From positions 1 to 33,947 of the IMG/VR virus record IMGVR_UViG_3300032296_003616: a DNA stretch of 33,947 bases, one strand, 5' to 3'. The notes below the pieces were generated by a model that worked only from the letters and a program-made list of their open reading frames with translations, made no database searches and had not been told where the DNA came from. Shown here piece by piece: positions 1 to 33,947 of this stretch. Numbering within the stretch: the first letter of the stretch is position 1; every line of letters begins with the position of its first letter. The position numbers and the translations under genes were made by a program. Source of the DNA: a virus.

Positions 1-183
1 CCAAGTAATCACATGCCAGGTCTAAAAGTACCAACCGGCGGTTCAATGTGCGCTAATTGCGAGTATTGGATAAAAGACGGCAACATGTGTAACAACAAAT
101 ATTGGTTAAAGTGGAACAACGGAAACGCTAAAATACCACACCCAGGAAATCAGTATTGCTGCGACTGGTGGCACAAAGGATAA
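1..183 (+). CDS. Cys-rich small protein, 5' truncated (possibly iron-sulfur, HiPIP-like)
   Basis: This is the 3' end of a gene that begins before the window; reading frame 1 is open to the TAA at 181-183. The visible 60 residues include GSMCANCEYW, then a Cys at MCNN, and end with YCCDWWHKG. The pattern C-x2-C, C, CC with aromatic residues and a proline-rich IPHPG turn resembles small phage proteins related to high-potential iron-sulfur proteins, but zinc binding is equally possible. An internal ATG at 13 could be the true start, which would leave the gene nearly complete at 56 residues. The next gene starts 17 nt downstream, so the two are probably co-transcribed. Assignment to a metal-binding family is inferred from Cys spacing only. 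Confidence 0.6.
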   Translation, partial: PSNHMPGLKVPTGGSMCANCEYWIKDGNMCNNKYWLKWNNGNAKIPHPGNQYCCDWWHKG

Positions 184-200
184 ACAATAAAAATAACGTT

Positions 201-773
201 ATGAAAGATCAATCAAGTTTAAAGAAGGAATTCGGCAAAAAAGACGTACAGCGCATGCGTAACATCATCACAGGTAAAGCCGGTGACAGAACGCAGGTGT
301 TAGCGGGTTACCAAAAACAGAACGTAGACCACAAAGAAGGAGACGTTTGGGAAGAGAACGGTAAACAGTGGACCATAAAAGACGGAATAAAGCAGACGGT
401 GACCGCTATGGATAGGTTCAAGAAGCTGGTTGTGATGCCGATATGTTGCCCCAAGTGTAACAAACCGATGAAGCTTAACGATCTGAACAAGAAGATGTAT
501 TCTATTCACTCTGTGTGCTTCAATTGTGTTATAGAAATGGAACAACAGCTCAAGTTAACAAACCAGTTTGAGGAATACGGTAAGCAGATACTTAAGAACA
601 ATCACCAGACGTACCTAAAAGACGTTGAAGCTGCTTTGGAAGCTTGGTACAACGAGAACGAATCGTACGTTACAGAGGCCGGCGACGTAGAAGTTTGGAA
701 AGGAGGAAACAAAAAAGAGATGTACGAACAGGTCAAAAAGCAATTGGACAAAATAAAAGAAGAAAACGGTTGA
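201..773 (+). CDS. Conserved phage protein with a zinc-ribbon-like CxxC pair
   Basis: A 190-residue hydrophilic protein. I place the start at ATG 201, which follows an A-rich leader, rather than at the in-frame ATG 156, which overlaps the upstream gene and would add a 15-residue basic extension. The central segment PICCPKCNKPM followed about 25 residues later by VCFNC makes a four-Cys zinc-ribbon-type knuckle. The C-terminal half is Lys/Glu-rich and predicted helical. The N-terminal part (RMRNIITGKAG, followed by a WEENGKQWTIKDG stretch) looks like a compact beta segment. I do not recognise a function. A zinc-stabilised structural or regulatory role is an inference. Confidence 0.8.
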   Translation: MKDQSSLKKEFGKKDVQRMRNIITGKAGDRTQVLAGYQKQNVDHKEGDVWEENGKQWTIKDGIKQTVTAMDRFKKLVVMPICCPKCNKPMKLNDLNKKMYSIHSVCFNCVIEMEQQLKLTNQFEEYGKQILKNNHQTYLKDVEAALEAWYNENESYVTEAGDVEVWKGGNKKEMYEQVKKQLDKIKEENG

Positions 774-781
774 TATTTATA
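772..781 (+). promoter_or_regulatory. ATATTTATA motif, candidate late promoter
   Basis: GATATTTATA begins at the stop codon of the preceding gene and lies 17 nt before the ATG at 799. It is one of 14 matches to the window-wide (N)ATATTTAT(A/T) element placed shortly upstream of start codons. Its core TATTTATA is the reverse complement of the T4 late promoter. Confidence 0.55.
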
Positions 782-798
782 GATAAAAAAGAATAGAT

Positions 799-1437
799 AT
801 GCCAGCAAAATCAAAAGCGCAACAAAAATTAATGGGAATAGTTCGTGGTATCCAAAAAGGAACAGTTGATCCAAAAGACGTTTCAGCAAAAGCTGGTGAA
901 ATGGCAAAGACCATGAAACCAGGAGAAGTTGAAAAATATGCATCAACCAAACACAAAGGCCTTCCAAAAAAGGTAAAAAAAGAGGGAATGGAAGACGGCG
1001 CAATACACGAACTGTTTGTTGTTAAAATGGCTCATCCTGGATGCACCCCAGACTCACTGGTAGCTCCGATTGACCCGCTTAATGGAATATCAGGAACAGA
1101 AATAACGCCTGACCAAGTGCACGGGGTCTATCCCAGTGCTGATGTAGCAAACATGATAGCTGAAAAGGTGTGTATGGAGTACGAAGAGGGCCAAAGGATG
1201 CTTGAGGAGAAGAAGGGAAACACTACAGAGAAGCTAAAGAAAGCAATAGATAAGCTTGAGAAGAAGCGCAAGGAGCACATGGACGCAGCTAAAGAAGATC
1301 CAAAGAACGCTAGCGAACACAAAGCTGCCATAGCCGATCTCGCTACAAAGATAGACGATTACATAACCAAACTCGAAAAGATAGAGAAGAGCAAGAAAGA
1401 GATCGAGAAGAAAGAAGATAAAAAAGAAAAAAAATAA
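799..1437 (+). CDS. DUF3008-type N-terminus with long charged helical tail
   Basis: A 212-residue protein. Residues 1-57 (MPAKSKAQQKLMGIVRG through YASTKHKGLP) match the small conserved family I know as DUF3008, which normally stands alone at about 60-70 residues. Here it is extended by a middle segment (about 65-130) with a Cys and several prolines, and then by a strongly Lys/Glu-rich helix or coiled coil from about 135 to the end. The tail ends in a run of KKE and KKEKK, suggesting an elongated, highly charged protein able to contact DNA or the prohead core. The candidate late promoter at 772-781 precedes it. The function of DUF3008 is unknown; the extension is the unusual part. Confidence 0.85.
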   Translation: MPAKSKAQQKLMGIVRGIQKGTVDPKDVSAKAGEMAKTMKPGEVEKYASTKHKGLPKKVKKEGMEDGAIHELFVVKMAHPGCTPDSLVAPIDPLNGISGTEITPDQVHGVYPSADVANMIAEKVCMEYEEGQRMLEEKKGNTTEKLKKAIDKLEKKRKEHMDAAKEDPKNASEHKAAIADLATKIDDYITKLEKIEKSKKEIEKKEDKKEKK

Positions 1438-1440
1438 ACC

Positions 1441-1812
1441 ATGGAAACAGTAGGACTATTCTTGGGCACGTTGATGCAGAGCAGAAACCAAGCCCACATT
1501 TACCACCTTCAAGTTACAGGACCCGGATCTCATGCCGCACACCTCGCTCTACAAGCTTATTACGAAGGAATAGTAACTTTGGTTGATGCTGTAGCAGAGG
1601 GAATACAGGGACGTTACGGCATAGTTAAGGGTTACCAAATGGCAGGAGCTATAAAAGAAGACAACGGCTTTGTGTCCTACTTCGAATCCCTTTGCAAGTT
1701 CGTAGAGACAGCTAGAAAAGCAATTCCACAGGACTCCTACGTACAAAACCAAGTTGATACAATAGTTGATCTTATAGAGACAACCAAATACAAGCTTAGA
1801 AACTTACAATAA
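1441..1812 (+). CDS. Ferritin-like / DUF5856-type helical protein
   Basis: A 123-residue, almost entirely helical protein. Residues 15-55 contain H19, H22, H31, H34, E42, D49 and E53 with the arrangement H-x2-H, H-x2-H, then carboxylates one helix further on. This resembles Dps/ferritin-like phage proteins of the DUF5856 type. The second half gives two further helices (YFESLCKFVETARK and the final amphipathic helix). It is short for a full four-helix ferritin (about 160 residues), so metal oxidation is only a possibility. The gene lies 3 nt after its neighbour and 0 nt before the next one, indicating a tightly packed operon. Confidence 0.75.
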   Translation: METVGLFLGTLMQSRNQAHIYHLQVTGPGSHAAHLALQAYYEGIVTLVDAVAEGIQGRYGIVKGYQMAGAIKEDNGFVSYFESLCKFVETARKAIPQDSYVQNQVDTIVDLIETTKYKLRNLQ

Positions 1813-2403
1813 ATGTGTAATTGCCAAAGAACATCGCTGCACGAGTCCATGAATAGGCTATTGGTATCAGAAGGCCTCAATTACCACATACAGAATAACG
1901 TACCAATAAACGAGAACATATACCGTCCGCAGTCAGAAAAGTTCATGGACCTTATAGTAGAAGTTAGATCGCTTTACGATAAGGGCCTAATCAACCTATC
2001 AGAAGAAGACAGCGAATACTTTGAAGGCACAGACCTAGGGCGCTTTGGAATATACGAAGGCATAAGAGTACCGTTAGACTTCCCAATGACGCTAGAGTTC
2101 TTGATGGAAGTCAAAAAGAAGTCAAAGAAAAAGCAACCAGCGCTAAACAAACCCAAGCGCGGAGGACCCAAAAAGTTCTACGTCTACGTTAGAAAGCCTG
2201 GCGGAGGAATAAAGAAGGTGACTTTCGGAGACACCACTGGACTAAGCGCAAAGATAAACAATCCAGAAGCGAGGAAGTCTTTCGCAGCAAGACACAAGTG
2301 TTCCCAAGCAAAAGACAAGACCACACCAAAATACTGGAGTTGCAGACTTCCACGGTATGCAAGCCTATTGGGACTCAAATCAAACTTCACAGGCTTTTGG
2401 TAA
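1813..2403 (+). CDS. Conserved basic phage protein with paired Cys near the C-terminus; leader-like N-terminus
   Basis: A 196-residue protein starting immediately after the previous stop codon. Residues 1-20 end in NRLLVSE and then Gly, which fits the T4 prohead-protease site (L/I/V)-x-E followed by a small residue. Residues 100-120 are a very basic linker. Residues 120-180 hold the conserved segment KFYVYVRKPGGGIKKVTFGD, then EARKSFAARHKC (C163) and KYWSCRLP (C177). I recognise this pattern from many marine T4-like phage proteins of unknown function. It ends in aromatic FTGFW. Capsid packaging followed by gp21 cleavage is inferred from the leader only. Confidence 0.8.
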   Translation: MCNCQRTSLHESMNRLLVSEGLNYHIQNNVPINENIYRPQSEKFMDLIVEVRSLYDKGLINLSEEDSEYFEGTDLGRFGIYEGIRVPLDFPMTLEFLMEVKKKSKKKQPALNKPKRGGPKKFYVYVRKPGGGIKKVTFGDTTGLSAKINNPEARKSFAARHKCSQAKDKTTPKYWSCRLPRYASLLGLKSNFTGFW

Positions 2404-2412
2404 TACTAAGCT

Positions 2413-2676
2413 ATGGAAAGACCATACACAGATACAATAGAAGACCACAGTTGCGTTATAAGAGAGTTCGACGAGAACATAGACCCGATAGAACTCATGT
2501 GGCACAGGGACAACGAGCACAGAATAATAGAAGCTGTAGAACCCACAGATTGGCTCGTACAATTTGACAACGAATTACCGATTTCTCTAGATAAACCCAT
2601 ATTTATACCTAAACACGCTTGGCACCGAACCATAAAAGGCACAGGAAAGCTAAAGATAAAGATAACAAAAACATGA
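2413..2676 (+). CDS. Conserved WHRD phage protein, probable cupin-like beta fold
   Basis: An 87-residue protein. ELMWHRDNEHRII, the central DWLVQFDNELP and the terminal FIPKHAWHRTIKGTGKLKIKI form a pattern shared with short cyanophage and marine phage proteins. The alternation of short beta strands with two His-containing turns suggests a small cupin-like barrel, perhaps metal-binding through the two WHR sites, though this is an inference. Its stop codon overlaps the next start in an ATGA (2673-2676), which indicates translational coupling. A late-promoter-like motif lies inside its 3' end at 2598-2607. Confidence 0.8.
   Translation: MERPYTDTIEDHSCVIREFDENIDPIELMWHRDNEHRIIEAVEPTDWLVQFDNELPISLDKPIFIPKHAWHRTIKGTGKLKIKITKT
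2598..2607 (+). promoter_or_regulatory. CATATTTATA motif inside the preceding gene, possible promoter
   Basis: A perfect copy of the window's best motif, CATATTTATA, lies within the codons for KPIFIPK and 65 nt before the ATG at 2673. It may drive the AT-rich gene pair that follows. Because the bases also encode conserved residues, a chance match is possible. Confidence 0.35.
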
Positions 2677-3017
2677 AACAACAAATCAACGAAATCAAAA
2701 GAATGCAACAATTAGCTGGAATTTTAGCTGAAAAAGTATCTATTGGCGATAAGTATTCAGATGGTCAAGTGGAATTTAAAGACATCGAGCCAGGCCAATA
2801 CTTTTTGCAATTTGGATTTAATGGTCAATTATGGAGAAAATCTACTGAAGAACCTAATAAAGCTTTTTTCGTTAAAAATGTAGGTAAAAAAACAGCAGCA
2901 AAGGGTACTAATACTTACATAAAATTAAATAAAAGTACACTCTATACTGGAGAAAGATTCACAGATTCTCATACTGTATATCCTATTGAAAATCCTAAGA
3001 ATATACCAATAGATTAA
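2673..3017 (+). CDS. Putative internal head protein with capsid-targeting-like leader (MKQQINEIK type)
   Basis: A 114-residue protein. The start at ATG 2673 is preferred over the in-frame ATG 2619 because it overlaps the upstream stop as ATGA and because the same leader starts the next gene. Residues 1-20 form an amphipathic helix ending ILAE, a fit to the T4 gp21 cleavage rule (L/I/V)-x-E. Cleavage would release a 94-residue beta-rich domain containing PGQYFLQFGFNGQLWRK and KAFFVKN. The gene is visibly more AT-rich than those before it, which is compatible with later acquisition. The domain function is not recognised. Packaging in the head is an inference from the leader and position. Confidence 0.8.
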   Translation: MKQQINEIKRMQQLAGILAEKVSIGDKYSDGQVEFKDIEPGQYFLQFGFNGQLWRKSTEEPNKAFFVKNVGKKTAAKGTNTYIKLNKSTLYTGERFTDSHTVYPIENPKNIPID

Positions 3018-3048
3018 TTATAGATTTTTATAAAAAAATAACAAAACT

Positions 3049-3273
3049 ATGAAACAGCAAATTAATGAAATTAAGAAAATGCAGCGAATAGCTGGTGTTA
3101 TTAATGAGACTCAAAACTATAATTTAATAGCAAAAGCAAAACAACTATTTCCTAGTTTACAGATTGATGCTAATTCTATATACCTTAATGACAAAATGCT
3201 ATTTTCATCTAATAATGATAAAGTAATAGAAGCATTTATTTTTGGTATGTTAGTTGGAAAAACAGCAAAATAA
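3049..3273 (+). CDS. Second MKQQINEIK-leader small protein, putative internal head protein
   Basis: A 74-residue protein. Its first 20 residues match 14 of 20 positions in the leader of the preceding gene, ending VINE before Thr. The two leaders differ by many synonymous codon changes, so protein-level constraint is implied. The predicted mature part (54 residues) begins YNLIAKAKQLFPSLQID and ends with a hydrophobic segment, AFIFGMLVGKTAK, which may be membrane-active or a buried helix. It is AT-rich like its neighbour. It lies 31 nt after the previous stop, behind a weak TTTTTATA stretch. The function is unknown; the leader is the informative feature. Confidence 0.75.
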   Translation: MKQQINEIKKMQRIAGVINETQNYNLIAKAKQLFPSLQIDANSIYLNDKMLFSSNNDKVIEAFIFGMLVGKTAK

Positions 3274-3351
3274 CAAAGCCGTAAGCTAGTTGCGATATTG
3301 TTCACCAAAATCCATTTATGGAAGCTGATAGTAAAATTCAAAAGAAACTAA

Positions 3352-3558
3352 ATGACTTGGAGATCACAATTCTTAAGCAACGTAGCTACAACGTGTCTGA
3401 TGCTGGCGATGTTTTTCAACCCGCTTGGCTTCGATGCGCTATTCAAACTAGTGATGGATTGGACAGGTTCATTTTGGGCTACGGATATCATTTTTTATGG
3501 CGCTTCGCTTTTGTTTCTTGGCTTGTATTTATTATTCAGAAAACTATCTAAAAAATGA
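3352..3558 (+). CDS. Small two-helix membrane protein
   Basis: A 68-residue hydrophobic protein with two probable membrane segments, about residues 8-28 (ATTCLMLAMFFNPLGFDAL) and 46-63 (IIFYGASLLFLGLYLLF), followed by a positive RKLSKK end. The start at ATG 3352 gives a typical membrane-protein composition, while the overlapping frame from ATG 3318 does not. Its stop overlaps the next ATG as ATGA. The 78 nt upstream (3274-3351) contain no convincing gene, apart from a possible short N-terminal stretch in the other frame (MEADSKIQKKLNDLE). That leaves open an ancestral frameshift. A role in lysis or membrane takeover cannot be decided. Confidence 0.7.
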   Translation: MTWRSQFLSNVATTCLMLAMFFNPLGFDALFKLVMDWTGSFWATDIIFYGASLLFLGLYLLFRKLSKK

Positions 3559-3812
3559 TAAGCTTATTAGACATATTATTTGAGGCCGAGAGAACAAAAT
3601 CAGGGATAAAAGTGAAGAAGGCCTATCTAACAAAGGATAAAGCAGCAATGAAGCGTGAAATAGAAAGGACGTCTAAGTTGAGCGACAAAGATGCATCAGC
3701 TTATGGCAAATGGGAAGCTGATTATGCAGATAAAGATAAGAAGAAAAAATACAAAACAAAAAAATCGAAAGCTACCACAGCTTACGAAAAAAGATTCGGT
3801 AAAAGCAAATGA
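3555..3812 (+). CDS. Basic putative internal head protein with 10-residue leader
   Basis: An 85-residue, very Lys-rich protein. The first ten residues, MISLLDILFE, are followed by Ala. This is the same length and cleavage junction (I/L-x-E before Ala) as the T4 internal-protein leader MKTYQEFIAE. The predicted mature protein of 75 residues carries GKWEADYADKDKKKKYKTKK and an ending AYEKRFGKSK. Its net positive charge suits binding to packaged DNA. Both ends overlap neighbours by ATGA, so it is translationally coupled to the membrane protein before it and the DUF5824-type gene after it. Packaging is inferred, not seen. Confidence 0.8.
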   Translation: MISLLDILFEAERTKSGIKVKKAYLTKDKAAMKREIERTSKLSDKDASAYGKWEADYADKDKKKKYKTKKSKATTAYEKRFGKSK

Positions 3813-4081
3813 TAAGCCTACTACAAATACTAAACGAAGCTTTTGCTGCTAACGTAGAAAAAGCACTGGCAAATAAAGCCAAAGCAACCGGTGTATCTAA
3901 AACTATAATACGCCAAGTGTACCAAAAAGGTTTGGCGGCTTGGAAAAGGGGACACAGACCTGGCGCTAGTCAACACCAGTGGGCTTTAGGTCGCGTAAAT
4001 TCGTTTTTAACTGGAAAAGGCGGGGCAAGGAAAGCGGACAAAGGACTATGGAAAAAAGCAAGAAAAAGTAAAAAGAAATAA
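3809..4081 (+). CDS. DUF5824-type protein with capsid-targeting-like leader
   Basis: A 90-residue protein. MISLLQILNE followed by Ala repeats the leader of the previous gene (8 of 10 residues identical), again like the T4 internal-protein leader. The rest contains GVSKTIIRQVYQKGLAAWKRGHRPG followed by QHQWALGRVNSFLTG, a family widespread in T4-like and marine phages that I know as DUF5824. The C-terminus is basic (KARKSKKK). In other phages the domain usually occurs without a demonstrated function. Here the leader suggests that it travels inside the capsid. It starts within the stop of the preceding gene (ATGA). Confidence 0.85.
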   Translation: MISLLQILNEAFAANVEKALANKAKATGVSKTIIRQVYQKGLAAWKRGHRPGASQHQWALGRVNSFLTGKGGARKADKGLWKKARKSKKK

Positions 4082-4082
4082 G

Positions 4083-4601
4083 ATGAAAAACATATCACTA
4101 CAAGCTTTAGTAAGAGCCCTAAGAGAAGAGCAAAACGTAGACCTACCGGGCAACCAAGAAAAAATAGACGTAGCAGAACCAAAAGGCAAGATAACCGCGG
4201 CTGACTTCAAGAAGCTCAGATCAATGAAGAAGGAAGGCCAATACAAACACAGTATCGATCAACTTCTAAAGATCGTACAGACCAAAAAAGCTGGCCCAGA
4301 ATACAAAAAAGCTTTGATGGATCTGATCAATCTGGCTAAAAAGAAAACAGGCAAAGAGATACATTCTATAGCCGATTTGAAACAGGCTTTAGATTACGAA
4401 GAGCCCAAAATCAGAGAGGGAGCCGATCACGAAGTAGCTATGGCAATGAGCAGTCTAAAGGAGATCGTTAGCAACGCTTCTCAGTTGATGGACAAGCTTG
4501 GAGGAATGGAAAGGGATATTCCAGGTTGGATTCAAGACCACATAACAAACGCAGAGAACTACATAGAACAAGCAAACCAAGGCTTTCACGAGTTGCAATA
4601 A
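4083..4601 (+). CDS. Putative head-associated protein with C-terminal conserved phage helical domain
   Basis: A 172-residue protein whose start lies one base after the previous stop. Residues 1-16, MKNISLQALVRALREE, form an amphipathic leader with a possible cleavage after LRE. Residues 40-105 are a basic helical region. Residues 115-172 (DHEVAMAMSSLKEIV, then PGWIQDHITNAENYIEQA) are a helical hairpin that I recognise from the C-termini of many environmental phage virion proteins, where the signature W-(V/I)-Q-x-(K/H)-I-T-x-A-x-x-Y-I is conserved. The domain probably mediates assembly, but its exact role is unknown. The candidate promoter at 4605 separates this gene from the next. Confidence 0.8.
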   Translation: MKNISLQALVRALREEQNVDLPGNQEKIDVAEPKGKITAADFKKLRSMKKEGQYKHSIDQLLKIVQTKKAGPEYKKALMDLINLAKKKTGKEIHSIADLKQALDYEEPKIREGADHEVAMAMSSLKEIVSNASQLMDKLGGMERDIPGWIQDHITNAENYIEQANQGFHELQ

Positions 4602-4604
4602 AAG

Positions 4605-4614
4605 CATATTTATA
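4605..4614 (+). promoter_or_regulatory. CATATTTATA motif, candidate late promoter
   Basis: A perfect CATATTTATA four bases upstream of the ATG at 4619, in an otherwise short intergenic space. If it acts like a T4 -10 element, transcription would start at or next to the start codon, giving a leaderless or nearly leaderless message. Confidence 0.6.
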
Positions 4615-4618
4615 AGAT

Positions 4619-6712
4619 ATGAACTTGGACGCGCTAATACTAAGACAGATGCTTCTCGAGCAAGACGAAGAGCAACCTGAACAGGAAGAAAAAAAGGAGC
4701 TAACTCCCTTTGAACAAGACCCATTGGGCTTCATACTAAAGAAGTACGTAAGCCTAAACGAGCTCTTGACCGAACTCATGACAGAGTCTTTCAAAGAGTA
4801 CCTCAACGCCATATTCATAGTGGCGCCAAAGCCAACCACATTCAAAGTATTGCTACACAACGGTCAGTACTTCTTTTTGACTTACCTAAATAAAGCGTAC
4901 CAAGCAACAATATCGGGTAAGAACTACTACTTAATGACGCTTGGAGAAAAGCAACTTTGCATGCAGGCAATCGCAAGACTTTTACGCTACGGATCTCCCC
5001 TAAAAACAAAGGGACCCGAAGGCGCAGAACAAGACACAGGACCTGGTGAAGGCGAAGCAGGAGAAGAATCAGCTCCAGAAACACCACCAGCAGAAGGCGG
5101 AGAGGAGATACAGGAAGCTAAGATATTGGCTGAAATGTTAAAAAGAGAGTTGTTTAATGAAGCCACAAAAGGTATTATTAGACCGTCAACGGGTAATGAA
5201 ACTTCTTTAAAAGAGGGATTAGTTTGTCTATTTTACGACGTTTTTAAAATACCATCTTTGGTGACTGAAATAGAAGATCTTCATGCATTGGTTACCAATA
5301 AACAAACAGCAAGTGAAATAAAAGAAGAGGACGTAACAAAGGTAACTAATAAAATATCTCAAGTATATAATAAGAATAAACAATATTACGGATCTGGGAA
5401 ATCAATGCCAGAGAATCTAGATCTTTATGTTAAGTATGTGTTTTTAACCGGACAAGAGGTAGATACACTAACTAACGCAATATCGGCTGCAGCGTCTATA
5501 CACAAAGAAGTGTCAGCTGAAGGAAGAATAATAAGAAACCAAGACTTTGATAAAATTAGAACAAAAGCTGTTTCGTTAGTAAAAGAACAATATAACATAT
5601 CGTTACAGGCGGATAATTGGTGTCCTGGAGACGCGTATTTGGTAATAAATCAAGCTGGAATATCAAACTGTTTAAAGGCTAATACAGTAAATATTGGAAA
5701 AGATAGCATAAATCACCAATTTGAAAAAGACGGAGATATAATAGCTATATCGCTAAAAGAAGAAAAAGCTCAAGCGGGAAAAGCAACTACATTTGCCAAT
5801 ACAGTATTTAGTAACTCTTTTGACGCAAACGTAGATCCTAATGATAAATACGGTACATCTGACAATAAAGATTTGGCAAAGATCTCAGCAAAAATAGCTA
5901 GATTCGAAGACTATTTCTATGGACCTAAAAGAGGCGGCAAACGTTCTCAAAGCTACATAAACTCTATCACAAAAGATAAAAAGTTACACGGTTCGGTAAA
6001 CTCAATACTTCAAGCAGTTGGAAAACCAAAAATAAAAACAGACGGAATAAAACCAGAATATAGGTCAGAAGAAGCTTTTTATAAGGCTAACAAAACTATT
6101 TTTGATGATCTAGAATCTGCTATAAAAACTATAAAATCCAAACTAACAGGTTCAGACTCTTCTGCAAAAGTTAAAAAATCTTTTACAACCAGTAGAGATA
6201 AGTTTATAAGTGATATAAAAAAATACAAAATAGAAGTAAGCGCAGAAGATAGCAATAAGTTTTCTAAAGACGTAGAAAAAGAGAACGACGATTTTATAAA
6301 AGTACTATCAATGAAAACGGCCACGTACGAATTGGCAAGTTTGATAATCGATAGATGGACAGATAAGAACGCAAAAATATCCCCCGCATATAAAAAAATA
6401 CAAGAAATATCAAACCCATTTGTTGCGTTAACAGCGTTTGCTATAGCTGAAGCTGGACTAAGTCCAAGTTTTTACAAAGTAATAGGAAGCTCTAAATCTC
6501 TAATGGGTCACGCTGATTACTTCGACGCTAAAGCAGAGATAGACATTGACTCAAGTAGCACAAAAATGACACTTGTAGATTCTCCAAAACAAGCGGGTTT
6601 CTTACTGTCTTACGTAACAAAACTAGGAAAAAAGAACTATTCCACAAAGCTAGTGTTCAGATTCTCAGGCTCTGAAATAAGAATAGAGGTACAAGAATTG
6701 AAAGCACAATAA
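4619..6712 (+). CDS. Large composite protein: leader, helical domain, acidic linker and nuclease-like C-terminal part
   Basis: A 697-residue protein. Residues 1-14, MNLDALILRQMLLE, end in a possible gp21 site. Residues 25-125 form a compact alpha/beta domain. Residues 130-163 are a Glu/Gly/Pro linker. Residues 164-183 (EIQEAKILAEML, then RELFNEATKG) look like a second, internal leader with IQE-A and FNE-A junctions. From about nt 5130 the DNA becomes clearly more AT-rich. Residues 334-390 hold NWCPGDAYLV, NHQFEKDGDIIAISLKEEKA and QAGKA, an order (D338, then a hydrophobic strand followed by S-L-K380 and carboxylates) compatible with a PD-(D/E)XK nuclease core. The remainder is Lys-rich. I cannot name the family with certainty. 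A packaged or injected nuclease is a hypothesis. Confidence 0.8.
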   Translation: MNLDALILRQMLLEQDEEQPEQEEKKELTPFEQDPLGFILKKYVSLNELLTELMTESFKEYLNAIFIVAPKPTTFKVLLHNGQYFFLTYLNKAYQATISGKNYYLMTLGEKQLCMQAIARLLRYGSPLKTKGPEGAEQDTGPGEGEAGEESAPETPPAEGGEEIQEAKILAEMLKRELFNEATKGIIRPSTGNETSLKEGLVCLFYDVFKIPSLVTEIEDLHALVTNKQTASEIKEEDVTKVTNKISQVYNKNKQYYGSGKSMPENLDLYVKYVFLTGQEVDTLTNAISAAASIHKEVSAEGRIIRNQDFDKIRTKAVSLVKEQYNISLQADNWCPGDAYLVINQAGISNCLKANTVNIGKDSINHQFEKDGDIIAISLKEEKAQAGKATTFANTVFSNSFDANVDPNDKYGTSDNKDLAKISAKIARFEDYFYGPKRGGKRSQSYINSITKDKKLHGSVNSILQAVGKPKIKTDGIKPEYRSEEAFYKANKTIFDDLESAIKTIKSKLTGSDSSAKVKKSFTTSRDKFISDIKKYKIEVSAEDSNKFSKDVEKENDDFIKVLSMKTATYELASLIIDRWTDKNAKISPAYKKIQEISNPFVALTAFAIAEAGLSPSFYKVIGSSKSLMGHADYFDAKAEIDIDSSSTKMTLVDSPKQAGFLLSYVTKLGKKNYSTKLVFRFSGSEIRIEVQELKAQ

Positions 6713-6743
6713 AGATAAAGTAACAATAGAATCAAACTTTTGT

Positions 6744-6753
6744 TACATTTATA
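6744..6753 (+). promoter_or_regulatory. TACATTTATA motif, variant candidate late promoter
   Basis: A one-base variant (ACATTTATA) of the window motif, nine bases before the ATG at 6763 in the 50-nt gap after the large composite gene. It is the only listed member lacking the ATATTTAT core. Confidence 0.4.
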
Positions 6754-6762
6754 AAAACAGTT

Positions 6763-7236
6763 ATGAACATATTCTATTTACACGAAGATCCATTAAAAGC
6801 TGCCGAAGACCTTTGCGACCAACACGTACTCAAAATGGGCATAGAATCTGCTCAAATGCTGTCTACTGCGCACTGGATGAACGGATCTACTGCACCGTAC
6901 AAGAAAGCACACGTAAATCACCCTTCCACAATATGGACTCGCTCATCTAAAAGCCATTATGATTGGTTGATTGAGCACGCTAAAGGCATATTCAAAGAGT
7001 ATACAAAACGGTACGCAAAGCAACACAAGACCGAAAGCGTGTTGAATTGGTTAGTAGAAAACAGACCGCAGTTACCAAATATAGGCTTTGTTCCTCCTCC
7101 CCAGTGCATGCCTGAAGATTACAAAAACAAAGACACAGTTAAGGCCTACAGGGACTTCTATTTGTACGATAAGATATTGACAAAGGGCTTAAACTACAAA
7201 AGATCGAGTTCGGTACCAGAATGGTTAAGTAGCTAG
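6763..7236 (+). CDS. Conserved T4-like phage protein of the MNIFYL-DQHVLKM type
   Basis: A 157-residue protein. MNIFYLHEDPLKAAEDLCDQHVLKMGIESAQML-STAHWM is a strongly conserved opening found in many cyanophage and marine phage proteins of unknown function. Further conserved-looking parts are AHVNHPSTIWTR and the region around PPPQCMPEDYK, and it ends FYLYDKILTKGLNYKR. A faint similarity of the DQH segment to the T4 DenV type of pyrimidine-dimer glycosylase is possible, but I do not rely on it. Conserved His, Asp, Glu, Arg and Trp residues suggest an enzyme. The gene stands alone behind its own promoter-like motif and just ahead of the spanin-like pair. Confidence 0.8.
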   Translation: MNIFYLHEDPLKAAEDLCDQHVLKMGIESAQMLSTAHWMNGSTAPYKKAHVNHPSTIWTRSSKSHYDWLIEHAKGIFKEYTKRYAKQHKTESVLNWLVENRPQLPNIGFVPPPQCMPEDYKNKDTVKAYRDFYLYDKILTKGLNYKRSSSVPEWLSS

Positions 7237-7240
7237 TATG

Positions 7241-7250
7241 CATATTTATA
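7241..7250 (+). promoter_or_regulatory. CATATTTATA motif, candidate late promoter
   Basis: A perfect CATATTTATA eight bases upstream of the ATG at 7259. It also decides the start choice. An ATG at 7238 would read through the motif as MHIYKK, an unlikely protein start because the motif recurs upstream of unrelated genes. Confidence 0.6.
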
Positions 7251-7258
7251 AGAAAAAC

Positions 7259-7636
7259 ATGGATAACGCGTTTAATAAACTATCTGAGATATTTTGCAAC
7301 AGAACCACAAAAAAGGTACTGTTTCTTTTGTCTATGGCTATTAGCATATTGTGTTTAATAACCATATTTTCTTTGTTCCCCAACTCAAGTAGTGATCTAA
7401 AAAAACAGGTAGATGATCTACAAAAGCGTTCCGAAGAATTGTTAAAAGCTCAGGCAAAATACGATAGTACCATAAATAGCCAAGAGGCGTACGTAATTGA
7501 GTTGGAGGGAAAAATAGCGAACATTAAAGAAAGAACAACAGTAATCAAAGAGTACTACACAACGATAAGAGAGCAAGTCAGTGCGTACGATTACAGACAG
7601 ATAGATTCCTTCTTCAGACAAAAATATAACTATTAA
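7259..7636 (+). CDS. Membrane-anchored coiled-coil protein, possible inner-membrane spanin
   Basis: A 125-residue protein when started at ATG 7259 rather than the upstream ATG 7238, which lies across the promoter motif. Residues 20-40 (VLFLLSMAISILCLITIFSL) form one membrane segment with a short cytoplasmic N-terminus, and residues 45-105 are a long heptad-rich coiled coil. This topology fits an Rz-type inner-membrane spanin, and the next gene encodes an exported protein only 2 nt downstream, the usual pairing. A structural tail or head-membrane protein is an alternative, since no endolysin gene is seen next to it. Confidence 0.7.
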   Translation: MDNAFNKLSEIFCNRTTKKVLFLLSMAISILCLITIFSLFPNSSSDLKKQVDDLQKRSEELLKAQAKYDSTINSQEAYVIELEGKIANIKERTTVIKEYYTTIREQVSAYDYRQIDSFFRQKYNY

Positions 7637-7638
7637 TC

Positions 7639-8031
7639 ATGAAAAAATTAGTCATCCTGCCTTTATTGATATTGACTTTTAGTTGTTTTTCACAAGACAC
7701 CGTTAAGTTGCCAACTCACGTTGCAAAACAGATCATAAAAGATTTGGTTGATTATGAAAGTGTTAAAGCGCAATTGAAATTAATTAAAGAGCAGATGGAT
7801 GTCATGGACCAAGTGAGTCAAGCAAAAGACACTATCATACTAAATTATAAATACAAGGTAGAGAACTGTGAGAGTAGAATCGAGATAGAAAAGAGGATAG
7901 TTGATCTTTACAAACAGGAAGCTATAAGACTTAAAAAAGAATACAAAAAGCTAAAATTAAAAACAACGCTAACTAAAATAGGATCGGGAGCGATTATAGG
8001 CACTCTTACATATTTGTTGATAGTAAAGTAA
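7639..8031 (+). CDS. Exported coiled-coil protein, possible outer-membrane spanin partner
   Basis: A 130-residue protein. Residues 1-20 (MKKLVILPLLILTFSCFSQD) form a signal peptide. The LTFSC could act as a relaxed lipobox, or cleavage could follow FSQ, which is typical of flavobacterial exported proteins. Residues 25-105 are a charged coiled coil, and residues 110-130 (IGSGAIIGTLTYLLIVK) are a hydrophobic C-terminal segment. It follows the membrane coiled-coil gene by 2 nt and precedes the terminase by 1 nt. The pair suggests a two-component spanin. However, o-spanins normally lack a C-terminal hydrophobic segment, so this is tentative. Confidence 0.65.
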   Translation: MKKLVILPLLILTFSCFSQDTVKLPTHVAKQIIKDLVDYESVKAQLKLIKEQMDVMDQVSQAKDTIILNYKYKVENCESRIEIEKRIVDLYKQEAIRLKKEYKKLKLKTTLTKIGSGAIIGTLTYLLIVK

Positions 8032-8032
8032 C

Positions 8033-9637
8033 ATGTCAGATAACAAACAGTACATAAGAGATAGGATAAAAGAGGAGTTCATAAAGTGTGCTCAAGATCC
8101 TGTGTATTTCATGAGGAAGTACTACATGATCCAACACCCCACTAGAGGAAGGCAACTGTTCGATCTTTACGACTTCCAAGAAAAGGTATTAAAGCTTTTC
8201 CAAACGAACGAATACGCGATAATAAACAAATCAAGGCAGCTTGGTATATCAACGCTAGTATCAGCTTACTCTCTTTGGTTGATGCTGTTCAACAAGGATA
8301 AGAACGTTCTCGTTGTAGCAACTACGCAAATGACCGCTAAGAACATGGTTACTAAGGTTCGCTTTGCTTACCAAAACTTACCCGCTTGGTTGAAGATAGG
8401 ACATTCAGAAGACAACAGATTGAGCCTTAGATTGGTTAACGGTTCACAGATAAAGGCCGTATCAGCAGCGGGAGACGCAACACGTTCAGAAGCTGTATCT
8501 TTATTGGTCATAGACGAAGCCGCTTTCATTGACAGGATAGAGGACATATTCACAGCGGCGCAACAGACGTTAGCAACCGGAGGTCGATGCATAGCGCTGT
8601 CTACTCCAAACGGCGTTGGTAACTGGTTTCACAAGACTTACACAAAAGCGCAAAAGAAAGAGAATCGCTTTTTACCCATATCTCTACCGTGGACAGTACA
8701 CCCCGAAAGAAACGAAGAGTGGAGGGAACAACAGACTAAAGAACTTGGAGTAAGAAACGCTGCGCAAGAGTGCGATTGCGATTTTGCTACATCAGGCGCT
8801 GGTGTTATAGAACCAGAGATATTGACATGGTACGAAATGAACATGATTAGTGAACCTTTGGAAAGGCGTGGCATGGACAAAGCGCTGTGGATATGGGAGT
8901 ATCCCGATCCAATGAGGTACTACGCAATAATAGCTGACGTTGCTCGTGGAGACAGTTCAGACTACTCTGCGTTTCACGTTATAGACACAGAGACGTTATC
9001 ACAAGTGGCAGAATACAAATCACAGATAGACACAAGGGAATACGCTAACGTTCTATTGGCAATCGCTAACGAATACAATCAAGCGTTGTTAGTTGTTGAA
9101 AACGCTAACATAGGCTGGGACGTTGTACAAACTGTTGTAGACAGCGGATATCCGAACGTTCACTACAGTCACAGGATCGACGCAGATAACTCTTTTGAGA
9201 AATACATAGATAGATTCGATAGAGGATCAGGGTTAGTCCCAGGATTCACCATGAGTCAAAAGACACGTCCTTTGGCTATAGAGAAGATGAGAGATTTCAT
9301 TGAAAACAAGATAGTGACCATAAGATCCATACGACTCCTGGAAGAGCTTCGAGTATTTGTTTGGAAGAACGGCAAACAGCAAGCCATGCAGGGATACAAC
9401 GACGATCTAGTAATGTCGTTTGCGATGGGAATGTACCTAAGAGAGACATCGTTAAGGTTCAAAAAAACAATGGATAGTTTAACTTCAGTGTCGATAAACA
9501 ACATAAACAAGACAAATAACAGTCATTATTTACCGTCTGCTAACCACAACTACAACGGATACAACAATCCATGGAGCATGCCAATATCAACGCCAGACGG
9601 ACAAACGCATAACCACGACCTTTCTTGGTTACTATAA
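8033..9637 (+). CDS. 17: Large terminase subunit, gp17-like
   Basis: A 534-residue packaging motor (T4 gp17 has 610). It hydrolyses ATP to drive DNA into the prohead through the portal and cuts the concatemer. The ATPase domain shows NKSRQLGISTL (66-75), LLVIDEAAFI (157-166, Walker B D161/E162) and the coupling motif ALSTPNG (188-194). The Walker A lacks the usual Lys before Ser/Thr; the K66/R68 at its start may substitute, as in other terminases with this variant. The RNase-H-like nuclease is marked by IIADVARGDSSDYSAF (D302), LLVVENANIGW (E356) and GYNDDLVMSF (D457/D458). It is followed at once by the portal gene. No small terminase gp16 is recognisable in the window. Confidence 0.96.
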   Translation: MSDNKQYIRDRIKEEFIKCAQDPVYFMRKYYMIQHPTRGRQLFDLYDFQEKVLKLFQTNEYAIINKSRQLGISTLVSAYSLWLMLFNKDKNVLVVATTQMTAKNMVTKVRFAYQNLPAWLKIGHSEDNRLSLRLVNGSQIKAVSAAGDATRSEAVSLLVIDEAAFIDRIEDIFTAAQQTLATGGRCIALSTPNGVGNWFHKTYTKAQKKENRFLPISLPWTVHPERNEEWREQQTKELGVRNAAQECDCDFATSGAGVIEPEILTWYEMNMISEPLERRGMDKALWIWEYPDPMRYYAIIADVARGDSSDYSAFHVIDTETLSQVAEYKSQIDTREYANVLLAIANEYNQALLVVENANIGWDVVQTVVDSGYPNVHYSHRIDADNSFEKYIDRFDRGSGLVPGFTMSQKTRPLAIEKMRDFIENKIVTIRSIRLLEELRVFVWKNGKQQAMQGYNDDLVMSFAMGMYLRETSLRFKKTMDSLTSVSINNINKTNNSHYLPSANHNYNGYNNPWSMPISTPDGQTHNHDLSWLL

Positions 9638-9648
9638 AATAACAAAAA

Positions 9649-11577
9649 ATGGAAGAACAAAAGAAACCGCAAGAGAATTTGTTTAGTACGCTTAGACGCT
9701 TATTTTCTACAGACGTGATAATAAGAAACGAAGGCGGAGGAATGCTAAAAGTAGTAGACACCGATAGGATACAAAACTCCGGTGTTGTACAGACTAACAG
9801 CTTAGTGGATAGGTTCCACAAGGTTTATACGACGTCTACTGCTTACGGTGTAAACATGAACTTGGCGCAGAACTACCAATCAGCCCGTGTACAGATATAC
9901 GCTGACTACGATGCGATGGACACAGACGCTATCGTTGCATCGGCTTTGGACATCATAGCTGATGAATGTACGCTTAAGAACGAACAGGGCGAAGTGCTAC
10001 AGATACGCTCTTCTGACGAAAACATACAGAAGCTTCTTTATAACCTTTACTATTCCATCTTAAACATCGAGTTTAGTCTTTGGGGATGGATAAGAAACAT
10101 GTGTAAGTACGGTGACTTCTATCTAAAGCTTGAAATGGCAGAGAAATACGGAGTTTACAACGTAATTCCATTCTCAGCCTACAACATAGTTAGACAAGAG
10201 GGATACAACCCAGAGAATCCTTCCGAGGTAAGATTCAAATACGATCCAAACGCAGCAATAGCGTCCACAACAGGTTATTCATCAGCATTCAATAACCAAG
10301 ACGTTGGGATATGGTTCGATAACTACGAAATGGCTCACTTCAGATTGACCGGAGACGTTAACTATCTTCCTTACGGTAGATCTTACCTAGAGCCAGCAAG
10401 AAAGCTATTCAAACAGTACACGCTCATAGAAGACGCGATGTTGATTCACAGGATAGTAAGAGCTCCAGAGCGCAGAGTGTTTTACGTTAACGTTGGTGCT
10501 ATACCTCCAGCAGAAGTGGAAAACTACATTCAAAGGATGATGAACAAGATGAAGAAGACTCCTTTGATGGACCCGCAAACCGGTAATTACAACCTAAAAT
10601 ACAACGTACAGAACATGCTTGAGGACTTCGTTATTCCTGTTAGGGGTAGCGATCAGACCACGAGGATAGATACTGCAAAAGGTCTGGACTACAACGGTAT
10701 CGAAGACGTTGCATACTTCAGAGAAAAACTGTTCGCAGCATTGAAGATACCAAAAGCGTTCATGGGATACGAAAAGGACTTAACTGGTAAGGCAACGCTA
10801 GCCGCAGAAGATATACGCTTTGCTAGAACAGTTGAGCGCATACAACGCATCATAGTGTCTGAGTTAACGAAGATAGGATTGATTCACCTATACGCTCACG
10901 GATACACAAACGAATCAGCCGCTAACTTCACCATATCACTAACAAATCCATCGATAATATATGATCAAGAAAGGGTGGCACTATTCAAAGAGAAGATAGA
11001 CCTAGCTAAACAGGCTATGGAGGGACAGTTGTTACCGAGGGACTACATATACGATAAAGTATTTCACTTCTCTGAGGATCAATACCTAGAGCTCGAAGAC
11101 ATGATACTAGAAGACCAAAAGAGAGCGTTTAGGTACAAACAGATAGCAGAAGAGGGCAACGATCCAGCAGAAACAGGACAAGCTTTCGGTACTCCACACC
11201 AATTGGCAAGCCTGTACGGTGGAAAGGGAGACATGTCCCTAGACGTACCAACAGGATACGATGAGAATAAACCAGAGAAAGAGTACGAATCACCAGGTAG
11301 ACCGCAGAAGTACAAATCCAAACGCGGAACAGACGCAAGTCCTTTTGGAAGAGATGGAATGGGAGTGTACGATCTGAAGTCAAACGCAGAAACTGGAGAA
11401 GACAAGCTTAAGCCAGAGTACAGAGGAGGACCGTTGGCGTTAGAAAGCACTATGGCAGAACTGTTAAAAAACAAACAAATGCTTGATAAGATAGCGAGTA
11501 AGTCTCAAAGAAAGGTGAAACTTTTTGAATCCACCGATCTTTTAGACGAAAGTAACATATTACAAGATCCCGAGTAA
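9649..11577 (+). CDS. 20: Portal vertex protein, gp20-like
   Basis: A 642-residue portal (T4 gp20 has 524). It forms the dodecameric ring at one capsid vertex, nucleates head assembly and serves as the terminase dock. The portal core is recognisable at about residues 320-375, with LEDFVIPVRGSDQTTRIDT, then GIEDVAYFREKLFAALKIPKAFMG, closely following T4-type portals. Residues 500-600 are a polar Gly/Pro-rich extension beyond the usual length, and the end (VKLFE-STDLLDESN) contains (L)-x-E sites that the prohead protease might trim. It starts 11 nt after the terminase stop behind an A-rich leader (AAAATAACAAAA), so the two are probably one transcript. Confidence 0.95.
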   Translation: MEEQKKPQENLFSTLRRLFSTDVIIRNEGGGMLKVVDTDRIQNSGVVQTNSLVDRFHKVYTTSTAYGVNMNLAQNYQSARVQIYADYDAMDTDAIVASALDIIADECTLKNEQGEVLQIRSSDENIQKLLYNLYYSILNIEFSLWGWIRNMCKYGDFYLKLEMAEKYGVYNVIPFSAYNIVRQEGYNPENPSEVRFKYDPNAAIASTTGYSSAFNNQDVGIWFDNYEMAHFRLTGDVNYLPYGRSYLEPARKLFKQYTLIEDAMLIHRIVRAPERRVFYVNVGAIPPAEVENYIQRMMNKMKKTPLMDPQTGNYNLKYNVQNMLEDFVIPVRGSDQTTRIDTAKGLDYNGIEDVAYFREKLFAALKIPKAFMGYEKDLTGKATLAAEDIRFARTVERIQRIIVSELTKIGLIHLYAHGYTNESAANFTISLTNPSIIYDQERVALFKEKIDLAKQAMEGQLLPRDYIYDKVFHFSEDQYLELEDMILEDQKRAFRYKQIAEEGNDPAETGQAFGTPHQLASLYGGKGDMSLDVPTGYDENKPEKEYESPGRPQKYKSKRGTDASPFGRDGMGVYDLKSNAETGEDKLKPEYRGGPLALESTMAELLKNKQMLDKIASKSQRKVKLFESTDLLDESNILQDPE

Positions 11578-11585
11578 TTATTTGT

Positions 11586-11595
11586 TATATTTATA
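11586..11595 (+). promoter_or_regulatory. TATATTTATA motif, candidate late promoter
   Basis: TATATTTATA in the 37-nt gap after the portal gene, 19 nt before the ATG at 11615. It resembles the Bacteroidota -7 consensus TAnnTTTG as well as the inverted T4 late box. Confidence 0.55.
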
Positions 11596-11614
11596 GATAG
11601 ACTATTAACGCAAC

Positions 11615-12463
11615 ATGCCAGTAAAACATAGTAAATACCGCAATCCGGCGATACTGTTTGAACTATTAGTTAGACAGACTACAGCCGATTTGGTACAAAA
11701 CAAAGACACCAAAGCCGTTAAGATACTCAAGAAGTATTTTGTGAATACGGAGTTGGGAAAAGAATACCAACTGTACAACTCTTTCAATACAACTGAAAAG
11801 CTATCAGAGGCAAAAGCCGAGATGTTCATAAGCACTGTGCTCGAGCAGAGAAAGAAGCTTGATAGCGAAAAGCTAAACAGACAGAAGTATAACCTGATAA
11901 AAGAGATAAAGAGCAGTTACAACATCGACGACTTCTTCAAAGCGAAGATAGACAGCTACAAGACCTACGCTTCTATATACACGGTGTTTGAATCTCAGTA
12001 TAGTTCTACCGTTGATACAAAACAGGTGTTGCTGAACAAGATTAACCTTTTAGAGCACATAACAGAAGAAGAGATACAGAATAAGCCCATCAGTGCTACC
12101 ATGGTTCAAGACCTCATGAAAGAGGACAAAGAGATCAGACTGTTAGCGTACAAGTTGATGGTAGAAAAGTTCAATTCAAAGTACAACAACTTCTCAGAAA
12201 GGCAAAAAGAGGTGTTGAAGGAGTACATAAACAATATATCAGAGACAGAAAGCCTTAAGAGCTATTTGAACGGATTGATAAAGCAAATCAAGACTGAGTT
12301 GGTCGAGATCAAAAAGGGCATAGAAGACAAAGTAACAGTCATAAGACTAAATGAAACAATAAAGCTTCTCAACCCAATAAAACAGAACGAGTCAATAAAG
12401 GACGACGCTATATCTAATCTGTTGCAATACATAGAGCTCATAGACATACTAAAACAGAAGTAA
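11615..12463 (+). CDS. Helical conserved protein between portal and protease genes, probable head-assembly factor
   Basis: A 282-residue, highly helical and charged protein. The opening (KHSKYRNPAILFELLVRQTTADLV) is the most conserved-looking part and matches my memory of unnamed proteins encoded beside gp20 in environmental T4-like phages. The rest is Lys/Glu-rich with long predicted helices and ends LLQYIELIDILKQK. In T4 this position (between 20 and 21) holds the small core proteins gp67 and gp68. A core or chaperone-type role is inferred from position only. It lies behind its own promoter-like motif and ends 3 nt before the next gene. Confidence 0.8.
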   Translation: MPVKHSKYRNPAILFELLVRQTTADLVQNKDTKAVKILKKYFVNTELGKEYQLYNSFNTTEKLSEAKAEMFISTVLEQRKKLDSEKLNRQKYNLIKEIKSSYNIDDFFKAKIDSYKTYASIYTVFESQYSSTVDTKQVLLNKINLLEHITEEEIQNKPISATMVQDLMKEDKEIRLLAYKLMVEKFNSKYNNFSERQKEVLKEYINNISETESLKSYLNGLIKQIKTELVEIKKGIEDKVTVIRLNETIKLLNPIKQNESIKDDAISNLLQYIELIDILKQK

Positions 12464-12466
12464 AGC

Positions 12467-13741
12467 ATGAAGCAATTCAACAACTCTTTTGCTACTATAA
12501 AATTGAGAGAGACGCTCGTTGAGAACAAAGTGACGTTCACTATAGACGATGAAAACATAGACAGCCTATTCAACAAAAAGTTTGAAGCGAATGTCGATTA
12601 CGTACAAGACGGCACAGACGTATACTATGTAACTGATCAGAGCGATCTTGAGAATTTCGTAGACTATGTAGAGAGCTCCGGAATGGATTCTAGCAAAATA
12701 CACATTAAAGAAGAGGGAAATGTAACTGGCGGAGGAGAGGCTTACAACGCTTCTTTACACGTAAGTAAAAAGAAAAGAAACCCTTTTACAGAGGACGAAC
12801 TATCAGGATACAAGAAGCTTAAGGGCTTTAGAGCCGGTCACACTAAGGACACTGGAGGATTCCAATACAGCGATTTATGGGGAGTTAACGAGGGGTTCGA
12901 AGTTGGAGATAAAGCTAAGGTGACGATGAAGGGTAACGTAAATCACAATAAAATAGGCGAAATAGTAGACGTTACAGAAGACGGAAAGTACTTTACACTT
13001 CAGTTCAAAAACAACACAAAGTCCATATATCACCAGTCTGACATAACTATACCAGCGGGAATAAAAGACTTCCAAGACAAACCGAGTTTAAACATACAGG
13101 ACGAACAATTAGCTGAGGACGACGAAGACATTTACGAACCAGAAGAACAAGACGATAACGAGGATAGCTACGATTGGTATAAAGATGAATACATAAAAGA
13201 AAATCACTCTGATTCGAATGCTCAAGAGCTAGAAAGAGTAGAAAATCTATTATCCGTTGCCCATCAAAAGAACGATTATTCTGTAATGACAGCTTACGAG
13301 AACAGAATAAAGCTGTTAAAATTCATAGTACTGTTAGAGAAAAAACTAGGCAAACAACTACCCACCTTCCAATTCGGAGAGTATTTTAGCGACTACGTAA
13401 AAGACAACTTCGGATACACTGGGAAGATAAAAAGAAATGCGTACGGAGCAGTAGTAAATTTGAAAGACGTAGCCACACACGTACTAGGCGACAAAGCGTT
13501 GAACGAGAACTATCACAGATTCAAAAAAGAGACAGTTACCAGAAGCAAAGAGCAGCAGATGCACGAAGCGATGAAACTGGTTAGAAAGAAGCTGTATGAA
13601 GCTGAGAAGGTGATAGATTACGTTAAGACAATGAAGGAAGAGCTTGGTCTACAGGAGTACAAGAGCCACACAAACAAATTGATGGAGAAGCTTCAAGTAT
13701 CCATCAGCGAGATATACAAAAAATATAAAAGCATAAAGTAA
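12467..13741 (+). CDS. Prohead-region protein with an SH3/KOW-like segment
   Basis: A 424-residue protein of unknown function. Residues 1-100 form an alpha/beta region with IDDENIDSLFNKKFEA and a YVTDQSDLENFVDYV helix. Residues 100-140 are basic (KKKRNPF). Residues 145-195 (FEVGDKAKVTMKGNVNHNKIGEIVDVTEDGKYFTLQF) look like a small SH3/KOW beta barrel. Residues 205-235 are very acidic (EDDEDIYEPEEQDDNEDS). The C-terminal 190 residues are helical and coiled-coil. The mix of acidic linker and coiled coil resembles prohead core proteins. The gene lies between portal and protease and starts 3 nt after its neighbour. Confidence 0.8.
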   Translation: MKQFNNSFATIKLRETLVENKVTFTIDDENIDSLFNKKFEANVDYVQDGTDVYYVTDQSDLENFVDYVESSGMDSSKIHIKEEGNVTGGGEAYNASLHVSKKKRNPFTEDELSGYKKLKGFRAGHTKDTGGFQYSDLWGVNEGFEVGDKAKVTMKGNVNHNKIGEIVDVTEDGKYFTLQFKNNTKSIYHQSDITIPAGIKDFQDKPSLNIQDEQLAEDDEDIYEPEEQDDNEDSYDWYKDEYIKENHSDSNAQELERVENLLSVAHQKNDYSVMTAYENRIKLLKFIVLLEKKLGKQLPTFQFGEYFSDYVKDNFGYTGKIKRNAYGAVVNLKDVATHVLGDKALNENYHRFKKETVTRSKEQQMHEAMKLVRKKLYEAEKVIDYVKTMKEELGLQEYKSHTNKLMEKLQVSISEIYKKYKSIK

Positions 13742-13743
13742 AA

Positions 13744-13872
13744 ATGGCAAAAGCAAAATCAGCAGGAGATAGTCGTAAGATTACATTCGGCAAAAGAAAG
13801 AAAGGAAAAGCCCAAAAGTCTCACAATAAACACGATAGAAAAGAGAGGAATTACAACGGACAAGGACGCTAA
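13744..13872 (+). CDS. 42-residue very basic peptide, prohead-region
   Basis: A short gene, ATG 13744 to TAA 13872, two bases after the previous stop. The product starts MAKAKSAGDSRKITFGKRKK and ends with KHDRKERNYNGQGR. It has many Lys/Arg and no hydrophobic core, so it is probably disordered or nucleic-acid binding. I recall similar tiny basic FGKRK...GQGR proteins next to gp20/gp21 in environmental T4-like phages, in the position of the T4 core protein gp67, although gp67 itself is acidic. Coding is supported by tight spacing, a complete frame and the promoter motif that follows it. Confidence 0.75.
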   Translation: MAKAKSAGDSRKITFGKRKKGKAQKSHNKHDRKERNYNGQGR

Positions 13873-13877
13873 TTTAA

Positions 13878-13887
13878 CATATTTATT
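13878..13887 (+). promoter_or_regulatory. CATATTTATT motif, candidate late promoter
   Basis: CATATTTATT ends three bases before the ATG at 13891, the shortest spacing in the window. A transcript starting about 6-8 nt after this box would begin at or inside the start codon. Confidence 0.55.
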
Positions 13888-13890
13888 AGT

Positions 13891-15201
13891 ATGACAAACA
13901 TAACCAAACTTTATCAACAGCTACAAGAGGGTAAGACAACCCGCGAATATTTCGTTAGAGAAGCCCGCAGACAGTTTCCACAGTTCATTAGTCCTGTGAC
14001 TTCTTTTGACGACGCTGTAAATATATTGAAGAGCAAGAGACTGGTGTCCGAAAACTTAACTAAAGAAGTTAGCGGAGCTAGATTTGATACGTTGGGAGAA
14101 ACTCAAATGACAGATCAAGCGATAATTAAACGTGCAAAACAATTGGGAATAGAGGACAGCATTGTATTAGATGGAGAGGGCGGTGTAGAGAACGCTGAAG
14201 AAATGATAGCTTTAATAAACAACTCAGAGCCTATAAACGAAGCCCACAAGCTTGACGCAGAACAGATACTAGACAGAATGTCTCCATACGCTGTTAAGAA
14301 GGGAATAGAGGTAGAGCTAAAGAAAGAAAAGACTTACGACAATACAACTATCGATAAGGTAAAAGAGAGAGTGGCCAGGAAGCTCAAAAAGAACCCAAAC
14401 GCTTACGACGATCAGATCATAGCCAACGTAAAGAAGGTTGAAAAGCAGGACAAAGAGCTCGAAGCTACAGAGCTAAAAAAAGAGTTGGTCGACAAGAAGA
14501 ACGCGATGAGAAAGCCTAAGGGGTTTAAAGCTGATAAGGCTAACACAAAAGCTTCTAAGAGAGAAAACAGAAAGGGCAAACCAAAGGGCGTTAAAGTTAT
14601 GCCTGATAAGGGCGTAACAGGGACTGAGAAGGTGATAAAAGAAGACGTCATAGAGAATATCAAAAGCTGGCTTCAAGAGAACATAACGAGGGAATACCAC
14701 CCAGGTATGGAAGTACAAACACCAGACGGACACGGTATAGTAAAAGAGGTCAAAGGCGGTACGTTAACAGTTGAATTGGACGATAGTAATTTGAAAGACT
14801 ACCAATTCAATGTGATAAATAAGTTGATGGACAAAGAGCCCGAATCACAACCAGAAATTCAACCGTCTTCTGGTGATGAAATGACTAAAGCCGATAGAGA
14901 CGCTGCATGGGCAAAAATAGGAACGCCTATGGGTAGCGTTAAAGGCACAGATACTGGAATTCCCAAGTCGCTTTACTCAGCTATGACACCAGAGGAAAAA
15001 ATAGCCGCTATAATAGAAAAGTTGAACAAGATGGAAGAGGGCGAAAAGAAAGAGAAGATCAAAGAGATGATAAAGTCTAAGTTAAAAGAAGCGAAAGCTT
15101 TAGTAGTACCTAAAACAGCAACAGATCAACAAGTAACAAAAATAGTTTCTACTGATCCGACTATAAAACCTGGAACACCTTTAGAGATAATAAGAAAATA
15201 A
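13891..15201 (+). CDS. Probable prohead core protein with KOW-like domain
   Basis: A 436-residue protein directly upstream of the prohead protease, with the two sharing one base (TAATG). The N-terminus (KLYQQLQEGKTTREYFVREARRQFPQF, then PVTSFDDAVNILKSKRL) is a module I recognise from proteins of this position in many marine phages. It contains LQE-G and VRE-A junctions fitting gp21 specificity. Residues 120-245 are Lys/Glu-rich helices. Residues 270-320 (GMEVQTPDGHGIVKEVKGGTLTVELDD) form a KOW/SH3-like barrel. Further sites (PINE-A, LKE-A) lie along the chain. A scaffold or core function with proteolytic removal is inferred. Confidence 0.8.
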   Translation: MTNITKLYQQLQEGKTTREYFVREARRQFPQFISPVTSFDDAVNILKSKRLVSENLTKEVSGARFDTLGETQMTDQAIIKRAKQLGIEDSIVLDGEGGVENAEEMIALINNSEPINEAHKLDAEQILDRMSPYAVKKGIEVELKKEKTYDNTTIDKVKERVARKLKKNPNAYDDQIIANVKKVEKQDKELEATELKKELVDKKNAMRKPKGFKADKANTKASKRENRKGKPKGVKVMPDKGVTGTEKVIKEDVIENIKSWLQENITREYHPGMEVQTPDGHGIVKEVKGGTLTVELDDSNLKDYQFNVINKLMDKEPESQPEIQPSSGDEMTKADRDAAWAKIGTPMGSVKGTDTGIPKSLYSAMTPEEKIAAIIEKLNKMEEGEKKEKIKEMIKSKLKEAKALVVPKTATDQQVTKIVSTDPTIKPGTPLEIIRK

Positions 15202-15839
15202 TGTCCAAACAACTACTGATAGACCACTCGGTATTCCAACCGACGAACATACTAAGGGAATCAATCGATGCTAAGACCCGAAACATGGTCGTGATTGGTC
15301 TTGTGCAAGCTTGCGACAAACCAAATGCAAACAGACGCATTTACCCATACGATGTACTGTATCCTCAGGTTGAGAAATACGTAACTGGTCCAATAGCTGA
15401 GAATAGAGCGTTGGGAGAATTGGATCACCCCGAGTCTTCCATCATAAACTTAAAGAACGTATCACACAACATATTGGAACTGTGGTGGAAGGGAAAAGAT
15501 CTCTACGGAAAGGTTGAGATACTACCTACACCTTCAGGCAACATACTAAAGGAGCTCTTCCTAAATAACATCACAGTAGGCATATCTTCAAGAGCTTTAG
15601 GTTCCACTACTCAGATAGGCGAAGGCTTGGTTAGAGTGGAAGAGGACTTAGATATAATCTGTTGGGACTTCGTATCCCAACCAAGTACCTACGGAGCTTA
15701 CATGCGACCACAACAGTCGGTAGGCTTAGGCATAAACGAATCTGTTAACTTCCAACAACAAGAGACAAAGTACAGTAAGGCAAATCAGCTCATGAGAGAC
15801 CTTATTTGTGAAATGTCAGGAGTTTGTTGCGTTAACTAA
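15201..15839 (+). CDS. 21: Prohead core protease, gp21-like
   Basis: A 212-residue serine protease, the same size as T4 gp21. It matures the prohead by cutting core, shell and internal proteins after (L/I)-x-E. GELDHP (72-77) carries the catalytic His76, and TVGISSRALGS (125-135) carries the Ser, as in T4-type prohead proteases. GLVQACDKPNANRRIYPYDVL is the usual N-terminal strand and loop. The sequence NILRE-S at residues 17-21 is a plausible self-processing site. It is encoded immediately before scaffold and capsid, the classical 21-22-23 order. The Cys-rich C-terminus (MSGVCCVN) is unusual. Confidence 0.95.
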   Translation: MSKQLLIDHSVFQPTNILRESIDAKTRNMVVIGLVQACDKPNANRRIYPYDVLYPQVEKYVTGPIAENRALGELDHPESSIINLKNVSHNILELWWKGKDLYGKVEILPTPSGNILKELFLNNITVGISSRALGSTTQIGEGLVRVEEDLDIICWDFVSQPSTYGAYMRPQQSVGLGINESVNFQQQETKYSKANQLMRDLICEMSGVCCVN

Positions 15840-15859
15840 GTGATTCTACCAAAAATATA

Positions 15860-15869
15860 CATATTTATT
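15860..15869 (+). promoter_or_regulatory. CATATTTATT motif, candidate late promoter of the gp22-gp23 unit
   Basis: CATATTTATT in the 119-nt gap before the scaffold gene, 89 nt upstream of its ATG. It would give the only long 5' leader in the head module, and that leader holds two perfect inverted repeats. Confidence 0.6.
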
Positions 15870-15876
15870 GATAAAT

Positions 15877-15897
15877 GTGCAAATCCCACTATTGCAC
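15877..15897 (+). promoter_or_regulatory. Stem-loop 1 in the gp22 leader
   Basis: GTGCAA at 15877-15882 and TTGCAC at 15892-15897 form a perfect 6-bp inverted repeat around a 9-nt loop, just downstream of the candidate promoter. There is no U-tract, so a terminator is unlikely. A role in mRNA stability is possible. Confidence 0.45.
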
Positions 15898-15915
15898 TAA
15901 ATCAAAAAAACACAT

Positions 15916-15940
15916 ATTGCTTCAATCTACAATAAGCAAT
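15916..15940 (+). promoter_or_regulatory. Stem-loop 2 in the gp22 leader
   Basis: ATTGCTT at 15916-15922 and AAGCAAT at 15934-15940 form a perfect 7-bp inverted repeat with an 11-nt loop. It is followed by an unpaired A-rich stretch up to the ATG at 15959, the kind of unstructured translation start used where Shine-Dalgarno pairing is absent. Confidence 0.45.
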
Positions 15941-15958
15941 TAAAAACCAAAAAAAATC

Positions 15959-17170
15959 ATGGACAACAAAATTTACAAAGAAGCGATTCTTGACGCCAAA
16001 GCATTACGCGCCGGTGCAATCGCAAACGCAAAATCAATCATGCAAGAAGCACTTGAACCCGCTATTCAAGAAATGATGCGCCTTAAACTATCCGAAGAAC
16101 TCGAAGAAGAAATCGAAGAAGGATACGAAGAGGAAGGAATTGAAGAATACGGTGACGAGCATGCTGTAGCCACAAAAGACGCTTTAGAGAAAAAAGAAGA
16201 AGGCGAAATGTATGATGAAGAGGTTGAAGAAGTTACTGACGCTACTTTAGAAGAAATCCTTGCTGAGCTCGACGCTTTGGAAGAAGATCAACTAAACGAA
16301 GCCGAAGAAGACGAAGCTGAAGACGAAGAAGAGTCTGAAGAAGCTGAGGAAGACGAAGAAGGCGTAACAGATGACACTAAAGTAGTTCAACTAACTTTGG
16401 GAGATCTTAAAGCCGCTTTGATGCCTCAAGCCGCTGAAATGGGAGACGAAGCCGGTGAAGAATCAGAAGAAGCTCCTCTATCTTTGGACGAAATTTTAGC
16501 TGAAATGGAAGCTGAAAAGTACGAAGAAGCAATCGGGGAAGAAAGCAAAGAACCCGTTAAAGAGTTTATGCAATCTCAAGGCGCTTCTCAAGCTTTTGGA
16601 GAAATGCTACTTGGTTTGGCCAGAAAAGTTGGTATTCCTGTTGAAGGCATAGACGCAACAACTATCGGTACTGCCGTAGGAAGCGTAGCTGGAGCAGCTG
16701 GTTTAATAACTAGCGCGATAGTAGCTGGAAACTGGGATAAAATAAAAGCCATCATCTCCTCAGCACTTGGTAAAATTAAAGGTAAATCTGCAGTAGCGGA
16801 AGAAAAAGATCACGGTATTGAAGAAGAACTGAAAACAGCAAAAGAAACAATCGCCGAATTGAGAGAGAGCATCAACGAAATCAACCTCTTGAACGCTAAG
16901 CTTCTTTACATGAACAAGATCTTCAAAGCCAAATCTTTGACTGAGTCTGAAAAAGTAAAAGTAGTTAAAGCTTTCGACAGAAACGCAAGCATCAAAGAAG
17001 TTAAAAACACTTACGAGACGCTTAAAGAATCTATCCAAGCTAAAAAATCACAGGTTATTAAAGAATCTGTAGGTTTCGCATCAAAACCGATCGGAGTAGC
17101 CCCTAAAACTAACATCGTGGAAGCTGACGCTTTCGTTAACAGGTGGCAAAAGATCGCAGGTATCAAATAA
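15959..17170 (+). CDS. 22: Prohead scaffold/core protein, gp22-like, with a hydrophobic insert
   Basis: A 403-residue protein (T4 gp22 has 269). It would form the internal core on which the shell assembles and then be degraded by gp21. Residues 45-200 are extremely acidic. Residues 285-360 hold the gp22 signature, with TIAELRESINEINLLNAKLL, then YMNKIFKAKSLTESEKVKVVKAFD. The C-terminus, NIVE-ADAFVNRWQKIAGIK, contains a cleavage-like junction. Others are IMQE-A (30), LNE-A (114) and ILAE-M (182). Residues 225-275 form an unusual Gly/Ala-rich hydrophobic segment followed by the cationic WDKIKAIISSALGKIKGK, which is absent from T4 gp22. It is followed by gp23 after 35 nt of A-rich DNA. Confidence 0.9.
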   Translation: MDNKIYKEAILDAKALRAGAIANAKSIMQEALEPAIQEMMRLKLSEELEEEIEEGYEEEGIEEYGDEHAVATKDALEKKEEGEMYDEEVEEVTDATLEEILAELDALEEDQLNEAEEDEAEDEEESEEAEEDEEGVTDDTKVVQLTLGDLKAALMPQAAEMGDEAGEESEEAPLSLDEILAEMEAEKYEEAIGEESKEPVKEFMQSQGASQAFGEMLLGLARKVGIPVEGIDATTIGTAVGSVAGAAGLITSAIVAGNWDKIKAIISSALGKIKGKSAVAEEKDHGIEEELKTAKETIAELRESINEINLLNAKLLYMNKIFKAKSLTESEKVKVVKAFDRNASIKEVKNTYETLKESIQAKKSQVIKESVGFASKPIGVAPKTNIVEADAFVNRWQKIAGIK

Positions 17171-17205
17171 AAAATCAAAAACAAAACAAAAAACCAATAA
17201 TCACA

Positions 17206-18840
17206 ATGGCAAATTTAGTAAGCTCGCTTTTAAGCGAATCAGCCCAAACTGCCTTCGAAAGCCAAACAGGTGTTGCTACCCGTCTTTCGAAAAAATGGGA
17301 AAAATCCGGACTTTTAGAAGGTCTTCAGGATTACGAAAAGAACAACATGGCAGTGTTGTTAGAAAACCAAGCAAAACAGCTCGTAGTTGAAACCACACAA
17401 ACTAACCAAGGCGGTAGCAACTGGAGCGCAGGAAACGGCGAACAGTGGGCTGGCGTAGCTCTTCCATTGGTTCGTAAGATCATGGGTCAGATCGCTGCGA
17501 AAGAGTTCGTTAGCGTACAGCCTATGAACCTTCCTGCTGGTCTAGTATTCTACCTTGATTTCCAATACGGAGACACTAAGACTCCTTTTGGATCTGGTAA
17601 CTCAATCTACGGTACTCCTTCTGCTAACTTCGGTAACTTGGCTGCTGGTGGTCTTTACGGCGCTGGTAAGTTCGGTTACTCTTTGAATCAGTTCAGTGCT
17701 TCTTCTACTGCTACTATCACTTCAGCTTCTTACGCTGACATCGACTTTAACGCAGACCTTTCTGCTTCTTTCGTTGCTGGTCAAGTTAAGAAGATCGCTG
17801 TAGCATCTAGTGATTTAACAACTGCTGATTTGGACGCTGTTCGTTCTTTCATACCAGTATCTGGATCTACTTTCACAACCGCTGCTACTCGCGTGTTGCA
17901 AAACTTCACAAAAGTTAACGGCGCAAACGTTGAGTTCTTCGTAACTGCTTCTACTGCAGAAGTTGCTGGTACAGCATTTACAGTGTTCTACAGCAAGCAA
18001 ACCGACTTCAACTCTCGCGGTGACTTCGAAGACAGAACTGGCTTACCTTCAGTTCCTAACGCTGCTTCTAACACATCTATCGTTATCCCTGAGATCAACG
18101 TACAGATGAAGAATCAGACCGTTTCTGCTAAAACTCGTAAGTTGAAAGCGCAATGGACTCCTGAATTTGCACAAGACCTTAACGCTTACCACTCTCTTGA
18201 CGCTGAAGCTGAATTGACTGGCATCCTTTCTGAGCACATCTCTCTTGAGATCGACCTCGAAGTTATGGATATGCTAATCAACAACGCTCCTACTGTTGAG
18301 TACTGGTCAGCTAAGGTTGGTAACCAAATCAACGCTACTAACAGCGATTTCACTTCTAACACTGCTGGCGTGTTCTACACTCAAATGACTTGGTTCCAAA
18401 CACTTGGTATCAAACTTCAGAAGGTGTCTAACATCATCCACCAACGTACTTTACGCGGTGGCGCTAACTTCATGGTAGTGTCTCCTACAGTTGCTACAAT
18501 CCTTGAGTCAATCCCTGGATTCGCTGCTGATACTGACGGAGCTGCTGACACAATGAAGTACGCTTTCGGTGTACAGAAGATCGGTGCTTTGAACAGCCGT
18601 TACAAAGTGTACAAGAACCCTTACATGACTGAGAACGTGATCCTTATGGGTTATCGCGGTAACCAGTTCCTTGAGTGTGGCGCTGTATACTCTCCGTACG
18701 TTCCATTGATCATGACTCCTCTCGTTTACGATCCTAATACTTTTACACCTCGCAAAGGTATCATGACTCGTTACGCGATGACAATGATCAGACCGGAATT
18801 TTATGGTCTAGTTGTAGTAGCAGATACAAATGTGATCTAA
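17206..18840 (+). CDS. 23: Major capsid protein, gp23-like
   Basis: A 544-residue shell subunit (T4 gp23 has 521). I start it at ATG 17206 after an A-rich leader; the in-frame ATG 17143 overlaps gp22 and would add 21 unlikely basic residues. KEFVSVQPMNLPAGLVFYLDFQYG and KTRKLKAQWTPEFAQDLNAYHSLDAEAELTGIL (split here for length: KTRKLKAQW, EFAQDLNAYH, DAEAELTGIL) are classic gp23 blocks. By alignment with T4 (cut at E65), gp21 cleavage is predicted after LVVE at residue 62. Residues about 150-270 form a Ser/Thr/Ala-rich insertion domain. Codon use differs from neighbours (ATC, GCT, ACT and CTT preferred over ATA), as expected for the most abundant protein. A strong terminator follows. Confidence 0.96.
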   Translation: MANLVSSLLSESAQTAFESQTGVATRLSKKWEKSGLLEGLQDYEKNNMAVLLENQAKQLVVETTQTNQGGSNWSAGNGEQWAGVALPLVRKIMGQIAAKEFVSVQPMNLPAGLVFYLDFQYGDTKTPFGSGNSIYGTPSANFGNLAAGGLYGAGKFGYSLNQFSASSTATITSASYADIDFNADLSASFVAGQVKKIAVASSDLTTADLDAVRSFIPVSGSTFTTAATRVLQNFTKVNGANVEFFVTASTAEVAGTAFTVFYSKQTDFNSRGDFEDRTGLPSVPNAASNTSIVIPEINVQMKNQTVSAKTRKLKAQWTPEFAQDLNAYHSLDAEAELTGILSEHISLEIDLEVMDMLINNAPTVEYWSAKVGNQINATNSDFTSNTAGVFYTQMTWFQTLGIKLQKVSNIIHQRTLRGGANFMVVSPTVATILESIPGFAADTDGAADTMKYAFGVQKIGALNSRYKVYKNPYMTENVILMGYRGNQFLECGAVYSPYVPLIMTPLVYDPNTFTPRKGIMTRYAMTMIRPEFYGLVVVADTNVI

Positions 18841-18860
18841 TACTACTGATCTATAAAATA

Positions 18861-18892
18861 AAAAGGCTCGACCAAAATCGGGCCTTTTTTTA
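18861..18892 (+). terminator. Rho-independent terminator after the capsid gene
   Basis: AAAAGGCTCG at 18861-18870 pairs with CGGGCCTTTT at 18879-18888, a 10-bp stem with one G-T wobble and an 8-nt loop, running into a T7 tract. It lies 20 nt after the gp23 stop codon and would isolate the high-level scaffold/capsid transcript from the endonuclease cassette. Confidence 0.9.
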
Positions 18893-18908
18893 TGTCTATA
18901 CTTTATTG

Positions 18909-18918
18909 TATATTTATA
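18909..18918 (+). promoter_or_regulatory. TATATTTATA motif, candidate promoter of the endonuclease cassette
   Basis: TATATTTATA between the capsid terminator and the endonuclease ATG (29 nt downstream). It gives the mobile-element-like cassette its own start signal independent of gp23. Confidence 0.5.
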
Positions 18919-18947
18919 GTTATACGATAAACACAGCATAACACAAT

Positions 18948-20297
18948 ATGGAAGTAAAATGTAAGATATGCGGATACGAAACAACTAGACGGGGTTTAAT
19001 GCCACATGTATCACAAAAACACGAAATAGGATTAGAAGACTACGTTGCAAAGTATGGAGAATATAGAAAGCGTCAATCTAATCTGCTCACACGGTCGAAA
19101 GACAGCGAAGTTATCTGTAAAGTGTGTAATGAGAAATGCGCCTCTGAACGACACCTGTCTTATCACCTAAAGATGAGTCACAATCTCAAAAGACGAGATT
19201 ACATAACCAAATACCTATTAAACGATAACATACCATTGTGTAAGTGCGGTTGTGGAGAACAAGTAAGCATACGATCGAGTGGAAAGCCGCCGTATTGGTC
19301 TGAGTACATCTCAGGGCACAACATATACGATGCTCACGTTGGAGCTAAAAGGTCTCACGAATCAAAGATGAAAATGAGACAAGCAGCTATAAATAGAATG
19401 AAAGAGAAGAACTCTGTATTTTTTTACAACGCTGTATCCAAACAAGAGTTAGATTTTGCGCAGTGGCTTAAAGAAGAGCTTAATCAAATTGTAGTATCAA
19501 GCGATAAGTCTGTTCTCTCTGGTCTGGAATTGGATATGTATCTACCAGAAAATAATTTAGCCATAGAGATAAATGGAATAAGATTTCACAGTGATATGTA
19601 CAAAGACAGGAATTATCACTTAAAGAAAACCAAAGAGTGTAACGAGAAAGGCATACGATTAATACACATTTGGAGCTGTGATCTATTAAACAAAGAAGAC
19701 ATAATAAAGTCGCAAGTTAGACACATATTGGGATTGAGTCAAAACAAAGTTTACGCTAGGGATTGCGAAATAAAAGAAGTATCGATAAATGATTGTCACG
19801 TGTTCCTTAGAAAAAACCACCTCCAAGGTTCAGTTGTATCTAAGCACCGTTACGGCCTGTATCACAACAATGAGCTAGTTCAGATAATAACCTTCGGTAA
19901 GATGAGATACGCTAAGAGGGAAAACGAACACACAAACGCTTTTGAGCTACTAAGACTGTGTTCCAAGCTAAACACAACAGTAGTGGGCGGGTCTAGTAAG
20001 CTTTTCAACCACTTTATAAAGCTACATAACCCTAATTATGTTTTATCATACGCAAATAGGGATTGGTCGATGGGATCTGTGTATAATTTACTCAATATGA
20101 AAGAAGCCGGTTATACCCCTCCAGGTTACTTCTACTCAAACGGTAAGGCTAAGTTGACCAGGTACCAGTGTCAGAAACACAAGTTGGTAGAAATGGGATT
20201 CGACAAAGAGATGAGCGAATACGACATAATGCAATCCCGTGGATATTACAAAGTTTGGGATTGTGGTAACATAAAATACGAATTAAAACTGAATTAA
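18948..20297 (+). CDS. Homing-endonuclease-like protein: zinc fingers, Vsr/EDxHD nuclease, Mom/GNAT-like C-terminus
   Basis: A 449-residue protein. Two C2H2-type fingers, C5/C8/H20/H25 and C57/C60/H73/H78, are each followed by a Y-(V/I)-x-K-Y motif. A third Cys knuckle is CKCGCGE (98-103). Residues 163-245 form a Vsr-like PD-(D/E)XK nuclease with E167, D196 and NLAIEINGIRFHSDMYKDR (E207, H214, D216), matching the EDxHD homing-endonuclease family. The C-terminal half (VFLRKNHLQG, LLRLCSKLNT, VVGGSSKLF, VLSYANRDWSMGSVY) resembles Mom-like acetyltransferase folds often fused to such nucleases. It is free-standing downstream of gp23, which is intact, so it is not an intron or intein. It is probably a selfish element that cleaves related phage genomes. 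Confidence 0.85.
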   Translation: MEVKCKICGYETTRRGLMPHVSQKHEIGLEDYVAKYGEYRKRQSNLLTRSKDSEVICKVCNEKCASERHLSYHLKMSHNLKRRDYITKYLLNDNIPLCKCGCGEQVSIRSSGKPPYWSEYISGHNIYDAHVGAKRSHESKMKMRQAAINRMKEKNSVFFYNAVSKQELDFAQWLKEELNQIVVSSDKSVLSGLELDMYLPENNLAIEINGIRFHSDMYKDRNYHLKKTKECNEKGIRLIHIWSCDLLNKEDIIKSQVRHILGLSQNKVYARDCEIKEVSINDCHVFLRKNHLQGSVVSKHRYGLYHNNELVQIITFGKMRYAKRENEHTNAFELLRLCSKLNTTVVGGSSKLFNHFIKLHNPNYVLSYANRDWSMGSVYNLLNMKEAGYTPPGYFYSNGKAKLTRYQCQKHKLVEMGFDKEMSEYDIMQSRGYYKVWDCGNIKYELKLN

Positions 20298-20821
20298 TGA
20301 AACTACAAGACATAATAAAGCGGATTTACGAAGAACAAAGTTACGCAAATTCAAAAAGTTGGACGCAGCAAAACTTGTACGAGACATACGCATTTATTTC
20401 GGAGATGTTGAATCCAGATGACGCCTACAACTACGCGGCTTTCGGTAAAGGGATATGGTCGTACAAAGACTCAAAAGACAACGAATATTACGTTAGATTA
20501 GCCTATGCTCCAGACTTAAAAGACGAACACAATAGCTATTTAGAGCTCAAAACCTATTGGTTACAGAACGGTAAGGCCCAATACAGCGATTTTAGGCCCA
20601 ATGTGTCAACCATAGACCTACACAAACGATCGAATACAGTTGCAAAGCTTTATAGAGACGAAATCGTACCATTTTTTAAGTCACAAAACCTATCGAACAT
20701 TATAAAGATCTTCCCCATAGATTCAGCTAGATACAGACTATCGAAAATGATGGTAAAAAAGTATACCCCAGAAGACCTAAACGTGTCCTTCTTTGACGAT
20801 AGAATTCAGATAGAGAAGTAA
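20297..20821 (+). CDS. Unrecognised protein co-transcribed with the endonuclease; leader-like N-terminus
   Basis: A 174-residue protein sharing one base with the endonuclease stop (TAATG). The first 13 residues, MKLQDIIKRIYEE, form an amphipathic segment with an IYE junction like the putative capsid-targeting leaders near 2.7-4.7 kb. The middle is aromatic-rich (YNYAAFGKGIWSYKD, then EYYVRLAYAPDL) and looks like a beta sheet. The end contains FPIDSARYRLSKMMVKKYTPEDL, a motif I believe recurs in environmental phage proteins of unknown function. Its presence in the mobile cassette could mean cargo transfer or readthrough of an older resident gene. I do not recognise a function. Confidence 0.75.
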   Translation: MKLQDIIKRIYEEQSYANSKSWTQQNLYETYAFISEMLNPDDAYNYAAFGKGIWSYKDSKDNEYYVRLAYAPDLKDEHNSYLELKTYWLQNGKAQYSDFRPNVSTIDLHKRSNTVAKLYRDEIVPFFKSQNLSNIIKIFPIDSARYRLSKMMVKKYTPEDLNVSFFDDRIQIEK

Positions 20822-20837
20822 GTCGGCCTTTTTTATG
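20822..20837 (+). repeat. Orphan copy of the capsid terminator's distal arm
   Basis: GTCGGCCTTTTTTATG directly after the stop codon resembles TCGGGCCTTTTTTTATG at 18878-18894 (two single-base deletions) but has no matching upstream arm, so it cannot form the hairpin. It may mark the far edge of the endonuclease cassette. The rest of the gap (20838-20977) shows no gene. Confidence 0.4.
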
Positions 20838-20977
20838 CTCCCAAGTCACACCCGGAGCTCACCCAAAGCTCATTTTCTCCTACCTATATCATATTATGCC
20901 TAAAAAATAGCTTATCCCATTAGCTTCTGGTGACTTTTGGTGCTTAACAAAATAGTGTAGAGCGTTGCTATCTTGTG

Positions 20978-20987
20978 CATATTTATA
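20978..20987 (+). promoter_or_regulatory. CATATTTATA motif, candidate promoter of phoH
   Basis: A perfect CATATTTATA 17 nt before the ATG at 21005. The in-frame upstream ATG at 20975 would translate the motif (MHIYIK), so the motif argues for the later start. Confidence 0.6.
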
Positions 20988-21004
20988 TAAAACACAGTTA
21001 CAAG

Positions 21005-21679
21005 ATGGAAAATCAATCTGTTTCGCAAAAGAGAAAGCCAAAGAATCCTATAAAGTTTCAAGTAGCACTGAACGAGGAGCAAAAAGACGCAAAAGCTGCA
21101 GTACTAAGGAACAAGATAACGGTAATAAAGGGTCAGGCAGGATCAGGAAAATCGTTAGTTGCTGCTCAAGTCGCGTTGGATATGCTTTTTAGAAGGGACG
21201 TAGAGAAGATAGTACTTACCAGACCAGCTGTTACGTCTGGAGAGGAGATAGGTTACCTTCCTGGAGATAAGGACGCCAAGTTGGCTCCTTATACAGCGGC
21301 CATATATGATAACATGTACCGTTTGTATAGTAAAGAGAAAATAGATAAGGAGATAACAGAGGGTAGAATAGAGGTAATACCGTTGGCTTTCATGAGGGGA
21401 AGGAACTTTACCAATTGTGTAGTGGTAATAGACGAATCACAAAACATCACACACAGGCAGATGGAGCTTCTTTTGGGAAGATTGTGTACGGGTGCCAAAA
21501 TGATAGTAGTTGGAGACACATCTCAGATAGACTTAAAAGACAGAAAGATGAGCGGATTCCAGTTCCTGTGTACAAATTTCAAAGAGGTACAAGGTTTTGA
21601 GGTGATTACGTTAAAAACCAATCACAGGGACCCAATAGTAGAAGACATACTAAAAATATATAAAGAACACACAGATTAA
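21005..21679 (+). CDS. phoH: PhoH-like P-loop ATPase
   Basis: A 224-residue single-domain PhoH protein. Walker A is GQAGSGKS at residues 43-50 and Walker B is VVVIDESQN around residues 139-147. Other family blocks are KIVLTRPAVTSGEEIGYLPGD, GRNFTNC, MIVVGDTSQIDL and LKTNHRDPIVEDIL. PhoH is common in marine phages, and a helicase or RNA-related ATPase role is suspected. It is not a virion protein, so its place between the capsid and neck genes is notable. The start at ATG 21005 is chosen over 20975 because the latter crosses the promoter motif. The gp13-like gene follows after 5 nt. Confidence 0.95.
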   Translation: MENQSVSQKRKPKNPIKFQVALNEEQKDAKAAVLRNKITVIKGQAGSGKSLVAAQVALDMLFRRDVEKIVLTRPAVTSGEEIGYLPGDKDAKLAPYTAAIYDNMYRLYSKEKIDKEITEGRIEVIPLAFMRGRNFTNCVVVIDESQNITHRQMELLLGRLCTGAKMIVVGDTSQIDLKDRKMSGFQFLCTNFKEVQGFEVITLKTNHRDPIVEDILKIYKEHTD

Positions 21680-21684
21680 ATAAT

Positions 21685-22851
21685 ATGCCAAACCCCCTTA
21701 TATTTGACGGAACACCAACTCCCATATCGGGTAGCACTCCGTTTGGTTTCTACGATAACGATCCACAGTTCCAAATTGACGGACCAAAAGTTGCAAACTT
21801 TGTTGCAAGGAAACTGGGTTACGGGGTTATGGATGTAGAATTAGATGATCCAAACATATACGCTTGCTTCGAGGAGGCTGTATCTGTTTACGGAGAAGAA
21901 CTGTATCAGATAAAGATAAAAGACAATTACATAAGCATAGAGGGATCTCCAACGTCTTCTTTATTGAATAATACAGTGATTACGCCCTCATTGAATAATA
22001 TCATAGCGATAGCAGACGATTACGGAGAGGCAGCTGGTGTTGGTGGTAATACAGAATGGTACACTGGTTCTTTAACTATGAAAAAAGATCAACAGGTGTA
22101 CGATCTACAACAGTGGGCGATAACTTCCGGAGGATTGGCATCAAACGATAGGATACAGATAAAACGCATATTCTACGAATCGAATCCAGCTGTTAACCAA
22201 TACTACGATCCGTACATAGGTGGTTCTATAAACTATCAGGGAGCCACAGAAAACTTCGGTTGGGCGAGCTACTCTCCTGGTTTAAACTTCGTGTTGTTCC
22301 CAGTTTATTGGGACATACAAAGAATTCAAGAAATAGAGATGTCAAACATGGTTAGACGCTCAGCGTTTAGCTTCGAACTCATAAACAACAAGATTCGCAT
22401 ATTTCCAATACCCGAGAAAGATGATTTGATATTGTTCTTCCAATACGCAAAACGCAGCGAAACATCAAACATAGCTGGAAACAGTTACTACGGATCTAAC
22501 CCAGGATTGGTGACTAACCCGTCTAACGTACCTTACGGAGCGATAACATACAATCAGATAAACTACCCAGGAAAGCAGTGGATATTCGAGTACACTTTGG
22601 CGCTTTGCGCTGAATTGCTTGGATTGATTAGGGGTAAGTATTCAACAGTTCCAATACCTGGAGCTGAGGTTACACTAAACGCTGGAGATCTCGTAACTAT
22701 GGGTAGGGACATGAAGACAACGTTAAGAGAGAAATTGAGAGGAGATTTGGAGGACATGAGCAGAAGGTCTCAACTAGAGAGGAAACAAGCGGAGAACCAG
22801 TCTTTGAACGATACATTGAACCAAGTTCCAATACCAATATTTATACTGTAA
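21685..22851 (+). CDS. 13: Neck protein, gp13-like
   Basis: A 388-residue protein (T4 gp13 has 309). In T4, gp13 and gp14 seal the DNA-filled head and form the neck to which the tail attaches. NFVARKLGYGVMDVELDDPNIYACFEEAVSVYG near the N-terminus (split: ARKLGYGVMDVELDD and IYACFEEAVSVYGEE) and the central NMVRRSAFSFELINNKIRIFPIPEKDD match my memory of environmental gp13-like proteins, as does the C-terminal charged helix RGDLEDMSRRSQLERKQAE. The call is reinforced by the gp14- and gp15-like genes that follow in T4 order. It has no promoter motif of its own and is probably read from phoH. Confidence 0.75.
   Translation: MPNPLIFDGTPTPISGSTPFGFYDNDPQFQIDGPKVANFVARKLGYGVMDVELDDPNIYACFEEAVSVYGEELYQIKIKDNYISIEGSPTSSLLNNTVITPSLNNIIAIADDYGEAAGVGGNTEWYTGSLTMKKDQQVYDLQQWAITSGGLASNDRIQIKRIFYESNPAVNQYYDPYIGGSINYQGATENFGWASYSPGLNFVLFPVYWDIQRIQEIEMSNMVRRSAFSFELINNKIRIFPIPEKDDLILFFQYAKRSETSNIAGNSYYGSNPGLVTNPSNVPYGAITYNQINYPGKQWIFEYTLALCAELLGLIRGKYSTVPIPGAEVTLNAGDLVTMGRDMKTTLREKLRGDLEDMSRRSQLERKQAENQSLNDTLNQVPIPIFIL
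22836..22845 (+). promoter_or_regulatory. AATATTTATA motif at the end of the gp13-like gene
   Basis: AATATTTATA lies in the last codons of the gp13-like gene (PIFIL) and seven bases before the next ATG. The spacing matches other sites, but the overlap with coding sequence lowers confidence. Confidence 0.4.
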
Positions 22852-22852
22852 C

Positions 22853-23344
22853 ATGGCACTTTTTGGCACAAGACGCGATATAAGTACTTTTAGGGGCATA
22901 TCAAGGGAGCTGTTAGAGAATGTCATATCCCAGAACTGTGGCTATTACAAGGTTTCTTTGACTGATACAGAGATCAATGTATACGGAGAGGGACAGACAA
23001 AGTATTTCATAGGTCCCGTATTGATAAATTGCTTGATAGAGAGAGGAGATTATGAGTTTAAGAAGGAGAACTTCGGCATAGACGTTGATAGGCCAATTAC
23101 GTTTAGATTTATGAAGTATCATTTGGAACAAGCGAACGTGGTACCAGAGGCAGGAGATGCGATAATGTACAACGAAAGCTTCTATCAGGTAGACGGTGTG
23201 AACGAGAACCAGTTTATTGTGGGTAAGAACAACGATTACTCTTACGAGAACGGATTGGAAAACTTTGGTGATTCTTACTCTATAATACTCACAACGCATT
23301 TAACAAGTCCAGATCTATTGGGCATAAAACAAAGCAGACTGTAG
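22853..23344 (+). CDS. 14: Neck protein, gp14-like
   Basis: A 163-residue protein (T4 gp14 has 256, so it is short). The opening MALFGTRRDISTFRGISRELLENVI, followed by GYYKVSLTDTEINVYGEG, is a beta-rich head-completion signature seen in environmental gp14-like proteins. EAGDAIMYNESFYQVDGVNENQFIVGKNNDYSY fits a beta-barrel connector of the head-to-tail joining type. It lies one base after the gp13-like stop and one base before the next gene, preserving the T4 order 13-14-15. The assignment rests on order plus general resemblance. Confidence 0.7.
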   Translation: MALFGTRRDISTFRGISRELLENVISQNCGYYKVSLTDTEINVYGEGQTKYFIGPVLINCLIERGDYEFKKENFGIDVDRPITFRFMKYHLEQANVVPEAGDAIMYNESFYQVDGVNENQFIVGKNNDYSYENGLENFGDSYSIILTTHLTSPDLLGIKQSRL

Positions 23345-23345
23345 T

Positions 23346-24602
23346 ATGAACCAGGGAAGCAGGCCACGCAATAGAAGAGAGTTTATGACTTCACTGTCAG
23401 AGCCTTACGTAAAGGGGTACAGCGATCCGACCAAAGTGTTTTCCGAGCCAAAGAAGTCTGGAATGCCGGAGATAAATAGAGCGAGACAAACTGCTACAGA
23501 TACGCAACAAGACAAGGATTTCTCTATAGGTATAAAGGACCTTGATGAAGCAGTTATGTACTATTTTGAAAAGGTACTGAGGCTTTCGGTTATACAGAAC
23601 AATACTAAGATAGCGATACCAATAATATACGGATCAGCAGAGAACTGGAAGAACTTTCAAAGGGACGGATATTTTAGGGATAAGGAAGGGAAGTTAATGG
23701 CTCCGTTATTGGTGTTCAAAAGGACTTCTATAACACAAAACCGTAACCTAGGTTTCAAATTGGACGGTAACCTGATACACAACTTGCAACTGTTCGAAAA
23801 GAGGTATTCTGTTCGCAACTTCTACAGCAATTTCAATTTACTTTCGAACAGATCACCTGAGAAAGAGTACGTGGCAGTAGCTACCCCAGATTACGTTACA
23901 GTTGAGTACGAGTGTTTCATTTGGACGCATTACATGGAGCAGATGGATACCGTAGTAGAGGCGTTGAATTTTGCGTCTAGAGCTTACTGGGGAGACCCCA
24001 ATCGATTCCTTTTCCACAGTTCTATAGAAACGTTTACCGACAACACAGAGTACGCTCAATCGGAAGATAGGGCTGTAAAGACTAGTTTCAATATAACGCT
24101 AAACGGATACCTAATACCGGATACGATAAACAAGAAGATGGCCAACGCAACCAAATACTATGGGGTGTCAAAGGTCGTGTTTGGTTTAGAGACAACAGAT
24201 TCACCAATAGAGCAATTTGCGGCAGCTAAGAAGTCTACTGGTAAGAAACTGGCTAATGTGATAGCAGCTGATTCGAACAATACAGTGATAAACCAAACCA
24301 TAAGCAACGTGCCCGAAGGAGCAATAATATACATCAACACAAATAAAGAATTGATAGGCGAAGTAGTTAATAGCACAACAGCAACGTTTGACGCAGGTTG
24401 GATACCAGCACCGGCCGGGTTACCCGTTACCTCTATAGACAATTTTACGTTCTTCTGTAACGGTCAATTGATAGAAAAATCAACTGTGGTTAGTTTCACA
24501 CAGTCAAGCGGTGTATCCACTCTAGTTATAGATCCTGTTAAGCTTCTTTACAGTTTAGAAGCAAGCGATGTTATTACAGCAATAGGAAAATTTGATGCAT
24601 AA
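23346..24602 (+). CDS. 15: Tail-completion / sheath-stabiliser candidate, gp15-like with C-terminal extension
   Basis: A 418-residue protein (T4 gp15 has 272). In T4, gp15 caps the tail tube and sheath so the tail can bind the neck. The core at residues 60-260 (KVLRLSVIQNNTKIAIPIIYGS, here in parts, then DYVTVEYECFIWTHYMEQMDTVVEALNFASRAYWG) has the gp15-type pattern of a strand, an aromatic W-T-x-Y-x-x-Q-M turn and a helix. The C-terminal 140 residues, after ATKYYGVSKVVFGLE, are a Ser/Thr/Val-rich beta region resembling fibre or Ig-like material. The gene follows gp14 by one base. The gp15 call is plausible but not certain. Confidence 0.55.
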   Translation: MNQGSRPRNRREFMTSLSEPYVKGYSDPTKVFSEPKKSGMPEINRARQTATDTQQDKDFSIGIKDLDEAVMYYFEKVLRLSVIQNNTKIAIPIIYGSAENWKNFQRDGYFRDKEGKLMAPLLVFKRTSITQNRNLGFKLDGNLIHNLQLFEKRYSVRNFYSNFNLLSNRSPEKEYVAVATPDYVTVEYECFIWTHYMEQMDTVVEALNFASRAYWGDPNRFLFHSSIETFTDNTEYAQSEDRAVKTSFNITLNGYLIPDTINKKMANATKYYGVSKVVFGLETTDSPIEQFAAAKKSTGKKLANVIAADSNNTVINQTISNVPEGAIIYINTNKELIGEVVNSTTATFDAGWIPAPAGLPVTSIDNFTFFCNGQLIEKSTVVSFTQSSGVSTLVIDPVKLLYSLEASDVITAIGKFDA

Positions 24603-24904
24603 TGTCCAAGTTAAAGTTAAAACAGATACTATCCAATTTGCACTACGACGAGGCCAACGATCAGTTGATCCTTAGCGGTTCGAAGCGTCCTACTGCCGAT
24701 CTGGTATGGAACGAAGCAACACAGAATTGGGAAGACGCGTTTGGTGATTGGGACGGAACAAGGAACAGCATACCCGACTTCGTGATTTCGGGATCTACGG
24801 TTGTGACAGACGGAGTATACTCGAGCGGATCGCTAACTATAAAAGGGTTGGATACCTTTGGAGATAGCGGAAGCTATTATTCTATAGATTTAGGAGATTA
24901 TTAA
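24602..24904 (+). CDS. Small beta-rich structural protein
   Basis: A 100-residue protein sharing one base with the preceding stop (TAATG). MSKLKLKQILSNLHYDEANDQLILSGSKRPTADLVWNEA (quoted in parts: LKQILSNLHYDEANDQLILS and ADLVWNEATQNWEDAF) is followed by a beta-strand-rich tail with ISGSTVVTDGVYSSGSLTIKG. The GSLTIKG style matches the following fibre genes, suggesting a small virion or fibre-attachment protein. I do not recognise the family. Confidence 0.7.
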   Translation: MSKLKLKQILSNLHYDEANDQLILSGSKRPTADLVWNEATQNWEDAFGDWDGTRNSIPDFVISGSTVVTDGVYSSGSLTIKGLDTFGDSGSYYSIDLGDY

Positions 24905-24912
24905 TATTTATA
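24903..24912 (+). promoter_or_regulatory. AATATTTATA motif, candidate promoter of the fibre operon
   Basis: AATATTTATA overlaps the stop codon of the previous gene and lies seven bases before the ATG at 24920, at the boundary between tail-completion and fibre genes. Confidence 0.5.
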
Positions 24913-24919
24913 AGTAATT

Positions 24920-25780
24920 ATGGCATCACTAACTGGAAATAAGATCAAAGACACGTACCAATCGTTGTTAAAAACAGCTGATAACGGGCAAGTAACTAGC
25001 GTATCAAAGAACATAACAGACGGGTTTGGTTCAGGTAGCGGATTATATTTAAAAGACACAGGTGTAACGCTCAGCGGATCTGTGGCTTTATCTGGAATCA
25101 CATCGGCTTCCCAAACAAACGTACTGACCTATGACACAGCGTCAGGACAGATATATTATACAGCATCTAGTGCTATATCAACTCCACCATCTTTACAACA
25201 GGTAACAACTGCTGGAAGCTCATCCTCAGATAATGTAACAGTTAGATCTTTATCAATACCTACACTCCTCTCCACGATTACTTTAACTGGCTCAGCAAGT
25301 CCAAATACGCTTATATTTACAAGCTCAATCGGATCACGACCAAATATATTTGGAGTAGGATCAATGTCTGCAACCGGCCTTGGTGTATTTAATTCCACAA
25401 CACCATTCGGATTTAATATATCTGGAGTTGCAACATCTAATAGAAACTTAACTCTTCCTGATGAAACCGGCACTCTTGTTCTTAAAGTAAATGGAATATC
25501 TGCAGACTCATCTGGAAGTATAACACTGCCAACCGGCTCCTTTCTCACTACAGGAAGCCTATCAACTACACAGCAACTATCAGGTTCACTAAACATAACT
25601 GGCTCTCTCAATTTCTTCTCAGGCAGCCAACAACAATTACAAATACAAAACGGCATACTAATACTATCACAAGTATCAGCAAGCTTAGACTTTGCAAACG
25701 ATGCAGCAGCTGCAGCAGGCGGAGTACCGCTAGGAGGACTATACAGAAACGGAAACGCAATCTCAATCAGAATAGTATAA
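24920..25780 (+). CDS. Tail-fibre-like protein
   Basis: A 286-residue Ser/Gly/Thr-rich protein. It contains repeated GSLxITGS-type strands (GSFLTTGSLSTTQQLSGSLNITGSL), typical of trimeric fibre shafts, and a NRNLTLPDETGTLVL block found in phage fibre and adhesin proteins. The C-terminus, ASLDFANDAAAAAGGVPLGGLY followed by RNGNAISIRIV, is a cap I recognise from many environmental phage tail proteins. It is followed after 10 nt by the SHAEG-repeat gene. A virion role is likely; which fibre it belongs to is unknown. Confidence 0.8.
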   Translation: MASLTGNKIKDTYQSLLKTADNGQVTSVSKNITDGFGSGSGLYLKDTGVTLSGSVALSGITSASQTNVLTYDTASGQIYYTASSAISTPPSLQQVTTAGSSSSDNVTVRSLSIPTLLSTITLTGSASPNTLIFTSSIGSRPNIFGVGSMSATGLGVFNSTTPFGFNISGVATSNRNLTLPDETGTLVLKVNGISADSSGSITLPTGSFLTTGSLSTTQQLSGSLNITGSLNFFSGSQQQLQIQNGILILSQVSASLDFANDAAAAAGGVPLGGLYRNGNAISIRIV

Positions 25781-25790
25781 AAAATAAAAC

Positions 25791-27404
25791 ATGTCACAAA
25801 CTTATAGAATAGGATCTCTCAATTTCACTGGTTCGCAAGCTATATTAAGCGCTTCGTTAGACGTATCAGGCTCAGGCAGGTTTACAGATGGATTAATAGT
25901 AACACGCTCGCTATATGTAACAGGATCAGAACCAACCATCTTTTCAGCAACAGGAGACGTACTCGAAGTATCAGGTAGCTTTGTTCTATACGGCAGTGCT
26001 AGTATATCGGATTCAGTAGTAATAGAAGGACCCGTTAATATAAAGAATAGTACAAGGGTAACAGGCTCACTAGACATATCAGGTTCAATCATTCCCGCTG
26101 TAGAAGGAGTAAGCGCAACATCTAGCTTTAGCTTAGGTAGTGCTACAAATGCTTGGAAAGATATTTGGGTATCAAACGGCACAATCAATTTCTTAGATGG
26201 TGCTGGTAACGTACAAGCTGCTCTAACAAGTAACGATCAAGGCCTTCAAATTGAAAACTACGCAGCTACAACAGGAAGTGTACCTGTATTTAATATAAGT
26301 GGCAGCGGTAATATAACAAACGGATTGACTGTAACAGGTTCATTAGCACAAGGAAGTAGTGTTGTAGCTACTGGATCTTTTTCACACGCTGAAGGCAACC
26401 AAACAATAGCATCAGGCTCATATTCACATGCTGAAGGAGATAGTACACAAGCAATCGGAGCTGCTTCACATGCAGAAGGCGGTCAAACACAAGCTATAGG
26501 TAACTATTCACACGCTGAAGGCAGAGAAACACAGGCTGTAGAAGCTTATTCACATGCAGAAGGATACCAAACAGTAGCATCAGGCTCATATTCTCACGCC
26601 GAAGGTGAAGGTACACAAGCAATAGGAGAAGGTTCCCATGCTGAAGGCACATATACTCAAGCAACAGGATACGTTTCACATGCAGAAGGATACCAAACAA
26701 TAGCATCAGGTTCATATTCTCACGCAGAAGGTAGCAGTACACAAGCAATAGGAGCAAATTCACACGCAGAAGGTAGCAGTACACAAGCAATAGGAGATGG
26801 TTCACACGCTGAAGGAAATATTACACAAGCCGTAGGAGACTACTCTCATGCTGAAGGAGATAACACTCGAGCAGTAGGAAACTATTCACATGCTGAAGGT
26901 CAAGAAGCAATAGCATCAGGATCATACTCACATGCTGAAGGATATGATACACGAGCAATAGGAAACTACTCACACGCAGAAGGATCAAGTACACAGGCAA
27001 TAGGGGATTATTCGCACGCCGAAGGCTACCAAACAATAGCATCAGGCTCATGGTCACACGCTGAAGGATATAACACACAAGCAATATTACAAGGATCACA
27101 CGCAGAAGGCTACTTCACAATAGCATCTGGCTCCCACCAACACGTATCAGGTCGGTACAATGAACACGGCAATGAGTTATCACTATTCGTAGTAGGTATA
27201 GGCGATAATAACGAAACCAGAAAAGACGGCTTCACAGTAGACGTAGATGAAAACGGAAGTGGATCTGTAATGATACCAAACAACGTAAATGCACCATCAG
27301 TAGCAAAAACAGGTTCAATGTATGTTGATCCTGCAAACAACAAACTATGGATATACACTGGGAATGGTGGAGTAAGTGGATGGGTAACTTCTAGTTTGGG
27401 ATAA
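25791..27404 (+). CDS. YadA-head-like (SHAEG repeat) tail adhesin
   Basis: A 537-residue protein. Residues 1-190 are GSxxVTGS fibre strands. Residues 195-446 consist of 18 tandem 14-residue repeats of the form GxYSHAEGxxTxAx, the Hep_Hag/YadA-head pattern that folds as a trimeric left-handed beta roll. The repeats are followed by a degenerate copy (SGSHQHVSG), a neck-like block, GNELSLFVVGIGDNNETRKDGF, and a C-terminal KTGSMYVDPANNKLWIYTG end. In bacteria this fold makes surface adhesins; here it would form a host-binding fibre head. Repeat number may vary by recombination. Confidence 0.9.
   Translation: MSQTYRIGSLNFTGSQAILSASLDVSGSGRFTDGLIVTRSLYVTGSEPTIFSATGDVLEVSGSFVLYGSASISDSVVIEGPVNIKNSTRVTGSLDISGSIIPAVEGVSATSSFSLGSATNAWKDIWVSNGTINFLDGAGNVQAALTSNDQGLQIENYAATTGSVPVFNISGSGNITNGLTVTGSLAQGSSVVATGSFSHAEGNQTIASGSYSHAEGDSTQAIGAASHAEGGQTQAIGNYSHAEGRETQAVEAYSHAEGYQTVASGSYSHAEGEGTQAIGEGSHAEGTYTQATGYVSHAEGYQTIASGSYSHAEGSSTQAIGANSHAEGSSTQAIGDGSHAEGNITQAVGDYSHAEGDNTRAVGNYSHAEGQEAIASGSYSHAEGYDTRAIGNYSHAEGSSTQAIGDYSHAEGYQTIASGSWSHAEGYNTQAILQGSHAEGYFTIASGSHQHVSGRYNEHGNELSLFVVGIGDNNETRKDGFTVDVDENGSGSVMIPNNVNAPSVAKTGSMYVDPANNKLWIYTGNGGVSGWVTSSLG
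26373..27128 (+). repeat. 18 tandem 42-bp repeats encoding SHAEG units
   Basis: Eighteen in-frame 42-bp units with SHAEG at a fixed position, five or six of them ending IAS or VAS and most others ending QAI or QAV. Codons differ among copies (CAC/CAT, GCT/GCA/GCC), so the array has diverged at synonymous sites while the protein pattern is kept. Confidence 0.95.
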
Positions 27405-27424
27405 TGAATTAAATATAATAAACA

Positions 27425-28360
27425 ATGGGAGTAAATGTTATAAATAATAACCAAGGAGGCAGCATAAGAGTGCTTAGGACAACCCCTAGCATAAACGAAG
27501 GTGGTGTGTGGGTCGGTAATTATTTTTTGGATGCCTTTCCTGGAGCAACAGCTGGATATTCACTTAGAAAATTATCAATAAATTATAATGGCCCTTGTAT
27601 ACGTGTGCGCAGAAGTAGTGACAACGCTGAACAGGATATAGGATTTGATGGCGATGGTATTGGATCTAGATTGGACGAAAGAGCCTTGTTAGCGTTTGTA
27701 GGCAATGTAAATGGATTCGTAACGAGATGGTATGATCAATCTGGTAATAACTTACATCAAATCAGAACGACTGCAATCGAACAACCTCAAATAGTAACAA
27801 ACGGAGCTTTGTATAAAAACAATAATAAAACAGCAGTTTACTTCGATGGTACTATGAGCATGAGACCAGCAACGATGGCACAGCTGACATCCCCTTCAGG
27901 AGAATGGAGTTCAGTCGGTGTTGTTAGTACAATAGCTTTCGATAGAAATAGATCCTTTATCTCTTCAGATGGTAACCCAGACGGTACTAGAATAGGTTTA
28001 TTTATGAGAACATTAGTTAGTGCAGGCCGGTTTTCAGCTGTAGCTTTTAACACTAGTGCACTTAATTTTAACGAAGTGGGTATAACTCTCAATGCTAATC
28101 AAAATATACTAGTATCAAATAGAACAACCACCTCTATAGAGATATTTGCAAACAACGGAGAAACAAATGGACCAACAGCTACTTCTGGAACTCCTATAGC
28201 AGCATCAGGCTTTTTAGATATAGGTTACAGAAACGGTATAAACTTTGACCTAGCACAGCCTTTTGGCTACATTCAAGAACTCATACATTATCCATCTGCC
28301 ACTACAAGTACATACTTAAACATAATGAGATCTATTAACCAATACTACAAAACATTCTAA
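27425..28360 (+). CDS. Fibre or tail protein with ConA / arabinofuranosidase-B-like lectin domain
   Basis: A 311-residue protein. The block GYSLRKLSINYNGPCIRVRRSSDNAEQDIGFDGDG (in parts: YSLRKLSINYNGPCIRVRR and SSDNAEQDIGF), followed by FVTRWYDQSGNNLHQ and AVYFDGTMSM, is the conserved N-terminal part of the alpha-L-arabinofuranosidase B / LamG-like jelly roll that phages often carry in tail tips. The rest gives alternating beta strands. I do not see clear catalytic residues, so polysaccharide binding is more likely than hydrolysis. It follows the SHAEG adhesin and precedes a small gene by one base. Confidence 0.8.
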   Translation: MGVNVINNNQGGSIRVLRTTPSINEGGVWVGNYFLDAFPGATAGYSLRKLSINYNGPCIRVRRSSDNAEQDIGFDGDGIGSRLDERALLAFVGNVNGFVTRWYDQSGNNLHQIRTTAIEQPQIVTNGALYKNNNKTAVYFDGTMSMRPATMAQLTSPSGEWSSVGVVSTIAFDRNRSFISSDGNPDGTRIGLFMRTLVSAGRFSAVAFNTSALNFNEVGITLNANQNILVSNRTTTSIEIFANNGETNGPTATSGTPIAASGFLDIGYRNGINFDLAQPFGYIQELIHYPSATTSTYLNIMRSINQYYKTF

Positions 28361-28361
28361 G

Positions 28362-28781
28362 ATGGAATACATAAAAGTAGTACCGCAAATAGGACTAACA
28401 AGCGAACAGAGAGCAGAGCAGATAAGCTACGAGCTATGGGCTATAAGCAGACCACCAGCTGTACGTAATACAGAAGATGTAACAACGTACCTGTTTGGAT
28501 GGAGCAAGCATCCAACTCAAGACCCAGGATACACTGAGATAGTAAACGCTGCTTTAGGCGTAGATCTAGCATATAACATAGTAGTACACCCAGAAAACAA
28601 CCTCACAAATTTAATCGCTCTATTTCCGGAATTAAGCCAGCAAGAAAAAGATACATTGGCTGCGTACATAGAATCACAACAGTCTTTTCCATTTGCAAAT
28701 ATAATACCGCAAGACGTAAAAGTATTTACGCGAGCTGAGATGGAAGCGTCTGGTTGGTTTCCGGATTTATCAATAGATTAG
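28362..28781 (+). CDS. Small protein downstream of the lectin-like gene, function unknown
   Basis: A 139-residue protein. It is not fibre-like in composition: it has helices (TSEQRAEQISYELWAISRPP, LSQQEKDTLAAYIESQ) and ends with a compact FTRAEMEASGWFPDLSID. Being globular, single-domain and tightly coupled (one base) to the lectin-type gene, it could be a fibre-assembly chaperone or a small tip protein. I do not recognise the family. The promoter-like motif at 28782 begins immediately after its stop. Confidence 0.75.
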   Translation: MEYIKVVPQIGLTSEQRAEQISYELWAISRPPAVRNTEDVTTYLFGWSKHPTQDPGYTEIVNAALGVDLAYNIVVHPENNLTNLIALFPELSQQEKDTLAAYIESQQSFPFANIIPQDVKVFTRAEMEASGWFPDLSID

Positions 28782-28791
28782 CATATTTATT
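28782..28791 (+). promoter_or_regulatory. CATATTTATT motif, candidate promoter of the long fibre gene
   Basis: CATATTTATT starts one base after the previous stop codon and 55 nt before the ATG at 28847. The intervening leader contains no obvious hairpin. Confidence 0.5.
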
Positions 28792-28846
28792 ACTGGCTAC
28801 ATAGCTACACACACAACGTTAGTACATACTAATCCCGTATCGACAC

Positions 28847-31800
28847 ATGTCAAACCAGTACCTTAAACTGCGTAGAAGCAACGTACCAGGCAAAATTCCA
28901 ACAACGGAATCAATAGATTTTGGTGAGATAGCTCTCAATACGTACGACGGTTTGGCTTACATGAAGATAAACGGACCGAACGGGATTGAAGTAGTACCAA
29001 TAGCATCATCATCAGGATCATTTTCAGGAAACTTTACAGGAACATTTAGTGGATCTTTATTTGGAACTGCTAGTTGGGCATATAGTTCATCAGTAGCTAT
29101 AAGCAGTTCATATGCGTTAAGTTCGTCTCAAGCAGAGTCAGCATCGTATCTAAATCCGCTCAACCAAAATGTTACGATAACAGGTAGCTTGTATATAAAC
29201 GGCACTGCATCTATTGATGTGTTGAATGTGAGGTACATTTCATCGTCTGTAATATATTCTAGCGGATCTAACGTTTTTGGAGACAGCACCCAAGACACAC
29301 AGGAGCTCTTTGGCACAGTCATAGTATCAGGCAGTCAATCTATAACGGGCTCTTTAAAGGTGAGCCAGGGCATCACTGGGTCTCTTCTGGGAACGTCTAG
29401 TTGGGCATTGAACGCGTTAACAACGTCTTACACGCCGGGTTTGTCTAATAATGGCACTCAATATTACCTGCCAGTGTGGACAAACACTAGTTCACTAAGT
29501 ACTAGTTCGCTGTACGACGACGGTAGTGTATTGAAGAGCGTGTATGGGGGTAATGATATAGGTTTAAAACTAGATTTCGCAAACGCGTCTTATGCGCTGG
29601 GAGACTTCAATAATATATCGGGTAGCACTAAGTTAGTAATAAACGATACAGCACTAACAATAACTATAACAGGCTCTCTTATAGCGCCTAGCATAACAGG
29701 ATCACTATACGGTACTGCTAGTTGGGCTGAAAATGCGTTAAGAGCATCAGACGTATTGGGAGGTAAAGCACCCCATGTTCCCTATTTTGACACAGACACA
29801 ACGCTAGCAACAAGCTCGATATACCAATCGGGCTCTACCAGCGTAATCATAAACCAAGACGCCAATACAACAGCCAACCCAGAAGCGCTGTACGTTTGGC
29901 AACCACACCCAACATCAATAAACGTAATTAGCGGTAAAGGTAACTTAGATAACTACCTACAGCTAAACATTCAAAATACAAACCAAGGGGGAGACGCATC
30001 ATCAGATGTAGTTGCAACTGCCAACAACGGCAACGAGAGTACCAACTACATTGATATGGGTGTCAACAGTGAAAACTATAACGGTTTTCTAGGTGGACCA
30101 AACGATGCCTATCTATATAGTGCCGGAGAGAACCTGTGGATAGGCAACTATTCAGACGGTAAGAACGTATACTTCTTTAACAGTTCAAGCGAGGCAGCTT
30201 TAATTACGTTAACTCCGTCAAACACCGTTGATGTTAACACAAGACTAAACGCTCCTAACACTACGGGTAGCTTACACGGTACCGCTAGCTGGGCGCTAAA
30301 TGTAATAAGTGCATCGCACGCAGTTAACTCTGATTTCGCAGGATACGCTCAAGCAGCTGGAGTTGCAGCAAACGGAGGCGTAACTCAAATAATAGCAGGA
30401 TCAGGTGTATCACTAGTACCAGCAAACGGATTAGGCAACGTAACGGTAATCGCTACCGGGGTAGGAGGCGTAACGATACTGTCGGGATCTAACGTAACAG
30501 AATCTTTTGTTAACTCGTCTACTTGGGCTTTCACTCACAGCCTTGGCGTTAGAACCCCTATCATAAGCGTGTTCGATTCTAACTATAATCAAGTAATACC
30601 CGAATCGATCCAGCTAATAGACACAGCGAGCGCCATAATAACATTCCCAACGTTAGAGAGTGGGTTTGCGGTAGCATCTGTTGGGGGTGTAACAGGAAAC
30701 GCATTATCATCTTCATACTCACTATTCGCTACATACGCAGACACAGCTTCATTCTATGCTGAAACCGATCCCGTGTTTGTAGCAAGGTCAGCTTCGTTAG
30801 CTACTACTGGATCTAACGTGTTTAGAGGCACCCAGACGATGAGCGGTAGTTTGATTCTAGTAAACGGTGCTACAGGATCGTTATTAGGAACTGCATCGTA
30901 CGCTTTAAATGCACTAAGTGCCTCATACGCTCAAACAGCATCATATTCTTCTAATCTGCAAATATCAGGATCAATAAACAACGTAGACTATATTGATTTT
31001 AAACCATACGCAGCCGGTACATCGCCTACTTGGAGAGATGGTAGATTATTTTATGACAGTGGATCAGGTACAGTTGCTTTTTATAACTGGGAACAAGATG
31101 TCACATTAAACGTTGGACAGGAATCTTGGGTGCGTGTTAGAAATCAAACCGGAACATTAATTACAAACGGTTCTGCTGTTAAACTATCAGGAGCTGTGGG
31201 CGATAGACCCACTATTATACTAGCTCAGTCTACAGACGAAGTCCAAACACCCACCTTTAATAATGATATAATAGGATTAGCAACGCATGATATAGAAAAC
31301 GGTACGGACGGGTTTGTAACAACGTTTGGATTAGTGAACGGTGTAAACACGGCAGCATACAGTGCAGGAGATTTATTGTGGGTATCTCAATCAGCAGGTC
31401 AATATACAAACGTGGCTCCATCTGCACCGTACGATAAAATATTCATAGGTGTAGTAACTAGAGCTAATGTAAATAACGGCTCTATATTTGTAACACCTAG
31501 TCAACCGATGCACTTCCATGATATATCATCTGTAAGCCAATCTGGAAACTATACACAAGGCGATTTGTGGATGTTTAAAGCATCTGGATCAAGCGGTGTA
31601 TGGACAAATACAAAACAATTATCTGGAAGCTATAGTGTAATAGGATCACTTACAATATCAGGTTCATCTACTTTTACCAACATAGGCCCTGCTGTATTTA
31701 CTGGATCTGTAAATATAACTGGTTCTACCACACAAACAGGTAATAATACATTAATAGGTAATACGATATTAAGTGGAAGTGTAGATATAAGCGGATCACA

Positions 31801-32593
31801 AACGTTCTACGGTACATCAGCGTTTTACGGTAATCACACATTAAGTGGAAGTAATACCATTACCGGCAATACAATAATGAGTGGTAGCATTAGAGTAAGT
31901 GGTTCATCTACTTTCAATAATAGTGAGTTTATCGTAACCGGCTCTACATCTATATTAGGCAATTTTAATGTAAAAGGCACATCTATATTTTCAGACTCAA
32001 CATTTACCGTTACAGGTTCGCAATACTTTACTGGATCGTCTTTTATAAACGGTAATCAGTCATTAACTGGAAACTCAACAGTTACAGGTTCGTTAAATGT
32101 AATAGGAAACATCAACGTGGTGAGCGGTTCTTCATTCACAAGATGGGGCAACAAGCTATTTAACTACGCTCAATTCGCCAATACAGCCTCTATACCAGCA
32201 ACCGCTAACGTATCAGCGTCGTTTACTTTACCTCTAGCATACTTTAAAGACGGTATAAACATAACTAGCAGTAGTAGGATTACCTTTGAAAATACTGGAC
32301 TATACAATATACAATACGTAGCGATAGCAAACCAAGGAAGTGGAACACCAAGCCTTCACATGTGGTTTAAAAAAACAGGATCGAACATAGATAATTCTAG
32401 TGCACAGATACAGCTACAGAACAACAGTCAAACAGCGTTAACTTACAACTTTGCTTTTCCTTTCAATGCAGGAGAATACGTTGAACTGTGGTACCACACT
32501 ACGACAACAAACACGTCGTTTCCATACACAGCGGCAGGAAGCGGATTCCCAGCAACACCATCAATAATAGTAACAGTAACACAGATAGCATAA
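28847..32593 (+). CDS. Long tail fibre with repeated GTASWA modules and a C1q-like C-terminal domain
   Basis: A 1248-residue fibre. Residues 1-45 (KLRRSNVPGKIPTTESIDFGEIALN) form the virion-attachment N-terminus common to environmental fibre proteins. Five GSLxGTASWA-type modules, each followed by an Ala/Ser-rich helical stretch, separate beta domains. Residues about 510-620 form a domain with SSTWAFTHSLGVRTPIISVFD. Residues about 704-887 form another, with WVRVRNQTGTLITNGSAV and GLATHDIENGTDGFVTTFGL. Residues 930-1098 are short GSxxIxGN strand repeats, probably a beta helix. Residues from about 1105 (SFTLPLAYFKDGI, ENTGLYNIQYVA, NAGEYVELWYH) resemble a C1q/TNF-type jelly roll, a likely receptor-binding tip. 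Confidence 0.9.
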   Translation: MSNQYLKLRRSNVPGKIPTTESIDFGEIALNTYDGLAYMKINGPNGIEVVPIASSSGSFSGNFTGTFSGSLFGTASWAYSSSVAISSSYALSSSQAESASYLNPLNQNVTITGSLYINGTASIDVLNVRYISSSVIYSSGSNVFGDSTQDTQELFGTVIVSGSQSITGSLKVSQGITGSLLGTSSWALNALTTSYTPGLSNNGTQYYLPVWTNTSSLSTSSLYDDGSVLKSVYGGNDIGLKLDFANASYALGDFNNISGSTKLVINDTALTITITGSLIAPSITGSLYGTASWAENALRASDVLGGKAPHVPYFDTDTTLATSSIYQSGSTSVIINQDANTTANPEALYVWQPHPTSINVISGKGNLDNYLQLNIQNTNQGGDASSDVVATANNGNESTNYIDMGVNSENYNGFLGGPNDAYLYSAGENLWIGNYSDGKNVYFFNSSSEAALITLTPSNTVDVNTRLNAPNTTGSLHGTASWALNVISASHAVNSDFAGYAQAAGVAANGGVTQIIAGSGVSLVPANGLGNVTVIATGVGGVTILSGSNVTESFVNSSTWAFTHSLGVRTPIISVFDSNYNQVIPESIQLIDTASAIITFPTLESGFAVASVGGVTGNALSSSYSLFATYADTASFYAETDPVFVARSASLATTGSNVFRGTQTMSGSLILVNGATGSLLGTASYALNALSASYAQTASYSSNLQISGSINNVDYIDFKPYAAGTSPTWRDGRLFYDSGSGTVAFYNWEQDVTLNVGQESWVRVRNQTGTLITNGSAVKLSGAVGDRPTIILAQSTDEVQTPTFNNDIIGLATHDIENGTDGFVTTFGLVNGVNTAAYSAGDLLWVSQSAGQYTNVAPSAPYDKIFIGVVTRANVNNGSIFVTPSQPMHFHDISSVSQSGNYTQGDLWMFKASGSSGVWTNTKQLSGSYSVIGSLTISGSSTFTNIGPAVFTGSVNITGSTTQTGNNTLIGNTILSGSVDISGSQTFYGTSAFYGNHTLSGSNTITGNTIMSGSIRVSGSSTFNNSEFIVTGSTSILGNFNVKGTSIFSDSTFTVTGSQYFTGSSFINGNQSLTGNSTVTGSLNVIGNINVVSGSSFTRWGNKLFNYAQFANTASIPATANVSASFTLPLAYFKDGINITSSSRITFENTGLYNIQYVAIANQGSGTPSLHMWFKKTGSNIDNSSAQIQLQNNSQTALTYNFAFPFNAGEYVELWYHTTTTNTSFPYTAAGSGFPATPSIIVTVTQIA

Positions 32594-32594
32594 A

Positions 32595-33092
32595 ATGAGA
32601 ATATTTCAACCCATAGTAACCTCTTCGCTTAACGTACAAGATACGGTGACAGCAGTTGCTTTTACAGGCAGCCTTTATGGTACTGCTTCATGGGCCCATT
32701 CATCATCTTATGCCACAAACGCAATAAATGCTCAAAGCAGCTCCAACTTTACTGTAACCAATACATTAAAGATAGACGATACAGCGATAAACGTACAGTC
32801 TGCGCTATCAACTGTCGTTGGATCAAACAACATATATAACACGCCAACGGGTTCATACACAGCATTCTTTGGAAAATACACAATATATAAAAACACAAAC
32901 GCACGAGCAGGTGAATTTATGGCTGTGTGGAACGATGCTTTACCCGTAGTATACACAGACACGTCAACAACAGACATAGGAAACACAGCAGATATAACTC
33001 TCACAGCAACGCTTGTTGGCAGCGATATTCAAGTAAATGCTAATGCTTTATCGTCTGGTTGGACTGTAAAGATGCTCGGCACTTTTATCTAA
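32595..33092 (+). CDS. Short fibre protein with one GTASWA module
   Basis: A 165-residue protein starting one base after the long fibre. Residues 1-50 carry the same attachment-type start plus GSLYGTASWAHSSSYATNA as the long fibre. The remainder is a single beta domain ending with LSSGWTVKMLGTFI. It looks like a truncated or alternative fibre tip built from the same module set, either an accessory fibre or a recombination donor. The function is inferred from composition. Confidence 0.75.
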   Translation: MRIFQPIVTSSLNVQDTVTAVAFTGSLYGTASWAHSSSYATNAINAQSSSNFTVTNTLKIDDTAINVQSALSTVVGSNNIYNTPTGSYTAFFGKYTIYKNTNARAGEFMAVWNDALPVVYTDTSTTDIGNTADITLTATLVGSDIQVNANALSSGWTVKMLGTFI

Positions 33093-33097
33093 CTTAC

Positions 33098-33107
33098 CAT
33101 ATTTATT
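33098..33107 (+). promoter_or_regulatory. CATATTTATT motif, candidate late promoter
   Basis: CATATTTATT in the 56-nt gap after the short fibre gene, 41 nt before the ATG at 33149. The flanking ACCATATTTATTACTG closely resembles the copy at 28782 (GCATATTTATTACTGG). Confidence 0.5.
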
Positions 33108-33148
33108 ACTGAGTATTTGGTTGGATAGGGAAAACTAAAATACAAAAC

Positions 33149-33568
33149 ATGGCCAATGAATTCGTAGCGCGCAACGGTATAATTGCGCTAAATAACTCCA
33201 CTGTATCAGGGTCACTAAACGTTACTCAACGCATAGTAGCCCAATCAGTATCAGCTAGCTTTTCAGGCTCAGGAGCAAATCTATATGACATACCAGCATC
33301 AGGTATTGTAGGTCTAAACCTATCCCAAATATCATCAGGCAGTGTATCTGCATCTATATCACCGTCAACTGGCTTTAGAGTAAATACTAACGCAACAATA
33401 AGTGGATCACTAACAGTAAACGGCGTAACTGATGGAACCGGATCTGGACACGTGATAATGTACAACACAGCATCAGGCCAGTTCTTCTTTACTGCATCAT
33501 CGGCAATAGGTGGTGGGAACGCAACAAACGACAATTTTCAACAAATATTTCTATTAATGGGAGGATAA
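33149..33568 (+). CDS. Small fibre-like structural protein
   Basis: A 139-residue Ser/Gly/Thr-rich protein with an attachment-like start (NEFVARNGIIALNNSTVSGSL), GSLNVTQ and GSLTVNG strands, and the phrase TASGQFFFTASSAIGGG, which echoes ASGQIYYTASSAIS in the fibre gene at 24920. That echo suggests shared ancestry between the two. It ends in a flexible NDNFQQIFLLMGG. Its stop lies 4 nt before the next gene. It is probably a minor fibre or tail protein. Confidence 0.75.
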   Translation: MANEFVARNGIIALNNSTVSGSLNVTQRIVAQSVSASFSGSGANLYDIPASGIVGLNLSQISSGSVSASISPSTGFRVNTNATISGSLTVNGVTDGTGSGHVIMYNTASGQFFFTASSAIGGGNATNDNFQQIFLLMGG

Positions 33569-33572
33569 AACT

Positions 33573-33899
33573 ATGAACGTAGCAAAAGTACTAGGGCAGA
33601 CAGTATCAACAGGCAGCACAGTAAATTTATATACTGTACCTGCATTAACACAAACAGTAGTGTCAACGCTCACAGTAGCAAACCTAACTGCCGGTGCAGG
33701 AACATTTAGTGTTGCTGTTAGAGTATCAGGTTCAACATTAGAGAACAAACACTACATCTACAGAAATGTATCGCTACCAGCTAGTGATACGTTTGCAGCA
33801 ACGTTTGGTATAACGATGGCTGCTACAGACATAGTAACTGTAGCTTCATCAGTATCAAGCTCATTTAATTTATTTGGACAAGAAGTATCAACAACATAA
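33573..33899 (+). CDS. Small beta-sandwich virion protein
   Basis: A 108-residue protein with the pattern KVLGQTVSTGSTVNLYTVPALTQTVV, HYIYRNVSLPASDTF and GITMAATDIVTVASSV. I recognise this from small structural proteins of many marine and cyanobacterial myoviruses (the form 'VLGQ...LYTVP...TVVSTL'). It is probably an Ig-like decoration or tail-associated protein. It is the only gene in the window with a Shine-Dalgarno-like GGGAGG upstream, but those bases also encode the last residues of the preceding protein. Confidence 0.8.
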   Translation: MNVAKVLGQTVSTGSTVNLYTVPALTQTVVSTLTVANLTAGAGTFSVAVRVSGSTLENKHYIYRNVSLPASDTFAATFGITMAATDIVTVASSVSSSFNLFGQEVSTT

Positions 33900-33902
33900 T
33901 AA

Positions 33903-33947
33903 ATGGCACAAGGAACTTCTACAACAACATCAATACCGTTTGCAAAC
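33903..33947 (+). CDS. Truncated 3' gene, probable tail protein start
   Basis: An ATG at 33903 opens a frame of 15 codons (MAQGTSTTTSIPFAN) running off the window, three bases after the previous stop. The Ser/Thr-rich start ending in PFAN is like the N-termini of phage neck or tail appendage proteins, but too little is present to assign it. Confidence 0.5.
   Translation, partial: MAQGTSTTTSIPFAN

Follow-up and report, generated by a model that had tools for sequence, protein, structure and literature searches.

Gene content of the window and its relatives

The window, that is, the whole stretch of 33,947 bases analysed here, was a viral fragment carrying the head region of a phage distantly related to T4. 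All called genes lay on the + strand, as the initial annotation had stated. The features identified around the head genes were:

8033, + strand: start of the terminase gene
9649, + strand: start of the portal gene
15201, + strand: start of the prohead protease gene
15959, + strand: start of the gp22-like (scaffold) gene, identified by position only
17203..18840, + strand: gp23-like major capsid gene, used as the query for relatives
18860..18889, + strand: terminator-like hairpin after gp23, directly before the box at 18910
21685, + strand: start of the head-tail adaptor gene

Megablast of the window against phage records gave no match. By gp23, the nearest isolates were Flavobacterium phage immuto (54%), Microcystis phage Mel-JY01 (51%), and Rhodothermus phage RM378 (38%), and many relatives in IMG/VR were closer than these isolates. 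The closest long IMG/VR relative was G001 (180 kb, locus L009), with 90% identity in gp23.

A box conserved upstream of genes

Fourteen boxes were located, 13 exact copies of ATATTTAT and one copy with a single mismatch, ACATTTAT, all on the + strand. Their coordinates agreed with those listed initially, except that the earlier list had counted the preceding N, so that the boxes begin one base later. In the following list, offsets are counted from the box start:

773..780, + strand: ATATTTAT box; predicted +1 at 785 (A); gene start 799
2599..2606, + strand: ATATTTAT box within the end of the ORF 2413-2676; predicted +1 at 2611 (A); likely start 2664
4606..4613, + strand: ATATTTAT box; T at offset 12, and at offset 13 the A of the ATG at 4619; predicted leaderless or nearly so
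6745..6752, + strand: one-mismatch box ACATTTAT; predicted +1 at 6757 (A); gene start 6763
7242..7249, + strand: ATATTTAT box; predicted +1 at 7254 (A); likely gene start 7259
11587..11594, + strand: ATATTTAT box; predicted +1 at 11599 (A); gene start 11615
13879..13886, + strand: ATATTTAT box; predicted +1 at 13891, the A of the ATG; predicted leaderless
15861..15868, + strand: ATATTTAT box of the gp22-gp23 (scaffold, major capsid) operon; predicted +1 at 15873 (A); start 15959
18910..18917, + strand: ATATTTAT box; predicted +1 at 18922 (A); HNH homing endonuclease start 18948
20979..20986, + strand: ATATTTAT box; predicted +1 at 20991 (A); PhoH-like gene start 20996
22837..22844, + strand: ATATTTAT box; T at offset 12, A at offset 13; gene start 22853
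24904..24911, + strand: ATATTTAT box; predicted +1 at 24916 (A); gene start 24920
28783..28790, + strand: ATATTTAT box; predicted +1 at 28795 (G); start 28847 or 28874
33099..33106, + strand: ATATTTAT box; predicted +1 at 33111 (G); gene start 33149

For the boxes at 7242 and 20979, mechanical ORF calling put the start before the box; 7259 and 20996 are probably the true starts. The distance from box end to likely start codon was 4-98 nt, close to the 3-89 nt given before.

When both strands were counted against shuffled sequence, as the initial annotation had suggested, ATATTTAT occurred 13 times on the + strand and 0 times on the - strand, with a shuffle mean of 2.85 and a maximum of 9; none of 100 shuffles attained 13 copies. 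When all 8-mers found within the 90 nt before genes were ranked by enrichment, ATATTTAT came first in the window (11 observed versus 0.62 expected), its reverse complement was absent, and control 8-mers of equal composition were much rarer. The same scan of the T4 late region, used as a positive control, placed the T4 box TATAAATA first. ATATTTAT was also the top upstream 8-mer in two long IMG/VR relatives, G001 (39 versus 5.9 expected) and G004 (33 versus 1.9), and in Mel-JY01 (11 versus 1.6), and was less dominant in immuto, where some boxes preceded genes that are not necessarily late (groES, gp002). A motif search by unconstrained EM settled on A-rich leaders in every genome but RM378 and T4, and the 8-mer enrichment was used instead.

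Where a genome has genes on both strands, the box was oriented like the gene behind it: it preceded 31 + genes and 6 - genes in G004, and 36 - genes and 5 + genes in G001, which was counted in favour of a promoter. The box was kept at orthologous genes in about 60 relatives, including those of gene 11615 (56 of 57), gene 13891 (56 of 61, at a median protein identity of 35%), gp22 (63 of 69), and PhoH (58 of 60). These counts admitted one-base variants at box positions one and two, and orthologous sites are not independent observations. No box was found before orthologs of gp21 (0/63), 12467 (0/53), and 23346 (0/56), which look like internal operon genes. Virion genes preceded by the box comprised the gp22-gp23 operon, genes after gp20, and PhoH.

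Predicted start sites and leaders

A purine was present at offset 12 in 244 of 278 non-redundant upstream sites (88%), compared with 38 of 81 sites within genes (47%; Fisher 1.9e-13). C was about absent from this position at the upstream sites, and G was depleted one base before it. In the window, 12 of the 14 sites possessed the purine and two did not. No -35 signal was found upstream of the boxes, and pairs of the sigma-70 elements TTGACA and TATAAT did not exceed background (41 versus 45.7 and 23 versus 32.4 expected). Judged by these sequence patterns, the box sites are very likely promoters.

Spacing between box and ATG peaked at two values, exactly 4 nt in 24 sites and 5 nt in 13, and was almost never shorter. 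It ranged from 4 to about 107 nt between genes, yet was constant for a given gene. Among orthologs of gene 13891, 48 of 61 had exactly 4 nt between box and ATG; the four linker bases varied while the spacing was fixed, as expected if the start codon forms the 5′-end of the mRNA. Thus, one class of box genes is predicted to have its AUG exactly at +1, implying leaderless mRNA. In Mel-JY01, many boxes stood 33-37 nt ahead of the ATG, and the sequence between was rich in purines and resembled a ribosome site; box and translation start are thus separable, as expected of a promoter.

The predicted leader of the gp22-gp23 mRNA was 86 nt long in the window and of similar length in relatives:

15873..15958, + strand: predicted gp22-gp23 mRNA leader with two conserved hairpins
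15877-15882/15892-15897 and 15916-15922/15934-15940, + strand: leader hairpins with compensatory changes

Double compensatory changes were observed in 11 of the 13 pairs, and 97.9% of the hairpin cells could pair, compared with 78.1% after shuffling; no Rfam match was obtained. The first hairpin begins about 5 nt after the predicted +1, a position that supports the start-site call. These hairpins are a separate finding worth following.

Relationship to the T4 late promoter

The T4 late promoter box TATAAATA occupies -13 to -6 (PMC2988020). The initial annotation had described the element in the window as this box in inverted orientation. In the T4 late region, the purine was found at offset 13 from the first T of TATAAATA, and the difference from offset 12 here arises because the conserved box is shifted by one base. 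Aligned on the start site, T4 reads T-A-T-A-A-A-T-A and the lineage studied here N-A-T-A-T-T-T-A(-T). The two are the same at -12, -11, -10, -7, and -6 and differ at -9/-8 (AA to TT), with -13 relaxed and a T added at -5 in the lineage. The orientation is therefore unchanged and the inversion is not upheld; since TATAAATA is nearly palindromic, exchanging its two central bases happens to yield its reverse complement. The T4 consensus itself was not enriched upstream of window genes, where ATATTTAT stood in its place: the 12 matches to TATAAATA on both strands of the window included one upstream of a gene, confirming that no matching set of T4 boxes is present.

As in T4 (PMC2988020, PMC7892883), virion genes were preceded by one 8-bp AT box at -10, without a -35 element, and by the sequence signal of a purine start at equal distance, about one helical turn from the box. 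These likenesses suggest that the changed box is a variant of the T4-type late promoter shared by a large group of T4-related phages, and late timing of the genes behind it is a prediction of this assignment.

A candidate sigma factor in the relatives

A gp55-like protein family was present in the relatives. The gp55 profile phrog_234 weakly matched immuto gp118 (E 0.008), and the Sigma70_r2 profile gave weak matches, below the Pfam cut-off, in G001, G006, and G008. These proteins and gp118 formed one family in the same gene neighbourhood, and a profile built for it detected the protein in 15 of the 22 records searched from relatives, Mel-JY01 (E 1e-54) and RM378 (E 8.5e-11) among them. The members, about 230-260 aa, were hypothetical proteins wherever annotated. 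Alignment of the gp55 and gp118-family profiles by hhalign (E 3e-4, probability 39%) covered the region 2 core and the gp55-specific N-terminal segment. Phmmer searches of the relatives with T4 gp55 or the RM378 sigma returned nothing usable, and immuto gp126, a weak match to the RM378 sigma, had no Pfam or PHROGs support.

In a structure predicted from 53 sequences, residues 27-143 matched sigma region 2 (best Z 10.0 over 105 residues, VIA). The first 41 VIA rows were all sigma factor chains, to be read with the caution due to a helical fold and a predicted model. Foldseek matches were weak (best E 0.09), and T4 gp55 (7D7C) was absent among the Foldseek and VIA matches listed. From profile and model together, the immuto gp118, Mel-JY01, and RM378 proteins look like gp55-type sigma factors. 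The gene was not found in the window fragment; we infer that the phage from which the window derives carries it elsewhere.

T4 gp55 contacts A-12, A-9, and A-8 through pockets formed by Y97, by N13 and H95, and by T99, respectively (PMC7892883). The counterparts of Y97 and E70 were invariant in the gp118-family alignment, so that the -12 pocket Tyr and the clamp-helix Glu of T4 gp55 are conserved. The counterpart of T99 was Gly in 53 of 53 aligned sequences, Gln in immuto, and Ser in Mel-JY01, and that of H95 was Tyr or Phe. Cyanophage gp55 keeps the Thr equivalent to T99. It also has Phe at H95, which makes T99 and N13 the more telling positions. On this remote alignment, the pocket residues fit a box unchanged at -12 and changed at -9/-8.

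The lineage protein is longer than T4 gp55: it ends in an additional helical domain of about 100 aa, which, predicted alone, reached a pLDDT of 86 and had no convincing fold match. An acidic hydrophobic clamp-binding tail like that of T4 was not seen in the gp118-family alignments. Besides gp55, T4 late transcription employs gp33 and the gp45 clamp that activates through it, and a search for these partners, suggested in the initial annotation, produced no family match in the seven long relatives' genomes, although diverged forms could escape it. The gp44 clamp loader was strongly matched, among the relatives searched, only in G009 and Mel-JY01. Independence from the clamp is a prediction for this lineage, as are its leaderless late mRNAs, in which it would also differ from T4. 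If true, the apparent absence of gp33 and gp45 would make this lineage a natural example of late genes transcribed without coupling to the replication clamp.

Proposed reading and alternatives

With considerable confidence, we regard ATATTTAT as the single-element late promoter box of this lineage, most likely read through a phage sigma homologous to gp55. It would serve as a -10-like box covering -12 to -5, and RNA would begin at the purine 12 nt past its first base, the fifth base after the box end, some mRNAs beginning at the A of the AUG and thus being leaderless. The reader would be host RNA polymerase carrying a sigma of the immuto gp118 family, with the -12 pocket as in T4 and the -9/-8 pockets altered. 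That a gp55-like sigma reads the box is likely from the sequences compared, and the earlier suggestion of a phage sigma-like factor reading a changed box gains support from the presence of such a protein in relatives. A wider proposal, to which we give an even chance, is that a T4-related lineage recoded -9/-8 together with matching gp55-like pockets and makes partly leaderless late mRNAs free of gp33 and gp45; this lineage would be large and mostly uncultured, with hosts in Bacteroidota and cyanobacteria.

The initial annotation had also considered a modified Bacteroidota -7 element (TAnnTTTG). That the box is a variant of this element (TTTG or TAHHTTTG) read by the host primary sigma now appears improbable. 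In F. johnsoniae, 4 or 5 nt separate the -7 element from the start (PMC6847099), comparable with the 4 nt between box end and predicted +1, the host of immuto is a Flavobacterium, and TATTTATA loosely fits TAnnTnTn. The resemblance to the sigma-A element is in start distance and not in base identities, since T-12, A-11, T-6, and G-5 are unmatched by the box in the start-site register. TAHHTTTG was not in excess upstream over its reverse complement in any genome (window 2 versus 4, immuto 8 versus 19, G001 12 versus 27), Mel-JY01, recorded from the cyanobacterium Microcystis and not expected to be served by a Bacteroidota element, uses the same box, and a phage sigma-like gene is available. It is unlikely, too, that the promoters, while real, depend on a different phage factor, whether a sigma that escaped detection, a second RNA polymerase, or an activator acting with the host sigma, and that the gp55-like protein has some other role. 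In favour of this reading, protein and box are linked indirectly, and in RM378 the gp55-like protein occurs beside an ordinary sigma while the upstream motif, TTATTTAAnnnAAAA, is a different one; against this, a single box without -35 is the architecture of gp55 promoters (PMC2988020, PMC7892883), the RM378 motif has the TATTTA core in common, and the pocket changes match the box changes.

Boxes merely 4-5 nt before the AUG would suit a post-transcriptional element acting in RNA processing, stability, or translation and transcribed from upstream promoters. This we consider very unlikely, as the purine initiator keeps a fixed distance despite very different leader lengths, box-AUG spacing varies between genes yet is conserved for each, the box at 18910 comes after a terminator-like hairpin, and the gp22 leader hairpins begin just past the predicted +1. 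Intergenic DNA is AT-rich, but the shuffles, the empty minus strand, and the rarity of control 8-mers leave a negligible probability that the matches reflect chance or leader composition.

Comparison with other late promoters

T4-related late promoters and their sigmas are hardly known outside Proteobacteria and marine cyanophages. In literature searches outside subscription journals, no earlier report of the box, of gp55 in Bacteroidetes phages, or of RM378 promoters was found. From the box, transcription starts of virion genes can be predicted in many uncultured phages, and the analysis names a candidate sigma in three isolates in which it is annotated as hypothetical. Co-evolution of sigma and promoter may thereby be tested cleanly, base by base, with the solved structure of the gp55 complex as reference.

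RM378 resembles the lineage in its gp55-like protein, p020, and in the core shared by its motif, but none of its 15 matches to ATATTTAT was upstream of a gene. Aligned on the common core, TTATTTAAnnnAAAA differs from ATATTTAT by T at -12 and AA at -5/-4, and RM378 additionally has the ordinary sigma-70-type factor. The late promoter of cyanophage S-PM2, NATAAATA (PMC2984593), is similar to ATATTTAT in its relaxed -13 and in ATA at -12 to -10, and unlike it in keeping AA at -9/-8. Aeromonas phage Aeh1, with a/gC at -13/-12 (PMC2988020), is likewise a T4-related phage with a changed box, the changes being at -13/-12 instead of at -9/-8 as here.

Leader RNA and predicted promoter signals

Features in the window were as follows.
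15873-15958, RNA leader with two conserved hairpins, in front of the scaffold and major capsid genes of one operon
18948-20297 (+), HNH homing endonuclease gene, directly 3′ of the major capsid gene gp23
3555, 3809, 4083, 4619, 13891 and 20297 (+), genes for proteins with amphipathic N-termini
25791-27404 (+), tail-fibre-like protein of SHAEG-x-T-x-A-x-G repeats

The capsid-operon leader, conserved with the relatives in alignment A4, showed strong covariation across them and had no match in Rfam. In most relatives, (C)UAAUA formed the end of both loops; the leader possibly controls translation of the capsid mRNA or protects its 5′ end. Since the HNH gene had its own terminator-like hairpin and a predicted late promoter box upstream, this mobile gene appears to be wired into the late programme of the phage.

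Rhodothermus phage RM378 possessed its own strong upstream motif, TTATTTAAnnnAAAA (26 sites in its sequences L094/L095), often 6 nt before the ATG and sharing TATTTA with the predicted late box of the window. This phage encodes both an ordinary sigma, p144, and p020, which resembles the T4 late sigma gp55 and is annotated as hypothetical. Upstream regions of Flavobacterium phage immuto (L089, L091-L093) were enriched in a second 8-mer family, TTTAGGTA / ATTTAGGT (17 observed versus 1.35 expected), possibly another promoter class.

Putative head and tail proteins

Many proteins of the window began with similar amphipathic peptides (MISLLDILFEAE, MNLDALILRQMLLEQDEE, MKLQDIIKRIYEEQ and similar), which look like prohead-core targeting signals or signals cleaved by the prohead protease gp21; their sharing by so many proteins suggests that the phage head holds numerous internal proteins. 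CAAGG-rich repeats were present in loci of several relatives.

Follow-up and report, generated by a model that had tools for sequence, protein, structure and literature searches.

Leader genes and head genes of the window

The window, that is, the whole 33,947-nucleotide stretch of viral DNA analysed here, carries a row of leader genes with head genes nearby. Inspection of the N-termini of the genes at 2673–4664 shows that all six start with a short leader whose last residues, (L/I)xE, form the motif at which the protease family represented in the same window cleaves. The original prediction had assigned leaders of a single family to at least six consecutive or nearby genes (2673, 3049, 3555, 3809, 4083 and 4619). 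Leaders were found in 6 of 6, although they belong to several families, with two main kinds: leader A, with the consensus M-x-x-L-x-x-[I/L]-L-x-E, and leader B, with the consensus MKQQINEIKRMQQLAGIxxE. The genes are near-consecutive only, with a leaderless ORF interposed at 3318–3558. This small ORF is of membrane type. The leader genes and possible leader genes, with their predicted cuts, are:

1849..2403, + strand: possible leader gene, MNRLLVSE, cut, GLN; start uncertain, 1813 or 1849
2673..3017, + strand: leader-B gene; leader DNA 2673–2732, MKQQINEIKRMQQLAGILAE, cut, KVS...
3049..3273, + strand: leader-B gene; leader DNA 3049–3108, MKQQINEIKKMQRIAGVINE, cut, TQN...
3555..3812, + strand: leader-A gene; leader DNA 3555–3584, MISLLDILFE, cut, AER...
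3809..4081, + strand: leader-A gene; leader DNA 3809–3838, MISLLQILNE, cut, AFA...
4083..4601, + strand: type A-like leader gene; leader DNA 4083–4127, MKNISLQALVRALRE, cut, EQN
4425..4589, + strand: C-terminal domain of gene 4083, residues 115–169
4619..6712, + strand: type A-like leader gene, 697 aa; leader DNA 4619–4660, MNLDALILRQMLLE, cut, QDEE
20297..20821, + strand: possible leader gene, MKLQDIIKRIYE, cut, EQS

Behind leader B lie bodies of 94 aa (gene 2673) and 54 aa (gene 3049), both without assigned function, and for the former no homologue was found. Homologues of gene 3555 retain the type A leader, and the body of gene 3809 is a DUF5824 domain (PF19141, E=1.4e-15). In gene 4083 a second cut-type motif, I-R-E (DNA 4410–4418), precedes the C-terminal domain. 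The body of gene 4619 is kept in more than 50 relatives, where the leaders vary. Its predicted structure (mean pLDDT 55) comprises a leader helix at residues 3–15, a low-confidence linker and an ordered domain at about 35–123, the only part that is well modelled, and a Foldseek search of this model gave no PDB match at E<=0.001. Pfam and PHROG searches assign no function to most leader-protein bodies. The membership of two further proposed genes, 1813 and 20297, is doubtful, their fit or homologue support being weaker than for the six: gene 1813 fits the leader form only if translation starts at an in-frame ATG, at 1849, and the N-termini of its homologues are mixed; for gene 20297 the fetched loci contain no homologue. 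A secretion signal was rejected as the role of the leaders, which by eye lack a long hydrophobic core.

The head genes are:

15201..15839, + strand: gp21-type prohead protease (Peptidase_S77; PF03420, E=4.3e-24), the presumed leader cutter
15959..17170, + strand: scaffold/prohead core protein, at the gp22 position between the protease and capsid genes
17132..17167, + strand: scaffold C-terminal tail, FVNRWQKIAGIK, the element resembled by leader B
17206..18840, + strand: major capsid protein Gp23 (PF07068, E=1e-78, match from residue 79)

The gp21-like protease had been correctly recognized: it scores 85.5 bits against a Peptidase_S77 family cut-off of 27 and is 30% identical to T4 gp21. Gp23 scores 265.8 bits (family cut-off 24.4). 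The scaffold was identified without a family model, from gene order, which for protease, scaffold and capsid is the same in T4, and from its conserved ends; it matches no Pfam family and only weakly a PHROG without assigned function. The N-terminus of Gp23, MANLVSSLLSE, with a cut-type end and then S, resembles leader A, which could be convergence on the cleavage site, leader A being a loose hydrophobic pattern. The maturation cut of Gp23 is predicted after E62, between VVE and TTQ (DNA up to 17391), and almost all of the 53 homologues aligned have the same motif type, V/I/L-x-E, at position 62. The cut region of the capsid protein thereby agrees in motif with the ends of the leaders.

The scaffold tail and leader B

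Judged by its residues, leader B of genes 2673 and 3049 is a copy of the scaffold C-terminal tail, a likeness overlooked in the original prediction. Scaffold homologues end without exception (61/61) in the motif R[W/M/L]xx[L/I]AG[I/L], and 56 of 65 scaffolds carry a Glu shortly before the tail. A profile built from 18 distinct scaffold tails only was scanned across proteins not selected by leader, 557,544 positions in all after removal of the scaffolds. At a score of at least 14 it gave 27 matches, 23 of them within the first 26 residues, and the reversed profile gave 0; the leader of gene 2673 scores 23.2. Of the four remaining matches, two are C-terminal, in ParB-like proteins with an additional N-terminal leader, the gene for one of these double-tagged proteins sitting between the protease and scaffold genes. 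The leaders mostly have M where the window phage's own scaffold has W, so the two do not strictly co-vary. RM378, Mel-JY01 and the jumbo phage LR756508 have a related scaffold tail, but leader B did not turn up in them in a search whose sensitivity was limited. No paper describing the likeness was found in the literature accessible without subscription. As a separate lead only, the C-termini of T4 gp22 (VSVYAKVASRF) and cyanophage P-HM2 gp22 (MNAYVQQLAKRL) are faintly tail-like.

Leader B probably docks its cargo by copying the peptide through which the scaffold would attach at its C-terminus, R-[W/M]-Q-x-[L/I]-A-G-[I/L], so that the cargo would occupy the place of the scaffold tail. A competing possibility, which we regard as less likely, is that the leaders are indeed capsid-targeting propeptides but that leader B binds the scaffold body or the protease and not the partner of the tail, the likeness then stemming from common descent, or from a helix for self-association present in both, with no competition. 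The capsid-targeting sequences (CTSs) of T4 have been described as core-binding (PMC9026906, PMC5694885), and a self-associating tail would likewise bring cargo into the core. The match, however, is to one short tail at the extreme end of all scaffold homologues, as for a docking peptide, and the same tail recurs C-terminally in two further proteins that bear leaders. Docking at the site of the scaffold tail is preferred for leader B. Leader A, for its part, is similar to the propeptide at the N-terminus of the phage's own capsid protein and to those of T4 gp24 and IPIII.

Reuse, swapping and position of the leaders

Leader B alone was expected to be attached to many unrelated domains, and it is: of 125 matches in IMG/VR, 122 are N-terminal, 2 are cut by contig ends and 1 is internal, and by BLAST the bodies of the 102 distinct proteins fall into 76 unrelated families. 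All leaders together account for 179 body families, capsid proteins counted in. The position is strictly terminal, and 257 Gb of bacterial and archaeal genomes gave 1 match, inside a 602-aa cellular protein. Leader B is also present in the isolated Flavobacterium phage immuto, for which the literature search found no virion proteomics paper; its leader-B genes stand at record positions 25061 and 111675, with the predicted cut following IITE. Among 108 proteins only 22 Pfam families were matched, none of them in more than two proteins. The bodies include enzyme-like domains (DUF5824, zeta-type kinase, Acb1/2H-like and WYL_2). The Acb1/2H-like protein, part of the cargo in relatives, had no match in a PDB sequence search, and its model, from two sequences (pLDDT 28.6), gives no usable structure. 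Weak PADLOC matches among leader proteins were to mad8, LmuB, REase_II, LeoBC and PDC-S01.

These bodies bear on whether the leader proteins are mostly extra scaffold or core proteins, consumed in head building, instead of delivered effectors. The two ParB-like proteins tagged at both ends, one of them encoded between protease and scaffold, would suit such a role, and T4 core proteins are likewise gp21 substrates (PMC5694885). The high diversity of the bodies, the enzyme-like domains included, and the thin spread of the only 22 Pfam families nevertheless make it unlikely, and delivery of the cargo is the reading we retain.

The leaders had been proposed to be interchangeable on unrelated proteins, and they are both reused on unrelated bodies and swapped between homologues. 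Identical body types occur behind different leaders: the C-terminal domain of gene 4083 directly follows leader B in locus L014 and leader A in locus L247, and in immuto homologous bodies differ by leader, B versus a third leader, FDLKKFLVEN. Where two homologues carry leaders of different class, their alignment begins no earlier than the predicted cut in 56 of 62 pairs; for homologues sharing a leader class this holds in 389 of 2,605 pairs. The pairs are phylogenetically non-independent. Unrelated genes can gain, lose or swap the tag because it is a short terminal module.

Leader genes cluster in six large relatives: within the 16 kb upstream of the terminase 18 of 92 genes have a leader, compared with 16 of the 799 other genes (capsid gene excluded; Fisher p = 2e-10). 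Some leader-like N-termini sit far from head genes. Among 72 T4 genes, a generalised leader-A pattern matches ipII, ipIII, gp24 and gp2; ipII, ipIII and gp24 have known propeptides. Leader A thus fits one loose pattern with T4 ipII/ipIII, outside which leader B falls. IPI had been credited with MKTYQEFIAE, but actually begins MKTFKEFTSTTTPVSTITEA. Short amphipathic N-terminal helices are able to bind membranes, and, with some leader genes outside the head region, the leaders might send proteins elsewhere (host membrane, replication compartment) with no removal in the head. This is very improbable given the conserved glutamate at the leader end, the head-region clustering and the resemblance both to the scaffold tail and to T4 ipII/ipIII/gp24, all of which favour the capsid as destination.

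In a pooled set of 3,313 distinct proteins from all loci, including loci fetched for leader B, leader A was found at 212 N-termini and leader B at 134. Among 14,908 starts at internal Mets the counts were 36 and 8, and per shuffled set 18 and 0.15. In the leader-unselected set, leader A stands at 6.3% of N-termini (127 of 2,018, including those of about 38 capsid proteins) and at 0.18% of internal Mets. Chance, short phage proteins commonly beginning hydrophobic, lysine-rich and Glu-containing, could draw on the looseness of the leader-A pattern, which fits 0.18–0.24% of internal Met starts, but is contradicted already by the position and swap tests, is opposed by the internal-Met, shuffled, position and profile controls and by T4 matches in just 4 of 72 genes, three with known head propeptides, and is exceedingly improbable. 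The leaders of genes 2673–4664 are confirmed as real, beyond chance.

Probable capsid targeting and known systems

We favour, with a probability of roughly 75%, the reading that the leaders serve as propeptides that target internal head proteins of a T4-like phage to the capsid, leader B acting through its copy of the scaffold tail. The original interpretation of the leader genes is borne out in part. On sequence grounds capsid targeting is well supported, because the leaders are reused and swapped, protease and Gp23 are encoded nearby and T4 genes match the pattern. We infer that the leader proteins are docked, cleaved, packaged and injected and act on the host: during head assembly each leader would dock its cargo on the inside of the prohead, the gp21-type protease would cut after the (L/I)xE glutamate to leave the cargo free inside the head, and the freed cargo would likely be ejected along with the DNA. 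Whether immuto-related T4-like phages head-load in this way a large, quickly exchanged set, through scaffold-docking-peptide tags at either end that are removed by the protease, with counter-defence enzymes (e.g., Acb1/2H-phosphoesterase) acting before phage gene expression, we judge to be evenly balanced.

Unrelated small proteins with putatively removable tags, one kind of which is scaffold-like, suggest the loading of a changing helper set into heads, which probably reaches the next cell. The literature searched names no binding site for the T4 leader; the scaffold-tail copy names a concrete partner site. Leader B also provides a search handle, any phage gene starting KRMQxLAGIxxE being a candidate for an injected protein. 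This handle gives dozens of families, mostly without known function and some with counter-defence-like domains, from aquatic phages including immuto.

In herpesviruses the scaffold C-terminus binds the capsid protein, and the maturation protease cuts before it, releasing the scaffold; the Glu shortly upstream of the tail in 56/65 scaffolds here is comparable, whereas no description of cargo copying the tail was found in that source (PMC12474303), and the likeness is one of analogy, not homology. In SPN3US and phiKZ the prohead protease strips Glu-ending propeptides of ejection proteins, with a targeting role inferred. The window leaders have the same Glu end and a predicted cleavage, but those propeptides are mostly longer than 100 residues and no scaffold counterpart of them is confirmed (PMC5694885). 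Phage P1 DarB likewise has a capsid-targeting N-terminus, 30 residues of which are enough to package a reporter, although no consensus leader or scaffold likeness is reported for the Dar proteins (PMC9024508).

The T4 gp24 propeptide, MAKINELLRE cut before S, has the form of leader A and of the window capsid N-terminus (MANLVSSLLSE, then S), but stands on a shell protein, not on cargo. The T4 CTSs are the direct precedent (PMC9026906, PMC12373910): the leader is sufficient for packaging and has affinity for the core (PMC9026906), and Ip1-3, which have only the leader in common, block GmrSD restriction enzymes (PMC12373910). Unlike T4 IPI–IPIII, the window phage group has many more leader genes and several leader families, its leader genes adjoin terminase/portal, and leader B matches the scaffold C-terminal tail, with no T4 counterpart found in the comparison. 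Both systems share an N-terminal leader of 10–20 residues, ending in a gp21-type site, on otherwise unrelated small proteins.

Leader genes and the head module

The 33,947-base virus record, taken from IMG/VR, carries a T4-like head module, in which the gp21-like protease of the original prediction is indeed encoded. Among isolates, Flavobacterium phage immuto has the most similar capsid protein (54% identity).

Head genes of the window, by start position
8033, terminase
9649, portal
15201, prohead protease (Peptidase_S77, E=4.3e-24; 30% identity to T4 gp21)
15959, scaffold, assigned from gene order and conserved ends
17206, Gp23 capsid protein (E=1e-78)

A zinc-finger protein between the capsid and PhoH genes (18948-20297) resembles a homing endonuclease by eye, with weak Pfam matches, and a tail-region protein (25791-27404) contains YadA-head-type SHAEG repeats (PF05658, E=7.7e-10).

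The N-termini of six genes (2673, 3049, 3555, 3809, 4083 and 4619) match their original description as leaders akin to T4 capsid-targeting sequences. They are mainly of two kinds, each with a predicted cut after its final Glu: leader A, M-x-x-L-x-x-[I/L]-L-x-E (MISLLDILFE, MISLLQILNE and longer variants at 4083 and 4619), and leader B (MKQQINEIKRMQQLAGILAE and MKQQINEIKKMQRIAGVINE). The adjoining DUF5856/starvation-inducible-regulator PHROG protein (1441-1812) is itself devoid of a leader.

Among the 3,313 distinct proteins of all fetched loci, leader A was found at 212 N-termini, versus 36 of 14,908 internal-Met starts and 18.4 per shuffled set of N-termini; for leader B the figures were 134, 8 and 0.15. 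Leader and homologue counts are not phylogenetically independent. Because some loci in this pool were chosen for carrying leader B, the fairer figure for leader A comes from the leader-unselected set, 127 of 2,018 N-termini versus 0.18% of internal-Met starts, with about 38 of the 127 being capsid proteins. Gene starts were taken from our own simple caller, and annotated starts were used in the T4 and immuto tests. Six large relatives carry leaders on 18 of 92 genes within 16 kb upstream of the terminase and on 16 of 799 elsewhere (p = 2e-10), a concentration near the head genes that is strong in two, borderline in two and not seen in two, one of which has no such upstream segment.

As an independent check, the leader-A pattern was applied to 72 annotated T4 genes and matched gp24, ipII, ipIII and gp2. 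Removal of the first three leaders by gp21 has been reported (PMC9026906, PMC5694885). The DNA end protector gp2 (gene 2 of NC_000866; L338:21062-21886, minus strand) starts with MAIFQIINE, followed by STPQ after the predicted cut, and this N-terminus may be an unrecognised capsid-targeting propeptide.

The scaffold tail and leader B

The motif F[V/I]xR[W/M]QK[L/I]AGIK, or a close variant, forms the C-terminal end of all 61 scaffold homologues found. Distant relatives retain the tail, as in immuto (VSRWQKLAGIIK), Microcystis phage Mel-JY01 (VERMKKLAGIVK), Rhodothermus phage RM378 (ERIKRLAGL) and a 484-kb jumbo phage (SRMQKLADIS). Judged by sequence, this motif is the core of leader B. In a non-circular test, a 10-column profile built from 18 distinct scaffold tails only was run over 557,544 positions of leader-unselected proteins with the scaffolds removed. 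It gave 27 matches at a score of at least 14, 23 of them within the first 26 residues and four elsewhere; the reversed profile gave no N-terminal matches in the same proteins. Of these four, two lie at the C-terminus of ParB-like proteins that are homologous to each other and bear a leader at the N-terminus as well. From these positions we conclude that the motif is a terminal tag, seen at either end.

ParB-like proteins (match below the curated cut-off) bearing a leader at the N-terminus and a tail like that of the scaffold at the C-terminus, in related viral loci
L084:1233-2099, plus strand, DGHHRW, between protease and scaffold genes
G007:50615-51544, also given as L185:12615-13544, plus strand, DGHHRW

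We found no earlier description of the likeness between leader B and the scaffold tail in the open-licence literature, and one may exist.

Leaders on unrelated bodies

A DNA pattern encoding KRMQxLAGIxxE, whose fixed residues cannot serve as evidence of conservation, was scanned across IMG/VR with no further condition and gave at least 125 matches. Among those listed, 122 lie at most 16 residues from a start Met, two are truncated by contig ends and one is internal. The bodies of at least 102 distinct leader-B proteins among these matches fall into at least 76 families (BLAST E<0.01), as expected by the original prediction for a search with the leader alone. In bacterial and archaeal genomes totalling 257 Gb the pattern matched once, within a protein of 602 residues from a Lachnospiraceae genome.

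The C-terminal domain of 4083 directly follows leader B in one related locus (L014) and leader A in another (L247), and leaderless relatives also exist. In two families, the members from IMG/VR contigs bear leader B and those from immuto a third type of leader, FDLKKFLVEN. The 4619 body is kept in more than 50 relatives with differing leaders, e.g. MIKLKDILKLIIEE. In 56 of 62 pairs of homologues with unlike leaders, the alignment starts no earlier than the predicted cut; for pairs sharing a leader class, this holds in 389 of 2,605. On these alignments, the leader is a module and bodies change leaders. Within the 4619-6712 family, the N-terminal domain (residues ~35-123) is conserved and the C-terminal part variable, as in effector-end-swapping proteins.

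Proposed packaging and cargo

In the simplest model, the scaffold tail would serve for docking, and leader B would be a copy of this peptide attached to cargo. The cargo would be built into the prohead and then cut by the S77 protease after (I/L)xE. We infer docking, cleavage, packaging and injection of the leader proteins. A Glu with a compatible preceding residue occurs shortly upstream of the tail in 56 of 65 scaffolds. An alignment of 53 capsid proteins shows Glu in 52 at the position equivalent to residue 62 of the window's capsid protein, nearly always with V, I or L two residues earlier, and the match to the Gp23 family begins at residue 79. This fits the cleavage rule of the model.

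Pfam matches among 108 leader proteins cover 22 families, one or two proteins each, and most bodies are without an identified function.

Leader proteins with enzyme-like bodies, in related viral loci
L314:4102-4665, minus strand, leader B, 2H-phosphoesterase-like/Acb1-like (HCT...HMT; Acb1 model E=6.6e-6, just under the curated cut-off)
L241:584-1147, plus strand, leader B, 2H-phosphoesterase-like/Acb1-like (HCT...HMT; Acb1 model E=4.8e-6, just under the curated cut-off)
L252:639-1481, plus strand, leader A, zeta-toxin-type P-loop kinase
L186:16404-17207, plus strand, leader A, zeta-toxin-type P-loop kinase

The Acb1/2H-like protein with leader B is possibly a virion-carried anti-CBASS enzyme. 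Its relative from a jumbo phage of 635 kb begins with a T4-style leader (MKLKKYKQFIKE, cut predicted at its end), and the relatives from LR756508 and Maribacter phage Molly have no leader at their start. The jumbo phage LR756508 also has a six-gene run upstream of its capsid gene (L336:8493-10814) with another leader-like form, e.g. MEINRKQLRGLIKEELE and MNIKKSKLRKIIREEI.

In herpesviruses, the scaffold C-terminus binds the capsid protein and the maturation protease cut releases that end (PMC12474303). Leader A resembles the window capsid protein's own N-terminus (MANLVSSLLSE, cut before S) and that of T4 gp24 (MAKINELLRE, likewise before S), a weaker likeness because the leader-A pattern is loose. 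The injected T4 proteins Ip1-3 have only the leader in common and block GmrSD restriction enzymes (PMC12373910), which makes a counter-defence role plausible for part of the cargo.

Follow-up and report, generated by a model that had tools for sequence, protein, structure and literature searches.

Twin ten-residue leaders on a split DUF5824 protein as putative head-targeting propeptides in a T4-type phage group

Why would two adjacent, overlapping genes of a T4-type phage begin with almost the same ten residues? The question is raised by a 33.9-kb virus record (the window, that is, the whole stretch of 33,947 nucleotides that was analysed), which carries a T4-type head block with small genes upstream of the terminase gene. 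Two of its ORFs, at 3555-3812 (85 aa) and 3809-4081 (90 aa), are joined by an ATGA and encode starts that are identical at 8 of 10 positions, with Ala as the next residue in both. A sequence-only reading had pointed to this pair of coupled genes, and both ORFs were found as described.

3555..3584, + strand: leader 1, MISLLDILFE, of the type-A class MIKLxDILxE; predicted cut after Glu10, before Ala11
3809..3838, + strand: leader 2, MISLLQILNE; predicted cut after Glu10, before Ala11
3809..3812, + strand: ATGA stop/start overlap of both genes; same overlap in related loci L001, L002 and L006
4619..4660, + strand: leader-like start MNLDALILRQMLLE of a 697-aa gene upstream of terminase

Both leaders carry L4, I7, L8 and E10 and end in an L/I-x-E site (ILFE/A and ILNE/A, the slash marking the candidate cut). 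When residues 2-10 of all N-termini in the window were compared, this pair, with 7 identities, was the second most similar of 741; the pair formed by genes 2673 and 3049 came first with 8, and the third-ranked pair had 5. Different codons are used at 5 of the 9 identical residues (Ala included), so the likeness is kept at the peptide level and is not that of a fresh DNA copy. The pattern phi..phi[LIV]xE was then searched within the first 20 residues, with internal Met pseudo-starts as controls. It was present in 6 of 39 window genes versus 4 of 172 pseudo-starts (2.3%; binomial P ~3e-4). The same scan applied to T4 as a positive control recovered MKTYQEFIAE/A twice, gp24 (LRE/S) and Alt (ITE), and thus picks up known cases. 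In contig G009, a 670-aa protein encoded near the DUF5824 gene begins MNKDLHILKAILLE/A. A programmed -1 frameshift fusing the two window genes was considered and rejected: the second frame contains a TAA at 3800, directly upstream of the overlap, and inspection by eye revealed no slippery heptamer, so that coupled re-initiation is likelier. Promoter and terminator scans gave counts no better than shuffles, and a megablast of the window against phage records returned no match.

In T4, residues 4 and 7 of the ten-residue signal are mainly involved in targeting and residues 8 and 10 in processing, with gp21 cutting after L/I-x-E (PMC9026906); the lysines of T4 internal proteins contact DNA phosphates (PMC3012670). 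Our preferred reading, to which we assign a probability of roughly 0.78, is that the twin starts are N-terminal head-targeting propeptides of the T4 kind, placed on the separated halves of a DUF5824 protein. Each leader would dock and take its protein to the core of the prohead; the gp21-type protease (S77) that the phage itself encodes would then cut after Glu10, and the small, very basic product would stay in the head with the packaged DNA. Each half of DUF5824 is now a polypeptide of its own, which would explain why each has its own tag. As a further step, the tags might dock where the C-terminus of the scaffold docks.

The head block of the window comprises the following genes and features:

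8033..9637, + strand: terminase large subunit gp17 (profile searches)
9649..11577, + strand: portal gp20 (PF07230, E 4.6e-72)
15201..15839, + strand: prohead protease of gp21 type, Peptidase_S77 (PF03420, E 4.3e-24; phrog_207, E 6.6e-46)
15959..17170, + strand: scaffold by position, between gp21 and gp23; acidic, with many L/I-x-E sites
17129..17167, + strand: scaffold C-terminal motif AFVNRWQKIAGIK, common to type-B leaders
17206..18840, + strand: major capsid protein gp23 (PF07068, E 1e-78)

Alignment indicates two candidate propeptide cuts in gp23, SLLSE/S (after residue 11) and LVVE/T (after residue 62). Pfam scaffold profiles gave no hit with the 15959..17170 product, and its assignment is therefore based on position and composition. 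Several other genes of the window were recognized in passing. A homing/HNH endonuclease gene (18948-20297; phrog_3339, E 2.9e-103) lies directly 3' of gp23, at the place occupied by segD in T4. A long fibre-like protein (25791-27404) contains repeated SHAEG units resembling head repeats of trimeric adhesins. In the 799-1437 product, a charged tail follows an N-terminal DUF3008 domain; gene 1441-1812 encodes a DUF5856/starvation-inducible-regulator-like protein.

What lies behind the twin leaders could be determined by comparison with related loci.

3585..3812, + strand: module 1 of DUF5824; basic, K+R 26 of 75, pI of predicted mature product 10.0
3839..4081, + strand: module 2, the DUF5824 core (GHRPG..QHQWA..RVNSF; PF19141); all-helical model, pI of predicted mature product 11.8

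The product of 3809-4081 matches PF19141 (E 1.4e-15; 58 bits for a cut-off of 25) at profile positions 55-118 of 127 only, in agreement with the earlier assignment of the second gene to DUF5824, and AlphaFold2 predicts an all-helical module 2 (mean pLDDT 87.6). The 3555-3812 product alone gave no hit with this profile. In L008, L019 and L041, a single 168-aa protein consists of a leader, a basic module 1, an INE[GS] linker and the DUF5824 core. The 3555 product shows 64-67% identity with the N-terminal half of the fused L019 and L041 proteins and 33% identity over 49 residues with L064, which matches PF19141 at positions 3-123 of 127, that is, over both modules; the 3809 product is 73-81% identical to the core of the three fused relatives. 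The sequence-only reading had taken the two payloads for different proteins. This view has to be abandoned, its 'Lys-rich protein' being the N-terminal half of the DUF5824 family, encoded with the core by one gene in relatives. Judged from these matches, the window encodes a split DUF5824, and each of the two parts has its own leader.

Other architectures were found in the same group. L029 and others have an X-M1-M2 arrangement, with an extra N-terminal domain behind the leader MIKLKDILLE/M and the INE/G linker kept. Split genes with a leader on the second part occur in L001-L007, L022 and others, and with a leader on each start in L001, L002 and L014. In phage C48C1, module 1 is carried by a cytidyltransferase and module 2 is encoded separately behind MITFKKYLEE. 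The leader thus follows the start of the polypeptide and not a particular domain. A tree of the DUF5824 core requires at least 2 label changes between fused and split forms. The I-N-E[GS] linker of the fused forms is a candidate site for the same S77 protease. Neither sequence nor fold searches of the PDB with the DUF5824 core yielded anything significant, and module 1 was poorly predicted in an AlphaFold2 model of the fused protein. Literature searches returned no paper naming DUF5824, and only unrelated word hits for the leader strings. Elsewhere in the window, the 1813-2403 product has a C-terminal phrog_7595 domain (AARHKC...YWSCRLPRYA), which, as judged by eye, is found at the end of the DUF5824-containing Melnitz protein as well; the two domains may therefore travel together.

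If the leaders are substrates of the prohead protease, they should accompany it. A gene for S77 was detected in 13 of the 25 records searched, several of the remaining ones being fragments. A leader is present on the DUF5824 proteins of 11 of the 13 S77-positive records, which are mostly close relatives and hence do not represent 13 independent tests, and in all 11 DUF5824 is located at or near the protein start. The two exceptions, HTVC008M and Melnitz, possess S77 with DUF5824 inside a cytidyltransferase-like protein lacking a convincing leader. In contrast, DUF5824 is leaderless in 6/6 sampled S77-negative genomes (HTVC202P, HTVC111P, HTVC026P, MED4-184, DSL-LC01 and Salinibacter 15_1), all from distant phages and one of them partial. 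It had been predicted from the window that a leader with the same junction would recur in gp21 phages and be absent without the protease. Recurrence and absence agree with this prediction (11/13 versus 0/6 sampled), with few independent lineages behind the contrast. The opposite outcome, homologues in gp21 phages that mostly lack a leader, did not occur, since the leader is present with S77 and absent from the sampled genomes without it. The Glu-Ala junction did not prove general: Glu is kept in most leaders, and the following residue in relatives is Ala, Met, Tyr, Asn, Ser, Ile or Val. The leaders, the split and fused architectures, the presence of the protease and the recurrence of leaders on unrelated payloads can be read directly from the genomes; taken together, they argue strongly, by comparison, for head packaging of DUF5824. 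Against this model, P1' in relatives (Tyr, Met, Asn, Ile) is looser than the Ala of T4 internal proteins.

How such leaders might dock is suggested by a second class, type B, whose members in the window are also located upstream of the terminase gene:

2673..2732, + strand: type-B leader MKQQINEIKRMQQLAGILAE, gene 2673-3017
3049..3108, + strand: type-B leader MKQQINEIKKMQRIAGVINE, gene 3049-3273

Both genes begin with MKQQINEIK[RK]MQ[QR][LI]AG[IV][LI]xE, and the class as a whole can be written EIKRMQxLAGIxxE. Scanning viral contigs with EIKRMQxLAG revealed at least 78 distinct proteins with at least 62 payload families. Among the matches listed, the motif lies no more than 12 residues from a Met in 75 of 78 proteins and is directly followed by [LIVM]xE in 72 of 78. 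S77 is present in all five type-B-carrying contigs of at least 87 kb. Among 939 distinct proteins from the first set of loci, [QK]x[LIV]AG[ILVM] was found 6 times in N-terminal position, 7 times in C-terminal position and 8 times elsewhere, all 7 C-terminal cases being the scaffold-position gene. The scaffold ends with R[WM][QK]xLA[GN]I in 22/22 records where it was found, some of these near-identical; the 22 include twelve records added to the first set and Flavobacterium phage immuto (ARWQMLAGINKF, SRMQKLANIIK, SRWQKLAGIIK). In G001, no scaffold was seen beside the S77 gene within the stretch that was read. The genes lying between those for protease and scaffold begin with EAKRWQQLAGIITE/A and similar sequences. 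One of them, in L298 (contig G025, 3042-3902), starts as a type-A leader, MRIKLIDLLKE/A, and ends in the scaffold motif, RLQKLAGIK.

A type-B leader repeats the scaffold C-terminal motif and adds an L/I-x-E site. The simplest reading of this identity, for type-B tags, is that they dock by imitating the end of the scaffold. When leaders of types A and B are aligned on Glu, both have L/I(-6), I/L(-3), L/I(-2) and E(0), of which the scaffold keeps the first two only. By extrapolation from this spacing alone, we infer that the twin (type-A) leaders might also dock at the scaffold C-terminus site. That the leaders of the whole group combine a portable scaffold C-terminal docking motif with a gp21-type site, so that cargo would pose as a scaffold end and be released by the protease, is a proposal to which we give even odds. 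In immuto, the leader LSEQFRRMQKLAGIITE matches the scaffold end VSEQVSRWQKLAGIIK, and leaders fit their own scaffold best (10/13 versus 5-8). Across the group, leaders matched their own scaffold no better overall than those of other phages (P 0.48). Mimicry as a general T4 rule was also considered; it was unsupported, being undetectable by BLOSUM scoring and shuffles in T4, C48C1 and HTVC008M, among them a cyanophage-like phage.

The scaffold-like motif bears on a different interpretation, in which the leaders are amphipathic helices by which proteins are anchored at the inner membrane of the host or on another partner, the prohead protease being unrelated and the Glu a helix cap. The starts are hydrophobic and, in the AlphaFold2 model, form one uninterrupted helix with the first helix of the payload, and T4 prohead assembly itself begins on the membrane (PMC9026906). 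We nevertheless consider this interpretation unlikely, given the fixed Glu with L/I/V/M two residues before in the type-B leaders listed, the scaffold protein ending in the same motif, and the leaderless DUF5824 of the sampled S77-less genomes.

The type-A class is likewise found on many payloads. In the relatives G017 (183 kb) and G018 (173 kb), starts of the MIKLxDILxE type rank among the N-termini that recur most often in the proteome. A scan of viral contigs revealed at least 140 distinct proteins with at least about 60-66 unrelated payload families; for at least 117 of these proteins, an in-frame stop lies no more than 13 codons before the start. S77 is present in 7 of the 8 contigs of at least 100 kb found by type-A patterns. 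Such a diversity of payloads indicates that the tag belongs to the polypeptide start, like the T4 capsid-targeting sequence. Pfam domains of the payloads include ATP-grasp, M23 peptidase, lysozyme, Nudix, RNase T, zeta-toxin-like kinase and AAA. By eye, payload starts (HFT.../HET...GL) in L413 (at 1187), L320 (at 1822) and L426 (at 1981) recall ADP-ribosyltransferases, of which T4 Alt is one.

There are several ordinary enzymes among these payloads (Nudix, ATP-grasp, RNase T, lysozyme); they could also act in the cytoplasm, which speaks against head packaging. The M23 peptidase, lysozymes, zeta-toxin-like kinase, ATP-grasp and Nudix enzymes would also suit a general signal for proteins delivered with DNA or by the tail, acting in the new host, with head packaging incidental. 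The candidate cleavage site and the scaffold-like motif point instead to the prohead, and we regard such a signal as very unlikely as a separate explanation; T4 Alt and IPI combine head packaging and ejection (PMC9026906, PMC3012670), so this explanation is partly the same model as ours. Finally, the adjacent position of the two genes and their existence as one gene in relatives could mean that the twin leaders are simply left over from the recent splitting or tandem duplication of a gene, with no function of their own, but this is most unlikely in view of the codon differences, the presence of the leader class on at least about 60 unrelated payload families in other phages too, and the different, T4-like leader of C48C1 module 2.

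A head role of DUF5824 receives independent, positional support from other phages. In Roseobacter phage CRP-822, the DUF5824 core forms part of a capsid-protease polyprotein; in MED4-184 it is flanked by head morphogenesis and capsid genes, and in DSL-LC01 it follows the portal gene at a distance of a few genes. For DUF5824, the findings suggest a role that can be tested, as a basic protein inside the head. A phage group with a cultured Flavobacterium relative displays two readable classes of tags on more than 100 payload families, one class matching the scaffold tail, and these classes offer a simple sequence-based prediction of head-packaged, possibly injected proteins. The recruitment of core proteins was still described as mysterious in a 2023 review on T4 (PMC9958956); scaffold-tail mimicry, if true, would answer how they enter a T4-type prohead.

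The cultured relative, Flavobacterium phage vB_FspM_immuto (Immutovirus), has S77, gp20, a gp23 that is 54% identical and type-A leaders. Its scaffold ends in SRWQKLAGIIK and two of its genes begin with MKKQILSEQF[KR]RMQ[FK]LAGIITE/S; a motif search for the DUF5824 core found none in this phage. A third leader class, F[DN]L[KR][KS]FL[VT]E/N, was noticed in its genome (NC_055915.1, at 1803, 103806, 117631 and 118632), with two of the genes just before terminase. A literature search for N-terminal sequencing or virion mass spectrometry of these phages, including virion proteomics of immuto, retrieved nothing. Full-length members of PF19141 hold both modules, whereas the window encodes them as separate genes, each with a leader. 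In phage P1, a short N-terminal signal within the first 30 residues of DarB sends cargo to the capsid, as proposed here, but, unlike in the window phage, no separate scaffold has been identified (PMC9024508). The closest parallel is the T4 leader MKTYQEFIAE/A. The resemblance claimed by the sequence-only reading holds for the length of ten residues, the hydrophobic positions 4 and 7, and positions 8 (L/I) and 10 (Glu) of the L/I-x-E site; Ala follows the cut in the twin leaders, and in relatives this junction is not general. The small basic payloads and the presence of gp21 in the same genome are also as in the T4 system. The phages described here differ from T4 in their DUF5824 payload, in the splitting of its gene in two, in the looser P1' of relatives and in the far greater number of tagged payloads.

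Follow-up and report, generated by a model that had tools for sequence, protein, structure and literature searches.

The internal proteins IPI, IPII, IPIII and Alt of phage T4 carry a capsid targeting sequence, and the T4 prohead protease gp21 cuts after L/I-X-E, according to passages of PMC9026906. The same passages report that T4 can package EcoRI or staphylococcal nuclease when these are fused to IPIII or to its targeting sequence. IPI inhibits a host restriction enzyme. In temperate phages, the polymorphic MuF toxins join a conserved N-terminal part from the head module to a variable C-terminal toxin, more than half of them with nuclease domains, and MuF proteins with known toxin domains are reported to be absent from virulent phages (passages of PMC5576092). 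The polyvalent proteins of phages and plasmids represent a broader idea, that of multidomain effectors for which packaging and injection are predicted (passages of PMC5512222). Lastly, T4 gp4 is a virion-linked protein of the restriction-endonuclease fold whose DNase activity is needed for packaging (passages of PMC7824862). Within the open-access literature, which bounded the search, we recognised no paper describing a fused nuclease cassette of the kind reported below.

The window analysed here, meaning the whole stretch of 33,947 bases from an IMG/VR virus record, is probably a genome fragment. Its landmarks lie on the plus strand: the terminase large subunit (8033-9637; PF03237, E 2.1e-12), the T4-like portal protein gp20 (9649-11577; PF07230, E 4.6e-72), a gp21-like prohead protease of the Peptidase_S77 family, presumed to be the processing enzyme (15201-15839; PF03420, E 4.3e-24), and the major capsid protein gp23 (17143-18840; PF07068, E 1.4e-78). 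Flavobacterium phage immuto is the nearest cultured relative among the matches, so the host probably belongs to the Bacteroidota; passages of PMC7077304 make no mention of this phage. On the same strand, the terminase is preceded by an open composite gene (4619-6712, 697 residues; full-length relatives in loci L001 and L002). The first-pass annotation had described an N-terminal domain, a Glu/Gly/Pro linker and an internal leader-like stretch in its product, and all of these elements are present. The N-terminal leader (residues 1-14, MNLDALILRQMLLE; 4619-4660) ends in an LxE site (LLE), and is followed by a head-region domain (residues 39-125; 4733-4993) that is resident and found alone or fused, and by an acidic linker rich in E, G and P (residues about 127-163; 4997-5107), similar acidic stretches occurring in fused and stand-alone forms. 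The internal leader (residues 164-182; 5108-5164) comprises the predicted prohead-protease sites IQE-A (164-167), ILAE (169-172, followed by M) and FNE-A (179-182). The remaining 515 residues (183-697; 5165-6709) make up a nuclease-like cargo, backed by alignments of relatives and an AlphaFold2 model and hereafter called class A. We read this gene, with a probability of about 0.6, as the cassette holder of a T4-like phage of the Bacteroidota type, in which leader and domain would target the protein to the head, and gp21 would free a PD-(D/E)XK-like nuclease cargo that would be injected and is exchanged.

As far as the passages cited above describe the known systems, each is resembled in part. 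Like the T4 internal proteins, the window protein has an N-terminal leader ending in L/I-X-E, a gp21-type protease is encoded in the genome, and the mature parts are divergent; unlike them, it repeats the leader internally after a resident domain, and its cargo is large and nuclease-like. It shares with the MuF toxins the modular design of a conserved head-module N-part and a variable C-terminal part, but Pfam finds no MuF domain in the window protein or in ten relatives, and the cargo exchange involves no partner gene. Like the polyvalent proteins, it is a multidomain protein predicted to be packaged and injected as an effector, but with one nuclease-like enzyme per protein and a predicted release by prohead-protease-type sites; besides, the head-region domain has no significant match in Pfam or PHROG, and these searches assign it no biochemical activity, several activities being the mark of a polyvalent protein. 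With T4 gp4 the likeness would be that of a virion-linked DNase of the restriction-endonuclease fold, both the virion link and the fold being putative in our case; gp4 is a single protein needed for packaging, whereas the slot considered here is variable and often empty.

The surroundings of the composite gene offer several observations in their own right. The products of the small genes just upstream (3049-3273, 3555-3812, 3809-4081 and 4083-4601) bear similar leaders, and that of 3809-4081 matches DUF5824 (E 1.4e-15) as well as the end of a phage cytidyltransferase family. Directly downstream, a pyrimidine dimer DNA glycosylase gene (6763-7236; Pyr_excise, denV-like, E 1.2e-7) is kept 3' of the cassette in near relatives. 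Between it and the terminase, a small membrane protein adjoins a signal-peptide-like protein (7238-7636 and 7639-8031), possibly a spanin pair. Intein-like insertions interrupt or enlarge terminase or portal frames in L032, L061 and L063, and in record G004 the gp21 match is split in two pieces within one 576-residue frame, another intein-like insertion.

A profile built from three sequences traced the head-region domain to 121 relatives in IMG/VR; the 80 best of these make up a set of viral loci that is thus selected by the head domain only. With a fusion defined by a cargo of 200 or more residues, 41 of these 80 loci are fused, 35 have the domain alone, three are truncated where their contig ends and one is broken. 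Proteins with the domain alone mostly measure about 150-160 residues and consist of leader, domain and acidic tail. In immuto, the domain (41% identity) covers residues 704-790 of gp079, near the C-terminus of this 841-residue protein, and is again followed by an acidic tail; the adjacent gene, gp078, encodes a separate nuclease-like protein. Ahead of the domain, the gp079 protein (L007, 6892-9417) has a leader at its N-terminus and other leader-like stretches, and may represent a polyprotein cut at several sites. The two halves of the window protein do not always occur together and are separable, since the domain stands alone in those 35 loci, the cargo family occurs free elsewhere as a gene of its own, and the cargo can be replaced at the internal leader. 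These three points are in keeping with the earlier proposal that a cargo gene was fused into a resident head gene; base composition, its other argument, did not hold as evidence of a recent fusion.

The replacement is best seen in locus L009, which forms with the window a near-pair differing, over the stretch compared, mainly in the cassette. Their DNA is 89.2% identical over positions 4669-5144 and 90.0% identical over 6701-10137, while the cargo DNA from 5144 to 6701 gives no match. The left break therefore falls inside the internal leader, and the right end three codons before the stop; in a second relative, L013, the match with the window ends at 5106 and restarts at 6701. At the protein level, identity amounts to 99% across 109 residues of the N-part, while the best cargo stretch reaches 33% over 132, and the L009 cargo is accordingly regarded as a distant allele of the same class. 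The swap leaves the neighbouring and downstream genes in place, so that no obvious immunity partner moves with the cargo. At the level of the sequences compared, exchange of the cargo as a cassette between phages is demonstrated. In another near relative (L004/L010), a 232-base deletion with a frameshift, corresponding to window positions 5512-5743, removes the D338 region discussed below, which may be a real loss or an assembly fault.

The first-pass annotation had also pointed to a shift to AT-rich DNA near position 5130. It exists in the window, where GC falls from 0.47 (4801-5100) to 0.32 (5101-5400), and where the N-part and the cargo differ in GC (0.43 vs 0.34) and GC3 (0.53 vs 0.24), but it is not general: cargo GC lies below that of the N-domain in 25 of the 32 fused genes compared, by a mean of 2.3 points. 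In the 80%-identical homologue L002/L011, the same composite is near-uniform (GC 0.29 vs 0.27 between its two parts), which rules out the step as proof of a recent fusion.

The fused cargoes were sorted, by BLAST to representatives and motif reading, into eleven classes, labels of our own that are not all independent. The 41 fused loci, 37 of them distinct once duplicate contigs are discounted, hold seven cargoes of class A, three of B, two of C, four of D, two of E, two of F, 11 of G, four of H, one of I, one of J and three of K, as well as one without class (L084). By profile comparison, A joins J (E 1.9e-11 over 292 columns, with the E, D and SLK residues superposed), F joins K (2.1e-11), the first part of J joins H (5e-9), and G joins H weakly (2.6e-4, probability 42%). 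In this comparison, which covered classes A, B, D, F, G, H, J and K, B and D gave no significant link to the others, and the head domain, included as a control, joined no cargo class. A BLAST search adds a match of class E to one G protein (118 residues, E 2e-6). Three class A queries returned no such cargo from cultured phages (two were without match, one matched only at E 1-6), the species-genome scan returned no relative, and BLAST aligned no part of immuto gp078 with the window cargo.

The same classes recur as free genes. Where the domain stands alone, a nuclease-like gene often comes next. Of 18 loci whose downstream genes were read, the next gene belongs to class F in four (L033, L034, L052 and L059), class J occupies the same slot in four others (L078, L081, L087 and L084, with a small ORF in between in L078 and L084), another ORF precedes the terminase in one (L053), and the terminase follows directly in nine; L084 also bears a short tail lacking the motif. 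Free class A genes are common (80 of 125 stretches kept). Among the loci collected, 27 proteins of class A share a 45-residue N-terminal tag, EW..R..KGYPD, with the class F protein of immuto, and a query with one class A tag matches immuto gp078 (E 6e-7). A scan with this tag, of which 80 of 444 stretches were kept, found behind it class F (43 plus 3 proteins), class G (7), class A (1), one weak match to class D (E 6e-4 over 57 residues), and clusters of 18 and 7 without class match. These two clusters (L218 and L204) are nuclease-like, with D...SLK and D...EVK motifs, and have no BLAST link to other classes. The order domain, tagged nuclease, terminase is found in four of six long records, the other two being without a domain match. 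Overlapping enzyme classes thus share one slot behind two different N-terminal arrangements.

This position, just 5' of terminase and portal, brings in the main rival for the function of the cargo, a packaging or head-completion nuclease that would trim or repair DNA during packaging, as T4 gp4 does, and would for that reason sit before the terminase. Such a role has the gp4 precedent (passages of PMC7824862), and a stand-in for gp4 is possible, since the TnsA-like family (PF08722) was matched neither by the window protein nor, at E<=1, in the long records of four out of four relatives, with the reservation that the control genomes also remained below the cut-off (0/14). However, one would not expect an essential packaging enzyme to be lacking in nine of the 18 loci read, where the nuclease is thus dispensable, or to give way to very different proteins between otherwise near-identical phages, and we consider this role unlikely. 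The coexistence of empty, adjacent and fused states, together with the precise ends of the swap, also suits a selfish homing-type nuclease that would use the linker as a landing site and spread by cutting cargo-less alleles. That one slot hosts different classes, that the same classes stand behind two different N-terminal arrangements, and that all 32 fusions examined keep the reading frame and protease-type sites at the junction (see below) argue against such an element, which seems to us very improbable.

As to whether the cargo is a nuclease, PD-(D/E)XK enzymes place an acidic residue before one strand and their motif at the end of the next, and SxK variants occur in this superfamily. The first-pass annotation had considered D338 and a strand ending in S-L-K-E-E compatible with such a core. 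In the class A alignment, D338 (in WCPGD; 5630-5632), a candidate metal ligand at the strand start, and S378, L379 and K380 (5750-5758), a candidate [D/E/S]xK, are invariant in 48/48 sequences, and E199 (in KEGL; 5213-5215), the candidate helix glutamate of the active site, in 47/47. Most class A loci were gathered by either of two patterns covering D338 or S378-K380, so the conservation of these residues is partly built in; E199 lies in neither pattern. An AlphaFold2 model computed on 48 cargo sequences (pLDDT 86.4, pTM 0.81) has, by DSSP, strands at cargo positions 160-163 and 195-201, which are residues 339-342 and 374-380; in this prediction D338 directly precedes one strand and S378-L379-K380 ends the next. 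The residues and predicted strands therefore fit the earlier proposal, but class A departs from the strict motif, with S378 in place of D/E in 48/48 sequences, and the check then suggested, a structure prediction followed by a fold search, lent it no support: Foldseek and VIA-align, with four PDB comparisons of predicted models, found no restriction-endonuclease match for the whole cargo or for its core. The top rows of VIA-align paired the C-terminal part with an affimer/cystatin-like structure (Z 4.3) and the end of the core with a helical one (Z 4.6), and the structural relatives in a viral library, A0A8S5S6M1 of Myoviridae sp. ctqEN1 (E 8.1e-7) and H6SUG8 of Campylobacter virus IBB35 (E 2.2e-5), are both uncharacterised. 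Sequence search of the PDB gave no nuclease match to the cargo, and Pfam no nuclease above cut-off for the cargo proteins. A CdiA_C toxin match of the class F protein of L034 was set aside (E 0.048, below the cut-off, only 20 residues covered).

Because no fold search found a restriction-enzyme fold, the assignment as a nuclease rests on motifs, and sister classes chosen without any motif provide the stronger evidence. Regular expressions applied to single sequences were uninformative, shuffled sequences matching in 29-49% (13 rows). The class F set behind the tag (43 sequences, reduced to 30 by removing those over 90% identical) has only G..E, GD and E.K invariant, which is the strict PD-(D/E)XK form. 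In 11 sequences of classes G and H, likewise chosen without a motif, five of the eight invariant columns belong to E, K-x-D and S-x-K. From the motif, the predicted strands and the sister classes, we infer that the window cargo is a PD-(D/E)XK-like nuclease with E199, D338 and S378-x-K380 as candidate catalytic residues; we say "like" and refrain from counting it in the superfamily, since fold and sequence searches named no such enzyme. The acidic linker and leaders, reminiscent of core proteins, and the deletion and frameshift in the L004/L010 cargo would also suit a decaying or non-catalytic head protein, a structural or core filler keeping a nuclease-like fold without activity. We find this quite unlikely, as several classes show some of their highest conservation at E, D and [S/E]xK while the rest drifts, and as the contig with the deletion is a fragment, in which the gap may stem from faulty assembly.

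Regarding packaging and cleavage, the junction is richer in [LI]xE sites than the remaining cargo in 32/32 fused proteins, with means of 2.53 vs 0.75 per 85 residues; this set comprises the window and 31 of the 41 fused loci, after removal of 10 that duplicate kept loci or are closely related to them. The first residue of the FNE site does not follow the T4 rule, although L002 has LTE there: the second leader of this homologue, while diverged, retains its shape and terminates in LTE-A. In the head cluster of record G001, whose limits were set after the gene list was seen, [LI]xE occurs at residues 5-22 in 15/28 genes vs 48/209 elsewhere (p 0.0012). A prohead protease match is present in 5/5 related records. 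With such a protease in the window and conserved junction sites, the release of the C-terminal part by gp21, as the first-pass annotation had envisaged, is plausible. In cyanophage S-SCSM1, the class J relative SSCSM1_90 bears the product name "virion protein" and may be one of the 45 virion proteins that mass spectrometry is reported to have identified in this phage (passages of PMC9602691). The adjoining SSCSM1_91 (L182, 6068-7297), an NMN adenylyltransferase reported in the virion in those passages, has the leader MKSFLQFLKEA.

Taken as a mechanism, the cassette holder would work as follows. Judging from the conserved sites, the N-terminal leader and the resident domain would bring the protein into the prohead, where gp21 would cut out the linker together with the internal leader, which is bounded by prohead-protease sites, and thereby free the C-terminal cargo inside the head. 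The cargo would then enter the cell together with the phage genome, by injection, and cleave DNA or RNA belonging to the host or to a competing element. The phage might protect itself by DNA modification, by the substrate specificity of the enzyme or by its inactivity in the head, which is a guess; these routes seem more likely than a cognate immunity protein, because no neighbouring gene is exchanged with the cargo.

In short, we read the sequences as a polymorphic, probably packaged nuclease cassette of T4-like phages of the Bacteroidota type, in which a resident head-region protein is joined to an exchangeable enzyme, probably one that cuts DNA or RNA, by a stretch resembling a packaging tag with protease sites. 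A wider claim, which we advance tentatively and at somewhat less than even odds, is that lytic T4-like phages of the Bacteroidota type possess a polymorphic virion-nuclease system. Its many classes, several of them unalignable, would occupy one slot by the terminase, attached either by a protease-cut internal leader behind the head domain or by the separate 45-residue tag (EW..KGYPD), and would be delivered without cognate immunity genes, destroying nucleic acid of the host or of rival phages in the first minutes of infection. Packaged exchangeable effectors are already known from the MuF toxins of temperate phages and the small internal proteins of T4; if true, a nuclease cassette that lytic T4-like phages carry as a fusion and release by a protease would join both ideas. 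Named residues, sites and sister phages are now available for testing, and the leaders suggest natural capsid-delivery tags for enzymes. With an exchangeable enzyme behind a leader that resembles a packaging tag, related phages may therefore carry different enzymes into the cells they infect, and the exchange of the cassette suggests an arms race.
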